From Rubripirellula obstinata (lineage in GTDB: Bacteria > Planctomycetota > Planctomycetia > Pirellulales > Pirellulaceae), in contig NZ_LWSK01000034.1 in the NCBI RefSeq assembly GCF_001642955.1, positions 1 to 52,417 of the forward strand: 52,417 nt of DNA. Reading direction: 5' to 3'. Of this stretch, positions 1 through 52,417 are shown one piece after another. Position 1 is the first letter of the stretch; the number at the start of each line of letters is the position of its first letter. The notes below the pieces were generated by a model, which did no database searches, had not been told where the DNA came from, and saw nothing but the letters and a program-made list of their open reading frames with translations. The position numbers and the translations under genes are program-made.

Positions 1-501
1 GGTCAATTTACATTTTTCAGTGTTCATTTTGCAATTTGCAATCAACACCGAGGCCGGTCAGCCACAAACCCCCAAAGTCGTCCAGTTTCCCTCCACGCAA
101 ACATTTTCATCAGCCCAGGCATCGCCTCGCGCGTTTCGTTCCGGGTGGACGCGCGGGGCGATGCCCACGCGGTTAAACAATTTAGAAACTCTTCACGGCG
201 TTGGGCTTCTCTCGCTTGCGCGCCCACGGCTCACTCAATCGCTTTTCTGCATCTAAAATGTGGAATCTGATCCACTTTGTGAAGGTTCGTGCGGGGTTTT
301 GGAAACCTTCCCCCTGACCTTACGTTAAGCCTGGTAAACCTTGCGGCGTCACGATTGATGCGTCAAGCATGGGAGACGAATGTTCCGAAGCAAACACTCG
401 TACCGGTGTTGCCGGTTCGTAGGACGGCGGACTTTTTGTGAACCCGCCCACCTGCAGATTTGTTTGCTTCGGCAATCGGTCTGTGGGATCAGATCACCTG
501 A
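1..501. other. Gene-free left end with a half repeat upstream of htrA
   Basis: About 500 bases without a supported gene. 117-205 carries a copy of the element at 12231-12349: GGCATCGCC with CGCGCG on the left, CGCGGGGCGATGCCCACGCG from 151, and then a shared tail ACTCTTCACGGCGTTGGG. A small hairpin GAAGGTT/AACCTTC lies at about 281-311. The htrA promoter should lie in the last part but I cannot place it. Confidence 0.55.
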
Positions 502-1974
502 ATGATTCGGGCCCGCAAGTCTATGCGAACGTTCTTTAAAGTTTCCCACGTCCGAGTCCTTTTGTTGGCTGCGGGTGTGCTGGTTGGCTGCTGTTGTGCA
601 AACCAAACAGCCACTGCTCAAAATAGCAACAGTGCAAGGGTTTCGGATGTCAGCACCAGTCAGCGGAGTTCCGCTGGTCGGGTTTCCAGTTTGCGTGAAA
701 CTCCGACGGTTCGAGCAATTCGGCGTGTGTCGCCAGCCGTGGTCAATATCCACGGTCAGAAAATGGTTCGATCCACCGCCGCGGGCATGGCCGGTGCCAC
801 GGGGCCAGATTCGTTCAAGCAAGTCAACGGCATGGGCACCGGTGTCGTTATCGATCGCCGCGGATACGTCATCACCAATTACCACGTCGTCGAAGATGTC
901 GAAGAGATTCGCGTCACGCTTAGCAACGGCGAAACGACTTCGGCCGAATTGGTTGCCACTCGAGTCCGAAACGACTTGGCGTTGATCAAGGTCAATGTTC
1001 CTGAATCCTTGCCAACGATTCCACGCGGCACCAGCAGCGACCTGATGGTTGGCGAAAGTGTGATCGCGATCGGCAACGCGTTTGGTTACGTCCACACCAG
1101 CACTCAGGGCATCATCAGTGCATTGCACCGTGACGTGCCAGTGAATGAATCACAAGAGTATCACGACCTTATTCAAATCAGCGCGGGCATTAACCCTGGA
1201 AACTCCGGCGGCCCGCTTTTAAATATCGAAGGCGAGATGATTGGCGTCAACGTGGCTGTCCGCGTTGGTGCTCAGCAAATCGCTTTTGCGATCCCAATCG
1301 ATCAAGTGGTTGAGATCGTGACCGAGATGATTGAACAGCACAACGAACAACGATTATTGACGGGGATGCGAGCCACCGGCGGACCCCGCGACGGAGATGG
1401 TATTACGATCGCCAATGTCTCCGCCAGCAGTCCAGCCGCACGGGAGGGATTGAAGCCAGGAGACCGCGTGGTCCGCGTTGGCTCGCAACCAGTGGATGAC
1501 CGGCTGGATTTTGCTCTTGCGATGCTGGAAGCAGCACCGGGTCGAGCGATGAAGATCGAAGTGGAACGTGGCGGCAAACATTACGACCTTGCCGTCACCG
1601 CGCAGGCCCCAGCCGGACAAACGTCCAAACTGGGATCCCAACGTGCGTGGACCATGATTGGTGTCAAAGCCAACACCGTTCCTGAAACAACGATGACACG
1701 CTTGAACAGCCGCATGCGTACCAAGTATCGCGGCGGTCTGTTGATCACCGCCGTACGTCCCGGTTCCGCAGCCGATCAACAAGGCATCGTCGCCGGTGAT
1801 GTGTTGCTGGGCATTCATGGTTTTGAAACCACGACGCTTTCGGGCCTAGCCAGTATTCTGGAGCATCCCGAATTGCAACGCGGCCCACGGGCAAAGTTCT
1901 ACTTGGTTCGCCGCGAGGAAACACTGTTCGGCTACATGCGACTGGCATCGATGCCAACGTCCAACCGACGCTGA
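502..1974 (+). CDS. Secreted trypsin-like serine protease with two PDZ domains (HtrA/DegP family)
   Basis: An envelope quality-control protease of about 490 residues. The N-terminus has a basic stretch and a hydrophobic helix (about residues 17-29) ending in LVGC, which fits a lipobox with Cys30 as the lipidated residue; cleavage after TATAQ is the alternative. The protease domain covers about residues 70-275. The triad is readable: His128 in ITNYHVV, Asp158 in NDLALIKV, and Ser235 in GNSGGP. PDZ1 follows at about 280-370 and PDZ2 at about 385-480, the usual DegP order. The start is uncertain: ATG 502 has no clear Shine-Dalgarno, and ATG 523 would also leave a full signal peptide. The gene stands alone and converges on the metallophosphoesterase gene, with an inverted repeat in the gap. 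Confidence 0.93.
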   Translation: MIRARKSMRTFFKVSHVRVLLLAAGVLVGCCCANQTATAQNSNSARVSDVSTSQRSSAGRVSSLRETPTVRAIRRVSPAVVNIHGQKMVRSTAAGMAGATGPDSFKQVNGMGTGVVIDRRGYVITNYHVVEDVEEIRVTLSNGETTSAELVATRVRNDLALIKVNVPESLPTIPRGTSSDLMVGESVIAIGNAFGYVHTSTQGIISALHRDVPVNESQEYHDLIQISAGINPGNSGGPLLNIEGEMIGVNVAVRVGAQQIAFAIPIDQVVEIVTEMIEQHNEQRLLTGMRATGGPRDGDGITIANVSASSPAAREGLKPGDRVVRVGSQPVDDRLDFALAMLEAAPGRAMKIEVERGGKHYDLAVTAQAPAGQTSKLGSQRAWTMIGVKANTVPETTMTRLNSRMRTKYRGGLLITAVRPGSAADQQGIVAGDVLLGIHGFETTTLSGLASILEHPELQRGPRAKFYLVRREETLFGYMRLASMPTSNRR

Positions 1975-2091
1975 TACCGCGTAAAGCTGTAACCTAGAGC
2001 GATCGCGTCCTGGGGCAAACTTCGACTAGTTGCAGGCCCGCACCTGCACCGATGTTTGCCGACCCAGCTAGGACGAGTTCGCCAGGTTACC

Positions 2092-2184
2092 AAACCACCG
2101 ATGGCTTTCGCGGGACCACGATCACTCTGGCACGTCAATCACTGCCCTGTCATCCGTGGTCCCGCGAAAGCCATCCGTGGTTAA
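2092..2184 (+). repeat. Long inverted repeat of the CCACGGATGGC family between convergent genes
   Basis: Arms at about 2092-2120 and 2151-2184 match over ATGGCTTTCGCGGGACCACG. The right arm has CATCCGTGG twice, 12 bases apart. Related to 33279-33367. The outer end touches the stop codon of the metallophosphoesterase gene. Confidence 0.88.
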
Positions 2185-3005
2185 CTCAATCGCTTGACAC
2201 TCAGACCGACCTCGTCGATCGTCAACTCAGCTTCGATCTCTGGCACGCCGCCAGTTGCGGCTCCCGTGTGGACAATCAAATTGTTAGCGATCTTTGCGAT
2301 CCCGTCGTGGTGTGTATGACCGCAGATCACGGTCACGTTGATCGATGGATGACTGGCCGCAAACTCGCGAAGCACGCGACCAACCGCTCCGCAGACAAAG
2401 AACGGTGACCAGTTTTCGTCGGTGGTTTTGCCTTCGTACCAGCATGCTTCGCAAAACGGTGGCACATGCGTTGCGATCAGGACATGGGCTGCATCGCCGG
2501 GAATCTGGTCCAGCTTGGACGACAGGCGGTCGGCACATTGTTGCCCAAGTTCTATCAGCTTCTGTTTCCAATGATCAGAAGCGAGGTCGCGGAAGTCGTC
2601 GATCCGTTTGAAATCGTTTAGCCTTACGAACGACGTTTCATAATTCCCTTCGACCGCGTCGCCCCATCCGTCGTCACCGATCAGGTAGGTGTTGGTTGCC
2701 AGTTCAATCGGTTGCGAATCAGTGAGGTAGACCAGTCGATCGTCACCGCGAACATGATGCACAACGCGACGAGTGGTTTCCCCAATGTTGCTGCCGTAAA
2801 AATCGTGATTGCCGAGCACGAAGAAAACGGGCACTTTCGCTTCGTCCGCCAACGAATCGAGCGTTGCAAGTAACTGATCACTTTCGGCGATGTCACCGGT
2901 CAGGATGATCGCGTGGGTTTCATCATCGACCGCGCAAAGCAGCGGCGACCAATCGGTCGCCGCTGTGTCGATTAGATGCAGGTCGGTTGCCCACAATAGT
3001 TTCAT
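2181..3005 (-). CDS. Calcineurin-like metallophosphoesterase
   Basis: A 274-residue protein with the metal-binding motifs of the calcineurin-like phosphoesterase fold in order: TDLHLID (D-x-H) at the N-terminus, LTGDIAE (GD), LGNHDFYG (GNHD) and, near the end, GHTHHDG (GHxH). The substrate cannot be read from the sequence. I chose ATG 3005 because the family begins directly with the first beta strand (MKLLWATD); a longer frame would run into the end of metK. The start lies 10 bases after the metK stop, so the two are probably co-transcribed. The TAA stop touches the outer end of an inverted repeat (2092-2184). Confidence 0.88.
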   Translation of the reverse strand: MKLLWATDLHLIDTAATDWSPLLCAVDDETHAIILTGDIAESDQLLATLDSLADEAKVPVFFVLGNHDFYGSNIGETTRRVVHHVRGDDRLVYLTDSQPIELATNTYLIGDDGWGDAVEGNYETSFVRLNDFKRIDDFRDLASDHWKQKLIELGQQCADRLSSKLDQIPGDAAHVLIATHVPPFCEACWYEGKTTDENWSPFFVCGAVGRVLREFAASHPSINVTVICGHTHHDGIAKIANNLIVHTGAATGGVPEIEAELTIDEVGLSVKRLS

Positions 3006-3015
3006 GCGAACTTCT

Positions 3016-4236
3016 TTAGCCGGCAAGCTTGCTGGCTGCTTTGGCGAGAGCTTCTGCCTTGTCAGTTTTTTCCCAACTGAATTCACCGTTGGGACCAGGT
3101 TCGCGACCAAAGTGTCCGTGAGCGGCGGTGACGCCCATCACTGGTTTGGTCAAACCAAGTTCGCTGATCAATCCGCGAGGTGTCAACGAGAAGTGATCGC
3201 GGATCAATTGAACCATGTCGGAATCGCCGATCGTGCCGGTTCCAAACGTGTTGACGTTGACACTGACAGGTTCGGCAACACCGATCGCATAAGCCAGTTG
3301 TACTTCGACTTCGTCAGCCAACTTTGCGGCGACCAAGTTCTTGGCAACGTAGCGAGCCATGTAAGCGGCACTGCGGTCAACCTTCGATGGATCCTTGCCG
3401 CTGAACGCGCCGCCGCCGTGACGACCGCGACCGCCGTAGGTATCGACGATGATCTTGCGACCGGTCAAACCGGTATCGCCATGAGGTCCACCGATGACGA
3501 ACTTGCCGGTCGGGTTGATGTGATAGATCGGGTCGCCGGAAAGGAACGCGGCGGGCAACATCGGCTTGATCGCTTTGTCGATGATCAATTGCTTGGCTTC
3601 CTCGGTGATCGCATCGCCCTTGGGTGTCAGGATCGATTCGTCGTGTTGGGTACTGACGACGACGGTGTGAATGCGGATCGGTTTGTTGTCGCTGCCGTAT
3701 TCAACGGTGACTTGGCTCTTGCTGTCGGGACGTAACCAAGGAATTTCGCCACTGGCGCGAAGTTCAGCCAGCTTTTCGACGATTCGGTGCGACAGGTGAA
3801 TCGGCAGCGGCATCAAAACATCGGTTTCGTTGCAGGCGTAACCAAACATCAAACCTTGGTCACCAGCACCCTGTTCGCCATCGACATCGGAAGCCTTATC
3901 GACACCTTGAGCGATGTCGGCGGACTGTTCGTGAATCGCGTTCAGAACTCCGCAAGCGTCGTAGCTGAATCCGATGTCGCTGTGGATGTAGCCGATCTTC
4001 TTGATTGTTTCGCGAACGATCTCTTGAACATCGACATAATGGCTGGTACGAACTTCGCCTGCGACGACGACTTGGCCGGTCGTTACCAGGGTTTCGACAG
4101 CGACGCGAGCGTCGGCGGGGTTGGGGTCATTGGCTAGAATATCGTCAACGATCGCATCGGAGATCTGGTCGGACACCTTATCTGGGTGTCCCATGCTGAC
4201 TGATTCACTGGTAAAGAGGTAGCGATTGTCGCTCAC
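3016..4236 (-). CDS. metK: S-adenosylmethionine synthetase
   Basis: Makes S-adenosylmethionine from methionine and ATP in the cytoplasm. The length of 406 residues is normal for MetK. Visible signatures are LFTSESV followed by GHPDK at the N-terminus, the first family signature [12 protein letters not shown], and the second, GGGAFSGKD, with the Lys and Asp that contact phosphate and magnesium. I chose GTG 4236 because it gives the standard N-terminus ([11 protein letters not shown]) and has GGAG seven bases upstream; the frame stays open well beyond it but that extension has no family similarity. It is divergent from the VWA gene across about 120 bases. I saw no SAM riboswitch in that short leader. 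Confidence 0.97.
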
Positions 4237-4357
4237 GTGGGTTCTCCGGCGGGGAACATCGGGCTGGCTTCTCTCGAAACCGCCACAGGGTATAGACTGA
4301 GTTAGAACGACACAAAATACTTCGTCGAGCCCGTTTAGAGAAGCGCACAGAGCGGCA

Positions 4358-5464
4358 ATGGCGAGAACGCAGGACGTTGAGAGCGAAAACGAGTTGTCTG
4401 AGAGCCAAAAACAGCCGAAATCCCGCACCACGCTCGGCGTTGGCAATCGTTCTGTAAACTCGCTCGAATCGGCGATCGACCTGACACCGCCCACTCGAAC
4501 CGCCCCCGCATTGTTGTTGTCGATGCTAGTCCACGTCGTGGCATTGGTCGCATTGGGATTGTTGGTGGCTCGGGCACCCAGCGGAACCGGCCAAGTTGCC
4601 GATCGCCCGATTGGGATCGCACTGGCCCACGTGATGCCAGATCGCACACGCTATACCGATCCAGCTCAAAGCCCGCTTGAACCAACCGAACAGAAATCTT
4701 CTGAAGAGGCCACCGCTGCAGCAGCCAGTTCGGCCGCCGCTCCGCCCAGCATCGCACCGCCGATTGACCTCGATGGAATTTTGGAAAGCGTCCAAGCCAC
4801 GCCGTCGCCAATCAGTGGCACTGGAATGGCGGGGGAAGCCAACCTGGACGGTGACGCGTTTGGCAGCGCGTCGGCTAGCGGAACGACTAGCGATTCGAGC
4901 GATGCAACAACGATGGTGTTCGGCGTCTCGGGTAGCGGATCAAGATTTGTGTACGTCTTTGATCGCAGCGACAGCATGAACGGCTACGGCGGGCGACCAC
5001 TGCGAGCGGCCAAACGCGAACTGATTCGTAGCTTGGAAAGCTTGACCGATCGGCAGCAATTTCAACTGATCTTTTACAACGACAAACCGACTCCGTTTCG
5101 AATGTCAGGCATCCCGCTGCAAATGATGGCGGGTGAAGACAACAACAAGATCGCCGCTAGCCGATATGTCGGTTCGATCATGGCCTACGGAGCGACTGAG
5201 CATGAATCAGCGTTGAAGATGGCGCTGCGATTGGGCCCCGACGTGATTTTCTTTTTGACCGATGCCCGAATTCCGCGGTTGTCTTCGACTCAGCTTCGCG
5301 AAATCCAGCGGCGTGCCGGGCAAGGCGGAACGACCATTCACGCGATCGAATTCGGCAGCGATCCGGCCGCGCCCAGCGAGAGCTTCTTGCGTGACCTGGC
5401 CGCGATGAATCAAGGCCAATATCGATACCTAGATGTCAGCACCTTGGGGCAACCCAAACCATGA
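4358..5464 (+). CDS. Membrane-anchored VWA-like domain protein
   Basis: A 368-residue protein: a polar N-terminus, one membrane helix at about residues 50-72 ([20 protein letters not shown]), an Ala/Ser/Pro-rich linker, then a von Willebrand A-like domain from about residue 190. A MIDAS-type motif DRSDS begins at Asp202 and a later acidic strand end reads FFLTDAR, so metal-dependent ligand binding is plausible. The C-terminal domain most likely lies outside the cytoplasm. The stop codon overlaps the next start (ATGA at 5461-5464), so the two are translationally coupled and probably act together. The ligand or partner is unknown. Confidence 0.82.
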
Positions 5465-6387
5465 TTTATATGCTGCGGCCCACGTTGGTTTCAATCTGCG
5501 TCTTTACTTTTGTTGCATCTATTGCGTACGCCGCTGACCCAACAGAAAATCCGTCGGATCAAATTTGGCTCTCACCGCCCAAGCCCACGTCCTCGACGAG
5601 CAACTGGTACGCTCAGCCGATTGATGCACCCCGAGGCCGCGTGATCGAATTCGATGCAACGCGGCTGACCTACGCCGTAGAGTCTAGTGATCGCAAAGTC
5701 ACCGTCGCGGCCGATCGAGTCCTATGGATTGAACCGTCAAGTGTTCCTGAGGACGAATCAACCATGATCCGCCTGTTTGAAGCAGGCGAATTTGGAAAGT
5801 CGCTTTCGTATCTGCCAGATGTCTTGAAAGCACGTCCGCCGGTTTGGCGTCAGCAGTGGTTGACGATGATGTCGGCATGTGCGGCGCATCGCAGTGGTCG
5901 TGCGAAAATCGCTTTGGACTTGGTCGAACAATTGGATCGTCGGCCGTTGCCGCCGATGGTGATTGCTTGGTTACCGATTCAGTGGAATGGAGGCCTTGCA
6001 TCGGGCGTTGCAAATCAGCAGGCGGGTGAGCGAATCGATGACGAATCGTTGCTGGTTCAGTTGGTTGCGGCAAGCTGGATGTTGACTTCGCCCGATCGAA
6101 GCACCGCCATCAACAAGCTTCAGTCATTGACTCGCAATCGAGATCGATTGGACGTCGCTCGGCTGGCACAGGTTTTATTGTGGACCACCAAACCGCCGGC
6201 GGAAGTCATCGAATCAGAATCCAAATGGCTGGTGCAACTCGATTCGTTTCCGATGGTGATGCAAGCCGGACCATCGATGGCTCTGCAACGAAAACTTCGT
6301 GCGTCGGGCCAAATCGATTCGGCCAATCGCCTGCTATGGTCGAATCAACTCACGCCCATCCATCGGTGGCTTGGCTTAGTTGAATGA
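5461..6387 (+). CDS. Secreted protein of unknown function, coupled to the VWA gene
   Basis: A 308-residue protein with a clean signal peptide (hydrophobic core about residues 8-20, likely cleavage after AYA at residue 24). The first part of the mature protein resembles a small beta domain (GRVIEFDATRLTYAVE, then ADRVLWIEPSSV); the rest is helical with repeated Trp and Leu pairs and could be a TPR-like scaffold. I recognise no family. The ATG overlaps the stop of the upstream VWA gene by four bases, so a shared role in the cell envelope is likely. Downstream are three tandem hairpin repeats. Confidence 0.72.
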   Translation: MIYMLRPTLVSICVFTFVASIAYAADPTENPSDQIWLSPPKPTSSTSNWYAQPIDAPRGRVIEFDATRLTYAVESSDRKVTVAADRVLWIEPSSVPEDESTMIRLFEAGEFGKSLSYLPDVLKARPPVWRQQWLTMMSACAAHRSGRAKIALDLVEQLDRRPLPPMVIAWLPIQWNGGLASGVANQQAGERIDDESLLVQLVAASWMLTSPDRSTAINKLQSLTRNRDRLDVARLAQVLLWTTKPPAEVIESESKWLVQLDSFPMVMQAGPSMALQRKLRASGQIDSANRLLWSNQLTPIHRWLGLVE

Positions 6388-6398
6388 CAGCTCAGAAA

Positions 6399-6653
6399 GT
6401 GTAGCCGAGTTTGTCTCAAACTCGATCGTGCTGGATTGGCAAACGGCGCGACCGTGGGAGGTTGAGACAACCTCCGCTACACAGTGTAGCCGAGTTTGTC
6501 TCAAACTCGATCGCGTTTGATTGACAAACGGCGCGACCGTGGGAGGTTGAGGCAACCTCCGCTACACAGTGTAGCCGAGTTTGTCTCAAACTCGATCGCG
6601 CTTGATTGGCAAACGGCGCGATCGTAGGAGGTTGAGACAACCTCCGCTACACT
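6399..6653 (+). repeat. Three tandem 85-bp copies of a paired-hairpin (BIME-like) repeat
   Basis: Units start at 6399, 6484 and 6569 with an exact 85-base period and differ by only a few bases. Each unit has a left hairpin, GTAGC foot then CGAGTTTG-tct-CAAACTCG, and a right hairpin GGAGGTTG-aga-CAACCTCC followed by GCTAC, which is the left pattern inverted. In the second and third copies a few stem bases vary. It lies between two co-directional genes. Confidence 0.93.
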
Positions 6654-6734
6654 TTGCTAAGCTGAACAAAAGAGCCCCCGCCGATGCGGGTGACGAAACT
6701 AATAACATTGATTGAAAGAGAAAAGGCGAAGCAC

Positions 6735-7133
6735 ATGGGAATGATCAAAGATTTTAAAGAGTTTGCGTTCAAAGGAAATCTGATCGATATGGCGATCGGG
6801 ATCATCATGGGGACGGCTGCCGCCGCGATCGTGAAATCGTTTATCGACAACATCATTTCGCCGCTGATCGCAGTCGTCGCCGGGGTGCCAGACATGTCGG
6901 GTTTGAAATACCCGCTCGGTCAAACGATTGAAAATGCCAAAGGCGAAACGGTGCAAGCTGCGATTCACTACGGGACCTTTCTGCAAAATGTGATCGACTT
7001 CACCATTTTGGCGTTCGTCATCTTCCTTGCCCTGCGAATCACCAGCAAATGGATGAAAAAGGCCGAAGCGGAAGCTCCCACGCCTCCGGACATCGTTCTT
7101 TTGACCGAAATCCGTGACGCCCTGAAGAAATAA
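6735..7133 (+). CDS. mscL: Large-conductance mechanosensitive channel MscL
   Basis: A 132-residue homopentameric inner-membrane channel that opens under membrane tension to release osmolytes; the length matches the family (about 136). The amphipathic N-terminal helix (MIKDFKEFAFKGNLIDMAIG) leads into TM1 (GIIMGTAAAAIVKSFIDNII), followed by a periplasmic loop, TM2 (VIDFTILAFVIFLALRI) and a charged C-terminal helix. The start at 6735 is preceded by an AAAAGG stretch; ATG 6741 is a close alternative. An upstream in-frame ATG at 6684 would add a non-family extension. It is a single gene between the tandem repeat and obg. Confidence 0.96.
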   Translation: MGMIKDFKEFAFKGNLIDMAIGIIMGTAAAAIVKSFIDNIISPLIAVVAGVPDMSGLKYPLGQTIENAKGETVQAAIHYGTFLQNVIDFTILAFVIFLALRITSKWMKKAEAEAPTPPDIVLLTEIRDALKK

Positions 7134-7222
7134 TCTTGGCGTGCTACAATCAACGATTCACAGACGGCTGATCCGATTTGGACCAGCCGTTTTTCATAGC
7201 AGCCAGTTCAAAGTCAGATCCG

Positions 7223-8365
7223 ATGTTCGTTGACCGTATCCAAATCCACCTGATTGCCGGCACCGGCGGCGACGGCTGCATGAGCATGCGTCGCGAAAAG
7301 TACGTGCCACGTGGTGGCCCCGATGGCGGCGATGGCGGCGACGGTGCGAGCATCATTCTGGAGGCTCAATTAGGCGTGAACAGCTTGGCAGCCCTGATTG
7401 GCCGCCACCATTACCGCGCGCCCGGCGGCAGCAACGGCAGGGGCGCGAAATGCAATGGTAGGAAAGGGAATGATGTTCACATCCAAGTCCCACCGGGCAC
7501 GACGGTCATCGATGCAGCGGGCGGATTTGTGATCAAGGATCTCAAAAAGCCCGGCGATCAGTTCGTGATTGCTCGCGGTGGCAAAGGTGGCAAGGGCAAC
7601 GCTTACTTCAAAACCAGCACCAACCGTGCGCCTCGCGAAAGCACCCCCGGCGAGGTCGGTGAAGATCGATTGGTGATTCTGGAACTAAAATCCATCGCCG
7701 ATGTCGGCTTGGTCGGAAAACCCAACGCGGGCAAGAGCACGTTGCTTAGCCGAATCAGCAGTGCGCGACCCGAGATCGCCGATTATCCGTTCACCACAAA
7801 GCATCCCAACTTGGGCATCGTTGACGTTGGCGAACGTTCCTTTGTGCTCGCTGACATTCCTGGATTGATCGAAGGTGCCAGCGAAGGCATCGGGCTGGGG
7901 CATGAATTCCTGCGACATATCGAGCGAGCCGGATTGCTGGTACATCTGGTTGAACCAGAGCCCACCGACGCAACCGATCCGATCGAAAACTACAAAGCCA
8001 TCCGCGACGAACTGCGCCAGTACGACGAAGACCTAGCCAAGCGAGACGAAATCATTGTCGTCACGAAGTGTGAATCCGAGTCGGCAGCAGAAGTTCAAGA
8101 AGCACTCGCGTCGATGACCGGCAAGCCCGTGTTCCTGATCAGCGCCGTAGTTGGCGACGGTTTGGATAAGTTAAAGACTGAAATCATCGATCGTGTTGAG
8201 GCTAGACGTGCGCAGATGATCGAGGATGGCGAAGAGGTCACGTTGCTGCGTGAAGCGGACGTGGAAGCCAGTGATATTGGACGCACCAAACGTGTGCCAC
8301 CTCACTTGGCCGGTCCCACCAGCGACCTTTCGGACGATCGACAAGCCAAGGACGTCGAATCTTGA
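7223..8365 (+). CDS. obg: Obg/CgtA family ribosome-associated GTPase
   Basis: A GTPase involved in late assembly of the large ribosomal subunit, 380 residues. The Obg fold at residues 1-157 is glycine-rich ([20 protein letters not shown], then GGDGGDG). The G domain has G1 GKPNAGKST, the G3 region [16 protein letters not shown], and a G4 that reads VVTKCE where NKxD is expected; this T-K-C variant should reduce guanine specificity only mildly. The C-terminal extension is short. I chose ATG 7223 ([10 protein letters not shown]) as the standard family start. The TGA overlaps the coaX start as TTGA, so the two are translationally coupled. Confidence 0.96.
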
Positions 8366-9189
8366 ACCCAGAACAACGCGTTTGCACCGTCGCGGTCGAT
8401 GTAGGAAACACGGCGGTCAAGTTGGCTGTCCGCAACGGAAACAACATTGCCGATCGATCGATCCCGATCTGTACCAAATCTTGGCATTCGGATGCGATCG
8501 ATTGGGTCAGCGATCAATTGGGCTGCAGCAACATTCGTTGGCTCGTTTCGAGTGTCCATCGAAGTGCTGCCGAGAGCCTGATCCGTGCGATCGAAGATCG
8601 GCCTAGCCAGTCAGCCATCGTGAAAGTGATTCGCCATCAAGATGTTCCGATGCAGGTTTGTGTCGACGATCCGGCATCGCTGGGCATCGATCGGTTACTT
8701 AGTGCGTTTGCGGCTGTGCAGCTCAGTGCGTTTGCGGCTGTCAGCATGGAAAGCAGCACTATAGACGGCAGCGGTGGACTGGTCGTCATCGATGCAGGTT
8801 CCGCGATCACGGTGGACTGGGTCGACGGCAACGGATCGTTTCGAGGCGGCGCGATTCTGCCGGGGTTAAGGTTGCAGGCGAAGTCGCTGGCCACCGGCAC
8901 GGACGCACTTCCCGAGATTGATTGGAATGGGGAATCACTTGCATCTTTGCCCGCAACCAACACTCGCGACGCAATCTTTGGCGGGATTCTGCTTGGCGCG
9001 GCGGGCGCGATCGACACTTTGGCCCAGCATTACTTGCGTCATGATTCGGCATCGATCGATCCTGCTCGAAAAAGCCAGGTCGTGATCACGGGCGGGGACG
9101 CCGCTGCGATTTCAGCACATCTGCAATGCTCTCATCGACATGTTCCCCACTTGGTTTGCCAAGGCTTACTAGAATTAGGTGACGGTTGA
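8362..9189 (+). CDS. coaX: Type III pantothenate kinase
   Basis: Catalyses the first step of coenzyme A synthesis, phosphorylating pantothenate; CoaX uses a monovalent cation and is not inhibited by CoA. The protein has 275 residues. The ASKHA fold motifs are visible: [11 protein letters not shown] (phosphate-1 loop with the catalytic Asp), [10 protein letters not shown], and [15 protein letters not shown] with the GGxIxPG loop. It probably starts at TTG 8362, overlapping the obg stop. An odd feature is a 24-base tandem duplication (8698-8745) giving [16 protein letters not shown] just before the second motif; it is in frame, so the enzyme is probably intact. Confidence 0.93.
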
Positions 9190-9262
9190 CCAAGTTGACC
9201 GTGTTTCTTTGGCGTTTGCCGATGAAATCACTCGTCAATGTTTCCACCCGAGTTGTCGCAAT

Positions 9263-10897
9263 ATGGCTGTCAAGAAACTATCGGACCTGTTGCCGATCAG
9301 TGACAACAACACCAACCCGAATGCCTATCAGGTGTTTGGTTTGACGGTGGGCGAATCGAATTCCGAAGTGATCGAGCGTTCGATCGAATCGATGATCGCG
9401 AAAGTCAAATCAGCCAAGCCGGAAACCGACCCCGCGTTGTGGAAGCAGATTGCCGGAATCGTTCAGGCTGCGCGCTTGACGCTGATCGATCAAGACAAGA
9501 AGTCGAGGCTGGATGCCCGAATCAAGCCTGCTTCATCGTCGGCGTCAAAACCAGTCGATCCATTGGCGGCGTTGTTGCCGCCGGTGAACCCAATGCAACC
9601 GGTCGCTGGCCAGAAATCAACGTCCACCGATGCCGCTTCCCCAAACCCACCCAAGACGCCCAGCTCGATGCCGCCGGGGCTGTTTTCAACGCCGGTAGCC
9701 GACGTTCCAGCCGCCAAGAGTCCCGCGGGTGATCGTGCTCCGATTAAAAAGAAAACCGAAGCTGCGACAGCGAAAGTGAATGTCCCCGACGTGCCGCCTG
9801 AGGTGCCGATCGCACCGTTTTCAATTCCTGAACCAAACGTACCTGAACCGCCGACTCCTGAGCATCAAGTTCCTGGGCGGCAAGTTCCTGAGCAGCAAGT
9901 TCCTGAGAGGCCGATCGTAAGTGACGCATCCGAACGGTCAACCAGACGGCCCAGACGACGGCGAAAGTCGGTCTTTGTTCCCGTGATTATGTCACTGATC
10001 ACGTTGGGATTGATGGCGGTGGTTGGATTGCTGGCCTACGCTCTTTTCTTTCGTCAAGAAACAATCGCAATCTCCAGTAGCGATGGCAGCGTCAACATCA
10101 CGACCGGCAGAAACAATTCAAAGCCATCACCAACCCAACCCGCGGTTCAGCCGCAAGCCCAAATACCAGTTGTCGAGAGCGAACCTGTCCAAAGCGAACC
10201 CGCAAACATGGAATCGCCGCCATCATTTCCGTCAATGTCGATGGAGCCGGCAATAGAGCCGCCGATGGACATGCCAATGAATACAGCGGAGCAAACACCG
10301 CAGGAAATGATCGAGGAAACATCGGCGGCCGAGATGCAGGCAGTTCCAACGTCACCTCCGAATCCAAACGCCGACGCTGAATTGGCAGAATTGACGTCGG
10401 CGATACGCCAGGGTGATTGGTCTGCGATGTCGAAACTTACCGAATCAATCTATCAAATGAAGTTAAGCTCCGAGCAACAGGCCGATGCGGATGGTTTGTT
10501 GAGCGTTGCCGAACTTGCCGTCTACTATCGCAGAGGCATTGAACGAGCGATCGCGGAACTCAACGCTGGCGATGACTTCGAGGTAAAGAACGGCTTTCGA
10601 GTGGTTGTGGTCAGCAAGACAAATCAAAGCTTGGCAGTACGTTACAACGCGAATATTCGAGAATACACTTTCGACGAATTGCCTCTTTCGTTGGCGCACC
10701 GTTTAGCAACCTTTCAGATTCCAGAAGGTCCCAGCGGTGAAGCTGCCAAGGCGGTCTATCAAATGGTCGCCCCCAAATCGAATGCAGGATATCGAACTCA
10801 GGCAATCGGATGGCTCGGGGACATTGAGCAACCTATCGAGGGTGCCGACCGAGACCAATTGGTGCAGACTCTTCAAGCCATCTACGGCGAAAACTAA
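9263..10897 (+). CDS. Single-pass membrane protein with a J-like N-terminal domain
   Basis: A 544-residue protein. Residues 15-90 form a short helical domain (NPNAYQVFGL, LWKQIAGIVQAARLTL, DQDKKSRLDARI) resembling the degenerate J-like domain found in many planctomycete proteins; the HPD of true J-domains is absent. A Pro-rich linker carries three near-repeats (HQVPGRQVPEQQVPERP), then a basic patch RRPRRRRKS and one membrane helix at about 236-262. After it comes a second low-complexity Pro/Met stretch and a conserved C-terminal domain of about 170 residues. I chose ATG 9263, 73 bases after coaX, since the upstream frame overlaps coaX and lacks family character. Its function is not known. 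Confidence 0.78.
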   Translation: MAVKKLSDLLPISDNNTNPNAYQVFGLTVGESNSEVIERSIESMIAKVKSAKPETDPALWKQIAGIVQAARLTLIDQDKKSRLDARIKPASSSASKPVDPLAALLPPVNPMQPVAGQKSTSTDAASPNPPKTPSSMPPGLFSTPVADVPAAKSPAGDRAPIKKKTEAATAKVNVPDVPPEVPIAPFSIPEPNVPEPPTPEHQVPGRQVPEQQVPERPIVSDASERSTRRPRRRRKSVFVPVIMSLITLGLMAVVGLLAYALFFRQETIAISSSDGSVNITTGRNNSKPSPTQPAVQPQAQIPVVESEPVQSEPANMESPPSFPSMSMEPAIEPPMDMPMNTAEQTPQEMIEETSAAEMQAVPTSPPNPNADAELAELTSAIRQGDWSAMSKLTESIYQMKLSSEQQADADGLLSVAELAVYYRRGIERAIAELNAGDDFEVKNGFRVVVVSKTNQSLAVRYNANIREYTFDELPLSLAHRLATFQIPEGPSGEAAKAVYQMVAPKSNAGYRTQAIGWLGDIEQPIEGADRDQLVQTLQAIYGEN

Positions 10898-10912
10898 ACG
10901 ACCGGACGATTC

Positions 10913-12139
10913 ATGGATGCAACCACCCAGCAGACCACTCAATTGCTTAGCCGTTTGATTGAATTTCCGTCAATCAGCAGCACGAGCAACCGTCGAATCT
11001 CCGATGACATCGCTGGTTTTCTGAACGAAATGAGGTTTAGCGTCGAAGAAACGAGTTACGTTGACGACGCAGGGGTTCAGAAAGTGAACCTGGTCGCTTG
11101 CCGTTATCCTGGTACTGACTTTGATCAAGTCGGCGGGTTGGCGTATTTTGCGCACTCCGATGTGGTCCCTGTCCCCACATGGACTGGCCCGAAAAACGAA
11201 AATCAATCCGGGGCCAATCAATCCGGGGGCAATCAAACCGGGGCCAATCAAACTGAGACCAATGCAGCATTCGATCCCGTTCTCTCTGGCGATCGGCTTT
11301 ACGGTCGCGGTGCCTGTGACATGAAAGGCTCGATTGCGACGATGCTAACCGCAGCAGCGTCAATTTCGATTGATGAACAAACACGCCCGTTGTGGATCGT
11401 CTGCACGGCCGACGAAGAAGTGGGGTTCGATGGAGCCAAGCACCTCGTCAAACACTCGGCCGCCTACCGAGACATCGTCCGTGCACAGCCGATTGCGATC
11501 ATCGGCGAACCCACCGAATTAAATGTCGTACATGCGCACAAGGGCATCACCGGTTTTGAGGTCACCAGCCACGGCCGGTCAGCGCATAGCAGTACCGATG
11601 ACGGCATCAACGCAAACGAAGCTTTGATGCCGATCTTGCAACTGGTCGAAGAAATCAATCAAGCGACTCGTCGTGATACCGAATACCACGACCCGCGTTT
11701 TGACCCTCCGCATCTGTCGTGGAATTATGGAATCCGCAATTCTGAATCGGCGATCAACATCACGACCCAGCAAGCCAGCGTTTGGGTCACTTTGCGAACC
11801 ATGCCGGCGATCGACGGCCAGGACTTGATCGAACGGGTTCGACACAAGGCTGCTGAATTGAAACTTGATTTCAAGCTTTACGATGGCGGTTCGCCGGTTT
11901 GGATTGATGCCAATCAGCCCTTCATTGACGAACTTTGTCAGATGACGCACACGTCGCCGCAAGTGGTTTGTTATGGAACCGATGGCGGCGAGTTTTCAGA
12001 ACTTGGTCGCCGCGTGGTTCTGGGGCCCGGCAGTATCGAACAAGCACACACTTCGGATGAATGGATCAGCTTGGATCAATTGAAGGCTGGGACGGCATTG
12101 TATGCCGATCTGATTCGCCGATATTGCTGTCAGGCGTAG
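10913..12139 (+). CDS. M20-family amidohydrolase (ArgE/DapE/CPG2-like)
   Basis: A 408-residue dinuclear zinc hydrolase, probably an N-acyl amino acid deacetylase or related peptidase. Motifs in order: AYFAHSDVV (His ligand and Asp), GRGACDMKG (bridging Asp), CTADEEVGF (catalytic Glu-Glu), GEPTELNVVHAHKG leading into the dimerisation domain, and a late His in QAHTSDEW. The sequence resembles ArgE more than DapE but I cannot choose. Odd: between the first two motifs is an Asn/Gln/Gly insert of about 18 residues (NQSGANQSGGNQTGANQT), made by repeats of about 15 bases at 11200-11263. It starts 15 bases after the previous gene. Confidence 0.9.
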   Translation: MDATTQQTTQLLSRLIEFPSISSTSNRRISDDIAGFLNEMRFSVEETSYVDDAGVQKVNLVACRYPGTDFDQVGGLAYFAHSDVVPVPTWTGPKNENQSGANQSGGNQTGANQTETNAAFDPVLSGDRLYGRGACDMKGSIATMLTAAASISIDEQTRPLWIVCTADEEVGFDGAKHLVKHSAAYRDIVRAQPIAIIGEPTELNVVHAHKGITGFEVTSHGRSAHSSTDDGINANEALMPILQLVEEINQATRRDTEYHDPRFDPPHLSWNYGIRNSESAINITTQQASVWVTLRTMPAIDGQDLIERVRHKAAELKLDFKLYDGGSPVWIDANQPFIDELCQMTHTSPQVVCYGTDGGEFSELGRRVVLGPGSIEQAHTSDEWISLDQLKAGTALYADLIRRYCCQA

Positions 12140-12157
12140 CTGGACAGCGACCTGCCC

Positions 12158-12374
12158 GTAGCTGATCCCGCCAGGGTTCAGTCGAGCTACAACCGCTCGT
12201 GAAGGGTTCTAGTCTGGAAAAACACGTGTTAGATCGTTTAGCCGCGCGGGCATCGCCCCGCGCGTCGCGCGGATCGGAACTTGCGGATCGGAACTCGCGG
12301 GGCGATGCCCACGCGGTTAAACGATTTAGAAACTCTGCATGGCGTTGGACTGAACCCTGAGCGGGATCCGCTAC
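12158..12374 (+). repeat. Nested repeat: one inverted pair inside another
   Basis: The outer pair is the GTAGCTGATCCCGCCAGG family (12158-12181 and 12350-12374). Between its arms is a second element with TTTAGCCGCGCGGGCATCG at 12237 and its inverse from 12296 ending about 12324, followed by a tail shared with 170-205. It lies between the convergent M20 and fliN genes. Confidence 0.88.
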
Positions 12375-12388
12375 GAGTCTAAATAGCG

Positions 12389-12646
12389 TTAGCCATTGCC
12401 GCCGATGATGTCGCGAACTCGCAGGCCGAACTTGTCGCCGATTTTGACGGTTTCGCCTGTCGCGATCACCTTTCCACCCGCTTCTAGCAACAGCGGTTCG
12501 TCGCAATGGGCGTCGAAAGTCAGCATCGAACCGGGCACTAATTCAACGATTCGCGACAATGGGACCATTTTTCGAGCTAGCGTGACGCTGACGGGAGTCT
12601 CGATCGACAAGACGGACTTAGAATAGGCGTTTTCTGCTTGCGGCAT
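12389..12646 (-). CDS. fliN: FliN-type SpoA domain protein (flagellar motor switch)
   Basis: An 85-residue protein consisting almost entirely of the SpoA/FliN domain: LSIETPVSVTLARKMVPLS, ELVPGSMLTFD, PLLLEAGGKVIATGE and VKIGDKFGLRVRDI. In the flagellar C-ring FliN sits at the cytoplasmic base with FliM and FliG. It is shorter than E. coli FliN (137) and lacks its N-terminal extension. No other flagellar gene is in the window, so it is either a scattered flagellar gene, as is common in planctomycetes, or a type III secretion C-ring protein. It is convergent with the M20 gene across a repeat-filled gap and divergent from the NRDE gene. Confidence 0.85.
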   Translation of the reverse strand: MPQAENAYSKSVLSIETPVSVTLARKMVPLSRIVELVPGSMLTFDAHCDEPLLLEAGGKVIATGETVKIGDKFGLRVRDIIGGNG

Positions 12647-12957
12647 CTAAGTCTCCCTTGTGGCGGTTTTCGGCGCTGATCTTTTCCCGGCCCCGTTTCT
12701 GGCGGTGGCAGCCCATTTTGAAGTTATCGGCGGATCTAGCCGGTAAAGATTGCCCAGACTCTTCCGAAGCAACGAAAAAGGCAAATACCATGTGCTTTCT
12801 ACGGGTATCCCCCCGTTGGGGCGGTGTGGTTTGTCGATGCCCGTGGATACATTGGTCAAATCGATTGGCAAGCCATGCATCGCTCACCAGCATGCTGACA
12901 ACGCTGTCGGTCGAAAAAATTAACTAACAACCGATCTTTGAAATCGAAAGCCGCGAG
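12647..12957. promoter_or_regulatory. Divergent region between fliN and the NRDE gene
   Basis: 311 bases that must hold both promoters. The only structure I see is CCCC-gtt-GGGG near 12822-12832. No repeat element of the REP type is present. Short open frames on both strands have no family character. Confidence 0.4.
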
Positions 12958-13737
12958 ATGTGCTTACTGGCTGTTCAATACCGCTTAGTCCCCGAAAGTC
13001 CCATTTTGGTTGCTGCCAATCGGGAAGAGTACGTTGATCGCCCCTCACAGACGCCGTCCATTCAATCCGGCAAGCCACGCGTGCTGTGCGGGATTGACCA
13101 AAAAGCGGGCGGCACATGGTTGGGAGTCAATCAGAATGGCGTGTTCGTGGGCATTTGCAACCGGGCAACAACGATGCCGCTGTTTGGACAGCGTTCCCGC
13201 GGGCTGCTCGGATTGGACCTGCTTCGCTGCACCTCGGCGGCACGCGCATTAGAAAAGGCAGAAACCGAGTTCGCCAAAACCCGCTACGAGGGTTGCAACT
13301 TGATCGTTGCGGACGCAGCCAATGGCTATGCGATTCACGCTGATGAGCGACAAGAAGTTGTCGAATTGAAGGACGGTTTGAACATCATCGGATCGCGAAA
13401 TTTGAACGACCCCGAAGACCAACGCGTTCAAATGGCCCGTCGCTTGTTGACCCTGCAAACGCTCGATTCACCGGTGAAGTTCTTGGCGGTCGCCAGTAAG
13501 GTCTTCGCACGAGCGCCCGTCGGCCCTGGCCGTCCAAGCATGGTCGTTCGCAATGGCGATTACGCAACCGTCAGCAGCACGCTGATCGCGTTGGGTGTCA
13601 AGCCACGCGATGCGATCTACCAATTCAGCAACGGTGCTCCTGATCAATCCAAGTACGAAGATTTTTCGCCGATGCTGCGAGATATCCTCAGCCGTGGATT
13701 GCGTGAAGCACGAACGAAGGCCAAAGCCCAAGCGTAA
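12958..13737 (+). CDS. NRDE family protein (TANGO2-like)
   Basis: A 259-residue protein starting MCLLAVQYRL, with the hallmark at about residues 19-30 reading AANREEYVDRP, where the family consensus has N-R-D-E. The Cys at position 2 is the conserved residue of this Ntn-hydrolase-like fold. GGTWLGVNQNGVF, the Asn-rich LNIIGSRNLNDP and the late TVSSTLI stretch also fit the family. The biochemical role is unsettled; eukaryotic TANGO2 has been linked to haem or lipid handling. The gene is divergent from fliN across 311 bases and ends just before a hairpin with a TTCG loop. Confidence 0.88.
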   Translation: MCLLAVQYRLVPESPILVAANREEYVDRPSQTPSIQSGKPRVLCGIDQKAGGTWLGVNQNGVFVGICNRATTMPLFGQRSRGLLGLDLLRCTSAARALEKAETEFAKTRYEGCNLIVADAANGYAIHADERQEVVELKDGLNIIGSRNLNDPEDQRVQMARRLLTLQTLDSPVKFLAVASKVFARAPVGPGRPSMVVRNGDYATVSSTLIALGVKPRDAIYQFSNGAPDQSKYEDFSPMLRDILSRGLREARTKAKAQA

Positions 13738-13753
13738 CGCCTCACAGGGTCAG

Positions 13754-13781
13754 CGTAGAACGGAATTCGTTCCGTTCTACG
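13754..13781 (+). terminator. Perfect 12-bp hairpin with TTCG tetraloop between convergent genes
   Basis: The stem CGTAGAACGGAA pairs exactly with TTCCGTTCTACG around a TTCG loop, one of the most stable RNA tetraloops. It lies between the ends of the NRDE gene and a gene on the minus strand. No T-run follows on either strand, so termination is inferred; it also carries the GTAG/CTAC ends of the hairpin repeats elsewhere here. Confidence 0.7.
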
Positions 13782-13795
13782 GATGCGGAGTTTGC

Positions 13796-14413
13796 CTAGG
13801 GTGCAAGCATCGCATCGATGTGATCGGAAATTCTTTTCGGCTCGATCTTTTCAATGCCGAAGGTTTCGACAGCGACCACTTGGCTGTCCTTGGCAACCAC
13901 AACGGTGACATCGTTTGCCGATGATAACTGGTAATCCAGCGGTCCCGACGTGGCATCTTCGGTTACGACCGCGGGAATCATTTCCGCGCCGGTTCGTTGA
14001 ATCAGAGCTACTGCACTCTCGTTCAATTCCGAACGATCCTGGCCAACCAGAACAACGAACGCGCACAGCCTTTGCATCTGTTGCGTTTCCAGTGATTTCT
14101 CCACGGACTTTTCCAAGACACCGATCAAGGAATCAATTTCGGTGGACGCCTTTCTGGCAAACACCATGACGATTGGGTTGGAACCATAGCGGCATCGGTA
14201 ACACAGTGATTGTCCCACTTCGACGCCGTCATCTTTGGCTCCCGCGATCTTGATGACGCGAAAAGTGCCGAGTGGATCCCCCGGTTTCAGGCCAACGGCA
14301 ACGCTTTCCTCTGCGCCCGCCAACGGCATGCCCAACCCAAATCCGCTGAAACAAATTGCCAGGAAGCAGGTCACGGGTAGAGCAGAACGGAACTTTGAAA
14401 ATGGGCGTAACAC
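13796..14413 (-). CDS. Secreted thioredoxin-fold protein of unknown function
   Basis: About 205 residues. A signal peptide (RPFSKFRSALPVTCFLAICF) ends near AGAEE. The mature part has GLKPGDPLGTFRV, then SLCYRCRYG, a CxxC pair followed by a hydrophobic strand (PIVMVFARK), and a C-terminal strand-helix that looks thioredoxin-like. It lacks the WCGPC active site, so it may bind or sense rather than reduce. No ATG fits: GTG 14413 puts the signal peptide at the start, while TTG 14485 would add 24 polar residues, so I prefer GTG. It is followed upstream, on the same strand, by the multi-pass membrane protein gene. Confidence 0.7.
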   Translation of the reverse strand: MLRPFSKFRSALPVTCFLAICFSGFGLGMPLAGAEESVAVGLKPGDPLGTFRVIKIAGAKDDGVEVGQSLCYRCRYGSNPIVMVFARKASTEIDSLIGVLEKSVEKSLETQQMQRLCAFVVLVGQDRSELNESAVALIQRTGAEMIPAVVTEDATSGPLDYQLSSANDVTVVVAKDSQVVAVETFGIEKIEPKRISDHIDAMLAP

Positions 14414-14598
14414 GATGTGAATTACTTCGCTTGGCAGAATTGAAAGTGAAACGGTAGCGTTGATAGGCCGTAGTGGTATTTGCAACCTGGCAATTACTTT
14501 AGCCTCTTTAGTTGGATATTCTTTTAACCGCGTCGTCCACCGGGCAAACCCTTCAAATCATAGTCGGCTCGGTGGTCGGCGTCTTTCGCCTACCAGAT

Positions 14599-15837
14599 CT
14601 AGTCCCAAAGATTCCGCTTTCCCAAAAGCTGTCTTTGAATGCGCACACCTGTCCAGCGATCAGACACGCTCGAATGGGTCACTCGGATTTCTCGATCGAT
14701 GGCCGCCGCCGTTGCGATCCACCTTGCCAATTGCAACTGGTAGCGAGCTTGCGGATAGACCGGCACTCGGCGACTTGTAAGCGACCAGTTTTCGATCGAA
14801 ACGCGATGCCAACGATCACCATCCCGATCTTCCAAAACATGCTCGCGAAGCCCGGCCGGCAACCGGTTCAAGCACGACGCATGTAGCTGGATCGATGTAC
14901 GGCTGGTGTGCGGCGAATAGAGCGACCATGACAACCAATGATCCCAATATCCCCAGCGTTCCCCGATCGGTGCAAGCACAGCCAACCCGACCACGATCAT
15001 CGCGACCATGGGTTTGGGGCGGACAGCAAGCGGTGGCGGATCCGTTTCCGAATCAGGCGATCGAATAAACATGAAATAGGCTTGCCCGATCAGGATCGCG
15101 TTCCAAGCCAAGACACCGGTGCTGTGATCGGCTGCCCAGGGGCCCAGCATCAAAATCAAAGTCGCATGCATTCCGATCAAGATCCAAGCTGCCGCCGATC
15201 GGCAGGGAGCAAGCAGCAAGCCGATTGCTGCAATGATCTCGATCGATGGAAAAATCAATGCCAACTTGGTTGCCACCGCTGGATCGATCGCGGGTAAGGA
15301 ACCCGCGACCGGGCTAAGTAATTGACTCAGGAAATCTTGCCCGACGGTGTGTGCAAACTGGAAATCAAACTTACCCAGAGCGCTGTAGAAATAGATGCTG
15401 ACAATCAACACGGTCAACAACCGCCGCTCCCAAATTCGATTGCAACTCGCAAAGATGACGCCGTAGATCGCTGTTTGATAAGCCCAAGGTTGCAGTCGAT
15501 GTTGGTCTAACAGAAACGAAAACGCCAAACAGATGACAACGCCAACCCAACATCGTCGCGGCGAAATCTTCTCAGTCGCACCCGCGAAAAGACACACCAA
15601 ACAGCCGACCGTCAAAACTCGCAACCATACGAACAGACTGGAACTTTCCAGCATCGAAAACCATGGCAGCGATGGATACTGTCCAATTCCGCTCTGTCCA
15701 ATTTCACTGGCAGGCCACCACAGCGGCCAGGTCACCAGAATCAACAAGATCGCCGAACTGGCCCAGTACTGAGCAAACGAGAATCGGAAAGGGAAACTTG
15801 GTGAACGCACGAAACACGAATCAAAGGTGAACTTCAT
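14599..15837 (-). CDS. Multi-pass membrane protein, HTTM/DoxX-like
   Basis: A 412-residue protein with about eight hydrophobic helices in the first 270 residues, for example YWASSAILLILVTWPLWW, RVLTVGCLVCLFAGA, AAAWILIGMHATLILMLGPW and VAMIVVGLAVLAPIG, followed by a soluble tail of about 120 residues rich in Arg, His and Trp. The stretch IYFYSALGKFDFQF resembles the helix-loop of HTTM and DoxX/MauE-type proteins. Function unknown. ATG 15837 follows a short divergent gap from the DUF2071 gene. The tail looks cytoplasmic or periplasmic and has no motif I can name. Confidence 0.7.
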   Translation of the reverse strand: MKFTFDSCFVRSPSFPFRFSFAQYWASSAILLILVTWPLWWPASEIGQSGIGQYPSLPWFSMLESSSLFVWLRVLTVGCLVCLFAGATEKISPRRCWVGVVICLAFSFLLDQHRLQPWAYQTAIYGVIFASCNRIWERRLLTVLIVSIYFYSALGKFDFQFAHTVGQDFLSQLLSPVAGSLPAIDPAVATKLALIFPSIEIIAAIGLLLAPCRSAAAWILIGMHATLILMLGPWAADHSTGVLAWNAILIGQAYFMFIRSPDSETDPPPLAVRPKPMVAMIVVGLAVLAPIGERWGYWDHWLSWSLYSPHTSRTSIQLHASCLNRLPAGLREHVLEDRDGDRWHRVSIENWSLTSRRVPVYPQARYQLQLARWIATAAAIDREIRVTHSSVSDRWTGVRIQRQLLGKRNLWD

Positions 15838-15924
15838 TGGCTGAACAGGCAGCGGAGCCCAGGCAACACTTTTCCGGTTAGTCTAACGCCTGTTCACATC
15901 AGGAAATCCGTCGTCGAGGAAAAG

Positions 15925-16647
15925 ATGAAATTACCAAACATCAGCGGCATCATCGATCGGCGAATCTTGGCGAACTATCGCATTGATCCCGATGTCATGG
16001 CGGCGCTGTTGCCTCCGCCGTTCCAACCATGGTGCGTCGGTGGTTTTGCGATCGCAGGCATCTGCTTAATCCGCTTGAAAAACGTAAGGCCGACAGCGAT
16101 ACCGATTCCGTGGGGCATCGGATCCGAAAATGCGGCGCATCGCATCGCGGTTCAGTGGGAAACCGACGGCAAGATGCAGCGTGGCGTTTACATTCCTCGG
16201 CGTGATACCGATTCGTGGCTCAACTCGATCGCCGGTGGTCGCGTGTTTCCGGGGCTGCATCATCACGCCAAATTTTCGGTTAAGGAAATCAACGACAACT
16301 ATCGAGTTGAAATGCAAAGCGATGATGGCCAAGCATCCATCGGAGTCGCAGGTAAATTGGCATCGGCGATCCCGGACAGTTCGCTGTTCCCCTCGATTGA
16401 ATCCGCGTCGCAGTTTTTCGAAGACGGCTCGGTCGGTTATTCCGACACGTTGACTGATGGCAAGTATGACGGTCTAGAATTGAAATGTCAGAACTGGCAC
16501 GTCGATGCACTGGAGATTACGGAAATGTCATCAAGTTATTTTGACGATCCAATGAAATTCCCACCCGGCAGCATCACCTTTGACTGCGCCCTGTTGATGC
16601 ACCAAATCAACCACCAATGGCACAGTCGCCCAGATTTGTGTTGCTAA
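15925..16647 (+). CDS. DUF2071 / acetoacetate decarboxylase-like protein
   Basis: A 240-residue cytoplasmic protein. It opens with the pattern IDRRILANYRIDPDVMAALLPPPFQP, typical of YqjF/DUF2071 proteins, then GGFAIAGICLIRLKNVRP and a mid-section VYIPRRDTDSW and GGRVFPG, consistent with the acetoacetate decarboxylase-like beta fold. The Lys that makes the Schiff base in true decarboxylases is not obvious, so a decarboxylase activity is not claimed. ATG 15925 has a good GAGGA site. Followed by a repeat element before the next gene. Confidence 0.78.
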   Translation: MKLPNISGIIDRRILANYRIDPDVMAALLPPPFQPWCVGGFAIAGICLIRLKNVRPTAIPIPWGIGSENAAHRIAVQWETDGKMQRGVYIPRRDTDSWLNSIAGGRVFPGLHHHAKFSVKEINDNYRVEMQSDDGQASIGVAGKLASAIPDSSLFPSIESASQFFEDGSVGYSDTLTDGKYDGLELKCQNWHVDALEITEMSSSYFDDPMKFPPGSITFDCALLMHQINHQWHSRPDLCC

Positions 16648-16680
16648 GAAACTGTTCTGAAATTGGTTCCCGGTTTTCTC

Positions 16681-16793
16681 GTAGCTGGGCCCGCCAGGGT
16701 TCAGTAAGTGCTCAGTAACTGCTCAGTAACTGTTCAGTAACTGTTCAGGCCATCATTAGGTGTACCCGACTGAACCCTGGCGGGCCCAGCTAC
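16681..16793 (+). repeat. Inverted pair of GTAG-foot repeats with an 11-bp tandem repeat in the linker
   Basis: The left arm 16681-16704 (GTAG foot, then stem halves CTGGGCCC and GGGTTCAG) is matched inverted at 16770-16793. The linker is four to five copies of an 11-base unit (TCAGTAACTGC or similar) that begins with the last bases of the left arm. The upstream flank (GGTTTTCTC) is shared with the copy at 21498. Confidence 0.92.
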
Positions 16794-16856
16794 GAATGAT
16801 TTCGCCAAATACGGAACTTGTTTCAGGACATTTGCTAAGCAGCGAGCGATGTAACA

Positions 16857-16896
16857 ATGCAATTGCCGGAACTGCGTGTTGCTTGTTCCGGCCTAC
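16857..16896 (-). repeat. Single REP-like element, GTAG foot plus GCCGGAAC hairpin
   Basis: Read on the minus strand it is GTAG, then a stem GCCGGAAC paired with GTTCCGGC around a 12-base loop, then AATTGC. The same sequence starts at 35350 in a paired element. It lies about 150 bases before the EEP gene. Confidence 0.85.
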
Positions 16897-17045
16897 GTGA
16901 CGTGTCGTTACGGTTATAGCGATTCTGATTCTCGGGCAATCAAGCATACAGAAACTAGACTCCACGGAACGAAATAAAAGAGGTAAGAGTGCGGTCGCTA
17001 GGCCGTTACTTCGTTTTTCGCTTCCCTCAATTATCCTTGTGAGCC

Positions 17046-18212
17046 ATGTCTGAATCTGGTGGCGGAAGTCCGATCCAGGTGCTGTTGATCGTGGCGCTTT
17101 TGGCGGGCGGTGGCTATTACTATGTCAATCACTACCAAGACGGTGGACTGAAGGGGCTCTCTTTCGCAAGCAGCAGCGATGACGGCGATAATGACTTCTA
17201 TGACGAATCGTTTGTAAGCTATCGCGACGCACCGGTCATGATTGGTCCGAGTCAAAGCGTCGTGGCCAACACAAATCTGGGTCAGGTTCCGCCGCTGGGT
17301 TCAACGATAGCAGATTCAGCACGAACGACCGGTACATTTTCCGCAGCCACATCTTTCGGCGTCGGAAATCCATCGACCACTGTTCGTCCAACCTTGGCAC
17401 GTTCGGTTGCCCAAAGTCCTCATCGTCCCGCCTACCGACCGATCAAAATCGCTTCCTGGGCACTTGATGGATTTGGGCCGACAAAACTAGCCAGCGCCGA
17501 CGCACGCAAGTACGTCAGTAAGATCGTTCGCCGTTACGACATCATCGCTCTGCAGCAAATCGCATCGATCGAACGTGATCTGATTCCGCGTTTGGTCGAT
17601 GTCGTCAACGGCACCGAACATCGATACGACTACGTGATGGGCAGTGCGACGGGACCGCGGGGACGACAGGAACAACTTGCGTTTTTGTTCGACACAACAA
17701 AGGTTCTGGTTGATCGATCGCAGACCTACACCGTCACGGATCCAGCCGAAGAGTTGACCTACGATCCAATGGTCGCCTCGTTCCGTGCAGCCGAACCACC
17801 ATCAGCCGAATCGTGGACATTTTCGATCGTCAACGTACGAATCGACTTGGCTGAGGCCGCCAGCGAGGTCGCTCTGTTGCCGTCGGTGATCACTTCGATA
17901 CGCCGCGATGGCCGCGGTGAAGATGACGTCATCATCATGGGGCTGTTGCAGGCCGATGATGCTTATCTTTTGCCCACCGTGGGCGCAAACCAATTTCACG
18001 CGGCAGTCAGGCATCGCAGCACCGACGTCTTTAGCCGCTTCCAAACCAGCAACATCTTGATTGAACGTGAATCCACCAGCGAGTACTTAGGCCGCGGTGG
18101 TGTGTTCGACTTTTGCCGCAACTACGACCTCAATCCAATCGAAGCCGAAGCGGTTACTAGCCATTTGCCGGTCTTCGCCGAGTTCACCGCCCATGAAGGC
18201 GGCGAGCTGTAG
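17046..18212 (+). CDS. Membrane-anchored EEP-fold protein with lost catalytic residues
   Basis: A 388-residue protein: an N-terminal membrane helix at about residues 9-26, a Ser/Thr-rich linker, and from about 133 an exonuclease/endonuclease/phosphatase (DNase I-like) domain. The fold pattern is clear (KIASWALDGFG, DIIALQQI, NVRIDLAE, VIIMGLLQADD, TSHLPVFAEF), but nearly every catalytic position is replaced: Asn to Ala139, Glu to Gln171, His to Arg265, Asp/Asn of GDxN to Leu300 and Gln302, Asp to Ser372; only His373 remains. I infer a pseudoenzyme with a binding or structural role, or a decayed paralog of an active copy. The gene converges on the sigma-54 activator. Confidence 0.82.
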   Translation: MSESGGGSPIQVLLIVALLAGGGYYYVNHYQDGGLKGLSFASSSDDGDNDFYDESFVSYRDAPVMIGPSQSVVANTNLGQVPPLGSTIADSARTTGTFSAATSFGVGNPSTTVRPTLARSVAQSPHRPAYRPIKIASWALDGFGPTKLASADARKYVSKIVRRYDIIALQQIASIERDLIPRLVDVVNGTEHRYDYVMGSATGPRGRQEQLAFLFDTTKVLVDRSQTYTVTDPAEELTYDPMVASFRAAEPPSAESWTFSIVNVRIDLAEAASEVALLPSVITSIRRDGRGEDDVIIMGLLQADDAYLLPTVGANQFHAAVRHRSTDVFSRFQTSNILIERESTSEYLGRGGVFDFCRNYDLNPIEAEAVTSHLPVFAEFTAHEGGEL

Positions 18213-18232
18213 AAAGCAGGCTCAGGAACGAG

Positions 18233-18314
18233 CGGCAATTCATAGTCGCCTTTCGCTCCGCGAAAGTGCATCAGGTCACACTTTCGCGGAGCGAAAGGCG
18301 ACTATGAATTGCCG
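18233..18314 (+). repeat. Perfect 36-bp inverted repeat between convergent genes
   Basis: The arms 18233-18268 and 18279-18314 are exact inverses around a 10-base loop. Each arm also contains its own 7-bp hairpin (CTTTCGC-tcc-GCGAAAG) with a GTCGC foot. It lies between the EEP gene and the sigma-54 activator gene, so it may end transcription from both sides. A second copy is at 44269-44326. Confidence 0.95.
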
Positions 18315-18322
18315 TTCGATCC

Positions 18323-20344
18323 TCATTCGCCGGAAGTTTGCATCCCGAGCTGACGCATCTTGCGGTACAAGTTCGATCGGTGAAGCCCCAACCGAGCCGC
18401 TGCATCCGTCATATTGCCGCCGCAAGATTCGATCGCTGCATGAATGTGTTCGACCTGAAATTCTTTGGTCGCGTCGGTTAGCGTCGTCGAATCAACGAGG
18501 TCGGCAAGCGATACGTTTTCAGAACTACCTGATGAACCGGAGGTCAACATCAGATCATCTGGTTTGACGACGTCTTCGGTGCAGAGGTAACAAACGCGTT
18601 CGATCGTGTTTCGCAGTTGCCGAATGTTGCCGGGCCAAGCGTGGTTTTTCAGAATCGCGATCGTTGCTTGGTCTAATTCGGGAACCTGGCGGCCGATCTG
18701 ATAACAAAACTGTTTCAGGAAATGCTGGGCCAGCAACAAGACGTCGTCACCACGACCCGAAAGCGGTGGCAAGGTTAGGGAAACCACGTTCAAACGAAAG
18801 AACAAATCCTCGCGAAATTTTCGCTGTGAAATCAGCTCTTCTAGCGGTTGATTGGTTGCCGCGATGACTCGGACATCAACCGGAATTGATTGGGAACCGC
18901 CGACGCGGACCACCACTTTGTCTTCCAACACTCGCAGTAGTTTCGCTTGCCCGCCGGGGCTCATGTCGCCAACTTCGTCCAAGAACAGCGTTCCGCCGCT
19001 GGCTAATTCAAACTTACCGCTACGCGATTGATTGGCGTCAGTGAAGGCACCTTTTTCGTGACCAAACAATTCGCTTTCCAGCAACGTTTCGACCAATGCC
19101 GCGCAGTTGACGGCAATGAACGGTCCGTTTCGCCGCTCGCTTTGATAGTGAATCATTCGAGCGAGTACTTCTTTGCCCGTTCCGTTCTTTCCGAGGACAA
19201 GAACCGAAAGGTCGGTGCCGGCGATCTTTCGAGCGTTTTTGCGAACCAATTCAATCGAGCTGTGTTCGCCAATTAGCTCGGTTTGTGACGCGGCATCGTC
19301 CACCAACCGGTCGCGGTTTTGCTTAAGCTTGCGTCGCGTTCGCAGTGATTCAATCGCAACGGCTGCGTGAGTCGCCAAGTCGGCGAGCACCGCAACGTCG
19401 CTGACGTCAAAGCTGTGATCGATCGCGTTGATTGCTTCAAAGACCCCGATCGTTTCCTTGCGGGCACCTGACATGGGAACCGCGACCAACGATCGCGTTT
19501 GGAACTCGATCCTGGCGTCCACCTTTCGATTGACACGCGATCCATCATCGCTGTCAGCGTTCCAGATTTTGTATTCACCGGTCGCAAGGACTTCGCCAAC
19601 AACACCCGCCTTATCATCGACTTCCAGCGACTCGCCTTCGACACCCAAAGCGGGACGCCCGATAAGCTTGCTGCGGCGACGGTCCCACAGAAAAATACTC
19701 GCTCGTTCACACGACAGCATGCTGGTTGCGGTGTCAGCAATCGCTCGCAACAGTGCCTCGTCGTCCTCGATTCGCTGCCAGTCCGCGGCCGCGGCCAAGA
19801 CCGCCGATAATTGTTCGACACGTCGGTGCTGATATTGGCGATCGTCGATATGCCGCAGAGCCGATGAAATCATCGCTGCGATTCGGTGCGTCCCTGACGA
19901 TCGATTAGCCAGATCCGTCGGCGTTGAGTCAAACTTCAAGACCAATGCTGAAACACGATCCGATGACTCACCAAGGTTTGTGTTTCCAGTAGCCGAACCG
20001 TCATGCTTAGATTGGTTTGATCCATTGTGGATCGAGGTCGGGCAAGGGAATGGCAGGACGCATGTTTGATCCACGCACAGGATCGAACCGCGATCGATCG
20101 CATTGCCAATCAGAATCTCAGGCAGATCTTCAGGGATCCTGGATAAATCCCCGTGGCTGTGATTTCGCGTCCAAGCTCCGTTCTTTTGCGTGACCATGAC
20201 CAGTGCGTTTGCACCAAGAAAATCAAGCAGAACGGGAAAGACCGCGTCGAGGAAGCACTTTCGGTTGGATCGTTCCACCAAAGCTTGGGCAATACTGACC
20301 GCCGGGCCTTCGATGTCGTCGGCGTTATTAGTTAGGTCAATCAA
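18323..20344 (-). CDS. Sigma-54-dependent transcriptional activator with GAF domains
   Basis: A 673-residue enhancer-binding protein. The N-terminal 165 residues look like a degenerate GAF, followed by a clear GAF domain at about 185-330 (SIFLWDRRRSKLIGRPALG, SLVAVPM). The AAA+ domain (about 370-600) has Walker A GKNGTGKE, Walker B-like TLFLDEVGD, and the loop that contacts sigma-54 reads GAFTDA where GAFTGA is normal. The C-terminal Fis-type HTH ends the protein (DAAARLGLHRSNLYRKM). The start is TTG 20344 with AGGA about eight bases upstream. It should act with RpoN bound at a -24/-12 promoter; the genes it controls cannot be told from the window. Confidence 0.92.
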   Translation of the reverse strand: MIDLTNNADDIEGPAVSIAQALVERSNRKCFLDAVFPVLLDFLGANALVMVTQKNGAWTRNHSHGDLSRIPEDLPEILIGNAIDRGSILCVDQTCVLPFPCPTSIHNGSNQSKHDGSATGNTNLGESSDRVSALVLKFDSTPTDLANRSSGTHRIAAMISSALRHIDDRQYQHRRVEQLSAVLAAAADWQRIEDDEALLRAIADTATSMLSCERASIFLWDRRRSKLIGRPALGVEGESLEVDDKAGVVGEVLATGEYKIWNADSDDGSRVNRKVDARIEFQTRSLVAVPMSGARKETIGVFEAINAIDHSFDVSDVAVLADLATHAAVAIESLRTRRKLKQNRDRLVDDAASQTELIGEHSSIELVRKNARKIAGTDLSVLVLGKNGTGKEVLARMIHYQSERRNGPFIAVNCAALVETLLESELFGHEKGAFTDANQSRSGKFELASGGTLFLDEVGDMSPGGQAKLLRVLEDKVVVRVGGSQSIPVDVRVIAATNQPLEELISQRKFREDLFFRLNVVSLTLPPLSGRGDDVLLLAQHFLKQFCYQIGRQVPELDQATIAILKNHAWPGNIRQLRNTIERVCYLCTEDVVKPDDLMLTSGSSGSSENVSLADLVDSTTLTDATKEFQVEHIHAAIESCGGNMTDAAARLGLHRSNLYRKMRQLGMQTSGE

Positions 20345-20640
20345 TTTAAAATCCTAATGATGTTAGTGATGTCGTCCCAACTGATTGCCGAGCGGAGCCC
20401 ATGGGTTAACACTTGCACCTCACCAGGGGGAGGGGTGGCTGCCGATTCAATCTCGGAAGGCTACCAAAAGTCCTCAAGCCATCAGTGAGGAAAAATGCCC
20501 ATTTGTTCATGAGCTGGCCTGGCCTTAGGCAAATGGCGGAATGGAACTCTGCACACTATGTTTATCTCTGTCGTTCTCGCGTTTTGCGGGATTTTTTCAA
20601 TAAAACTCAGGTTACAAACCAGCAACGGATACCGATTCAA
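20345..20640. promoter_or_regulatory. Divergent region between the sigma-54 activator and fabI
   Basis: About 296 bases. The promoter for fabI and that for the activator should be here. I looked for a -24/-12 element (TGGCAC-N5-TTGC) and found none that is convincing. No hairpin repeat is present. Confidence 0.35.
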
Positions 20641-21459
20641 ATGCAGTTCAGCGGAAAAAAAGGGCTCATCATTGGAGTCGCCAACGACAATTCAATCGCA
20701 TGGGCCATAGCAAAAACGATCATGGACGCCGGTGGCGAGTGCGGTTTTACACACCTGCCGGACCGGCCCGACGACGAACGACAACGGAATCGGCGTCGGG
20801 TTTCCAAGCTGACCGACAACTACGACCAAGCAAAGTTCCTGGTACCGATGGACGCGCAGAAAGATGAAGACATCCGCACAGTTTTTGAGAAAACAGCGGA
20901 AACTTTTGGGAAGATTGATTTCTTCCTGCATTCGATCGCATTCGCCGACCTGAATGACCTGCGTAACGACACCATCGAAACCAGTCGTGAAGGCTTTAAA
21001 ATGGCGATGGACATCAGCGTCTATTCGTTATTGTCCTGCTGCAAAGCCGCTCGTGATACCGATGTAATGGCACCCGGCGGCGCGATTGCCACGATGACCT
21101 ACTTTGGTGGTGAAAAGTGTGTTCCGGGCTACAACGTGATGGGAATCTGCAAAGCCGCACTCGACGCAACCGTAAAGTATTGCGCCTTCGATATGGGTGC
21201 CCAAGACGTCCGCGTCAACGCGTTGTCGGCTGGCCCGATCAAAACACTGGCTGGCGTCGGTGCGGGAGTCAAAGAGATGCTGCAGATGTACAAAGAAATC
21301 GCCCCTCTGGGACGAAACGTCAGCCACGAAGAGGTAGGGAACACCGGAGCCTTCCTGCTCTCTGACGCAAGCAAGGGTGTTTCAGGCGAAATTCTGCATG
21401 TTGATGGCGGTTACCACATGATGGGCAGCCCAGGTCGCCTGCTGCAAAAGCTTCAATAG
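20641..21459 (+). CDS. fabI: Enoyl-ACP reductase
   Basis: The last reducing step of fatty acid elongation, NADH- or NADPH-dependent, in the short-chain dehydrogenase fold; 272 residues. Evidence: GVANDNSIAWAIA in the nucleotide-binding loop, FFLHSIAFA, and the active-site stretch TYFGGEKCVPGYNVMG with Tyr and, seven residues after the second Tyr, the Lys of the catalytic pair (YNVMGICK). The ending ILHVDGGYHMMG is typical. I chose ATG 20641, which begins exactly at the family N-terminus (MQFSGKKGLIIG), because the longer frame from 20413 has no family similarity. No strong Shine-Dalgarno is seen. Confidence 0.95.
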   Translation: MQFSGKKGLIIGVANDNSIAWAIAKTIMDAGGECGFTHLPDRPDDERQRNRRRVSKLTDNYDQAKFLVPMDAQKDEDIRTVFEKTAETFGKIDFFLHSIAFADLNDLRNDTIETSREGFKMAMDISVYSLLSCCKAARDTDVMAPGGAIATMTYFGGEKCVPGYNVMGICKAALDATVKYCAFDMGAQDVRVNALSAGPIKTLAGVGAGVKEMLQMYKEIAPLGRNVSHEEVGNTGAFLLSDASKGVSGEILHVDGGYHMMGSPGRLLQKLQ

Positions 21460-21497
21460 CACAAGCTTCCGTTCCCCAATTAGTTTTCCGTTTTCTC

Positions 21498-21613
21498 GTA
21501 GCTGGGCCCGCCAGGGTTCAGGTTCAAGTTTAAGTTCAAGTTCAAGTTCAGTTCAAGTTCAAGCTCAGTTCAGCGAGAGCTATGCTCGACTGAATCCTGG
21601 CGGGCCCAGCTAC
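21498..21613 (+). repeat. Inverted GTAG-foot repeat pair with a 6-bp microsatellite linker
   Basis: Same family as the element at 16681: left arm 21498-21521 and inverted right arm 21590-21613 (the right arm has one change, TGAATCC). The linker 21521-21574 is built of TTCAAG/TTCAGT-type units of about six bases, again starting from the end of the left arm. It sits between fabI and the peroxiredoxin-like gene. Confidence 0.92.
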
Positions 21614-21659
21614 GACAGATTTTTTTCACACTTCACTTCTCACACTTCACACTTCGACC

Positions 21660-22253
21660 ATGGTTCGTACCGCTTCGACAATGCTGCCACTTGGCACCAC
21701 CGCGCCGTCTTTCGCTCTCGCCAACACCGATGGCAAAACGATCACGCTTGAATCGTTTGCCGATAAGAAAGCGTTGTTGGTGATCTTCATGTGTAATCAC
21801 TGTCCCTTCGTCAAGCACGTTGCTGAAGGGCTAAAGTCGCTGACCGATGAATACATGGCCCAGGATGTCGGGGTTGTCGCGATCAGCAGCAATGATGCGG
21901 AAAAGTACCCCGACGATTCGCCCGAAGCGATGGCGAAGGAGATCGTCGATCGCGGCTACGGGTTCGATTATCTCTACGATGCCGACCAAAGTGTCGCCAT
22001 TGAGTACGCGGCTGCATGCACACCCGATTTCTTTCTGTTCGACGCTGAGATGAAATTGGCTTATCGAGGGCAGCTCGATTCCAGTCGCCCAAATTCTGGG
22101 ATTCCAGTCACGGGCGAAGACTTACGCGCGGCCCTGGACGCAGTGCTTGCAGGCCAATCGCCGTCCGCCGATCAGAAACCGTCGATCGGCTGCAACATCA
22201 AGTGGAACGAAGGCAGTGAACCGGACTATTTCAATCCGCAAGGAACCGCGTGA
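21660..22253 (+). CDS. Thioredoxin-fold peroxiredoxin-like protein
   Basis: A 197-residue cytoplasmic protein of the AhpC/TSA-redoxin group: PLGTTAPSFALANTDGK, then FMCNHCPFVKHV with a Cys-x-x-Cys pair at the N-end of the first helix, VVAISSNDAEKYP, and TPDFFLFD. The C-terminal IGCNIKWNEG is a conserved tail of this subgroup. Electron partner unknown. ATG 21660 follows the microsatellite repeat. The TGA overlaps the GTG start of the prenyltransferase-repeat gene (GTGA), so the genes are coupled and form an operon with the ABC gene. Confidence 0.88.
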   Translation: MVRTASTMLPLGTTAPSFALANTDGKTITLESFADKKALLVIFMCNHCPFVKHVAEGLKSLTDEYMAQDVGVVAISSNDAEKYPDDSPEAMAKEIVDRGYGFDYLYDADQSVAIEYAAACTPDFFLFDAEMKLAYRGQLDSSRPNSGIPVTGEDLRAALDAVLAGQSPSADQKPSIGCNIKWNEGSEPDYFNPQGTA

Positions 22254-23221
22254 GCAACGCGCCTTACCTGCACGAGTTAACGCTGCGTCTGGCCATCGGC
22301 GCGGCGACGCTTGACCCTGAATTGAAATCCAAGCACGGTGATTGGTTGGTCGCCCAGCAACGCCCCGACGGTGGATTTGCCGGACGCGAAGGCGAAAGCG
22401 ATCCGTACTACACCGCCTTTGCTTTGCGAGGCCTTTGGATCTTGGACCGGATCGATGCAGACATTGCCCGGCGATCGGCTGAGTTTCTTCGCGGCCGAAT
22501 GCAAAAACGTGATTCCATTATCGACTTGATCTCTCTGATCTTCGCCGCCGCAATCTGCGAGCTGTCGGTCGGTGAAGTCGTCTTGGCGGATGACGATGAT
22601 TGGCGAATCAATGTTGCTCGGTTGTTGGGGTCGCTGCGAACCGAAGATGGCGGTTTTGCAAAAACGCCCGAAGGACGCGCCGGCAGCACCTACCAAACGT
22701 TCCTATCGGTGTTGTGCCTGGAACTGATCGACCAGCCGATCAAAAACCCTGAATTGATCGAGTCTTTTCTTGCCTCACAATCACACATCGACGGCGGGTA
22801 CCGCGAAATCCGCGCAGCCAAACGTCCCGGCGTAAACCCAACCGCCGCCGCCATCGGAACTCTGAAGACGCTCTGTAAACTAACCAGCGACTCCCAATCC
22901 AACGAGACTGCGCAGTTCAATGACACTGACCAGTTCAACGACACAGCCCAGTTCATCGCCGAAATGCAGAGCGACGAAGGAGGCCTGACTGCGAACACTC
23001 GAATCCCGTTTGCCGATTTACTAAGCTCTTTCACCGGTTTGTTAACGCTGACTGACTTGCAAGCCAGCCAGCTTGTCAACGTCAACGCCATTGAAAGGTA
23101 TGCTTTATCGATGCAGATGCCTGACGGTGGATTCGCTGGCTTCTCGCTCGATCAAACTGCCGACGTCGAGTACACGTTCTATGGCTTGGCGACGCTTTCA
23201 CTTGCCCAGACAATTTCGTAA
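22250..23221 (+). CDS. Prenyltransferase/squalene-oxidase repeat protein
   Basis: A 323-residue protein of alpha/alpha-barrel repeats, like the beta subunit of protein prenyltransferases: QRPDGGFAGREGESDPYYTAF, LRTEDGGFAK, ASQSHIDGGYREI, EMQSDEGGLTAN and MQMPDGGFAGF, spaced about 45-60 residues apart. The conserved Asp and Gly of each QxxDGGF turn are present. A true transferase also needs zinc ligands; a clear set is not visible, so only the fold is claimed. A short in-frame duplication (FNDTDQFNDTAQF, near 22915-22955) lies in a loop. The GTG start at 22250 overlaps the upstream stop and the next gene begins 7 bases after this one ends. Confidence 0.82.
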   Translation: MSNAPYLHELTLRLAIGAATLDPELKSKHGDWLVAQQRPDGGFAGREGESDPYYTAFALRGLWILDRIDADIARRSAEFLRGRMQKRDSIIDLISLIFAAAICELSVGEVVLADDDDWRINVARLLGSLRTEDGGFAKTPEGRAGSTYQTFLSVLCLELIDQPIKNPELIESFLASQSHIDGGYREIRAAKRPGVNPTAAAIGTLKTLCKLTSDSQSNETAQFNDTDQFNDTAQFIAEMQSDEGGLTANTRIPFADLLSSFTGLLTLTDLQASQLVNVNAIERYALSMQMPDGGFAGFSLDQTADVEYTFYGLATLSLAQTIS

Positions 23222-23228
23222 AGACATC

Positions 23229-23957
23229 ATGGCCTCTTCAGACATACTGCGATTGCGAATCAACGATCTATGCAAATCGTTTGCAACGGTGGACGAACCG
23301 CTTGTCGTTCTCAATCGCCTTTCGTTGGAGCTATCGGGCGGCGATTCGTTGGCGATCGTTGGCCCCAGTGGCAGCGGCAAAAGTACGCTGCTGCAAATCA
23401 TCGGCACGCTCGATCGACCCGATAGTGGGACGTTGATCATCGATGACACCGACCCATTTTCGCTAAACGACAAACAGCTCGCTAAGTTCCGAAACAGCAA
23501 CATCGGCTTCATTTTCCAGGACCATCACCTGCTGCCGCAATTGAACGTATTACAGAACGTTCTGTTGCCAACCATTGCTTTTGGAAAAGGCACTGACGAT
23601 CAAGTCCAGCGAGCCCATGAACTGATCGAGTCCGTTGGAATGACAGACCGAATCAATCATTTGCCCAGCGAATTGTCCGGCGGCCAAAAAGAACGCGTCG
23701 CCATCGCTCGTTCGTTAGTCATGTCGCCCAGCGTGATCCTAGCCGACGAACCCACCGGAAACCTGGACGCAAACACCGCCGGCGAAATGACCACACTGTT
23801 GCTGGACTTACAGAAACAATTCGGCGCAATCCTAATCGCGGTCACCCACAGCGAAACCTTGGCCGCATCAATGTCCCAGCAACGCGAATTGGTCGGCGGA
23901 GCTTTAACCGGATCTTCGACCGGATCTTCAACCGGATCTTCAACCACTGACCAGTGA
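23229..23957 (+). CDS. ABC transporter ATP-binding protein, LolD/MacB type
   Basis: A 242-residue ATPase: Walker A GPSGSGKST, Q-loop FQDHHLLPQ, signature LSGGQ, Walker B ILADEPTGNLD, H-loop THSE. The DEPTGNLD form is typical of LolD and MacB-like exporters. No permease gene adjoins it, so the partner is elsewhere. The last 17 residues are a Thr/Gly/Ser repeat (TGSSTGSSTGSST) from a 12-base tandem repeat near 23910-23945. It starts 7 bases after the prenyltransferase-repeat gene and its end overlaps, by 18 bases, the end of the methyltransferase gene on the other strand. Confidence 0.92.
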   Translation: MASSDILRLRINDLCKSFATVDEPLVVLNRLSLELSGGDSLAIVGPSGSGKSTLLQIIGTLDRPDSGTLIIDDTDPFSLNDKQLAKFRNSNIGFIFQDHHLLPQLNVLQNVLLPTIAFGKGTDDQVQRAHELIESVGMTDRINHLPSELSGGQKERVAIARSLVMSPSVILADEPTGNLDANTAGEMTTLLLDLQKQFGAILIAVTHSETLAASMSQQRELVGGALTGSSTGSSTGSSTTDQ

Positions 23958-25196
23958 AATCGCGGCGTAGACTTTTTTCCCGATTCGGCCAAGCCACAGC
24001 GTCACCGGCACGTCGCCGCAATCACGGTACCGCCGAAAGACTTCTGCCGGATCTCGATCTGCACCACGGCATTTTACCGTTTCGGGAAACCAACCATGCG
24101 AGCGTAGTTCGCGTCTGAGTTTCCGGTCGTTGGCCGATCCAGTCCAGACGATTCGGCCAGTCGTTGCCATCGCTGAAACTTCGTCTGGCAAATCATCATC
24201 GCTGCTGGTTAAGAATCCGCTCAGTCCGCCGAGTGTGCCAAGCGAATGAGTCGCCGCAAAACTCTCCGTCAGGCCTGCTGCTCGAACTGAGGAAACAGGA
24301 TCGATCAGCCAAGTTCCAGGATGATCGTTGGCCGCGACCTGATTGTCGATTGCGTTCTTGGGTGCAAAACGATGCCAAGATCCATCGGCCGCCATCCGGA
24401 AGGCAGATTTTTGTTGATCAACCAAGCCAGCCATCTTTACTGAATCGCCAACCAACAACGCTTGTTCGCGAACCGTCCCCTGCAACGCGATCCAGCAACG
24501 GTGACTCGGTCGGTCGCTTGGTTGCCAATCAAGCTCCGTTGCAGGAGCTAGCTTTACGATCGCCGAATCAGACTGGTCGATGATTGGAACGACTTCGTCC
24601 CAGCTTGGTGAAAACGATTCTGCTCTTGTTCCACGATGCTTGTCATCGGATCGTCGGTCAGGATCGATGTGGACGGCAGTGCCCTTGGGAATCTGAAATC
24701 CAACAACGTCTTGGCATTGAGTTTGCCAAACAGCCTTAGGCAAAGACGTCGCTAAGTTAGCGCCCGCCATCGCCACCAAGACCGGATCACGATCGACTGC
24801 GGTCATGGCACCGCCGCGTGCAGCAAGCGCAATCGAATCGCCGCCAATGGCGCAGCACAGATCCAGCACATCCGCTTGACCAAACCAGCCCGCTTTCAGC
24901 TTGGCAACTTGCCAGGGTGTTGCCTGTTGCAACGACCGCCGCGTCGCCCACCACACCGCGTGCTCGCTGGCCGGGATGTCACCAAACTTTCGCCTGGCCT
25001 TCGTTTGCAGCGATGCTGATTCGACGATCAACCCAGCCAACGTGTCGCCGAATCGTGTTCGTAAATCAGAATGCAATTTTGCACTGATCGTTTTCTGCCC
25101 TGCTAACTCGATCGCCGCAGCCGTGCAACGGTCTTTGTTTTCTAAAAACTCGGCTGCAGTGATTGATTTGGCAGTGGTTGCTTTGTCTTCGCTCAT
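23940..25196 (-). CDS. THUMP-like class I SAM-dependent methyltransferase
   Basis: A 418-residue protein. The middle part has the Rossmann pattern VLDLCCAIGGDSIALAA (motif I), AVDRDPVLVAMA (motif II) and a motif IV-like HIDPDRRSDD, common in nucleic acid methyltransferases. The C-terminal 140 residues look like the THUMP-like domain that often follows this enzyme class; substrate unknown. I chose ATG 25196 (MSEDKATTAKS); the frame goes on upstream to 25274 but overlaps the divergent promoter of the next gene. Its end overlaps the end of the ABC ATPase gene. Confidence 0.8.
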   Translation of the reverse strand: MSEDKATTAKSITAAEFLENKDRCTAAAIELAGQKTISAKLHSDLRTRFGDTLAGLIVESASLQTKARRKFGDIPASEHAVWWATRRSLQQATPWQVAKLKAGWFGQADVLDLCCAIGGDSIALAARGGAMTAVDRDPVLVAMAGANLATSLPKAVWQTQCQDVVGFQIPKGTAVHIDPDRRSDDKHRGTRAESFSPSWDEVVPIIDQSDSAIVKLAPATELDWQPSDRPSHRCWIALQGTVREQALLVGDSVKMAGLVDQQKSAFRMAADGSWHRFAPKNAIDNQVAANDHPGTWLIDPVSSVRAAGLTESFAATHSLGTLGGLSGFLTSSDDDLPDEVSAMATTGRIVWTGSANDRKLRRELRSHGWFPETVKCRGADRDPAEVFRRYRDCGDVPVTLWLGRIGKKVYAAISLVSG

Positions 25197-25292
25197 CTTG
25201 ACGATTGTAGGCTTTGTTCGTTTGGTGACGACCACATCGATGGCAGACAGAATCTCGAGCGAACCACTGTGCAAAATGCCGAACTAAGAAAC

Positions 25293-26087
25293 ATGTTCTC
25301 ACGACTTCGCATTGCCGCTTTGCTTGCCGCCGCCGCGGGTGGACCCTACGTCGCGTCCGAAACCGATTGGGGACGCGGTGCGATCAGCCAAATTGCTGAC
25401 ACCACGGGCACCAGCGACATGGCGGTTTTTCGCGATGGCGTGGTTGGCACAACGGTTTCGGGTTACGCCAATCATGCTCACCACGAAGTCGAAAAGCTTC
25501 GTCGAACCGACAGCAGTCGCTTTCGATACGACGAGCAACTTGCACGCAAACTGGGCGGCCTGCCAAACGATCCTCGCGCCGCACCACAAATGACGGGTGT
25601 GCAGATCCAAGATTTACGCGAAGTGATGCGGTTCGACATATCGCCGGACTGGGTCATCAGCCGGTTTTCCAGAGTCAGCACCGTGTTGGCGGACATGAAC
25701 CTGGAAGGTTTGCGAGTTCCGATCGTCACGGGAACGCAGGCGAGCGACGTGGCGGGTACGTTGACGTATTACTTTGATCACCAGCAAAAGCTTCAACGTT
25801 TGACGGTTCACGGTTTCACCGGCGACCCGTCTCGATTGGTTCAGTCGATGACTTCCGACTACGGTTTGCAAGCAGAACCGACGCTGGAGGCCGGTGTTTA
25901 CACCAAGCGTTGGAACGGAACTCCGGTTCATTTCTTGCGTTTGACGCACGCCCCGGTGGTTTACTCGGACGCTGTTCACCAGAAGTACACCGTATTCCTA
26001 GAGCTGAATCAGCCCAACTTGATGTTCGGAATCAGCCCCGAAGCCCAGCGAATCGTGAATTCGGATCGCGGAAGCGGTCGCTGGTAG
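25293..26087 (+). CDS. Secreted protein of unknown function
   Basis: A 264-residue protein with a signal peptide or N-terminal anchor (MFSRLRIAALLAAAAGGPYVASE) and a mature part of mixed strands; the C-terminal half (GTLTYYFDHQQKLQRLTVHG, SDYGLQAEPTL, VHFLRLTHAPVVYS, YTVFLELNQPN) looks like a compact beta domain. I recognise no domain; it resembles other planctomycete proteins of unknown function. ATG 25293 has a weak AAGAA site upstream; an ATG at 25269 would add eight residues and overlap nothing. It is divergent from the methyltransferase gene. Confidence 0.75.
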   Translation: MFSRLRIAALLAAAAGGPYVASETDWGRGAISQIADTTGTSDMAVFRDGVVGTTVSGYANHAHHEVEKLRRTDSSRFRYDEQLARKLGGLPNDPRAAPQMTGVQIQDLREVMRFDISPDWVISRFSRVSTVLADMNLEGLRVPIVTGTQASDVAGTLTYYFDHQQKLQRLTVHGFTGDPSRLVQSMTSDYGLQAEPTLEAGVYTKRWNGTPVHFLRLTHAPVVYSDAVHQKYTVFLELNQPNLMFGISPEAQRIVNSDRGSGRW

Positions 26088-26275
26088 CTTGACGCCAAAC
26101 CGGCAGCCTTTTTTGGTTTAGGACGGAAATTTTCCCTTCATTCGTCTCACATTGCGGGTTAGCCTGACGTTACAATAGAGTGGTGGTGAGCATCCACCAA
26201 ACTAGGTCTGAATTGAATCAGGCCGGTGCGGACGGCGAGTGCAACACCACGGAGCGTGCATTTTTGTGAGCGTTT

Positions 26276-26307
26276 TTGCAAACGTTGTTGCAAACGCCTT
26301 TGCAAAT
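26276..26307 (+). repeat. Three 12-bp-spaced TTGCAAAC repeats upstream of the GYF_2 gene
   Basis: TTGCAAACG occurs at 26276-26284 and 26288-26296 and TTGCAAAT at 26300-26307, an exact 12-base period. This lies 26-57 bases before the GYF_2 start at 26333. It may be an operator for a protein that binds direct repeats; the binder is unknown. Confidence 0.6.
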
Positions 26308-26332
26308 ACTGGGAGCCTCTGGGAGAGATGCC

Positions 26333-26572
26333 ATGAGCGCAGGATGGTACTACATGACCACAGGATGGTTGCGAAAGGGACGACGAGTCGGGCCGATTTC
26401 TGAATCGGATCTGCTAGTGCGGATTGACCAGGGCAAAATCGCTCCTGAAACTCTTTTGCAAAGCACCAAGACCAAAGGGAAATGGGTTCCCATGAAGAGC
26501 GTCGGCCCAGCAATGAGTCGCTGGATGAAAGCGAATCCCGATGATGCCACGCCGAAAAAGAATCTTGCCTAG
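26333..26572 (+). CDS. GYF_2 domain protein
   Basis: A 79-residue protein that is almost entirely a GYF_2 domain: GWYYMTTGWLRKGRRVGPIS, then LLVRIDQGKIAPETLL and GKWVPMKS. GYF-type domains usually bind proline-rich ligands; the GYF_2 form is very common in planctomycetes, often fused to membrane or protease modules, but here it stands alone. ATG 26333 has a strong GGGAG site. The TAG stop is two bases before the ATG of the DUF4129 gene, so they are coupled and may act together. Confidence 0.82.
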   Translation: MSAGWYYMTTGWLRKGRRVGPISESDLLVRIDQGKIAPETLLQSTKTKGKWVPMKSVGPAMSRWMKANPDDATPKKNLA

Positions 26573-26574
26573 GA

Positions 26575-28353
26575 ATGACTGAACCCACCACTGGCAAGCG
26601 TAGACCGACCGCCGGTGACTATGCCGTGATCGCGGTCGCGCCGATCTTAGTGTTCGTCATGATCAGCAGCTTGGCCAACTTCTTGATGTTGGTGATCTAC
26701 CGCGGCGGCCAACCCGCTAGAGTTTCTTGGATCGTGTTGATGTTCACGATGGGTGTCGTGGGCATCGCCCGGATTGCGATCGAAAAAGATCGCATGTACT
26801 CGCTCGGCTACGGGAGCGTGCTGGGCATCGCATCGTTTGCGACTCTTTCTCGCTACGTCAATTCACCGCTCAGCACACTTTTCTTGTTGGCACTGATCGC
26901 ATACTTGGCCGACTGGGTGATACGCGACTGCACTTTGATTGACGAGGATGCTGATTCAAGCGACCGCGGATTACTCGATTCACTCAAACGTAATTCGGGT
27001 CAGCCCGGACGCAGCGTCTTGTACTTGGCATTGGCAGCGTTCCCGCTCTACGGCCTGGGGCAATTCATGATTCGCGGCGATGCAGGAACGTGGTCAAAGG
27101 CCCAGTGGTTGTTGGCTTGTTATTTGTTTTCAGCATTGGCATTGTTAGTCACGACCAGCTTTCTGGGGTTGCGACGTTACTTGCGGCAACGCGGTGCCGA
27201 CATGCCTGCTGACGTTTCGGTCGGTTGGCTGGGCGGCGGCGCAGCCATCATTGCGATTCTTTTATGCGTCGCTTTCTTGGTGCCCGTGCCCGGCGAAGCA
27301 CTCGCTTCGCTCGAGTTACCAAAGTTTCTTGATTCCCGCGACGACACAACGGCCAGCAACAAAGGTTGGGGCAAAGACGGAGCCGAGAAAGCAGGCGAGG
27401 ATGCCGCAACGACAGGAAGCGATGCGAACCTGGCTGACAAAGACAAGGAAGTCGGAAGTGCAGCACCGCAAAAAGGAGCACCCGCAGGAGACGTCGGTGA
27501 TGGTGACCGAAAGGACGGACCAGCGGGTAAAAAAGAAGGCGGCAAAAAAGACAGCTCGGGCGATAAGAAAGGTGCCAAGCAGAAGAGTGAAAAGAGCGAC
27601 GATCAGCAAAAGACTGACTCGAAAAGTGATTCTCAGAAAAATAACGACTCCCCGCCAAGCGAGTCCGAAGATTCAAAACAGCAGCCCGGCGAAACTAAGC
27701 CAAGTGATTCCGACTCCAAAGAAACCGATCCCAATTCTGAAAAGAAATCCGATCAAGCCGAACAGGATCAATCGAAAACTGAATCGCAAGCCAAGAATGA
27801 ATCGTCAGGCCAATCCAATTCGAGATCGAATCCAGCTTCTAGCCCGATGCAGAAAGCGGCCGATATCGTGCCTGCGATTGCTGCTCTGTTGAAATGGTTA
27901 GTTTTGGCGGTGCTGCTTGGCATCGTTGGGTTTTACATCTACATCAATCGCCAGTTTCTGATCGAGTTCTGGCAGAATCTTTTCGCCCGTGAAGAAACAC
28001 CAAGCGAACCAACCTTGGATGAGTTTGTGCAGGAAGTGCAAACTGCCCCCCGGCGAGCGTTTGGCTCAATCACTCAACCGTCAAGCAATCAAACCGACCC
28101 CAGGAAAATTGTCGTTGCAACCTTCGCGGCCCTGGACGCATGGAGTCACGAAGCCGGCGTGTCACGATCAAAAGGCGAAACGCCAACAGAGTTTCTGGCA
28201 AGAGTGCGTCAAAACCATCGCTCTCTTTCCACGCCAGCGTCACGCGTTATCGCGGCCTACAACCGAATCGTTTACGGCCGAGGCAACGCAAGCCACGAAG
28301 ACGTGCAAGCATGCGATCAACTATGGGATCTGATGAAAAGCTCACCCCAATGA
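26575..28353 (+). CDS. Multi-pass membrane protein with DUF4129 C-terminus
   Basis: A 592-residue protein. About seven hydrophobic helices cover residues 15-235, followed by a very long charged linker of about 200 residues (Lys, Asp, Ser, Gln and Glu rich), a further membrane helix at about 435-460 (AALLKWLVLAVLLGIVGFYI) and a C-terminal domain of about 110 residues matching DUF4129 (GETPTEFLARV, SRVIAAYNRIVYG). DUF4129 proteins often stand next to transglutaminase-type genes, which is not the case here. The linker probably spans a compartment or binds ions. Translationally coupled to the GYF_2 gene. Confidence 0.8.
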   Translation: MTEPTTGKRRPTAGDYAVIAVAPILVFVMISSLANFLMLVIYRGGQPARVSWIVLMFTMGVVGIARIAIEKDRMYSLGYGSVLGIASFATLSRYVNSPLSTLFLLALIAYLADWVIRDCTLIDEDADSSDRGLLDSLKRNSGQPGRSVLYLALAAFPLYGLGQFMIRGDAGTWSKAQWLLACYLFSALALLVTTSFLGLRRYLRQRGADMPADVSVGWLGGGAAIIAILLCVAFLVPVPGEALASLELPKFLDSRDDTTASNKGWGKDGAEKAGEDAATTGSDANLADKDKEVGSAAPQKGAPAGDVGDGDRKDGPAGKKEGGKKDSSGDKKGAKQKSEKSDDQQKTDSKSDSQKNNDSPPSESEDSKQQPGETKPSDSDSKETDPNSEKKSDQAEQDQSKTESQAKNESSGQSNSRSNPASSPMQKAADIVPAIAALLKWLVLAVLLGIVGFYIYINRQFLIEFWQNLFAREETPSEPTLDEFVQEVQTAPRRAFGSITQPSSNQTDPRKIVVATFAALDAWSHEAGVSRSKGETPTEFLARVRQNHRSLSTPASRVIAAYNRIVYGRGNASHEDVQACDQLWDLMKSSPQ

Positions 28354-28390
28354 TTCACGATCACAATCCCTAACGACTTGCCAACTAAAG

Positions 28391-28440
28391 TGAGCCGCGA
28401 CGCGTAAGCGGCCGGGCCTACAGCGACCGGCCCTACCGCG
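28391..28440 (+). repeat. GC-rich hairpin repeat between convergent genes
   Basis: Two adjoining hairpins: CCGC/GCGG around a 9-base loop, and GGCCGG at 28410-28415 with CCGGCC at 28427-28432. The core AGCCGCGACGCGTAAGCGG fits the AGCCGCG-type repeats also seen around 12240 and 46527. It lies between the convergent DUF4129 and nucleotidyltransferase genes. Confidence 0.65.
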
Positions 28441-28524
28441 CCAGCCCAAGTCCTTACTGCCAGCGGTTCATCATTGCCGTTGGGATTTCTATTGAATCGA
28501 CAAACCGATGAGTCCTAATCTTTG

Positions 28525-29124
28525 TTAATACTCTTCGACGACCTGAGCGGCCGCCCACAACTCCGCGAACTTGTCTGCCACATAGGGATTTAACTGGCTT
28601 CCAAAATCTTTGGAGAGTTTGTTGACCTTGATAAGCTGAATCACATCGTCCAAATCTCTGGGACGATGCACCGCTGTCATCCCGCTGGCAATCTTCAGCT
28701 CGATCAGCGTCTTTAGCGAGATTACCGGCACGCCATCTTCGCCAGTCTCGGCGACTGTCTCGGGTGCAGGAAACGCAACTGGTTTTTCCAAACCATCACC
28801 CGGAAACTGATCCACAATCCATGCGACGATTTTAACATCCACCACCGCGTCACGGAAATTTTTGGATCCCTCGAAAATGTCGGTCCAGCCGCGGCCGATG
28901 AAAGCCGCCTTGAACCGATCCAGGTCTTCTTGCCGAATCAGAATGTCGACATCCGCCGTAGTTCTTCGGTGACCATGGGCATTCGCGGCCATTGCACCTG
29001 CCACCGCAAACGGGATCTCCATCTCACCAAGCGTCTTGTTCAAACGCCGCATCGCTTCATGGATCGGTGATTGATTCTTAAAGAACAGGTCCGCTCGTTT
29101 TGCAGCATCAAGGATTCGAGTCAT
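28525..29124 (-). CDS. Nucleotidyltransferase-fold protein (AbiEii/MNT-like)
   Basis: A 199-residue protein with the nucleotidyltransferase pattern AVAGAMAANAHGHRRTTADVDI: a G-x-A helix, then T-x-D-x-D with the two catalytic aspartates. The rest is helical (SLKTLIELKIASG, HRPRDLDDVIQLI), as in AbiEii or DUF6036-type transferases that regulate other proteins or act as toxins. No antitoxin gene adjoins it, so a toxin role is not supported by context. It ends close to the convergent DUF4129 gene and begins 63 bases after the methyltransferase gene on the same strand. Confidence 0.8.
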   Translation of the reverse strand: MTRILDAAKRADLFFKNQSPIHEAMRRLNKTLGEMEIPFAVAGAMAANAHGHRRTTADVDILIRQEDLDRFKAAFIGRGWTDIFEGSKNFRDAVVDVKIVAWIVDQFPGDGLEKPVAFPAPETVAETGEDGVPVISLKTLIELKIASGMTAVHRPRDLDDVIQLIKVNKLSKDFGSQLNPYVADKFAELWAAAQVVEEY

Positions 29125-29187
29125 CCAAATACCATAGCACGACGGTTTGGGCTTTGACTGGCGAATCTCGACTGAAGGACCACCGAA

Positions 29188-29982
29188 TTACTTCCTTCGA
29201 AGCACAAACAAAGCGTCGGTAAGGTCTTTGTCGAAGTCGCGGGGTTCTTCGATGTCGTAATCAAAGTCGAAGATGCTGGCGATTTCCCAGACATCGCTGA
29301 CGCTTTGCAACGTTTTGCGGGCTTGCTTGTGAGTGTAAACGCGAAGTGCAAATTCGGTTTTTAAGCGGTCGGTCTTGCCGCTTGCTTTCTTGGCGTTGAT
29401 GGTGACTCGCAGTTTTTCTAGTCGCTTTTTGCGTTTGAAGTCGATCACTTTTAACTTTGCGTTGACTTCGACGGCTTTATTTTTCGCATGCCAGCGTTCG
29501 ATGCAATCGGGGTCCGCGTCCATCGGGATGATGTGAAATCCCAGGATATAAAGGCCGCCTTTTCGTACTTGATCGGCGACATTTCGCAGATGCTTAACCG
29601 CACTCTTTTCATCAAGCAGGTGACGGAACGTGTTGAAGGTGCAGAAGGCCGCGTCAAACTTCTTTTTGAACTTCATCTGGGTCATGTCGCCCAAGACGGT
29701 TTTGGCTTTCAGGCCTTTTCGTCCGAGTTCTTGATCCAGGAAATTCAGCATCGCGGGACTCAGGTCCAAGCCGGTGACGTCGTAACCTTGCTTGGCCATC
29801 GCGACCACCAAACGACCTGAACCGCAACCGGGTTCGAGTACCCGATTGACCTTTCGTTTGGAGAATTTTTCAAACGCTTTTTTGAAGAACTTTACTTCGT
29901 CCGCCGTTTCATCGCTGAACAGCATGTCGAAGTATTGCGGGTAGTCGTACCAGTCAACGGATTCGTGTTTGTTTTTGGTCAT
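29188..29982 (-). CDS. Class I SAM-dependent methyltransferase
   Basis: A 264-residue enzyme. Motif I reads VLEPGCGSGRLVVAMA, motif II TGLDLSPAML and motif IV FDAAFCTFNTFRHL; the fold is a standard Methyltransf_25-type domain at about residues 40-150, with a basic C-terminal part (KRKKRLEKLRVTINAKK). Substrate unknown. ATG 29982 gives a family-like N-terminus (MTKNKHESVDWYDYPQYF); the frame is open for 25 further residues upstream, running into a repeat. It lies downstream of lysC and both are on the minus strand. Confidence 0.85.
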   Translation of the reverse strand: MTKNKHESVDWYDYPQYFDMLFSDETADEVKFFKKAFEKFSKRKVNRVLEPGCGSGRLVVAMAKQGYDVTGLDLSPAMLNFLDQELGRKGLKAKTVLGDMTQMKFKKKFDAAFCTFNTFRHLLDEKSAVKHLRNVADQVRKGGLYILGFHIIPMDADPDCIERWHAKNKAVEVNAKLKVIDFKRKKRLEKLRVTINAKKASGKTDRLKTEFALRVYTHKQARKTLQSVSDVWEIASIFDFDYDIEEPRDFDKDLTDALFVLRRK

Positions 29983-29993
29983 GGTGAATCTAA

Positions 29994-30067
29994 GTAGGCC
30001 GTCATGGTCGGAGCGAAATACGGCAGGTGCGCTCGTGCCGTATTTCGCTCCGCTCAATACGGCCTAT
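29994..30067 (+). repeat. Paired GTAG-foot repeat of the GCCGTA/TACGGC family
   Basis: The left half begins GTAG, then GCCGT, and ends TACGGC; the right half has GCCGTA ending TACGGC then CTAT. Together they form a long imperfect palindrome in the gap between lysC and the methyltransferase gene. Related copies are at 31926 and 52303. Confidence 0.88.
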
Positions 30068-30098
30068 AAAACTAGGCCCACAAACCAAATCTAAGAAT

Positions 30099-31883
30099 TC
30101 AAAGCAGAGAATCGGCGAATGCTTTCTTGATTCGCTCGGTCGCTTGATTTGCTTTGGCGGCGTCGATGACCGCGTTGACCTGCAGTTCGCTGGTGTTGAT
30201 CATTTCAACATTCGTTTGGTCGGCTGCCAGGCACTCAAACAACAGCGTTGCGACACTGGTGTGACTTCGCAGACCGATGCCGCTGACGGTGATCTTGGCG
30301 ATGCCGCCAGCGCCTTGGACATCCCGCATGCCATGTTTCTTGGCGATCGCCTGGGCGACTTTCAAGCTGGCGGCCAGGTCGGATTCGCGGACCGTGAAGC
30401 TGACGCTGGTTGATCCATCTTCGCCGTCGTATCCCTGGACAATCATGTCAACAAAAATTTCTGCCTTGCCAATCATCTCGAACATGTCCGCCGCGATGCC
30501 GGGTTTGTCAGGCACTCCGTGCAGGGTCACGCGAGCTTGATTGTCAGTCATCGAGATGCCGGTCAGCGTTAAAGCTTCCAACGCGTCGGCACGCAGTCGA
30601 TCAACCAAGGTTTGGACGTCGGCTTTGCCTCGTTCAGCTTTGATTTGGGACCAGGATTTCGCATCCGCGGGACGCTGGTGCAGTCCAAAGGCAGCGTGAA
30701 CGGCTTGCAGTGCTTTGGCGGATTGTTGTTTGGATACCAGTGCCGAAATTTTGATTTCGCTGGTGGTGATCATTTGAATGTTCACGCCCGCGTCGGCCAA
30801 CGCTCGAAACATTTGCGACGCGACGCCGGTCTGGGCAGCCATGTTGGAACCGACGACGGAAACCTTTGATACTTTGTCGTCATGCGTGACGCCGCTGGCA
30901 CCAAGATCAACCTTGACGGAATCGATTGCCGCCAACGTCGTTTTCAATTCGCCACGTGGGACGGTGAACGAGATGTCTGCTTTTCCGCTTTGGCCGACGT
31001 TTTGAACGACCATGTCGATAGCAACCTTGCACGCCGCGATTGCCGCGAACAATTGCTGGCTCTTGCCCGGCACATCCGGCACGCCCAACACCGTGATTCT
31101 CGCTTCCTCGGCCGTCATCGCCGCACCGCTCACCGGCTGAGTCGTCGATTCGGACTCGGCGACAATCATGGTGCCCTCGGTATCAGAAAAACTGCTGCGA
31201 ACGTGAATCGGAACGCCAAATTTTTTAGCAAACTCGATGCTGCGACTGTGCATCACGCCCGCGCCCAGGCTAGCCAGTTCCAACATTTCATCGTAGCTGA
31301 CGACTTCGACGCGTCGAGCTTCAGGCAACTTCCGCGGGTCGGTTGTGTAGACACCATCAACGTCGGTGTAAATTTCGCAGGCGTCGGCACCCAGCACCGC
31401 CGCCAACGCCACCGCAGTCGTATCGCTGCCGCCACGACCAAGCGTCGTGATGTTCAGCTCATCATCGACGCCTTGGAAACCGGCTGCGACCACGATGTTA
31501 CCGTCGTCAAGCAAACGCTCGATCCTTTCCGTTGAAATCGATTCGATGCGAGCTTTGCTAAAACTGTTATCAGTCTTCATCCCGATTTGGCCACCGGTCA
31601 AGCTGACAGCTTTGGCGTCCATCGAATGGATCGCCATTGCGACCAGGGCGACGCTCACTTGTTCGCCGGTCGAAAGCAGCATGTCCATTTCTCTCGCCGG
31701 TGGATCGTCACCGATTTGCGATGCCAAATCCAACAACGTGTCCGTATTCTTCCCCATCGCACTGACCACCATCACCACGCGATGACCGGCACGTTGAGCA
31801 CGGATCGCCTTGCGAGCAGCCGATTGAATCTTTTCGACATCGGCAACACTAGTGCCACCGAACTTCTGGACAATCAAAGACAT
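30099..31883 (-). CDS. lysC: Aspartate kinase with four ACT domains
   Basis: The committed step from aspartate to lysine, threonine and methionine, 594 residues. The kinase domain (about 1-250) opens with VQKFGGTSV and contains TTLGRGGSDT and VDGVYTTDPR. Two ACT pairs follow: ACT1/2 at about 265-415 and ACT3/4 at about 440-590, each pair starting with a similar unit (LGVPDVPGKSQQLF and LHGVPDKPGIAADM). Most bacterial enzymes have one pair; four ACT domains occur in cyanobacteria and planctomycetes and allow feedback by more than one amino acid. It lies upstream of the methyltransferase gene and downstream of apgM-like on the minus strand. Confidence 0.95.
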   Translation of the reverse strand: MSLIVQKFGGTSVADVEKIQSAARKAIRAQRAGHRVVMVVSAMGKNTDTLLDLASQIGDDPPAREMDMLLSTGEQVSVALVAMAIHSMDAKAVSLTGGQIGMKTDNSFSKARIESISTERIERLLDDGNIVVAAGFQGVDDELNITTLGRGGSDTTAVALAAVLGADACEIYTDVDGVYTTDPRKLPEARRVEVVSYDEMLELASLGAGVMHSRSIEFAKKFGVPIHVRSSFSDTEGTMIVAESESTTQPVSGAAMTAEEARITVLGVPDVPGKSQQLFAAIAACKVAIDMVVQNVGQSGKADISFTVPRGELKTTLAAIDSVKVDLGASGVTHDDKVSKVSVVGSNMAAQTGVASQMFRALADAGVNIQMITTSEIKISALVSKQQSAKALQAVHAAFGLHQRPADAKSWSQIKAERGKADVQTLVDRLRADALEALTLTGISMTDNQARVTLHGVPDKPGIAADMFEMIGKAEIFVDMIVQGYDGEDGSTSVSFTVRESDLAASLKVAQAIAKKHGMRDVQGAGGIAKITVSGIGLRSHTSVATLLFECLAADQTNVEMINTSELQVNAVIDAAKANQATERIKKAFADSLL

Positions 31884-31925
31884 GGAGGGAAGAGAGAAGT
31901 TGGAAGAGTGAAGAGTAAAAAACAG

Positions 31926-31958
31926 GTAGGCCGTACCCGGGCGGAGCGAAGTACGACC
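31926..31958 (+). repeat. Single GTAG-foot REP of the GCCGTAC family
   Basis: GTAG followed by GCCGTAC, a loop of 14 bases and GTACGACC; one unit of the family at 29994, without an inverted partner. It lies between the lysC and apgM-like genes. Confidence 0.8.
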
Positions 31959-31979
31959 GATTCTAAAGACGCTGGATTG

Positions 31980-33200
31980 CTACGAACCGATGAAGTCGTT
32001 CATCAAATCCCATCCCTTGTCGAAGCGCCGGCCGGCGGCTTCGCAGGCGATTTCGTCGTAGGTGGTTTGTGCGTCTGCTTTGATGTCGGTGCCGGCGATG
32101 ACCAGCGGGACGTTTCCGTGGGTGTGTTTCTTGGTTCGACAAAAGGTTGGGTGATCGGGCGTGACCAAAATTCGGTGATCACCGTGTTGCTTTAACGCTT
32201 CGGTCAGCGGGCCAACAATGTGCATATCGATCTGCTGCAACGCTTCGATCTTTGCGTCGTGACGACCTTCGTGCGAAGCTTCGTCGGGTGCTTCGATGTG
32301 AACGCAGACGACATCGTAATCAGCGAGAGCTGCAATGGCAGCTTTTCCTTTGGCGGCGTAGTCCGTATCCAAATAACCGGTCGCACCTTCGACCTCAATC
32401 CGCGGCCAGCCCACCAAAGCCGCGATGCCTCGCAGCAAATCCACTGCCGTGATCATGACACCCTGGACGCCATGGGTCTGCTTGAAGGTTGGCAACTGAG
32501 GTGCACCCCCGAGCGACCATAGCCAGACGTTGGTAGCCGGTTTTTTGCCTTCGGCGATCCGTTTCTTGTTGACCGGATGGTTCGCAAAAATCTCCGCCGA
32601 GCGATTCATCAGGCTGACCAATTCATCGCTGCCTGGACCACGGGGGAAATCATCGGCCACGGATAAGTCTGTTAAATCATGAGGTGCCGACGAACGTGAT
32701 TGGTTTGAAAAGGGAGCTTTCGCATCAGGGTCGCCACGATAGAGCAACAGGTTGCGATAGCTGACGCCGGCAACGAATTCCAAACGAGATTCAAATTCCG
32801 AATCGAACTTTAGCGACTCATTCAGTGACGCCATCAACTGCCGCGATTCTTCGGTGGTAATGTGATCCGCGGTAAAGTCGACCATGATCTGATCTTCGAT
32901 GGTGACCAAGTTGCAGCGAACTGCAAAATCACGCTCGCCAAGCACAATGTCCTGCGCGGCTGCTTCTAGCGGTGCCCGGCCGGTAAAGTACACATCGGGG
33001 TCGTAGCCCAGCAAACACAGGTTCGCCACTTCGCTGCCCGCTGGCAGGTGGTCAGGCGTGTTGTTGGCAGTCGCCAGCATCCCGGCGGTTGCCAGCGCAT
33101 CCATCGCGGGAAGATTCGCAGCTTGCAGAGGCGTCTTTCCGCCCAGAGCGTCAATCGGTTCGTCGGCACATCCATCGGGGATGACAATCACGTATTTCAC
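31980..33200 (-). CDS. Archaeal-type phosphoglycerate mutase homolog; candidate homoserine kinase
   Basis: A 406-residue metalloenzyme of the alkaline phosphatase superfamily: the first metal site VIPDGCADEP, then DALGGKTPLQAAN, HIEAPDEASHEG and TPDHPTFCRTKKHTH. This is the ApgM-like group (COG3635), some members of which are annotated as proposed homoserine kinases because they sit beside threonine genes. Here the neighbour is lysC, 96 bases away on the same strand, and no thrB is in the window, so a role in threonine synthesis is a reasonable inference. A true glycolytic mutase is the alternative. Confidence 0.9.
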   Translation of the reverse strand: MKYVIVIPDGCADEPIDALGGKTPLQAANLPAMDALATAGMLATANNTPDHLPAGSEVANLCLLGYDPDVYFTGRAPLEAAAQDIVLGERDFAVRCNLVTIEDQIMVDFTADHITTEESRQLMASLNESLKFDSEFESRLEFVAGVSYRNLLLYRGDPDAKAPFSNQSRSSAPHDLTDLSVADDFPRGPGSDELVSLMNRSAEIFANHPVNKKRIAEGKKPATNVWLWSLGGAPQLPTFKQTHGVQGVMITAVDLLRGIAALVGWPRIEVEGATGYLDTDYAAKGKAAIAALADYDVVCVHIEAPDEASHEGRHDAKIEALQQIDMHIVGPLTEALKQHGDHRILVTPDHPTFCRTKKHTHGNVPLVIAGTDIKADAQTTYDEIACEAAGRRFDKGWDLMNDFIGS

Positions 33201-33278
33201 AGCAAGCTAGCTTGGGTTTTGAGGCGATGTATTAAGCAGTCGCGGTAGTTTCGCAAGCCAAACAATGCGGCGAAAGGG

Positions 33279-33367
33279 GCCCACGGATGGCTTTCGCAGA
33301 CCTACTGATAATTGCGCTCAAATTCCTCGCGCAAAATCCGTGGGTCTGCAAAAGCCATCCGTGGGGC
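33279..33367 (+). repeat. Long inverted repeat of the CCACGGATGGC family
   Basis: The left arm 33279-33302 and inverted right arm 33343-33367 share GCCCACGGATGGCTTT and AGACC; one arm has TTTCGC and the other TTTTGC. It lies between recQ and the apgM-like gene. A related element is at 2092-2184. Confidence 0.9.
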
Positions 33368-33371
33368 TTTT

Positions 33372-35294
33372 TCAAGTCAATCCTTGGTCGACGGGCAAAC
33401 CGTTTTCCTGGCAATAGGCGGCAATCTCCAGCCGGAAAAGCTCGCCGTAGTCCGTTAACTTTTTGGCACCCACACCACGTAGCGTCGCCATCGTTTCCAG
33501 CGTACTGGGACGGACTCGGGCCATTTGCCGCAGTGTTTCATCGCCAAAGATCACATAGGCGGGAACTCGTGATTCGGTCGCCATTCGGCTGCGAAGTTGA
33601 CGAAGGTGATCGAAAAGTTCGCGATCGACGCCATCCCAAGATGTGCCGGACTTCGATCCGCCGGCCGATCCGCTGGCCGATCCGCGCGAGCCGCGTGAAT
33701 AGGTGGATGACTTGGGTTTGGCCGCGGTGGTCAGCCGCACTTCGCCATCGCCACGAATCAATTCCCAACCGGGTTCTGACAGCGACAGCGTTTGGTACTC
33801 ACCCGTTCGATACAAAAAACCTTGCCCGACAAGCTGGTCGATCCACATCCGCACGGCTGCTTGGCCCTCGGAGGACAGCAACCCAAAGGTGCTGAGTTTG
33901 TCGTGCCGCATTTCAATCAAGCGACTCTCTTTTGATCCGGCCAAAACCTTGGCAACGTGGGTGGCACCGAAGCGTTGATTGACGCGAACCACGCACGACA
34001 GGATTTTCTGCGACAAGACAACAGGATCTTCGACTAATTCCAATTCACCCAAACAGACGTCGCACGCGCCGCATGAATCAGTTGCATATTCTTGACCAAA
34101 GTATTCGACCAACGAACGGTGACGGCAAACGGTCCCCGATGCCAAGGTGTGCATCGCTTCGAGCGAGGCGAAGGCGGCCGTGTTGTCAGATTCACCGGAC
34201 ATGATCTTCTTCCAGGTGACCAGGTCGCCACCGGAATAGATCAGCACACATTCGCTTTCCAAACCATCGCGTCCGGCGCGGCCGCTTTCTTGTTGATAAT
34301 GTTCGATTGACTTTGGCATTCCCGCATGCACGACGTAACGAACATTCGATTTATCGATTCCCATACCAAACGCCACGGTCGCCACAATGACATCGCACTT
34401 TTCACGGATGAACGCTTCCTGGTTGGCTTGTCGTTTGGAATCGTCCATGCCAGCGTGATAGGCACGGGCCGACACCTTGTTGGCTTTCAGAACCTCCGTC
34501 ACACGTTCGACTTCTTTGCGGCTGATGCAGTAGACAACGCCTGATTCACCGGGGTGCCGCTTGGCGACTTCGACGACCTGCGCGGTCCGGTTGGCTGATC
34601 GCAGCATTCGGTAAGTCAGGTTGGGGCGGTCAAAGTCGCCCACCAAAATCTCTGCGTCTTGCAATCCAAGTTGTTCGGCAATGTCGCGGCGCACAGGCTC
34701 AGATGCGGTCGCGGTGTAAGCGTGAACCGAAGCGGTGGGGAAACGCTGTTTCAGCATCCGCAAGCCGCGGTATTCTGGTCGGAAGTCGTGTCCCCAATTG
34801 CTGATACAGTGGGCTTCGTCGATGGCGAAGAACGAGACTTGATTCCGGCTCAGGAAGTCGATCGTCCGTTGCTGCAACAATCGCTCCGGTGCAACGTACA
34901 GGAATTTCAGTTCGCCCGATCGGATCAACGTAGCAACGTGTTGTTTTTCGTCATCAGTTTGCGTGCTGTTGACGAATGCAGCGGAGATCCCGTTGGCGAC
35001 CAGCGCATCGACCTGGTCTTTCATCAGCGAGATCAACGGAGAAACGACAACCGCAAGCCCCGGTTTGGCGATTCCAGGAACCTGGAAACAAAGCGACTTG
35101 CCGCCGCCGGTCGGCAGCACGGTTAGCGAATCACGCCCGCCGAGGACACAGTCGATTGACTCCGCCTGTAAAGGACGAAATGCGTCGTAACCCCAGACTT
35201 CTTTGAGGATTTGATTGACGTCACCCGACTGAGTGTCGTTCTTGGGTTCCGTTTCCGTTTCAGCGGGTGGCATTTCCATTTTTGCAGTTTCCAT
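33372..35294 (-). CDS. recQ: ATP-dependent DNA helicase RecQ
   Basis: A 640-residue 3'-5' helicase that unwinds forked and recombining DNA. Helicase motifs: PTGGGKS (I), DEAHCISNWGHDFR (II with the aromatic loop), MGIDKSNVRYVVHAG (V) and QQESGRAGRDG (VI). The RQC zinc cysteines follow (CRHRSLVEYF, CGACDVC), then a winged-helix region, a Ser/Gly-rich linker with repeats (SRGSASGSAGGSKSG) and an HRDC domain at the end. I chose ATG 35294; a TTG ten codons upstream is the alternative. Flanked by repeat elements on both sides. Confidence 0.96.
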   Translation of the reverse strand: METAKMEMPPAETETEPKNDTQSGDVNQILKEVWGYDAFRPLQAESIDCVLGGRDSLTVLPTGGGKSLCFQVPGIAKPGLAVVVSPLISLMKDQVDALVANGISAAFVNSTQTDDEKQHVATLIRSGELKFLYVAPERLLQQRTIDFLSRNQVSFFAIDEAHCISNWGHDFRPEYRGLRMLKQRFPTASVHAYTATASEPVRRDIAEQLGLQDAEILVGDFDRPNLTYRMLRSANRTAQVVEVAKRHPGESGVVYCISRKEVERVTEVLKANKVSARAYHAGMDDSKRQANQEAFIREKCDVIVATVAFGMGIDKSNVRYVVHAGMPKSIEHYQQESGRAGRDGLESECVLIYSGGDLVTWKKIMSGESDNTAAFASLEAMHTLASGTVCRHRSLVEYFGQEYATDSCGACDVCLGELELVEDPVVLSQKILSCVVRVNQRFGATHVAKVLAGSKESRLIEMRHDKLSTFGLLSSEGQAAVRMWIDQLVGQGFLYRTGEYQTLSLSEPGWELIRGDGEVRLTTAAKPKSSTYSRGSRGSASGSAGGSKSGTSWDGVDRELFDHLRQLRSRMATESRVPAYVIFGDETLRQMARVRPSTLETMATLRGVGAKKLTDYGELFRLEIAAYCQENGLPVDQGLT

Positions 35295-35349
35295 GGCAAT
35301 ACTATCCGGGGCAAACGCGAACAAGGCAAGCCGATTGTTTTGGACTCAT

Positions 35350-35442
35350 GTAGGCCGGAACAAGCCGCTTCGGCGCAGTTCCGGCAATTGCATTGCTGGG
35401 CATTGAATTGCCGGAACCGCGCTTCGCTCGCTCCGGCCTACA
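35350..35442 (+). repeat. Paired GTAG-foot repeat of the GCCGGAAC family
   Basis: The left unit 35350-35391 is GTAG, then GCCGGAAC, an inner hairpin GCCG-ctt-CGGC and GTTCCGGC; the right unit 35403-35442 is its inverse ending CTAC. It lies between recQ and the kinase gene and shares its left unit with the copy at 16857-16896. Confidence 0.92.
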
Positions 35443-35482
35443 TCCTCTGGAATCTGTAAGAAGCCTAAATTTTACCCAACAC

Positions 35483-36835
35483 TCAAACCTTGCCGTGGAT
35501 TGCGTACCCGATCACAAAACCGATTGCCAAACTGATGGGGATTGCGATGGCAAGTGCAATTGAGATTGCTTTGGCATGCGACGGGCGAGGCCTTAGCGAA
35601 GGCGTGGTTTCCCAGTCGGCGGATACCGGCAGCGATGCCGAATTCTCGCCGTTGCGACTACCGCTGCGGCTGATGGCACCGCTGCCGGATTCGTCTTGGG
35701 CACTGCGTAACGATTCGCGAAGCTGTGCGGGTTCGTGCGGTGGTGGGGGCGGCGTCCAGGCTTGGCGAGTTTCGCTAGCCGCGACTGAACTTGGCGCGAC
35801 ACTTAAGCCCGAAGTGATCCAAGGCTCCAACCGCTCGGCGACTTCTGCGGCCGATTGAATTCGTCTTGCCGGATCTTTCTCCATCATGTCAGCGATGGTG
35901 TCGACAAAATCTTCGGCCAAGTCGGGTGCCAAGTTACGTGGGTGCCAGGGCGTTTCTTCGCAGTGCCGACGGCATTTGGCCTTGGAATCGCCGCCGGGAA
36001 ACGGCACCTTGCCAGTGACGGTGTAGTACAACGTGCAACCAAGCGAATACAGATCGCTTAGCGGTCCCACCGACATCGGGTCGCGAATCTGTTCAGGCGA
36101 AAGGTAGTCGGCGGTGCCAACGATCTTGCCAGCTCGCGGGTCATCCTGCAGCCCCATGCTCCAGGCCGCCAAACCGATGTCGGACAGTTTCGCGTGCCCA
36201 TCAGGCGTCACCAAAATGTTGCCAGGTTTGATGTCGCGATGAATCAGACCTAGGTCATGGGCGTACTGCAATCCGGTCGCCGCTTGCGAGATCACCAGTG
36301 CTGCTTCGGACATCGTCAGCGCCGTACCATCGCTTTGCATCCGAGACCTAATCATCTTCCGCAGATCGGTTCCCGGCACGTATTCGGTGACCAGATAATG
36401 GACATTCCCATCGACTCCGGCATCGAACGCGCGGACGACATAGGGATTATCCAGCCCGGCCTGCAAACGAATTTCACGCATAAAACTGTCGCGAGATTCA
36501 CGAGTCGATTTTTCCAGCGGCAACACCTTCACCGCACACTCGCGTCCCATCACGCGGTGGACTGCTTTGAACACGCGTCCCATCCCGCCTTGCCCGATAA
36601 AGTCGGTGATCAGGTACGGCCCAAGCGACAACTTGGTGCGTCCATCGCGAAGCTGCTGAGCTTGATAGCTGGTGATCAGCCCGCTCTTGATCAGTGCTTC
36701 CGAAATCTGGGCGTCTGAAACTTCATCCTGATCGTTCGTCTTGGCCAACTCCACCGCACGAGCGTACTTCTTTTCGGAAATCAAGCCACTGCGAATTGCC
36801 GCTTCGGCGAACGATAGTCGAGGATTGCGAGTCAT
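35483..36835 (-). CDS. Membrane-anchored Ser/Thr protein kinase (PknB-like)
   Basis: A 450-residue Hanks-type kinase. An N-terminal helical segment with two similar units (IRSGLISEKKY and IKSGLITSYQ, about residues 14-60) precedes the catalytic domain at about 75-330: glycine loop GQGGMGRVF, Lys103 in AVKVL, catalytic loop HRDIKPGN with Asp201, and the magnesium motif DIG (219-221) where DFG is usual. The C-terminus has a Pro/Ser linker and a membrane helix at about 424-446. Its ATG overlaps the stop of the upstream 995-residue gene by four bases (ATGA), so the two are coupled. Confidence 0.93.
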   Translation of the reverse strand: MTRNPRLSFAEAAIRSGLISEKKYARAVELAKTNDQDEVSDAQISEALIKSGLITSYQAQQLRDGRTKLSLGPYLITDFIGQGGMGRVFKAVHRVMGRECAVKVLPLEKSTRESRDSFMREIRLQAGLDNPYVVRAFDAGVDGNVHYLVTEYVPGTDLRKMIRSRMQSDGTALTMSEAALVISQAATGLQYAHDLGLIHRDIKPGNILVTPDGHAKLSDIGLAAWSMGLQDDPRAGKIVGTADYLSPEQIRDPMSVGPLSDLYSLGCTLYYTVTGKVPFPGGDSKAKCRRHCEETPWHPRNLAPDLAEDFVDTIADMMEKDPARRIQSAAEVAERLEPWITSGLSVAPSSVAASETRQAWTPPPPPHEPAQLRESLRSAQDESGSGAISRSGSRNGENSASLPVSADWETTPSLRPRPSHAKAISIALAIAIPISLAIGFVIGYAIHGKV

Positions 36836-39819
36836 GGCGATTCCTTTGATGTTGAATCGTCGTTTGAAATGGGGGCACCGAAGACGACCATGACTCGGCA
36901 GGCATCATGCCCGTGCATAGGAATCTGAACCGCATCGTTTGTAACTTTAAGGCCTTCATTGTCGTTGGCCTTGCTTCCCGTCAGCCGAAAAGCCGAACTT
37001 GGATCACGATAGAACTTCAATTTGGCGGTGCAGGATTTCCCGCGTGTTGCGATCAATTCAAATTCGACGCCGATGGTTTTGTCAGCGAGTTGATGTACCG
37101 TCATGTCACTGATCAAGACTTCCTTTGGCCCCACGCCGACGAACCAACTGGTGGCAGCAACATCGGGTTTAACGCTGCCAGAAAATTGTTTTGCCGGCGT
37201 CAGCCCGGACCACGCTTCGGCGACAGGTTGCGAAACATCGAATCCATATCGCAAATTAAACTGGTCATCGCCCTGACCGCGGATCATCAGAATCGTGTCG
37301 TAGAACCGTTTGCCCGCCACTCGATGAAGCGGATAGCCGTCGCTGGTGATCAGAGTTTGCCGTTGGGCCTCGTCAATCACCAAGCCAAGCGGCGCGACGA
37401 TTCGTCGGCCGCGACTTAGGTGGACCTTGTCTCGCACGAGCGGACGGCAAACCGCGGACTCGTCCTGCACCGCCACACGAGCGGCGATGTATTGTTTCCA
37501 CTGGCTACTCTGATTCCATTCATTGTCGCCGAATTCCGACGACCGATTCAGTTGCGTTCGCACGCTTAGCACGCGGCTGCCGCTGACCAGTGAATAGCGG
37601 TTCACAAAACTGGCAACAACGACACCGCCGACCAGCAGTTTGCCCTTCGCCTCGATCCGTCCTTCGGATGCGGTGCTTTTGGTGACCAGAATGTCATCGC
37701 AGCGCATCAATGATTCGGGCGGTGATTCGGAATCGGATTCAGTTGCACTGAAGCCTTCCGCGACCAACCGCATCGAAAAGCGATTGCCACGTTGGCCTCC
37801 GCTGTAAACGCCTGCTACGCCACCGGATGTCTTGCTGATTTCGACTTCCATGAATTCATTTTGCAATCGAAATTCCTTGGCGATCGAATTACTGCGGCCC
37901 AAGAACCGATTGCGAATCCAGCCTGTGATCCCGGACGATTTAGAACCGGCTGCACCCGATCGATCGACGGCCGATGCAGGGCGAACGATTGAATAGCCCA
38001 TTGCCGGGACGTCCACGGTAGCGACGTATTGGTCACGGTCTTGATCGCTGGAATAGACATGCGGCATCGCTGCGGGTGGATTGCGGATTTCGGTCGTGAC
38101 TCGCAATGGAATTGAATTTGCATTGACGACCAGTTTGGAATCCCCGTCTGGATCCGACGTCATCCCAATCGTTTTCGCGATTCGATCGGGTTGCTCAACA
38201 AGCGAGTTCTCGCTGGCCTGACCAGAAGTCAAAAAGTCACCGATCCCAGCCATCAATCGATCCTGTCGCTCGGCCGAAGACTTCAAGAACTGATTGGCTG
38301 CATCGGCAATCTGATTTTTTGTTTCGCTGCCGAACAGCTCGTCCAGGTTTGACGGTGGATTCGACGAGATCGCGGGCAGGTTGCCCTGGTGATAGGGGCG
38401 TTCCCCTTTGGTGAAGTAGTCGCCGATTTGCCAGAATCGTCCTAGTGAAAGACTCCATGACGCCAAGCGGCGTAGGTCATGGTAACTGTCGCATCCTTGG
38501 CCCGGCCAATGGACCAGCAAGCCGGTCGCGATCTCACCACTGTCGATCGACTCGCCCAGCTTTGCACCGATCGACAGAAATTCTGCGTCGCTCGATGCAT
38601 CGATTGGTTTCGCGGTCAGAGCTTCAATTTCGCCACCGGTTCCTTCGCCCACGCCAACCGGCAAAACAACTTTGGCTTCGGATCCGTGTCCGCTTCCGGC
38701 TGCAAAGTTCAGTGGAATCACGCCCGCGTAGCCTTGGCTGGCGATTGCCGAGATCAGGTCCGAAGGTGTGTCACCGCTGAGCCGACCGTAAACCAGCGGC
38801 GGTGCTCCGATGCAAGCAGCCGCTTTTTGGTGAGCGCCAGTGATTGCCCGGGCAGCGGCCGTGTAGTCCATCAAGTCGAATTGGGTGCGGCTGCTTGGCC
38901 CACCAGCCGCCCACCCGATCTGGTTCTCGCAAAGCTGTTGCCGAAAAGTCTGACTCGGCAAATCATTTCGCTGGGCCAAATCATCGATTGATTCCTCATC
39001 GATCAGGACATTGACGGGCGTCTTCAAAACACCCTCGTCCTCCGTCGATGCATTGTTGTTGGCGGCATGTTGAATGATCGGGTCGGTGATCGCTTGGTTG
39101 AGCGTAGATGGGGCAACCAGGACGAGATCGATCAGGTGAGGATCGGAGGTGAAATAGTGATCGCGTTCCTCGGCCAGGCAATCAAAGACGTCGTGCAGGG
39201 CCTCGATTGCATCGGAAGTACGGCTAGCCAAGAATGCTTGGGCGGCATCGACGATTCTGGTTTGCAGGTGGATTTGATCCAGGTTGCTGGTGTAGCGAAG
39301 CCGGCGAGTCATGATTTGAATCTGCAAGGCAGCGAACCCGGCGGCGAAGAAATCTTCTGTGCTGATGGTCCGTTCGCCAGCGGTTTGCGGCGGCAGGTCA
39401 GCTTGAATCAGTCCAGCTTGAATCAATTCGTCCAGCATCGTTTTGCGATCGGGGCCGCTAACCCAAACTGCGCCGGCTGATTTTGCCCGCAGAGCGTAAT
39501 TGTCGGGTAATTGCTCGATCGACGGCGCGGGACACGTGAACAAATAGCCACTGAACAGACCGGCTGTCGCTTCAATACCAGTCGCTTCAGTACCAGCCGC
39601 TTCACTTTTTGGGCTCGTTTCCGGTTCCGGCGGCGAATCGGCCCGGTGCCAAGCCGGGATTTGCTCGGTGGCTGCGAGTAGTTGGGGATGCCAAAGCACG
39701 GTCCAGGCGGCCAGGGTGCTGCGGGCGTCACAATCGTCAAGATCGGTCGGAAAATCTTCCAGCGTTCGAGCCGGAATCAAGACGCTGCACTCGACGTTGC
39801 AAGAGTTCGGGTTGGGCAT
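36832..39819 (-). CDS. Large protein of unknown function, possibly glycoside hydrolase-like
   Basis: A 995-residue protein. The first 300 residues are helix-rich with an acidic Thr/Glu linker (EAAGTEATGIEATAG) that looks like a short tandem duplication. The middle has GYAGVIPLNFAAG and VHWPGQGCDSYHD; the last 350 residues are beta-rich (VEISKTSGGVAGVYSGGQ, SRVLSVRTQLNR), reminiscent of the beta-sandwich part of family 38 alpha-mannosidases. Catalytic residues are not clear, so the call is weak. I chose ATG 39819. The end overlaps the start of the kinase gene, which suggests the kinase acts on or with this protein. Confidence 0.55.
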   Translation of the reverse strand: MPNPNSCNVECSVLIPARTLEDFPTDLDDCDARSTLAAWTVLWHPQLLAATEQIPAWHRADSPPEPETSPKSEAAGTEATGIEATAGLFSGYLFTCPAPSIEQLPDNYALRAKSAGAVWVSGPDRKTMLDELIQAGLIQADLPPQTAGERTISTEDFFAAGFAALQIQIMTRRLRYTSNLDQIHLQTRIVDAAQAFLASRTSDAIEALHDVFDCLAEERDHYFTSDPHLIDLVLVAPSTLNQAITDPIIQHAANNNASTEDEGVLKTPVNVLIDEESIDDLAQRNDLPSQTFRQQLCENQIGWAAGGPSSRTQFDLMDYTAAARAITGAHQKAAACIGAPPLVYGRLSGDTPSDLISAIASQGYAGVIPLNFAAGSGHGSEAKVVLPVGVGEGTGGEIEALTAKPIDASSDAEFLSIGAKLGESIDSGEIATGLLVHWPGQGCDSYHDLRRLASWSLSLGRFWQIGDYFTKGERPYHQGNLPAISSNPPSNLDELFGSETKNQIADAANQFLKSSAERQDRLMAGIGDFLTSGQASENSLVEQPDRIAKTIGMTSDPDGDSKLVVNANSIPLRVTTEIRNPPAAMPHVYSSDQDRDQYVATVDVPAMGYSIVRPASAVDRSGAAGSKSSGITGWIRNRFLGRSNSIAKEFRLQNEFMEVEISKTSGGVAGVYSGGQRGNRFSMRLVAEGFSATESDSESPPESLMRCDDILVTKSTASEGRIEAKGKLLVGGVVVASFVNRYSLVSGSRVLSVRTQLNRSSEFGDNEWNQSSQWKQYIAARVAVQDESAVCRPLVRDKVHLSRGRRIVAPLGLVIDEAQRQTLITSDGYPLHRVAGKRFYDTILMIRGQGDDQFNLRYGFDVSQPVAEAWSGLTPAKQFSGSVKPDVAATSWFVGVGPKEVLISDMTVHQLADKTIGVEFELIATRGKSCTAKLKFYRDPSSAFRLTGSKANDNEGLKVTNDAVQIPMHGHDACRVMVVFGAPISNDDSTSKESP

Positions 39820-40151
39820 AGGTCGTGAAATTTGACGCCGGAGTGCTGAACGGAATAAACTAAATGGTGCGAGTCTGGCCAACTTCGCCGCCTTATCTCT
39901 CTTTTATTGATTACCTTATCTCTGGGTGTTAGCCAAACCAATGGGCCGGTGGCTTTGGTTGTAACAACCCTACAACGTGAACGGGCGGGCTGTGATTTGT
40001 CCGCTATCGTCAATTAACGGGTTCGGTGCCGTCCTGTTCCCTGTAAACTGGGGTGGAAAACGGTCAAAAAGTCTGTGGCGTTCACTTGAATCGCCGGCGG
40101 ACAAATCAGCAACGACATTCCCGACCAAACCATCAAAGAACTGAATCAAAC
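39820..40151. promoter_or_regulatory. Divergent intergenic region, large protein and pilM
   Basis: 332 bases between two genes pointing away from each other. The 10-base CCTTATCTCT is directly repeated at 39891-39900 and 39914-39923, 23 bases apart, which could be a regulator site or half-turn-spaced operator. I see no clear sigma-70 pair. There is no hairpin repeat here, unlike most co-directional and convergent gaps. Confidence 0.4.
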
Positions 40152-42431
40152 ATGGCAAGAAGTAGCGCTGGCGTCTGGGGTATCGAAATTGGGCAAACCG
40201 CGATCAAGGCATTGCGTTGTTCCTTGGTCGGTGGCGAGGTCGTCGCGGACGCATTTGATTACATCGAGTATCCCAAGATCCTCAGCCAGCCCGAAGCTGA
40301 TGCGGATGAATTGATCAACGAGGCGCTCGCCCAATTATTGCAACGCAATGATGCGATCAATGAAAAGGTATGCATCAGCGTGCCCGGTCAAAGTGGTTTG
40401 GCAAAGTTCTTTAAACCACCACCGGTCGAAGTCAAAAAAATCAGCGACATCGTTCGCTACGAGGCTCGTCAGCAAATTCCTTTCGATCTAGCCGACGTGG
40501 TTTGGGATTTTCAAATCATGCCCGGCAGCATGGTCGAAGAAGGATACGCACTGGAAAGCGAAGTCGGCCTGTTCGCGATGAAACGCGAAATGGCGTATCG
40601 CCAATTGGCTCCGTTTGATGAATTAAAAATCGAAGTCGATGAAGTGCAACTCGCTCCCATCGCTTTGTTCAACATGCTGACCTACGACCGCATGAACGAG
40701 CGAGTCGAAAACGACATCTTCGATGCTGACAATCCGCCGCCATCAACGGTTCTGTTATCGATCGGAACTGACAGCAGCGATTTGATTGTCACCAATGGGT
40801 TCAGAATCTGGCAGCGGAGTATGCCGATCGGCGGTAACCACTTTACTCGTCAATTGACCAAAGACCTAAAGCTGACGTTTGCCAAAGCCGAACATCTCAA
40901 ACGCAATGCACGCGAAGCGGTTGATCCAAAGCTGGTCTTCCAAACGATGCGACCGGTTTTCAATGACTTGGTCACCGAAGTTCAACGGTCGATTGGTTTC
41001 TTCCGCAGCATCGACAAGAAGGCCGAGATCGAAGAGCTGGTGATCACCGGTAACACGGTCAAGATGCCAGGCCTTGCAGCTTACCTTGGCAAGAACCTTG
41101 GTTTTGAAGTTTCGGTGATCGATCGTTTTAATCGCCTGGGTGGCGAAGACGTTCACGCGATCCCAACCTTCCGCGACAACGCAACCACGTTTGCGGTTTG
41201 TTACGGACTTTGTTTGCAAGGGTTGGGCGTTTCTCAGATTCATGCGTCGTTGGTACCGCAGGAAATCCTGACTCAGCGAATGGTCCGAGCCAAAAAGCCT
41301 TGGACGTTGGCGGCGCTGGCGGCATTGTTGGCCGGCATGACGATTCACTACGGCTTGACGCAAAAGAGTTGGGCGACGACTCACGAAGATCTTTGGGGCG
41401 GGGCCAAGGCGGCCGTCACAAGCACCAGCACTTACTCCAACGAGCAAAAGCAAACTGACGGTGACCTGGAAGCTCAACTGACCTATTTGAACGAGATGGG
41501 AACAGAGGTTTCAGGTAACGCGGAAAGCCGTTTGAAATGGTTGGAGGTGATTCGCGTCATCAATGACGTGGTTCCACGCCCAGACTTTCCCGATGGCAAG
41601 GTGCTAAGCCCCAAGGAACTGCCTTACGTTGACCGCAAAGACATTCACGTCACCGAGATTGAAACCAAGTTCTTTGAAGACTTGGCGACTTGGTGGTCAA
41701 CACCGTTATTGGCGACTCGATATCGCGAAGAGCTTCGTAACTGGGTGGAACTGACGGGCGAAAAATTGCGGCCTGAAGAAGAGGAGGCAATGTTGGCGGC
41801 TGCGGAGGAAAGCTCGATGGGAGCCTCGTCGATGTCTACTGGAATGGATGACATGTACGGCAGCAGTACTTCCAGCATCGATGCGCCGGCGGGCGGACCC
41901 GAAGGCCCTGGCTGGGTCATCCAATTGTCCTGTTACCACTATCACAACGAAATCGATCGCATTGGATTCGAGGGCAGTGACCATGTTCGGCGGATTATGA
42001 CCACTGCTTTCCGAAACAGCAAAGTCAAGTTGCCCATCGGCAGCGACGACAACGGGAATCCGATTTACGATGAATTTACAATGCAAGAAATGGGGATCGA
42101 TTACCCATTCCTGCTTAACGATGAACGTCCTAGGGAAGTCGAGATCGCTAATCCCGATTTCGATGAGGATGCCTACCAAGCGGCGATCGAAAACCGAACC
42201 GACACCGCGACCACTCGGCGAGATGAATTACGAGACGCGGACGGCAACCTGGTGGACCTGCCAACGCTGATCGTTCGCAAGCATGAATTCATCTATCAGT
42301 TTGTCTGGAAAGAAAACACACTCAGCGAGCGTCTGAAAGCTCGTGAAGAAGCAAGAATCAAAGCGGAAGAAGAAGCGGCGTTGGCGGGCGATGCAGATCC
42401 GCTTGCCGACCCAGCCGATGTCAACTTTTAA
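40152..42431 (+). CDS. pilM: PilM-type protein with a membrane helix and a large C-terminal domain
   Basis: A 759-residue protein. Residues 1-370 are an actin-fold PilM domain: GIEIGQTAIKALRC, EARQQIPFDLADVVWDF, LLSIGTDSSDLIV and ITGNTVKMPGLAAYLG. Unlike usual PilM (about 350 residues, cytoplasmic), it continues into one membrane helix at about 382-402 (WTLAALAALLAGMTIHYG) and a further 350 residues, with a Met/Ser-rich linker near 555-580 and a charged C-terminus. This could be a PilM-PilN fusion, since PilN is a short membrane protein following PilM. ATG 40152 follows a weak purine-rich site. Two membrane proteins follow on the same strand. Confidence 0.9.
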   Translation: MARSSAGVWGIEIGQTAIKALRCSLVGGEVVADAFDYIEYPKILSQPEADADELINEALAQLLQRNDAINEKVCISVPGQSGLAKFFKPPPVEVKKISDIVRYEARQQIPFDLADVVWDFQIMPGSMVEEGYALESEVGLFAMKREMAYRQLAPFDELKIEVDEVQLAPIALFNMLTYDRMNERVENDIFDADNPPPSTVLLSIGTDSSDLIVTNGFRIWQRSMPIGGNHFTRQLTKDLKLTFAKAEHLKRNAREAVDPKLVFQTMRPVFNDLVTEVQRSIGFFRSIDKKAEIEELVITGNTVKMPGLAAYLGKNLGFEVSVIDRFNRLGGEDVHAIPTFRDNATTFAVCYGLCLQGLGVSQIHASLVPQEILTQRMVRAKKPWTLAALAALLAGMTIHYGLTQKSWATTHEDLWGGAKAAVTSTSTYSNEQKQTDGDLEAQLTYLNEMGTEVSGNAESRLKWLEVIRVINDVVPRPDFPDGKVLSPKELPYVDRKDIHVTEIETKFFEDLATWWSTPLLATRYREELRNWVELTGEKLRPEEEEAMLAAAEESSMGASSMSTGMDDMYGSSTSSIDAPAGGPEGPGWVIQLSCYHYHNEIDRIGFEGSDHVRRIMTTAFRNSKVKLPIGSDDNGNPIYDEFTMQEMGIDYPFLLNDERPREVEIANPDFDEDAYQAAIENRTDTATTRRDELRDADGNLVDLPTLIVRKHEFIYQFVWKENTLSERLKAREEARIKAEEEAALAGDADPLADPADVNF

Positions 42432-42503
42432 AGACGACACCATCGCACATCATATTTACTCAGCTCAAAAACACTCAGCAGCCTCAAGCCGGTAGGACAC
42501 GAA

Positions 42504-44249
42504 ATGGATCAGTTAAAGGAGTACTTTGCCGTTGCCGTTAAATACGGTTTTTGGATCGGCTGCGGTACGGTGTTTTTGCTTTCGCTTGTGTTTTGGTATT
42601 TGTCAACATCGACGTTGGCAACCGAAGCTGAAAAGCAAACTTCATCGATCAAGGCATCGATCAGCACGGTGTCTCAGATTCAAAGTGAATTGTCGATGCA
42701 TCCCAATGCTCAATCGCATGCCGAGATGCAGAAGTTAATCGAAGATCGTCAGAACCAAGTGTTGGAGTCTTGGGAAACACTATTTGAGCGTCAAAGCGAA
42801 ATTTTGGTTTGGCCTGAAGACGTTCTGACGAAGAAGTTTGTTGACCAGTATCGCAACAAAATTCCGATCGAGTACTACGTCGAATATCCGACGCCCGAAG
42901 CAGATTCTTTGACCACTTCGATGCGCAGCACCTATGCCAAGCACATCAAGAATGAACTGCCGGACTTGGCCGAGATTGCAGGAGCCGAATGGACGGCCAA
43001 CTTTGACACCAGCAGCAACAACGCCGGAATGATGGGCGGGGGAATGGGCGTTGCGCGTCGCAACATCGATCCGAACCTTCGCGAGGAAGCGATCCTTGGG
43101 CTTCGGCAAGGACCGTTGGTCGTTTGGACTCAGCAGAGCCAAGCCAATCTTTTGACGGATCTTTTTCCCTGGCGGCAAGCCGGTTTGCCGAACACGCTGG
43201 AAATTTATTACTCGCAGGAAAATCTGTGGGTGCTGCGACAGTTGCTGGAAATCATCGGCAAGGTCAATGGGCCGGCCAAGCAACCCTATCAAGCAAAAAT
43301 TCACGAAATCAATGGAATCAAGATTGGCAGCTCCGTCGTTTTCGGTGCCGGCCAAATCTCCGCTCCGGGCAGCAGCCGAGTATCCACCGGAATGGGAATG
43401 GGGATGGGGATGAGCGATATGGGGATGGACGACATGGGCATGGATGATTTTGGAATGGGGATGGGGATGGGCGAGGAAGACGAGTCACCCGATCCGGCCG
43501 AGTTCCGTTACGTGTCCGAATCGCTAGAGAAGATCGCGGCCGTCGATTTGAGATCAGCGTTGAAAGACATCAAGCCTCAAAACGTTGCCTTGGCGATCGC
43601 GAAACGTCTGCCAGTGATGATGTCTCTTAAAATGAACCAGCGGGCGATCCCCGAATTGCTTGCCGCCTGTGGCAGTGCCAAGCTGATGGTCAAAGTTCGT
43701 CAAACCAGAATCATGCCAAAGGGCAAAGTCTCGACTGCGTCATCCGGTGGTGGTGGTGGTGGTGGAATGGGGATGGACATGGGGATGGACGACTTGGAAA
43801 TGGAAGATGGAATGGGTATGGGCATGGGAATGGGCGGATCATCGATGGGACGCGGAATGACGGGAAATGATCAACCTATTGATGAATTCCCATTGGACAT
43901 GCAAGTGGAGATTTACGGTCTGATTTACATCTACAATCCACCCGACCTGGACAAGTTAGCAATCGAACAAATCAACGAAGAAACGGTCGAACAGGCGGTT
44001 CAAGATCTCAGTGGCGAAGTCAAGGAACCAGTCCAGCCCGCTGCACCGGCCGTTGATCCGCCGGCCGCCGGCGGCGACGATGCGGTTCTGCCGACACCGG
44101 ATCCTGCGACTGTGCCTGCAACGCCACCGGCACCAGGTGGGCAACCTGCAGAGGTTCCCGCGGACCCAGCGAGTGTGCCAACAGAAGCACCCGCGCCAGC
44201 AGCCCCGGTAACATCACTGCCACCATCGAACCTGACACCGACAGGTTAG
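42504..44249 (+). CDS. Membrane protein with Met/Gly/Asp repeats, second gene of the pilM operon
   Basis: A 581-residue protein. A membrane helix at about residues 14-33 (YGFWIGCGTVFLLSLVFWYL) is followed by a coiled-coil-like stretch to about 95 and a compact region. Two low-complexity blocks rich in Met, Gly and Asp occur at about residues 295-325 (GMGMGMGMSDMGMDDMG) and 416-450, and a Pro/Ala-rich tail at the end. The position and single N-terminal helix plus coiled coil resemble PilO, but no PilO sequence signature is clear. It lies 72 bases after pilM. Function is unknown; the repeats are not obviously catalytic. Confidence 0.72.
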   Translation: MDQLKEYFAVAVKYGFWIGCGTVFLLSLVFWYLSTSTLATEAEKQTSSIKASISTVSQIQSELSMHPNAQSHAEMQKLIEDRQNQVLESWETLFERQSEILVWPEDVLTKKFVDQYRNKIPIEYYVEYPTPEADSLTTSMRSTYAKHIKNELPDLAEIAGAEWTANFDTSSNNAGMMGGGMGVARRNIDPNLREEAILGLRQGPLVVWTQQSQANLLTDLFPWRQAGLPNTLEIYYSQENLWVLRQLLEIIGKVNGPAKQPYQAKIHEINGIKIGSSVVFGAGQISAPGSSRVSTGMGMGMGMSDMGMDDMGMDDFGMGMGMGEEDESPDPAEFRYVSESLEKIAAVDLRSALKDIKPQNVALAIAKRLPVMMSLKMNQRAIPELLAACGSAKLMVKVRQTRIMPKGKVSTASSGGGGGGGMGMDMGMDDLEMEDGMGMGMGMGGSSMGRGMTGNDQPIDEFPLDMQVEIYGLIYIYNPPDLDKLAIEQINEETVEQAVQDLSGEVKEPVQPAAPAVDPPAAGGDDAVLPTPDPATVPATPPAPGGQPAEVPADPASVPTEAPAPAAPVTSLPPSNLTPTG

Positions 44250-44268
44250 GATCGAGCTGAAGAGATGT

Positions 44269-44326
44269 GTCGCCTTTCGCTCTGCGAAAGTGCGTCAAAT
44301 CACACTTTCGCGGAGCGAAAGGCGAC
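44269..44326 (+). repeat. Inverted repeat of the GTCGC-foot CTTTCGC family
   Basis: Left arm 44269-44292 and right arm 44303-44326 differ at one base and each has an inner hairpin CTTTCGC-(tct or gga)-GCGAAAG. Same family as the perfect repeat at 18233-18314. It lies inside the pil operon, between its second and third genes. Confidence 0.9.
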
Positions 44327-44412
44327 TATAAATAACCGCTCTTTTTTCAACCTATCGTTTTTACACTTCACGATCCTCGTCAATTTCAGTTCCCACGTTA
44401 GGACAGCGAATC

Positions 44413-46458
44413 ATGGACATGGACAAAATCAAATCGTTCTCCCTGGCACACTTCGAGAAAGTTGTGCTCGCTGGGATCGTTGCTCTTTCAGGATTCCTTG
44501 TTTATCGGGGAGCTCAGCTACCGGATTTCACCAACGAGAAAACACCTGAGCAACTGACGCAGGAAGCCAACACGGTCAAGCTTGGGATCGACGACGACCA
44601 TACCGAACAGATCATTCCCGAGCGAAAGGAGACGTCGGCTGACAGCATCGTGGCCCGCACAAAACAGCTCTACAAACCGGTCGATCCAACGACTTATAAG
44701 CTGTCAAAAATTTGGGTAGGTGAAACGACTGGCGATTCGGTGATTCGCCGACAAGATCCGCTTCTTTTGCCACCCATCGATTTACGAACCATGGGCGTCG
44801 TCTGTGCGATCGCCGCCAACGGTGCCCGCGAGGTTGACGGATACCCGTTGGCCCAGCTCGACGGTGCGGATGATCTTGAAGTGGAAGAAAAGAAACGTCC
44901 CAGAACCCGTGGTCGCCGAGGAAGACGGGGAATGGACGAAACGGATGACATGATGATGGACGACGGAATGATGGGCATGATGGGCGGCGGCCGGCGGGGC
45001 GCTCGACGCGGGGACGACGAAGACCTGAAACCAATTTCCAACCGCCGATTCGATGCTTCGCAAAGCCTTGGCTACACTCCAACTTCGACAGGCGGGACGA
45101 CGAACAGAAACAATTTCCCACAACCAAAAATCGGTTGGTTCATTGCCGGAACTGCGTTATTGCCGCACCGGGAAATCTACGAGGCGTACGAGCTTGCGCT
45201 CAAAGATGCAAGCGGATATGACCCAACTCGCGATACTCCGCTGTACTACGACTTCGAAGTCCAGCGTGCTGATGTGACCGATAAATCAGTCCAGCAGTTG
45301 AACGAAGAAGACTGGACGAAAGTCTATGACCGATCGCTTTACACCAAAATTGCTGACACCGTATGGCAAGGCTTTGCACCCGAGATTGTTCCCGAGGATT
45401 ACCGTGACGAAAACATCACGACTTGGATTCCACCTGTCCTGCTAGACGATTACAGCCACTTTGCGCTGCACCCACGCATTCCGATGCTGTCCAAGCGAGA
45501 GTTGGAAGAACGACGATTGATTGAGGATGAAAAGAACGACCGCAGTGGCGAGATCAATTTGGAAAACCTCGATTTCCAGAACGACGAAAGTGAACTCGCC
45601 GGTCCCGGGGCCGGCGGTGGCATGCGAGGCGGCGGTGGCGGCATGGGGTATGACGACATGGATATGGACATGGGATATGACGACATGTACAGCGGTGGCG
45701 GCATGGGGATGTTTAGCCGAGGACAAGTCGAAATTGATCCGGTCGACCACAAACTGATCCGGTTCTACGACTTTGGCCTCTATCCATCCAAAGCAAAGCC
45801 AGGACGCAAATACTCGTATCGCCTTCGCTACGCGGTGATCGATCCCAACTTCCCGGCGCTGGCCCAAGCACAGCCAACTACCAGCAAGTTGTCGCCTGAT
45901 GTTGCCCAGCGTGTGATGGCGAAAGTTTCAGAGGCGAAAGAATCAGGCAAGCGGAACTTCCGCCTGTGGAGCGAGTGGAGCGAACCTACGTTGCCCGATT
46001 CGCTGCCAACGACCTACGATGCCTTCGCCGGTTCGGTGACAAGAGGCTCGGTTCGGTCCTATACGCTCGGTGACCGCTCGGTTCCGGTCGCACGCGAGAC
46101 AGCATCAGCGAAGGTTCTGCTGTCGAAGTTCGATTTCAATCTAGGCGTACGTGTCCCAGTGATGATCGACGAAATCAAAGAGGGCGGCGTGCTAAGCAAA
46201 ACCGCCGAGGTAGCCGAAGTCATTGACCCGATCACCAACATGATCAAAAAAGTCACGGATTACGAAGTCAAGTCTTCCATCTCGGTCGTCGACATTGATG
46301 GCGGAGTGTCGCTTGAAATGTCCGAGGAGCTCACGTCGCCCGGCCAGATGTTGCTCTTTGATTCAACTGGCAAGCTAAGTGTTTCCAACGATATCGACGA
46401 TCAACGACCGTTTCGAGTTTACTCATTCGCGAAAGAGAAAGAGCAACACGAGAAGTAG
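44413..46458 (+). CDS. Membrane protein with Met/Gly/Asp repeats, third gene of the pilM operon
   Basis: A 681-residue protein. An N-terminal membrane helix at about residues 15-33 (FEKVVLAGIVALSGFLVY) leads into a long soluble part. Two low-complexity blocks contain Met/Asp/Gly: about 174-200 (MDETDDMMMDDGMMGMMGGG) and about 398-435. Between them are well-conserved-looking regions (IGWFIAGTALLPHREIYEAY, YYDFEVQRADVTD) and a C-terminal beta-rich part. I recognise no domain. It follows the second gene by 163 bases including a hairpin repeat, so it may be co-transcribed; a pilus-assembly role is inferred from pilM. Confidence 0.7.
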   Translation: MDMDKIKSFSLAHFEKVVLAGIVALSGFLVYRGAQLPDFTNEKTPEQLTQEANTVKLGIDDDHTEQIIPERKETSADSIVARTKQLYKPVDPTTYKLSKIWVGETTGDSVIRRQDPLLLPPIDLRTMGVVCAIAANGAREVDGYPLAQLDGADDLEVEEKKRPRTRGRRGRRGMDETDDMMMDDGMMGMMGGGRRGARRGDDEDLKPISNRRFDASQSLGYTPTSTGGTTNRNNFPQPKIGWFIAGTALLPHREIYEAYELALKDASGYDPTRDTPLYYDFEVQRADVTDKSVQQLNEEDWTKVYDRSLYTKIADTVWQGFAPEIVPEDYRDENITTWIPPVLLDDYSHFALHPRIPMLSKRELEERRLIEDEKNDRSGEINLENLDFQNDESELAGPGAGGGMRGGGGGMGYDDMDMDMGYDDMYSGGGMGMFSRGQVEIDPVDHKLIRFYDFGLYPSKAKPGRKYSYRLRYAVIDPNFPALAQAQPTTSKLSPDVAQRVMAKVSEAKESGKRNFRLWSEWSEPTLPDSLPTTYDAFAGSVTRGSVRSYTLGDRSVPVARETASAKVLLSKFDFNLGVRVPVMIDEIKEGGVLSKTAEVAEVIDPITNMIKKVTDYEVKSSISVVDIDGGVSLEMSEELTSPGQMLLFDSTGKLSVSNDIDDQRPFRVYSFAKEKEQHEK

Positions 46459-46758
46459 TCGTAGCAGTGAGGCTCGGAGGTGTGAGCGAACGTCCGGCTT
46501 CGATATCTACGCGAAGCAGGCAATCTAGCCGCGTAGCGGTGACAGCACTTTGCCGGGTGCGTGAGCACCCGGATCATGTCGCCCCTTGAATGTCTTTGCC
46601 GCGATCTCGGAGGTTGCCGGCGACCTGCCCGTGGCTGATCCCGCCAGGGTTCAGTCGAGCTTGATCCGATCGTGGACTGAAGCCTGGCGGGATCAGCTAC
46701 GGTTTTGAACCGTCTCTAAGCGGACGTCCTCTCACCACTCACAGCACGGCATGCGACC
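46459..46758. repeat. Repeat-filled gap between the pil operon and the sigma gene
   Basis: 300 bases between convergent genes, packed with hairpins: GCGG/CCGC-type repeats at 46527-46541, an 8-bp hairpin CCGGGTGC-gtga-GCACCCGG at 46553-46572, and a pair of the GTAGCTGATCCCGCCAGG family with arms at 46631-46654 and 46677-46700. An outer imperfect inverted pair (GTGAGCGAACGTCC near 46482 and its partner near 46721) brackets them, as if one element sat inside another. Confidence 0.8.
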
Positions 46759-48447
46759 TTACGCACCAAGCTCGACGTCGATCTTTGCTTCGTCGGCGGC
46801 TTCGCGAAGTTTGGACAGAGCCCGTGCTTCCAGTTGGCGAATACGTTCCTTGGTCACACCCAATTCTGCACCAACTTCTTTTAGCGTCAGAGGTTCCTTG
46901 TCGCGGCCGAGACCAAACCGAGCGGTGATGATCTTCTGCTCGCGTTCGTCCAGTCGCCCCAAGATTTTTGACAGCTCGCGCTGACGAGTTTTCTGAACCG
47001 TTTCTTCGGTGTAGGGATCCAAACGCTCGTCTTGCTTAGATACAAACAGCTCTTCGGTCGTGGTGCGGAACCGATCGCGATGCTTGAATTCCGTTGGAAT
47101 CGATCGGGCGAAGTTTTTCATGATCGCCCAGGAAGCGTAAGTGCTGAACTTGTTGCCCCGCGAATAATCAAACTTCTCAGCAGCACGAATCAATGACATG
47201 TTGCCATCGCTGACCAGCGAGAAAAAATCATCGGTGCTGGCAACGTGACGTTTCGCAATCGAAACCACCAGTCGTAAATTGCTTTGCACGATCTTGTTCT
47301 TCACCAACACTGCCTGCTCGTACAGGTCATTGATCTCGCTCATCAAAAGCGACTTGTTGGCACTCGGACGCAACAAGTGCTGACGCAGGACGCTGGCTTT
47401 GTGCTTCAAGTAGTTCATTTTGCGGAACAGATGATATTCCTGTTCGCGTGTCAAAAGCGGCACATCGTAAAGGGCGGCCAAATAGCTTGGCAAATCCGAT
47501 GGAACTCGGATCTTTCGTGCAGCAACGGCTGGCTCGGGAACCGGCCCAAGGAATTCAGATTCGCGGGCAGCAGCGTCAGATGCCGACAAGTTGAAGTCAT
47601 CGTTATAGATGTGATCCAACGGCAATTCCATCACCTGCTCGATCCGCATGTCTAGCAAAATTCGATTGATGCTGGTGCGTGTTCGATTGAACCGCTTGCC
47701 AAGGGTTGTCACGGTCGCGCCATGCGTGTGCAGCTTAAAGATTGAACGCTTGTCTTCTTCGGTCAACACATCGCGATGACTTGGGAAGATCGCAACGGCG
47801 CGGTGGTCGGCGTCAAAGTTCTTCAGCGTGTAGCGGACTGTTTCGGGACTGCGGCCCATTTGAGCCGACAACTGCCGCGTCACATCGGCAAAGGTTGCAC
47901 CGGCTTCGACCATTTGCCGAGCCCGTTCAATCATCTCGCCCTTTTCTTCTTCGGACAACTGGCTGAACCGTTCGCCACGTCGAATTTTGTCTTGGTTGTT
48001 TGCTGCAAAACGTTCGACGCTGCTGTGCAAGAACCCAACTCGTTTGCGTCCGCCAAACATCAACCGACGACTCAACAAGCCAGCCGTTCGCCAGCGAGAG
48101 ATTGTTTTGGTGGAAACGCGGAACATCCGGCTGAGTTCCTCGACCGTGTGAACGGGTTCGCCAACTTCATCGACAGAAATATCAGCCGAGTCAGACAGGT
48201 CGTCGATCAGCAATCGAAGGTCATGCAGCACATCGACGCCAGCCAAGTTCTGGCGCACCGATTTTTCGTTGCGATAATTGGTGATGCGGAAACAAAGATA
48301 TTCGAGCGAGTAGGACCGATCGGCGTCGATCTCTGCGTAGAGTTTCTCTGTGAGAGCAATCTGTTCGACCTTCTTTGCCTTGGGGGCAAAGCGTGCCAAT
48401 TGATCTCGTAATTCCTTGAGGTGGCTATTTCGATATTCTTCGTGCAT
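46759..48447 (-). CDS. RpoD-family sigma factor with HTH-rich N-terminus
   Basis: A 562-residue sigma-70 protein. Region 1.2 is seen at about 319-351 (LPSYLAALYDVPLLTREQEY), region 2 at about 380-450 (RLVVSIAKRHV, SDGNMSLIRAAEKFDYSRG, FSTYASWAIMKNFARS) and region 4 at about 490-552 (LTLKEVGAELGVTKERIRQLE). Only about 40 residues separate 2.4 from 4.1, so domain 3 is reduced or missing. In place of region 1.1 there is a 300-residue part with a MerR-type HTH (about 99-147, TVEELSRMFRVSTKTISRWR) and two further HTH-like segments near 170-212 and 230-265. ATG 48447 has a strong AGGGAG site. Confidence 0.93.
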   Translation of the reverse strand: MHEEYRNSHLKELRDQLARFAPKAKKVEQIALTEKLYAEIDADRSYSLEYLCFRITNYRNEKSVRQNLAGVDVLHDLRLLIDDLSDSADISVDEVGEPVHTVEELSRMFRVSTKTISRWRTAGLLSRRLMFGGRKRVGFLHSSVERFAANNQDKIRRGERFSQLSEEEKGEMIERARQMVEAGATFADVTRQLSAQMGRSPETVRYTLKNFDADHRAVAIFPSHRDVLTEEDKRSIFKLHTHGATVTTLGKRFNRTRTSINRILLDMRIEQVMELPLDHIYNDDFNLSASDAAARESEFLGPVPEPAVAARKIRVPSDLPSYLAALYDVPLLTREQEYHLFRKMNYLKHKASVLRQHLLRPSANKSLLMSEINDLYEQAVLVKNKIVQSNLRLVVSIAKRHVASTDDFFSLVSDGNMSLIRAAEKFDYSRGNKFSTYASWAIMKNFARSIPTEFKHRDRFRTTTEELFVSKQDERLDPYTEETVQKTRQRELSKILGRLDEREQKIITARFGLGRDKEPLTLKEVGAELGVTKERIRQLEARALSKLREAADEAKIDVELGA

Positions 48448-49353
48448 CGACCATTTCTCCCTGTGCTGAGGCGGCTGTCGTTCAAATAGTCCCTGCGACC
48501 CCGGCGGATCGCACGACAACTCGTCTCGGTTATTTCCCGGGTGCCGACCCATCCGTGATCGGCTTCGTTGGGACACTTCAAACATCGTGTACGGTGGTGA
48601 CACGTTTGGTCAAAGTGTTAGCGACTCCTTGCCGCTGACTCAATTTTGCGCTACGCGTCAATTCGACGCGAGTACTTCTTGTTTGACAGATTGATTTTAC
48701 TCAAAGTTCGCGTGAAACATTCATTTTAGGCTGCCACGACCACTGAATCCGAACACGTCGGCATTGGCGGGTAAACCCCCGAAAGTTGGACGCGAATCCG
48801 ATTTGACCAACTGACCAGCTAAGTGACTAGGAAATCCCGGGCCAAAACCAAATTTTTCGAGGCCAAGGTGCCAGCAGATCTCCGCAAACACAGTGATTCG
48901 CGACCAATTCAGACCGAAAAACAATTCCAAGCGATCCACCGGTTCCCACGCCCCCCCGCTGGCCCTTTGTAAAACTTTCATGCCTTTGAAGGTTATGACG
49001 TCTCAGATTGCGATCGCGATTGCAGCGATAGACGTGCTTTCCTGCCATCTGGGGCTCAGGAATTGTCCCCAAATTACTTTCTCAGATTGAATTTCACCCA
49101 ATCACCACCCGAACGGGTAAGCGAGGGATTTCCCAGCCAAGAGAGATCTCTCGCTTACGCGTTTGGGTTGGGAACGGGTTGGGAAATCGGGAAGTTGCTT
49201 CGGTACAGTTCCGCAATGGGCCAGATGCGCCTCATATTTTTCCAACACGTTCTAAACCACAGGACCCTTTCTAGACGATGACTACACCTGATGCCTGCAA
49301 TGGGAATCACCGTCACGGATTCCCACCATTCATTTTCTCGACTCGGACGACCG
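48448..49353. promoter_or_regulatory. Long divergent region between the sigma gene and a secreted protein
   Basis: About 900 bases without a gene I can support. Minus-strand and plus-strand promoters must lie here; I could not assign them. Short open frames at 48721-48981 have no family character. An imperfect inverted repeat with GTAAGCGAGGGA at about 49107-49128 and its inverse at 49147-49168 lies near the right end. The region near 48683 contains TTGACA on the plus strand without a good -10 element. Confidence 0.4.
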
Positions 49354-50955
49354 ATGTTTTCTCGAAAATCCTCCTTGAACGATTCACGACTTAGCCTGCC
49401 CAAGTCAACCGATCGGCGTCGGTTTTTGATGGCGGCGTCCGCCACCGCGATGCTGGGTGGACTATTGCTCAGCGACGCCACGACCGGTGTTGCCGACGCG
49501 GCTCGTCCCACAAACGGTGTGCGTTTGATTCCAAACGCGGAAACAGATTTGTTTCGCGTTCGAATTGACCTGGATGTCGAGGGCAACGTGGACCTGGCCG
49601 CCAATCCGTTGGTGTCTCGCAAGTCCGCGTCCAAGCTGCCGATCAGCAGCAAGGCTAAGTTCGATTACGAAGAACGTTATCGTCGTCCAGAAAACCGAAA
49701 ACGGTCGGTATCCGATTCGGCGATCAGCGACCCGGTCACCTTCGCCGAACGCTACTACCACGAAGCATCGGCCGATTTGAATGTAAGCAAGCTAAAGCAA
49801 ACCCGCGAGCTACGTGATTTGGTGAAGACAACCACGGTGCGCCGCGAAACCTTGCCAGAAGTGCTATACGCTAACGAAGATTATTTCAGTCGAGACGAAC
49901 TGGATCTGCTGCATTTGCCGGTGTCCAGCATTGGTGTCGATCACTTGCTACCGACTGGCGAAGTGTCACAGGGGACCAAGTATCGTCCCACGCCTGAATC
50001 GCTTGCGTCGGCTTTCAACATGACGTCCGTCGACGCATCGGAAATCGAGGCCGAAGTGGTGTCGATTACCCGCGACGAAGCCAAAATCCAATTTCGCGGA
50101 AACGCAGACGGATCAGTCGATGGTGTTCCCACGATCATTCGTACGGTTGGCAAATTGACTTTTGATCGACGGATCGGTGTTTGCACGTGGCTTGCGATGG
50201 CAGTTCACGAAACGCGAGACATCGGAATCGCCAAGCCTGGTTTTGATGTCGCCGCCACGATCAAAATGCTACGCAAACCGATGGCATCGCCCATCGGCTT
50301 GGAAAAGAAATTGCCATCGGTGGACGTCACCGGGCCCATTCCTGCGGATCGTTTGTACGTGGATTTGCACAGTGATCGAATCGGGTTCGATACTTTGATG
50401 AACCGCGATTGGCGGATGATGTCGGACGTTCCTGGTGCCGCGATGATGCGGATGGTTCGTCACGATCGAAGCGTCGCGCAGTGCGATTTCCGCAGTCTGC
50501 CTTCGCTGGCACCTGGCAAGCAATGGACCCTGGAGGCGTTTACTCAGGACGTCAAGCAAACCCTCGGCAATCAGTTGACTGATTTGATTGATTCCGACGA
50601 ACGGGTTTCGCCGCTCGGGCTCCGCGTCCTACGTGTGACGGCAGCCGGTTCGGTCCAGGGCGTGCCGATTCAGTGGGTGCTGATGCACTTTTCAGACGAT
50701 TCGGGCCGCCGGATGCAGGCGACCTTTACTCTGGAAGCGGACAACGTAGACGCTTTCGCCGGTTCGGACCTACAATTAGCCAGTTCCTTGCGACTGACGG
50801 GCCGCAAATCCGAATCCGTGAAGGATGGCAGCCAGCAAACCGATGCGGAAATGGCCCAATCGGCTGAAAACACCCCGGCTTCTACCCGGATCGCCGACGC
50901 AATCTCTAAACGTGCCAAGAAAACCGAAGTACAATCGGCAAGTGATCTGAAATAA
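49354..50955 (+). CDS. Twin-arginine-exported protein of unknown function
   Basis: A protein of about 533 residues. The N-terminus has STDRRRFLMAASATAMLGG, with the RRxFL core of a Tat signal peptide followed by a hydrophobic segment and a likely cleavage near ADAA. The mature part has no motif I can name; it is rich in Asp, Arg and Val and may be mixed strand and helix. I prefer ATG 49354 for its proximity to the signal; ATG 49291 would add 21 residues and is also possible. It is 44 bases before the next gene on the same strand, so probably an operon. Confidence 0.75.
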   Translation: MFSRKSSLNDSRLSLPKSTDRRRFLMAASATAMLGGLLLSDATTGVADAARPTNGVRLIPNAETDLFRVRIDLDVEGNVDLAANPLVSRKSASKLPISSKAKFDYEERYRRPENRKRSVSDSAISDPVTFAERYYHEASADLNVSKLKQTRELRDLVKTTTVRRETLPEVLYANEDYFSRDELDLLHLPVSSIGVDHLLPTGEVSQGTKYRPTPESLASAFNMTSVDASEIEAEVVSITRDEAKIQFRGNADGSVDGVPTIIRTVGKLTFDRRIGVCTWLAMAVHETRDIGIAKPGFDVAATIKMLRKPMASPIGLEKKLPSVDVTGPIPADRLYVDLHSDRIGFDTLMNRDWRMMSDVPGAAMMRMVRHDRSVAQCDFRSLPSLAPGKQWTLEAFTQDVKQTLGNQLTDLIDSDERVSPLGLRVLRVTAAGSVQGVPIQWVLMHFSDDSGRRMQATFTLEADNVDAFAGSDLQLASSLRLTGRKSESVKDGSQQTDAEMAQSAENTPASTRIADAISKRAKKTEVQSASDLK

Positions 50956-50999
50956 CCATTTCCTGCCCATTTACGACATTTTCACGCCGAAAGCTATTC

Positions 51000-52067
51000 A
51001 TGTTCTCGCGACCTCGACCATCGATTCAACCCAGCTTGGCAACCATTGTCACGTCTGGGCCAATATCCGGCCTGATGTTGACGGCAGCTTTGGTGTGCAT
51101 GTCGGTGACCGCGACGGCGCAGGCTCCGCTCGGTCTCGGCGCAGCAAAGTCAGAAGCAAAGAAGGATCCTTCGACCTCTGAGGAAACTCGTTTTGCACCG
51201 GGCGTCATGCAAGTGATCCCGCCTGCGCCGGAACCTGAGGAAACCTTTGCGGGGCCTCAGACCTTGCAGTCGCTTTTGGACGCACACCCCGAGATTCAAT
51301 TCGGTGGTGAAACTCATCCCGATGGATCGCCGCACTTTGATCCGCGTTCGCGAACGTTGGTCGAGATGGCCAAGCAAGTGATTTTGCGGCGTGAGATTTA
51401 CGCATTCGAATTTGCGTTCAAGCCGCTTCGTCATGTTTACATTGATGTGCCACGTGCCGACGGACGAATGCAACGCAAGTTGATTTGGTACATGGTTTAC
51501 CGAGTTCGCTACCGCGGCGGCGACTTGCGACCTTCGGCCGACATAATCGCCGGCGTGCCGATTTACAAACGTGTCGAAGAAGTTCACTACAACAACCGTC
51601 GGTTCTTTCCGATGTTGGTGCTTCGAAATCAAAGCACGGGGACTGCCTACGTTGACCGAGTTCTGCCAAGTGCTGCGGACAAAATCAAAGTACGCGAACA
51701 AATCACCGCGCCGCTTTACAATTCAGTTGAGATCACTCGCGTCAAAGTCCCGTATTCCGGTGACGCTGCCGCTGGTGGAATTTGGGGAGTCGCGACATGG
51801 GAAGACGTTGACCCAGACATCGACTTTCTTTCGGTCGAGGTCAGTGGTCTAACGAATGCGTTTGAACAAGATGGCGAAGGCATGGATGCACCGTACCGCA
51901 GAAAAGTTCTACAACTGAACTTCTATCGTCCCGGCGACAAAGTTGCACAAACCGATGACCGAATCCGGTTCGGCGTGCCCGCTTACGAGAACAAAGCCGA
52001 GCAGGATTACATTCTCGAGCAATACGGCCTGGACGAACGCCTCGACTACCGATGGCTGTTTCGCTAG
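51000..52067 (+). CDS. Secreted protein of unknown function
   Basis: A 355-residue protein with a signal peptide at about residues 20-40 (GLMLTAALVCMSVTATAQA) and a Pro/Glu-rich stretch, then a beta-rich region: YAFEFAFKPLRHVYIDVP, KLIWYMVYRVRYRGGDL, FFPMLVLRNQSTGTAYVDRV, and a C-terminal DERLDYRWLFR. No family is recognised. It follows the Tat-exported protein gene by 44 bases, so the two may form an envelope unit. Confidence 0.76.
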   Translation: MFSRPRPSIQPSLATIVTSGPISGLMLTAALVCMSVTATAQAPLGLGAAKSEAKKDPSTSEETRFAPGVMQVIPPAPEPEETFAGPQTLQSLLDAHPEIQFGGETHPDGSPHFDPRSRTLVEMAKQVILRREIYAFEFAFKPLRHVYIDVPRADGRMQRKLIWYMVYRVRYRGGDLRPSADIIAGVPIYKRVEEVHYNNRRFFPMLVLRNQSTGTAYVDRVLPSAADKIKVREQITAPLYNSVEITRVKVPYSGDAAAGGIWGVATWEDVDPDIDFLSVEVSGLTNAFEQDGEGMDAPYRRKVLQLNFYRPGDKVAQTDDRIRFGVPAYENKAEQDYILEQYGLDERLDYRWLFR

Positions 52068-52417
52068 GGACCGCGTGAACAACAATTCAGATAGCGAATC
52101 TCACAGAGAGATTCGGCCGTGCGGGAAATCAAAAGTCTCTGCGACTTTCGCTACTTCAAAGCTCGTCACTTATTGATCACGCCGTACTAAGCATCGATTC
52201 GTCCGTGCAGCGTCAAAGTTCAGTCTTCAAACCAGCCGTGGTTGAGTTTGTGGTGATTTAGGTTAGCGCAACTCGCTTTCCCAAACGCCTTGCGTCTCGA
52301 AAGTAGGCCGTAGCGAGCCATAGCGAGTTACGGCGGTGCGCGAATTGCCGTAACTCGCTTTGGCTCGCTACGGCCTACATACTGGCGATCAGGGAAATGT
52401 GCCGTTGCCACAATGCT
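52068..52417. other. Gene-free right end of the window
   Basis: 350 bases after the last gene. Apart from the paired repeat at 52303-52378, I see no gene, promoter or RNA with support here. Confidence 0.6.
52303..52378 (+). repeat. Paired GTAG-foot repeat with a 30-bp-plus palindrome
   Basis: Left half 52303-52334 (GTAG, GCCGTAGCGAG to GTTACGGC) and right half 52347-52378 (GCCGTAACTCGC to TACGGCCTAC) are near-perfect inverses, and each half alone also folds on GCCGTA/TACGGC. It is the GCCGTA family seen at 29994 and 31926 and is downstream of the last gene. Confidence 0.93.

Follow-up and report, generated by a model that had tools for sequence, protein, structure and literature searches.

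The window, that is, the whole stretch of DNA analysed, comprises 52,417 nt of Rubripirellula obstinata (Planctomycetota; Planctomycetia; Pirellulales; Pirellulaceae) and corresponds to positions 1-52,417 of the forward strand of contig NZ_LWSK01000034.1 in assembly GCF_001642955.1. It harbors hairpin repeats of several families, most of them arranged as inverted dyads (Table 1), whose coordinates were rechecked, with inverted repeats computed and the sequence read directly. Families F2, F4 and F5 had already been defined on the window sequence when the flanks of Y1 genes were inspected, and F10, F12, F15 and F16 were defined from those flanks. The original prediction had listed eleven sites at which GTAG is followed directly by a hairpin, mostly paired with an inverted partner ending in CTAC. 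All eleven sites are real, but the element at 46631 starts with GTGG, and the GTAG of 13755-13780 is itself paired with CTAC; the dyad layout holds at 16681, 21498, 35350 and 52303 and in the tandem dyads of 6399-6656, whereas the element at 29994 ends in CTAT and those at 12158, 16861-16896 and 31926 are single units. The F8, F9 and F11 elements of the table are multicopy and were absent from the earlier list.

Table 1. Repeat elements of the window, with strand where assigned.
Position	Strand	Family	Description
118..178		F8	Dyad, TTAA-type foot, GTTTAAC on right unit
2093..2182		F9	Dyad
6399..6656		F2	Three tandem dyads, GTAGC foot; family also flanks Y1 gene C281
12158..12181	+	F1	Single unit (GTAGCTGATCCCGCCAGGGTTCAG)
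12230..12328		F8	Dyad adjoining the F1 unit, forming a composite
13755..13780		F3	Palindrome, GTAG pairs with CTAC (double foot); low-copy family
16681..16793		F1	Dyad, GTAG and CTAC ends
16861..16896	-	F4	Single unit
18224..18323		F7	Dyad, extended arms, AGGAACG ends
21498..21613		F1	Dyad, GTAG and CTAC ends
29994..30067		F6	Dyad, left GTAG, right CTAT
31926..31957	+	F6-like	Single unit, two mismatches
33281..33364		F9	Variant dyad
35350..35441		F4	Dyad, GTAG and CTAC ends; family also flanks RAYT C306
44269..44326		F7	Dyad
46631..46700		F1	Dyad, left GTGG, right CTAC
49096..49179		F11	Dyad, class-3-like, CCGA foot
52303..52378		F5	Dyad, GTAG and CTAC ends; F5 arrays surround RAYT C33

The 7,627 bases of the window called as intergenic contain 27 GTAG-hairpins, against a mean of 3.95 and a maximum of 7 in first-order shuffles (n = 20), while other tetranucleotides precede hairpins 3 to 15 times in the same scan. 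When folded as single-stranded DNA, the units of F1, F2, F4, F5 and F6 that were tried leave GTAG unpaired directly 5' of the hairpin. Fold z-scores span from -6.4 for F2 to -1.8 for F6 and -1.5 for the GGCC variant of F1, the last two folds not being convincing when taken alone. F3 is no longer regarded as single-copy, since relatives of the palindrome lie at four other sites in a 1.49 Mb sample of the genome, and the idea of F9 as a GTGG-foot family was discarded because GTGG lies at the inner ends and the outer ends are variable. The GTAG group does not include F7, F8 or F11. The GTCGC foot proposed for 18233 and 44269 does not stand, as GTCGC is internal to a longer element at both sites, and the reading of F7 as a plain GTCGC-foot REP was dropped. 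In many genomic F7 copies TCGC pairs with GCGA, leaving an ATAG or AGTG foot, which is not so at these two sites.

Seven of the 13 Y1 genes tested in the genome carry their own family on both flanks, a different one at each, the chance of such flanking at random places being 0.00015-0.0045 per family. Three of these Y1/HUH genes are flanked by families of the window (F2 at C281, F4 at C306 and F5 at C33) and four by four further families, which bears out the expectation of several RAYTs accompanied by matching repeats. C33 and C306 exceed the NCBIfam RAYT cut-off and C281 falls below it; C33 matches the E. coli TnpAREP structure 4ER8 at E 2.9e-41 and is like it at positions including W94, Q95, E100, H101 and R104. 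GTAG repeats also flank C266, C301 and the gene at 1,726,076 of the same-genus genome G003, which lack the TnpAREP-like WQ...E/D...R loop, so that this loop does not characterize every GTAG system. F4 is found at C237 as well as at C306, F10 and F9 lie on opposite sides of C239, no family adjoins C90, and in a 0.59 Mb sample the F13/F14 repeats were seen in a single stretch, near the IS200-type gene C244.

No transposase was assigned in the R. obstinata assembly to F1, F3, F6, F7 or F9. An F1-flanked Y1 gene was found neither at the Y1 loci of this genome, whose assembly has gaps, nor at those of relatives: among congeners, G001 has three exact F1 copies around one ORF and G012 one dyad, and these loci hold no Y1 gene. 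The ORF amid the G001 copies we tentatively read as sigma-factor-like. Inspection of the Y1 loci revealed no F6 array, F6 lying outside the flank-pattern sets, and F7 occurs on both flanks of none of the 13 genes tested. This last result favors a different view of F7, and perhaps of F9, namely that they are not REPs and would be MITEs moved via their outer ends by another kind of transposase; in many F7 copies the arms are extended and end in AGGAACG-type sequences, the whole element reaching about 100 bp. Other F7 copies lack extended arms, however, and an unpaired ATAG precedes the hairpin in folds of single F7 units, so that a MITE origin is a real possibility, though short of likely.

The feet of F8 are GTTTAAC in 67 of 111 units and GTTTAGC in 20. 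Despite 608 copies of F8 (reversed-pattern control 1), no F8-type transposase gene was found in the R. obstinata genome. In relatives, F8-type units surround a separate clade of HUH genes: one such gene sits within an F8 array in G003, and GTTTAAC lies within 500 bp of 18 of the 19 genes of its clade, with stems that differ. Across 31 related genes, GTTTAAC occurs 108 times within the 500-bp flanks, versus 2.5 expected, and other relatives have GTTTAGC, GTGTAGC or GTTAGC. The clade also departs from E. coli TnpAREP at residues aligned to its GTAG-contact loop (95-104), where E100 is replaced by K, I or R and, in 19 of 19 genes, R104 by D or E. Foot and protein together suggest that REP systems are probably not tied to GTAG: a HUH clade of Pirellulales would use a TTAA foot (GTTTAAC) and its relatives TTAG (GTTTAGC, GTTAGC) or GTAG (GTGTAGC), with an aligned loop that differs too, the guide tetranucleotide having apparently been reprogrammed in nature. 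GTAG, CnGA and TTAA repeats occur together in the R. obstinata genome.

It could be argued that the TTAA-foot system is nothing other than class 3 of the Y1 proteins as published, and so has been described before. Class 3 is reported to combine a CnGA foot with the Y-motif Y----Q, and has been described chiefly in Planctomycetes, Acidobacteria and Proteobacteria, where its repeats reach high copy numbers (PMC6006769). This distribution would suit the F8-type system, and a distant relationship links the F8-type protein to the class-3-like one of C261 (22% identity, pairwise E 1e-9, TYGxWLPxDxRG common to both). The F8-type clade, in contrast, pairs a TTAA/TTAG foot with YVxxNP, and CnGA/Y----Q examples (F11 with L082) occur beside it, which makes the identity rather unlikely. 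It is F11 that agrees with class 3, having in congeners G006 and G009 a CnGA foot and a flanked Y1 protein with NHVH, W[TA] and Y----Q; motifs of this type and C-rich nGA feet are seen for F11 with L082/L083 and for F12 with C261. Among the Y1 genes tested in R. obstinata itself, none is flanked by F11.

As had been predicted, the families are multicopy. With reversed patterns as controls, the F1 core has 465 copies in this genome (control 1) and at most 4 in 12 same-genus genomes, F5 has 636 (control 0) and at most 1 in those genomes, and F7, besides F8, has 160 (control 1). F1, F4 and F5 are high-copy and lie between genes; F2 and F6 are low-copy, with 10 and 6 units, respectively, in the 1.49 Mb sample. 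In that sample, when gaps of at least 60 bp are considered, 61 of 104 convergent, 142 of 403 co-directional and 29 of 137 divergent gaps are occupied (convergent vs divergent, Fisher p 4e-9). Of 730 units, 66 fall within genes. A single F7 pattern accounts for 40 of these 66; it was too loose, giving 45 control matches, and occupancy is hence also given without F7 (convergent 54/104 vs divergent 27/137, p 2e-7). Both predicted biases, away from gene interiors and toward convergent over divergent gaps, are thereby supported. In the window, on our own gene calls, a multicopy family (F3 included) occupies five of the six non-overlapping convergent gaps and one of the six divergent ones, among which 4648-5460 is probably a missed gene. 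The claim that six of seven convergent gaps are filled, the seventh pair overlapping, is thus right for most of them but not for 28354-28524, which is empty of such families, and the near absence from divergent regions holds in the window, whereas the larger sample shows these to be depleted, not empty. The preference for convergent gaps and the stability of the hairpins would also fit locally arisen, non-mobile transcription terminators or mRNA 3'-end stabilizers kept by selection, but this is highly improbable given hundreds of near-identical copies here and almost none in 12 congeners, the arrays, composites and Y1 genes with matching flanking units, and the conserved unpaired foot; the hairpins may still contribute secondarily to termination or RNA stability.

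Copy number, gap bias and flanked RAYT-type genes support the mobile REP/BIME reading that had been put forward. Very probably, the elements are REP units, most of them forming inverted dyads (REPIN/BIME), and are mobilized in single-stranded hairpin form by Y1/HUH transposases, which would read a short unpaired foot plus hairpin, with many systems in one genome and at least three feet: GTAG, CnGA (F11, F12) and TTAA (F8). The proposed model is that each flanking transposase moves its own family, that foot reading would fall to the loop matching TnpAREP residues 95-104 in the alignment, and that the enzyme is predicted to cleave and transfer single-stranded units. Selection would remove copies from genes and promoters, leaving survivors mainly in the intergenic gaps.

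The GTAG foot, hairpin, inverted dyads, extragenic location and high copy number are those of the GTAG REP/BIME/REPIN and RAYT (TnpAREP) system of E. coli, from which R. obstinata differs in that a single genome combines numerous families with separate Y1 genes. GTAG repeats in Planctomycetes, with several families per species and family-specific REPtrons, have already been reported, alongside CGTC-tagged ones, the part of that report considered here containing no TTAA-tagged superfamily (PMC3733652). In 12 species, the 2018 survey reports as many as four genes belonging to different class-2 subclasses, which is a different measure (PMC6006769). The coexistence of such repeat populations could well be studied in a bacterium like this one, where numerous REP systems occur together with separate transposases. 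If the foot has changed as proposed, the published guide model implies that TT or TA, and not CT, would be the cleavage sites chosen with a TTAA foot; the clade would provide a set of naturally varied feet and their matching proteins, by which guide reading and cleavage-site choice in TnpAREP-type enzymes would become directly testable.

Several RAYT-type genes in this genome are accompanied by a matching repeat family (F1-F17, units typically a short unpaired foot followed by a hairpin, inverted pairs forming dyads), as the original prediction had supposed. Own-genome profile searches give 11 places with PF01797 and 15 with NCBIfam NF047646, which adds those on contigs C301, C281 and C266 along with some weak matches within long ORFs; three of the four such ORF matches examined have no tested family nearby, the exception being C237, with F4, F7 and F8 within 2.5 kb and F4 on each flank. 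Seven of 13 tested Y1 genes carry their own family on both flanks within 1.2 kb (first seven table rows), a pairing that random places give by chance at 0.00015-0.0045 per family; F2, F4 and F5 had been defined from the window beforehand, and F10, F12, F15 and F16 from the gene flanks themselves. At the genes on C239, C177 and C35, a family lies on a single flank or the two flanks differ in family, and none of the tested families lies at the flanks of those on C90 and C244. Two ORFs that match the RAYT model weakly, on C2 and C266, are perhaps domesticated relatives.

Y1 genes with their flanking families, and other located features (own genome)
Contig	Position	Feature	Repeat family
C33		Y1 gene	F5
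C306		Y1 gene	F4
C281		Y1 gene	F2
C301		Y1 gene	F15
C266		Y1 gene	F16
C13		Y1 gene	F10
C261		Y1 gene	F12
C239	~11,000	Y1 gene (L004), protein ~330-350 aa, C-terminal part resembling the DnaA end (NF009087 E 2e-6, TIGR00362 E 8e-6); Y1 ORFs of similar length in congeners G001, G003	
C237	~49,000-51,000	Y1 gene (L035); shorter duplicate of gene start 1.6 kb further	F4 units nearby
C2	28014	ORF ~370-400 aa, weak RAYT-model match	tested families absent nearby
C266	16701	ORF ~370-400 aa, weak RAYT-model match	tested families absent nearby
C236 (window)	16705-16769, 21522-21589	Spacers of two dyads, short tandem runs (CAGTAACTGTT and GTTCAA types)	F1
C236 (window)	52131-52154, minus strand	Decayed unit	F17-like

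The C33 and C306 genes pass the RAYT cut-off, and their relatives in named records bear a planctomycete label in 21 of 22 cases, the remaining one being labelled 'bacterium', which points to a planctomycete host. Several of these 22 loci have GTAG stems of their own, including GTAGGCCGTAACAAG and GTAGGGTGGGACAAGC, and several have dyads whose ends are not clearly GTAG, or have no dyads. In 12 congeners the C306 protein finds weak partial matches alone, in three of them (24-42% identity, E 1.6e-5 or weaker). F17-like units adjoin a Y1 gene of the congener G003 on its flanks. Repeats resembling F11 surround a protein with NHVH, WAERG and YVIDRQ in congeners G006 and G009; the F11 CCGA is consistent with the CnGA foot of class 3, as given in PMC6006769 (section 27), and C261 with F12 is of the same sort.

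F8 has a TTAA foot, reading GTTTAAC in 67 and GTTTAGC in 20 of 111 units, followed by the hairpin CGCG-T-GGGC-ATC-GCCC-CGCG, whose stem pairs are each Watson-Crick in 88-106 of these units. An HUH gene lies within an F8 array of G003; the RAYT model gives its protein 46 bits (cut-off 80), the IS200 model 23, and each of the 28 aligned relatives hits the RAYT model with an E no worse than 0.01. Of 396 genomes of the order, 88 contain matches at E 0.001, with many weak ones among them. In the 500-bp flanks of 31 genes (the 30 best with loci, plus G003), GTTTAAC occurs 108 times against 2.5 expected, GTTTAGC 25 against 3.0, GTTAGC 21 against 8.3 and GTGTAGC 9 against 2.2. A clade of 19 genes (support 100/99) has GTTTAAC at 18, on both sides in 17, with a single copy at L245; its remaining member, L250, has GTTTAGC. 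Genes outside it have GTTTAGC, GTGTAGC or GTTAGC, except that L258 has none of the four foot types and L261 has mixed feet. Stems vary between loci and the hairpin is retained, as in CCGGCCGCTTGCGGCCGG, CCCGGCGGCCACGCCGGG and CGCCGCGTCCTCGCGGCG after GTTTAGC. The fold is weak or different in several GTTTAAC units. No F8-type transposase gene was found in the 307 contigs of the own genome, a possible assembly gap, since several contigs terminate in or close to F8 or F5 units. The accessible parts of PMC3733652, PMC6006769 and PMC8266576, supplements aside, contain no TTAA-foot REP family, and a prior description is possible.

The GTAG-contact loop of E. coli TnpAREP, WQPRFWEHAIR, corresponds to WQPRFWEHTVR in C33; its residues 95, 100, 101 and 104 concern GTAG according to PMC6006769 (section 14) and PMC8266576. 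With residues numbered by equal W-to-Y spacing, without a structure, the 19-gene clade retains W; it has A, N, T or G in place of Q95 (L250 has Q), K, I or R in place of E100, mostly V in place of H101, and D or E in place of R104 throughout the 19. Position 104 is N in L256, L259, L260 and L263 (GTTTAGC), D in L257, likewise with GTTTAGC, and V in C306. The loop motif is missing in three genes with GTAG repeats: C266, C301 and the one at 1,726,076 in G003. The correlation of loop with foot is confounded by shared ancestry.

The window elements listed originally proved real by gap reading, inverted-repeat search and DNA folding. The window's 7,627 called intergenic bases hold 27 GTAG-hairpins, whereas 20 first-order shuffles gave 3.95 on average and 7 at most. 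The families are also multicopy, as predicted, across the 6.58-Mb genome: with up to one mismatch, 465 copies of the F1 core, 608 of the F8 core and 636 of F5 (reversed controls 1, 1 and 0), and 160 exact copies of the F7 core (control 1). Among 20 genomes searched (the own one and 12 of the same genus included), congeners reach at most 4 copies of F1, 1 of F5 and 3 of F7; F8 reaches 420 in G003 and no more than 7 in any other congener. G003 loci L191-L194 are same-orientation tandem F8 arrays with a period of ~100 bp, some of more than 20 listed copies. Pattern-free clustering of intergenic dyads recovers F5 (41 sites), F8 (39), F1 (31), F4 (28), F7 (21), F17 (19), F11 (14), F9 (13), F16 (12), F15 (5) and smaller groups. 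Islands in the first 0.59 Mb are most commonly a lone single hit or a dyad with its feet outward; arrays occur too, as do a few composites, F1-F8-F8-F1 among them.

A sample of 1,488,785 bases in 45 pieces, picked partly round Y1 genes and partly by contig number or size, holds 730 units of 14 patterns, 66 of them within genes, where the loose F7 pattern accounts for 40. Among gaps of at least 60 bp, as delimited by our own simple gene caller, on which these counts depend, the predicted preference for convergent gaps stands, with 61 of 104 occupied against 142 of 403 co-directional (p 2e-5) and 29 of 137 divergent (p 4e-9); divergent gaps, expected to be almost free of units, are depleted yet not empty. 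Without F7, the occupied gaps number 54, 127 and 27, respectively. We infer that these repeat families are mobile.
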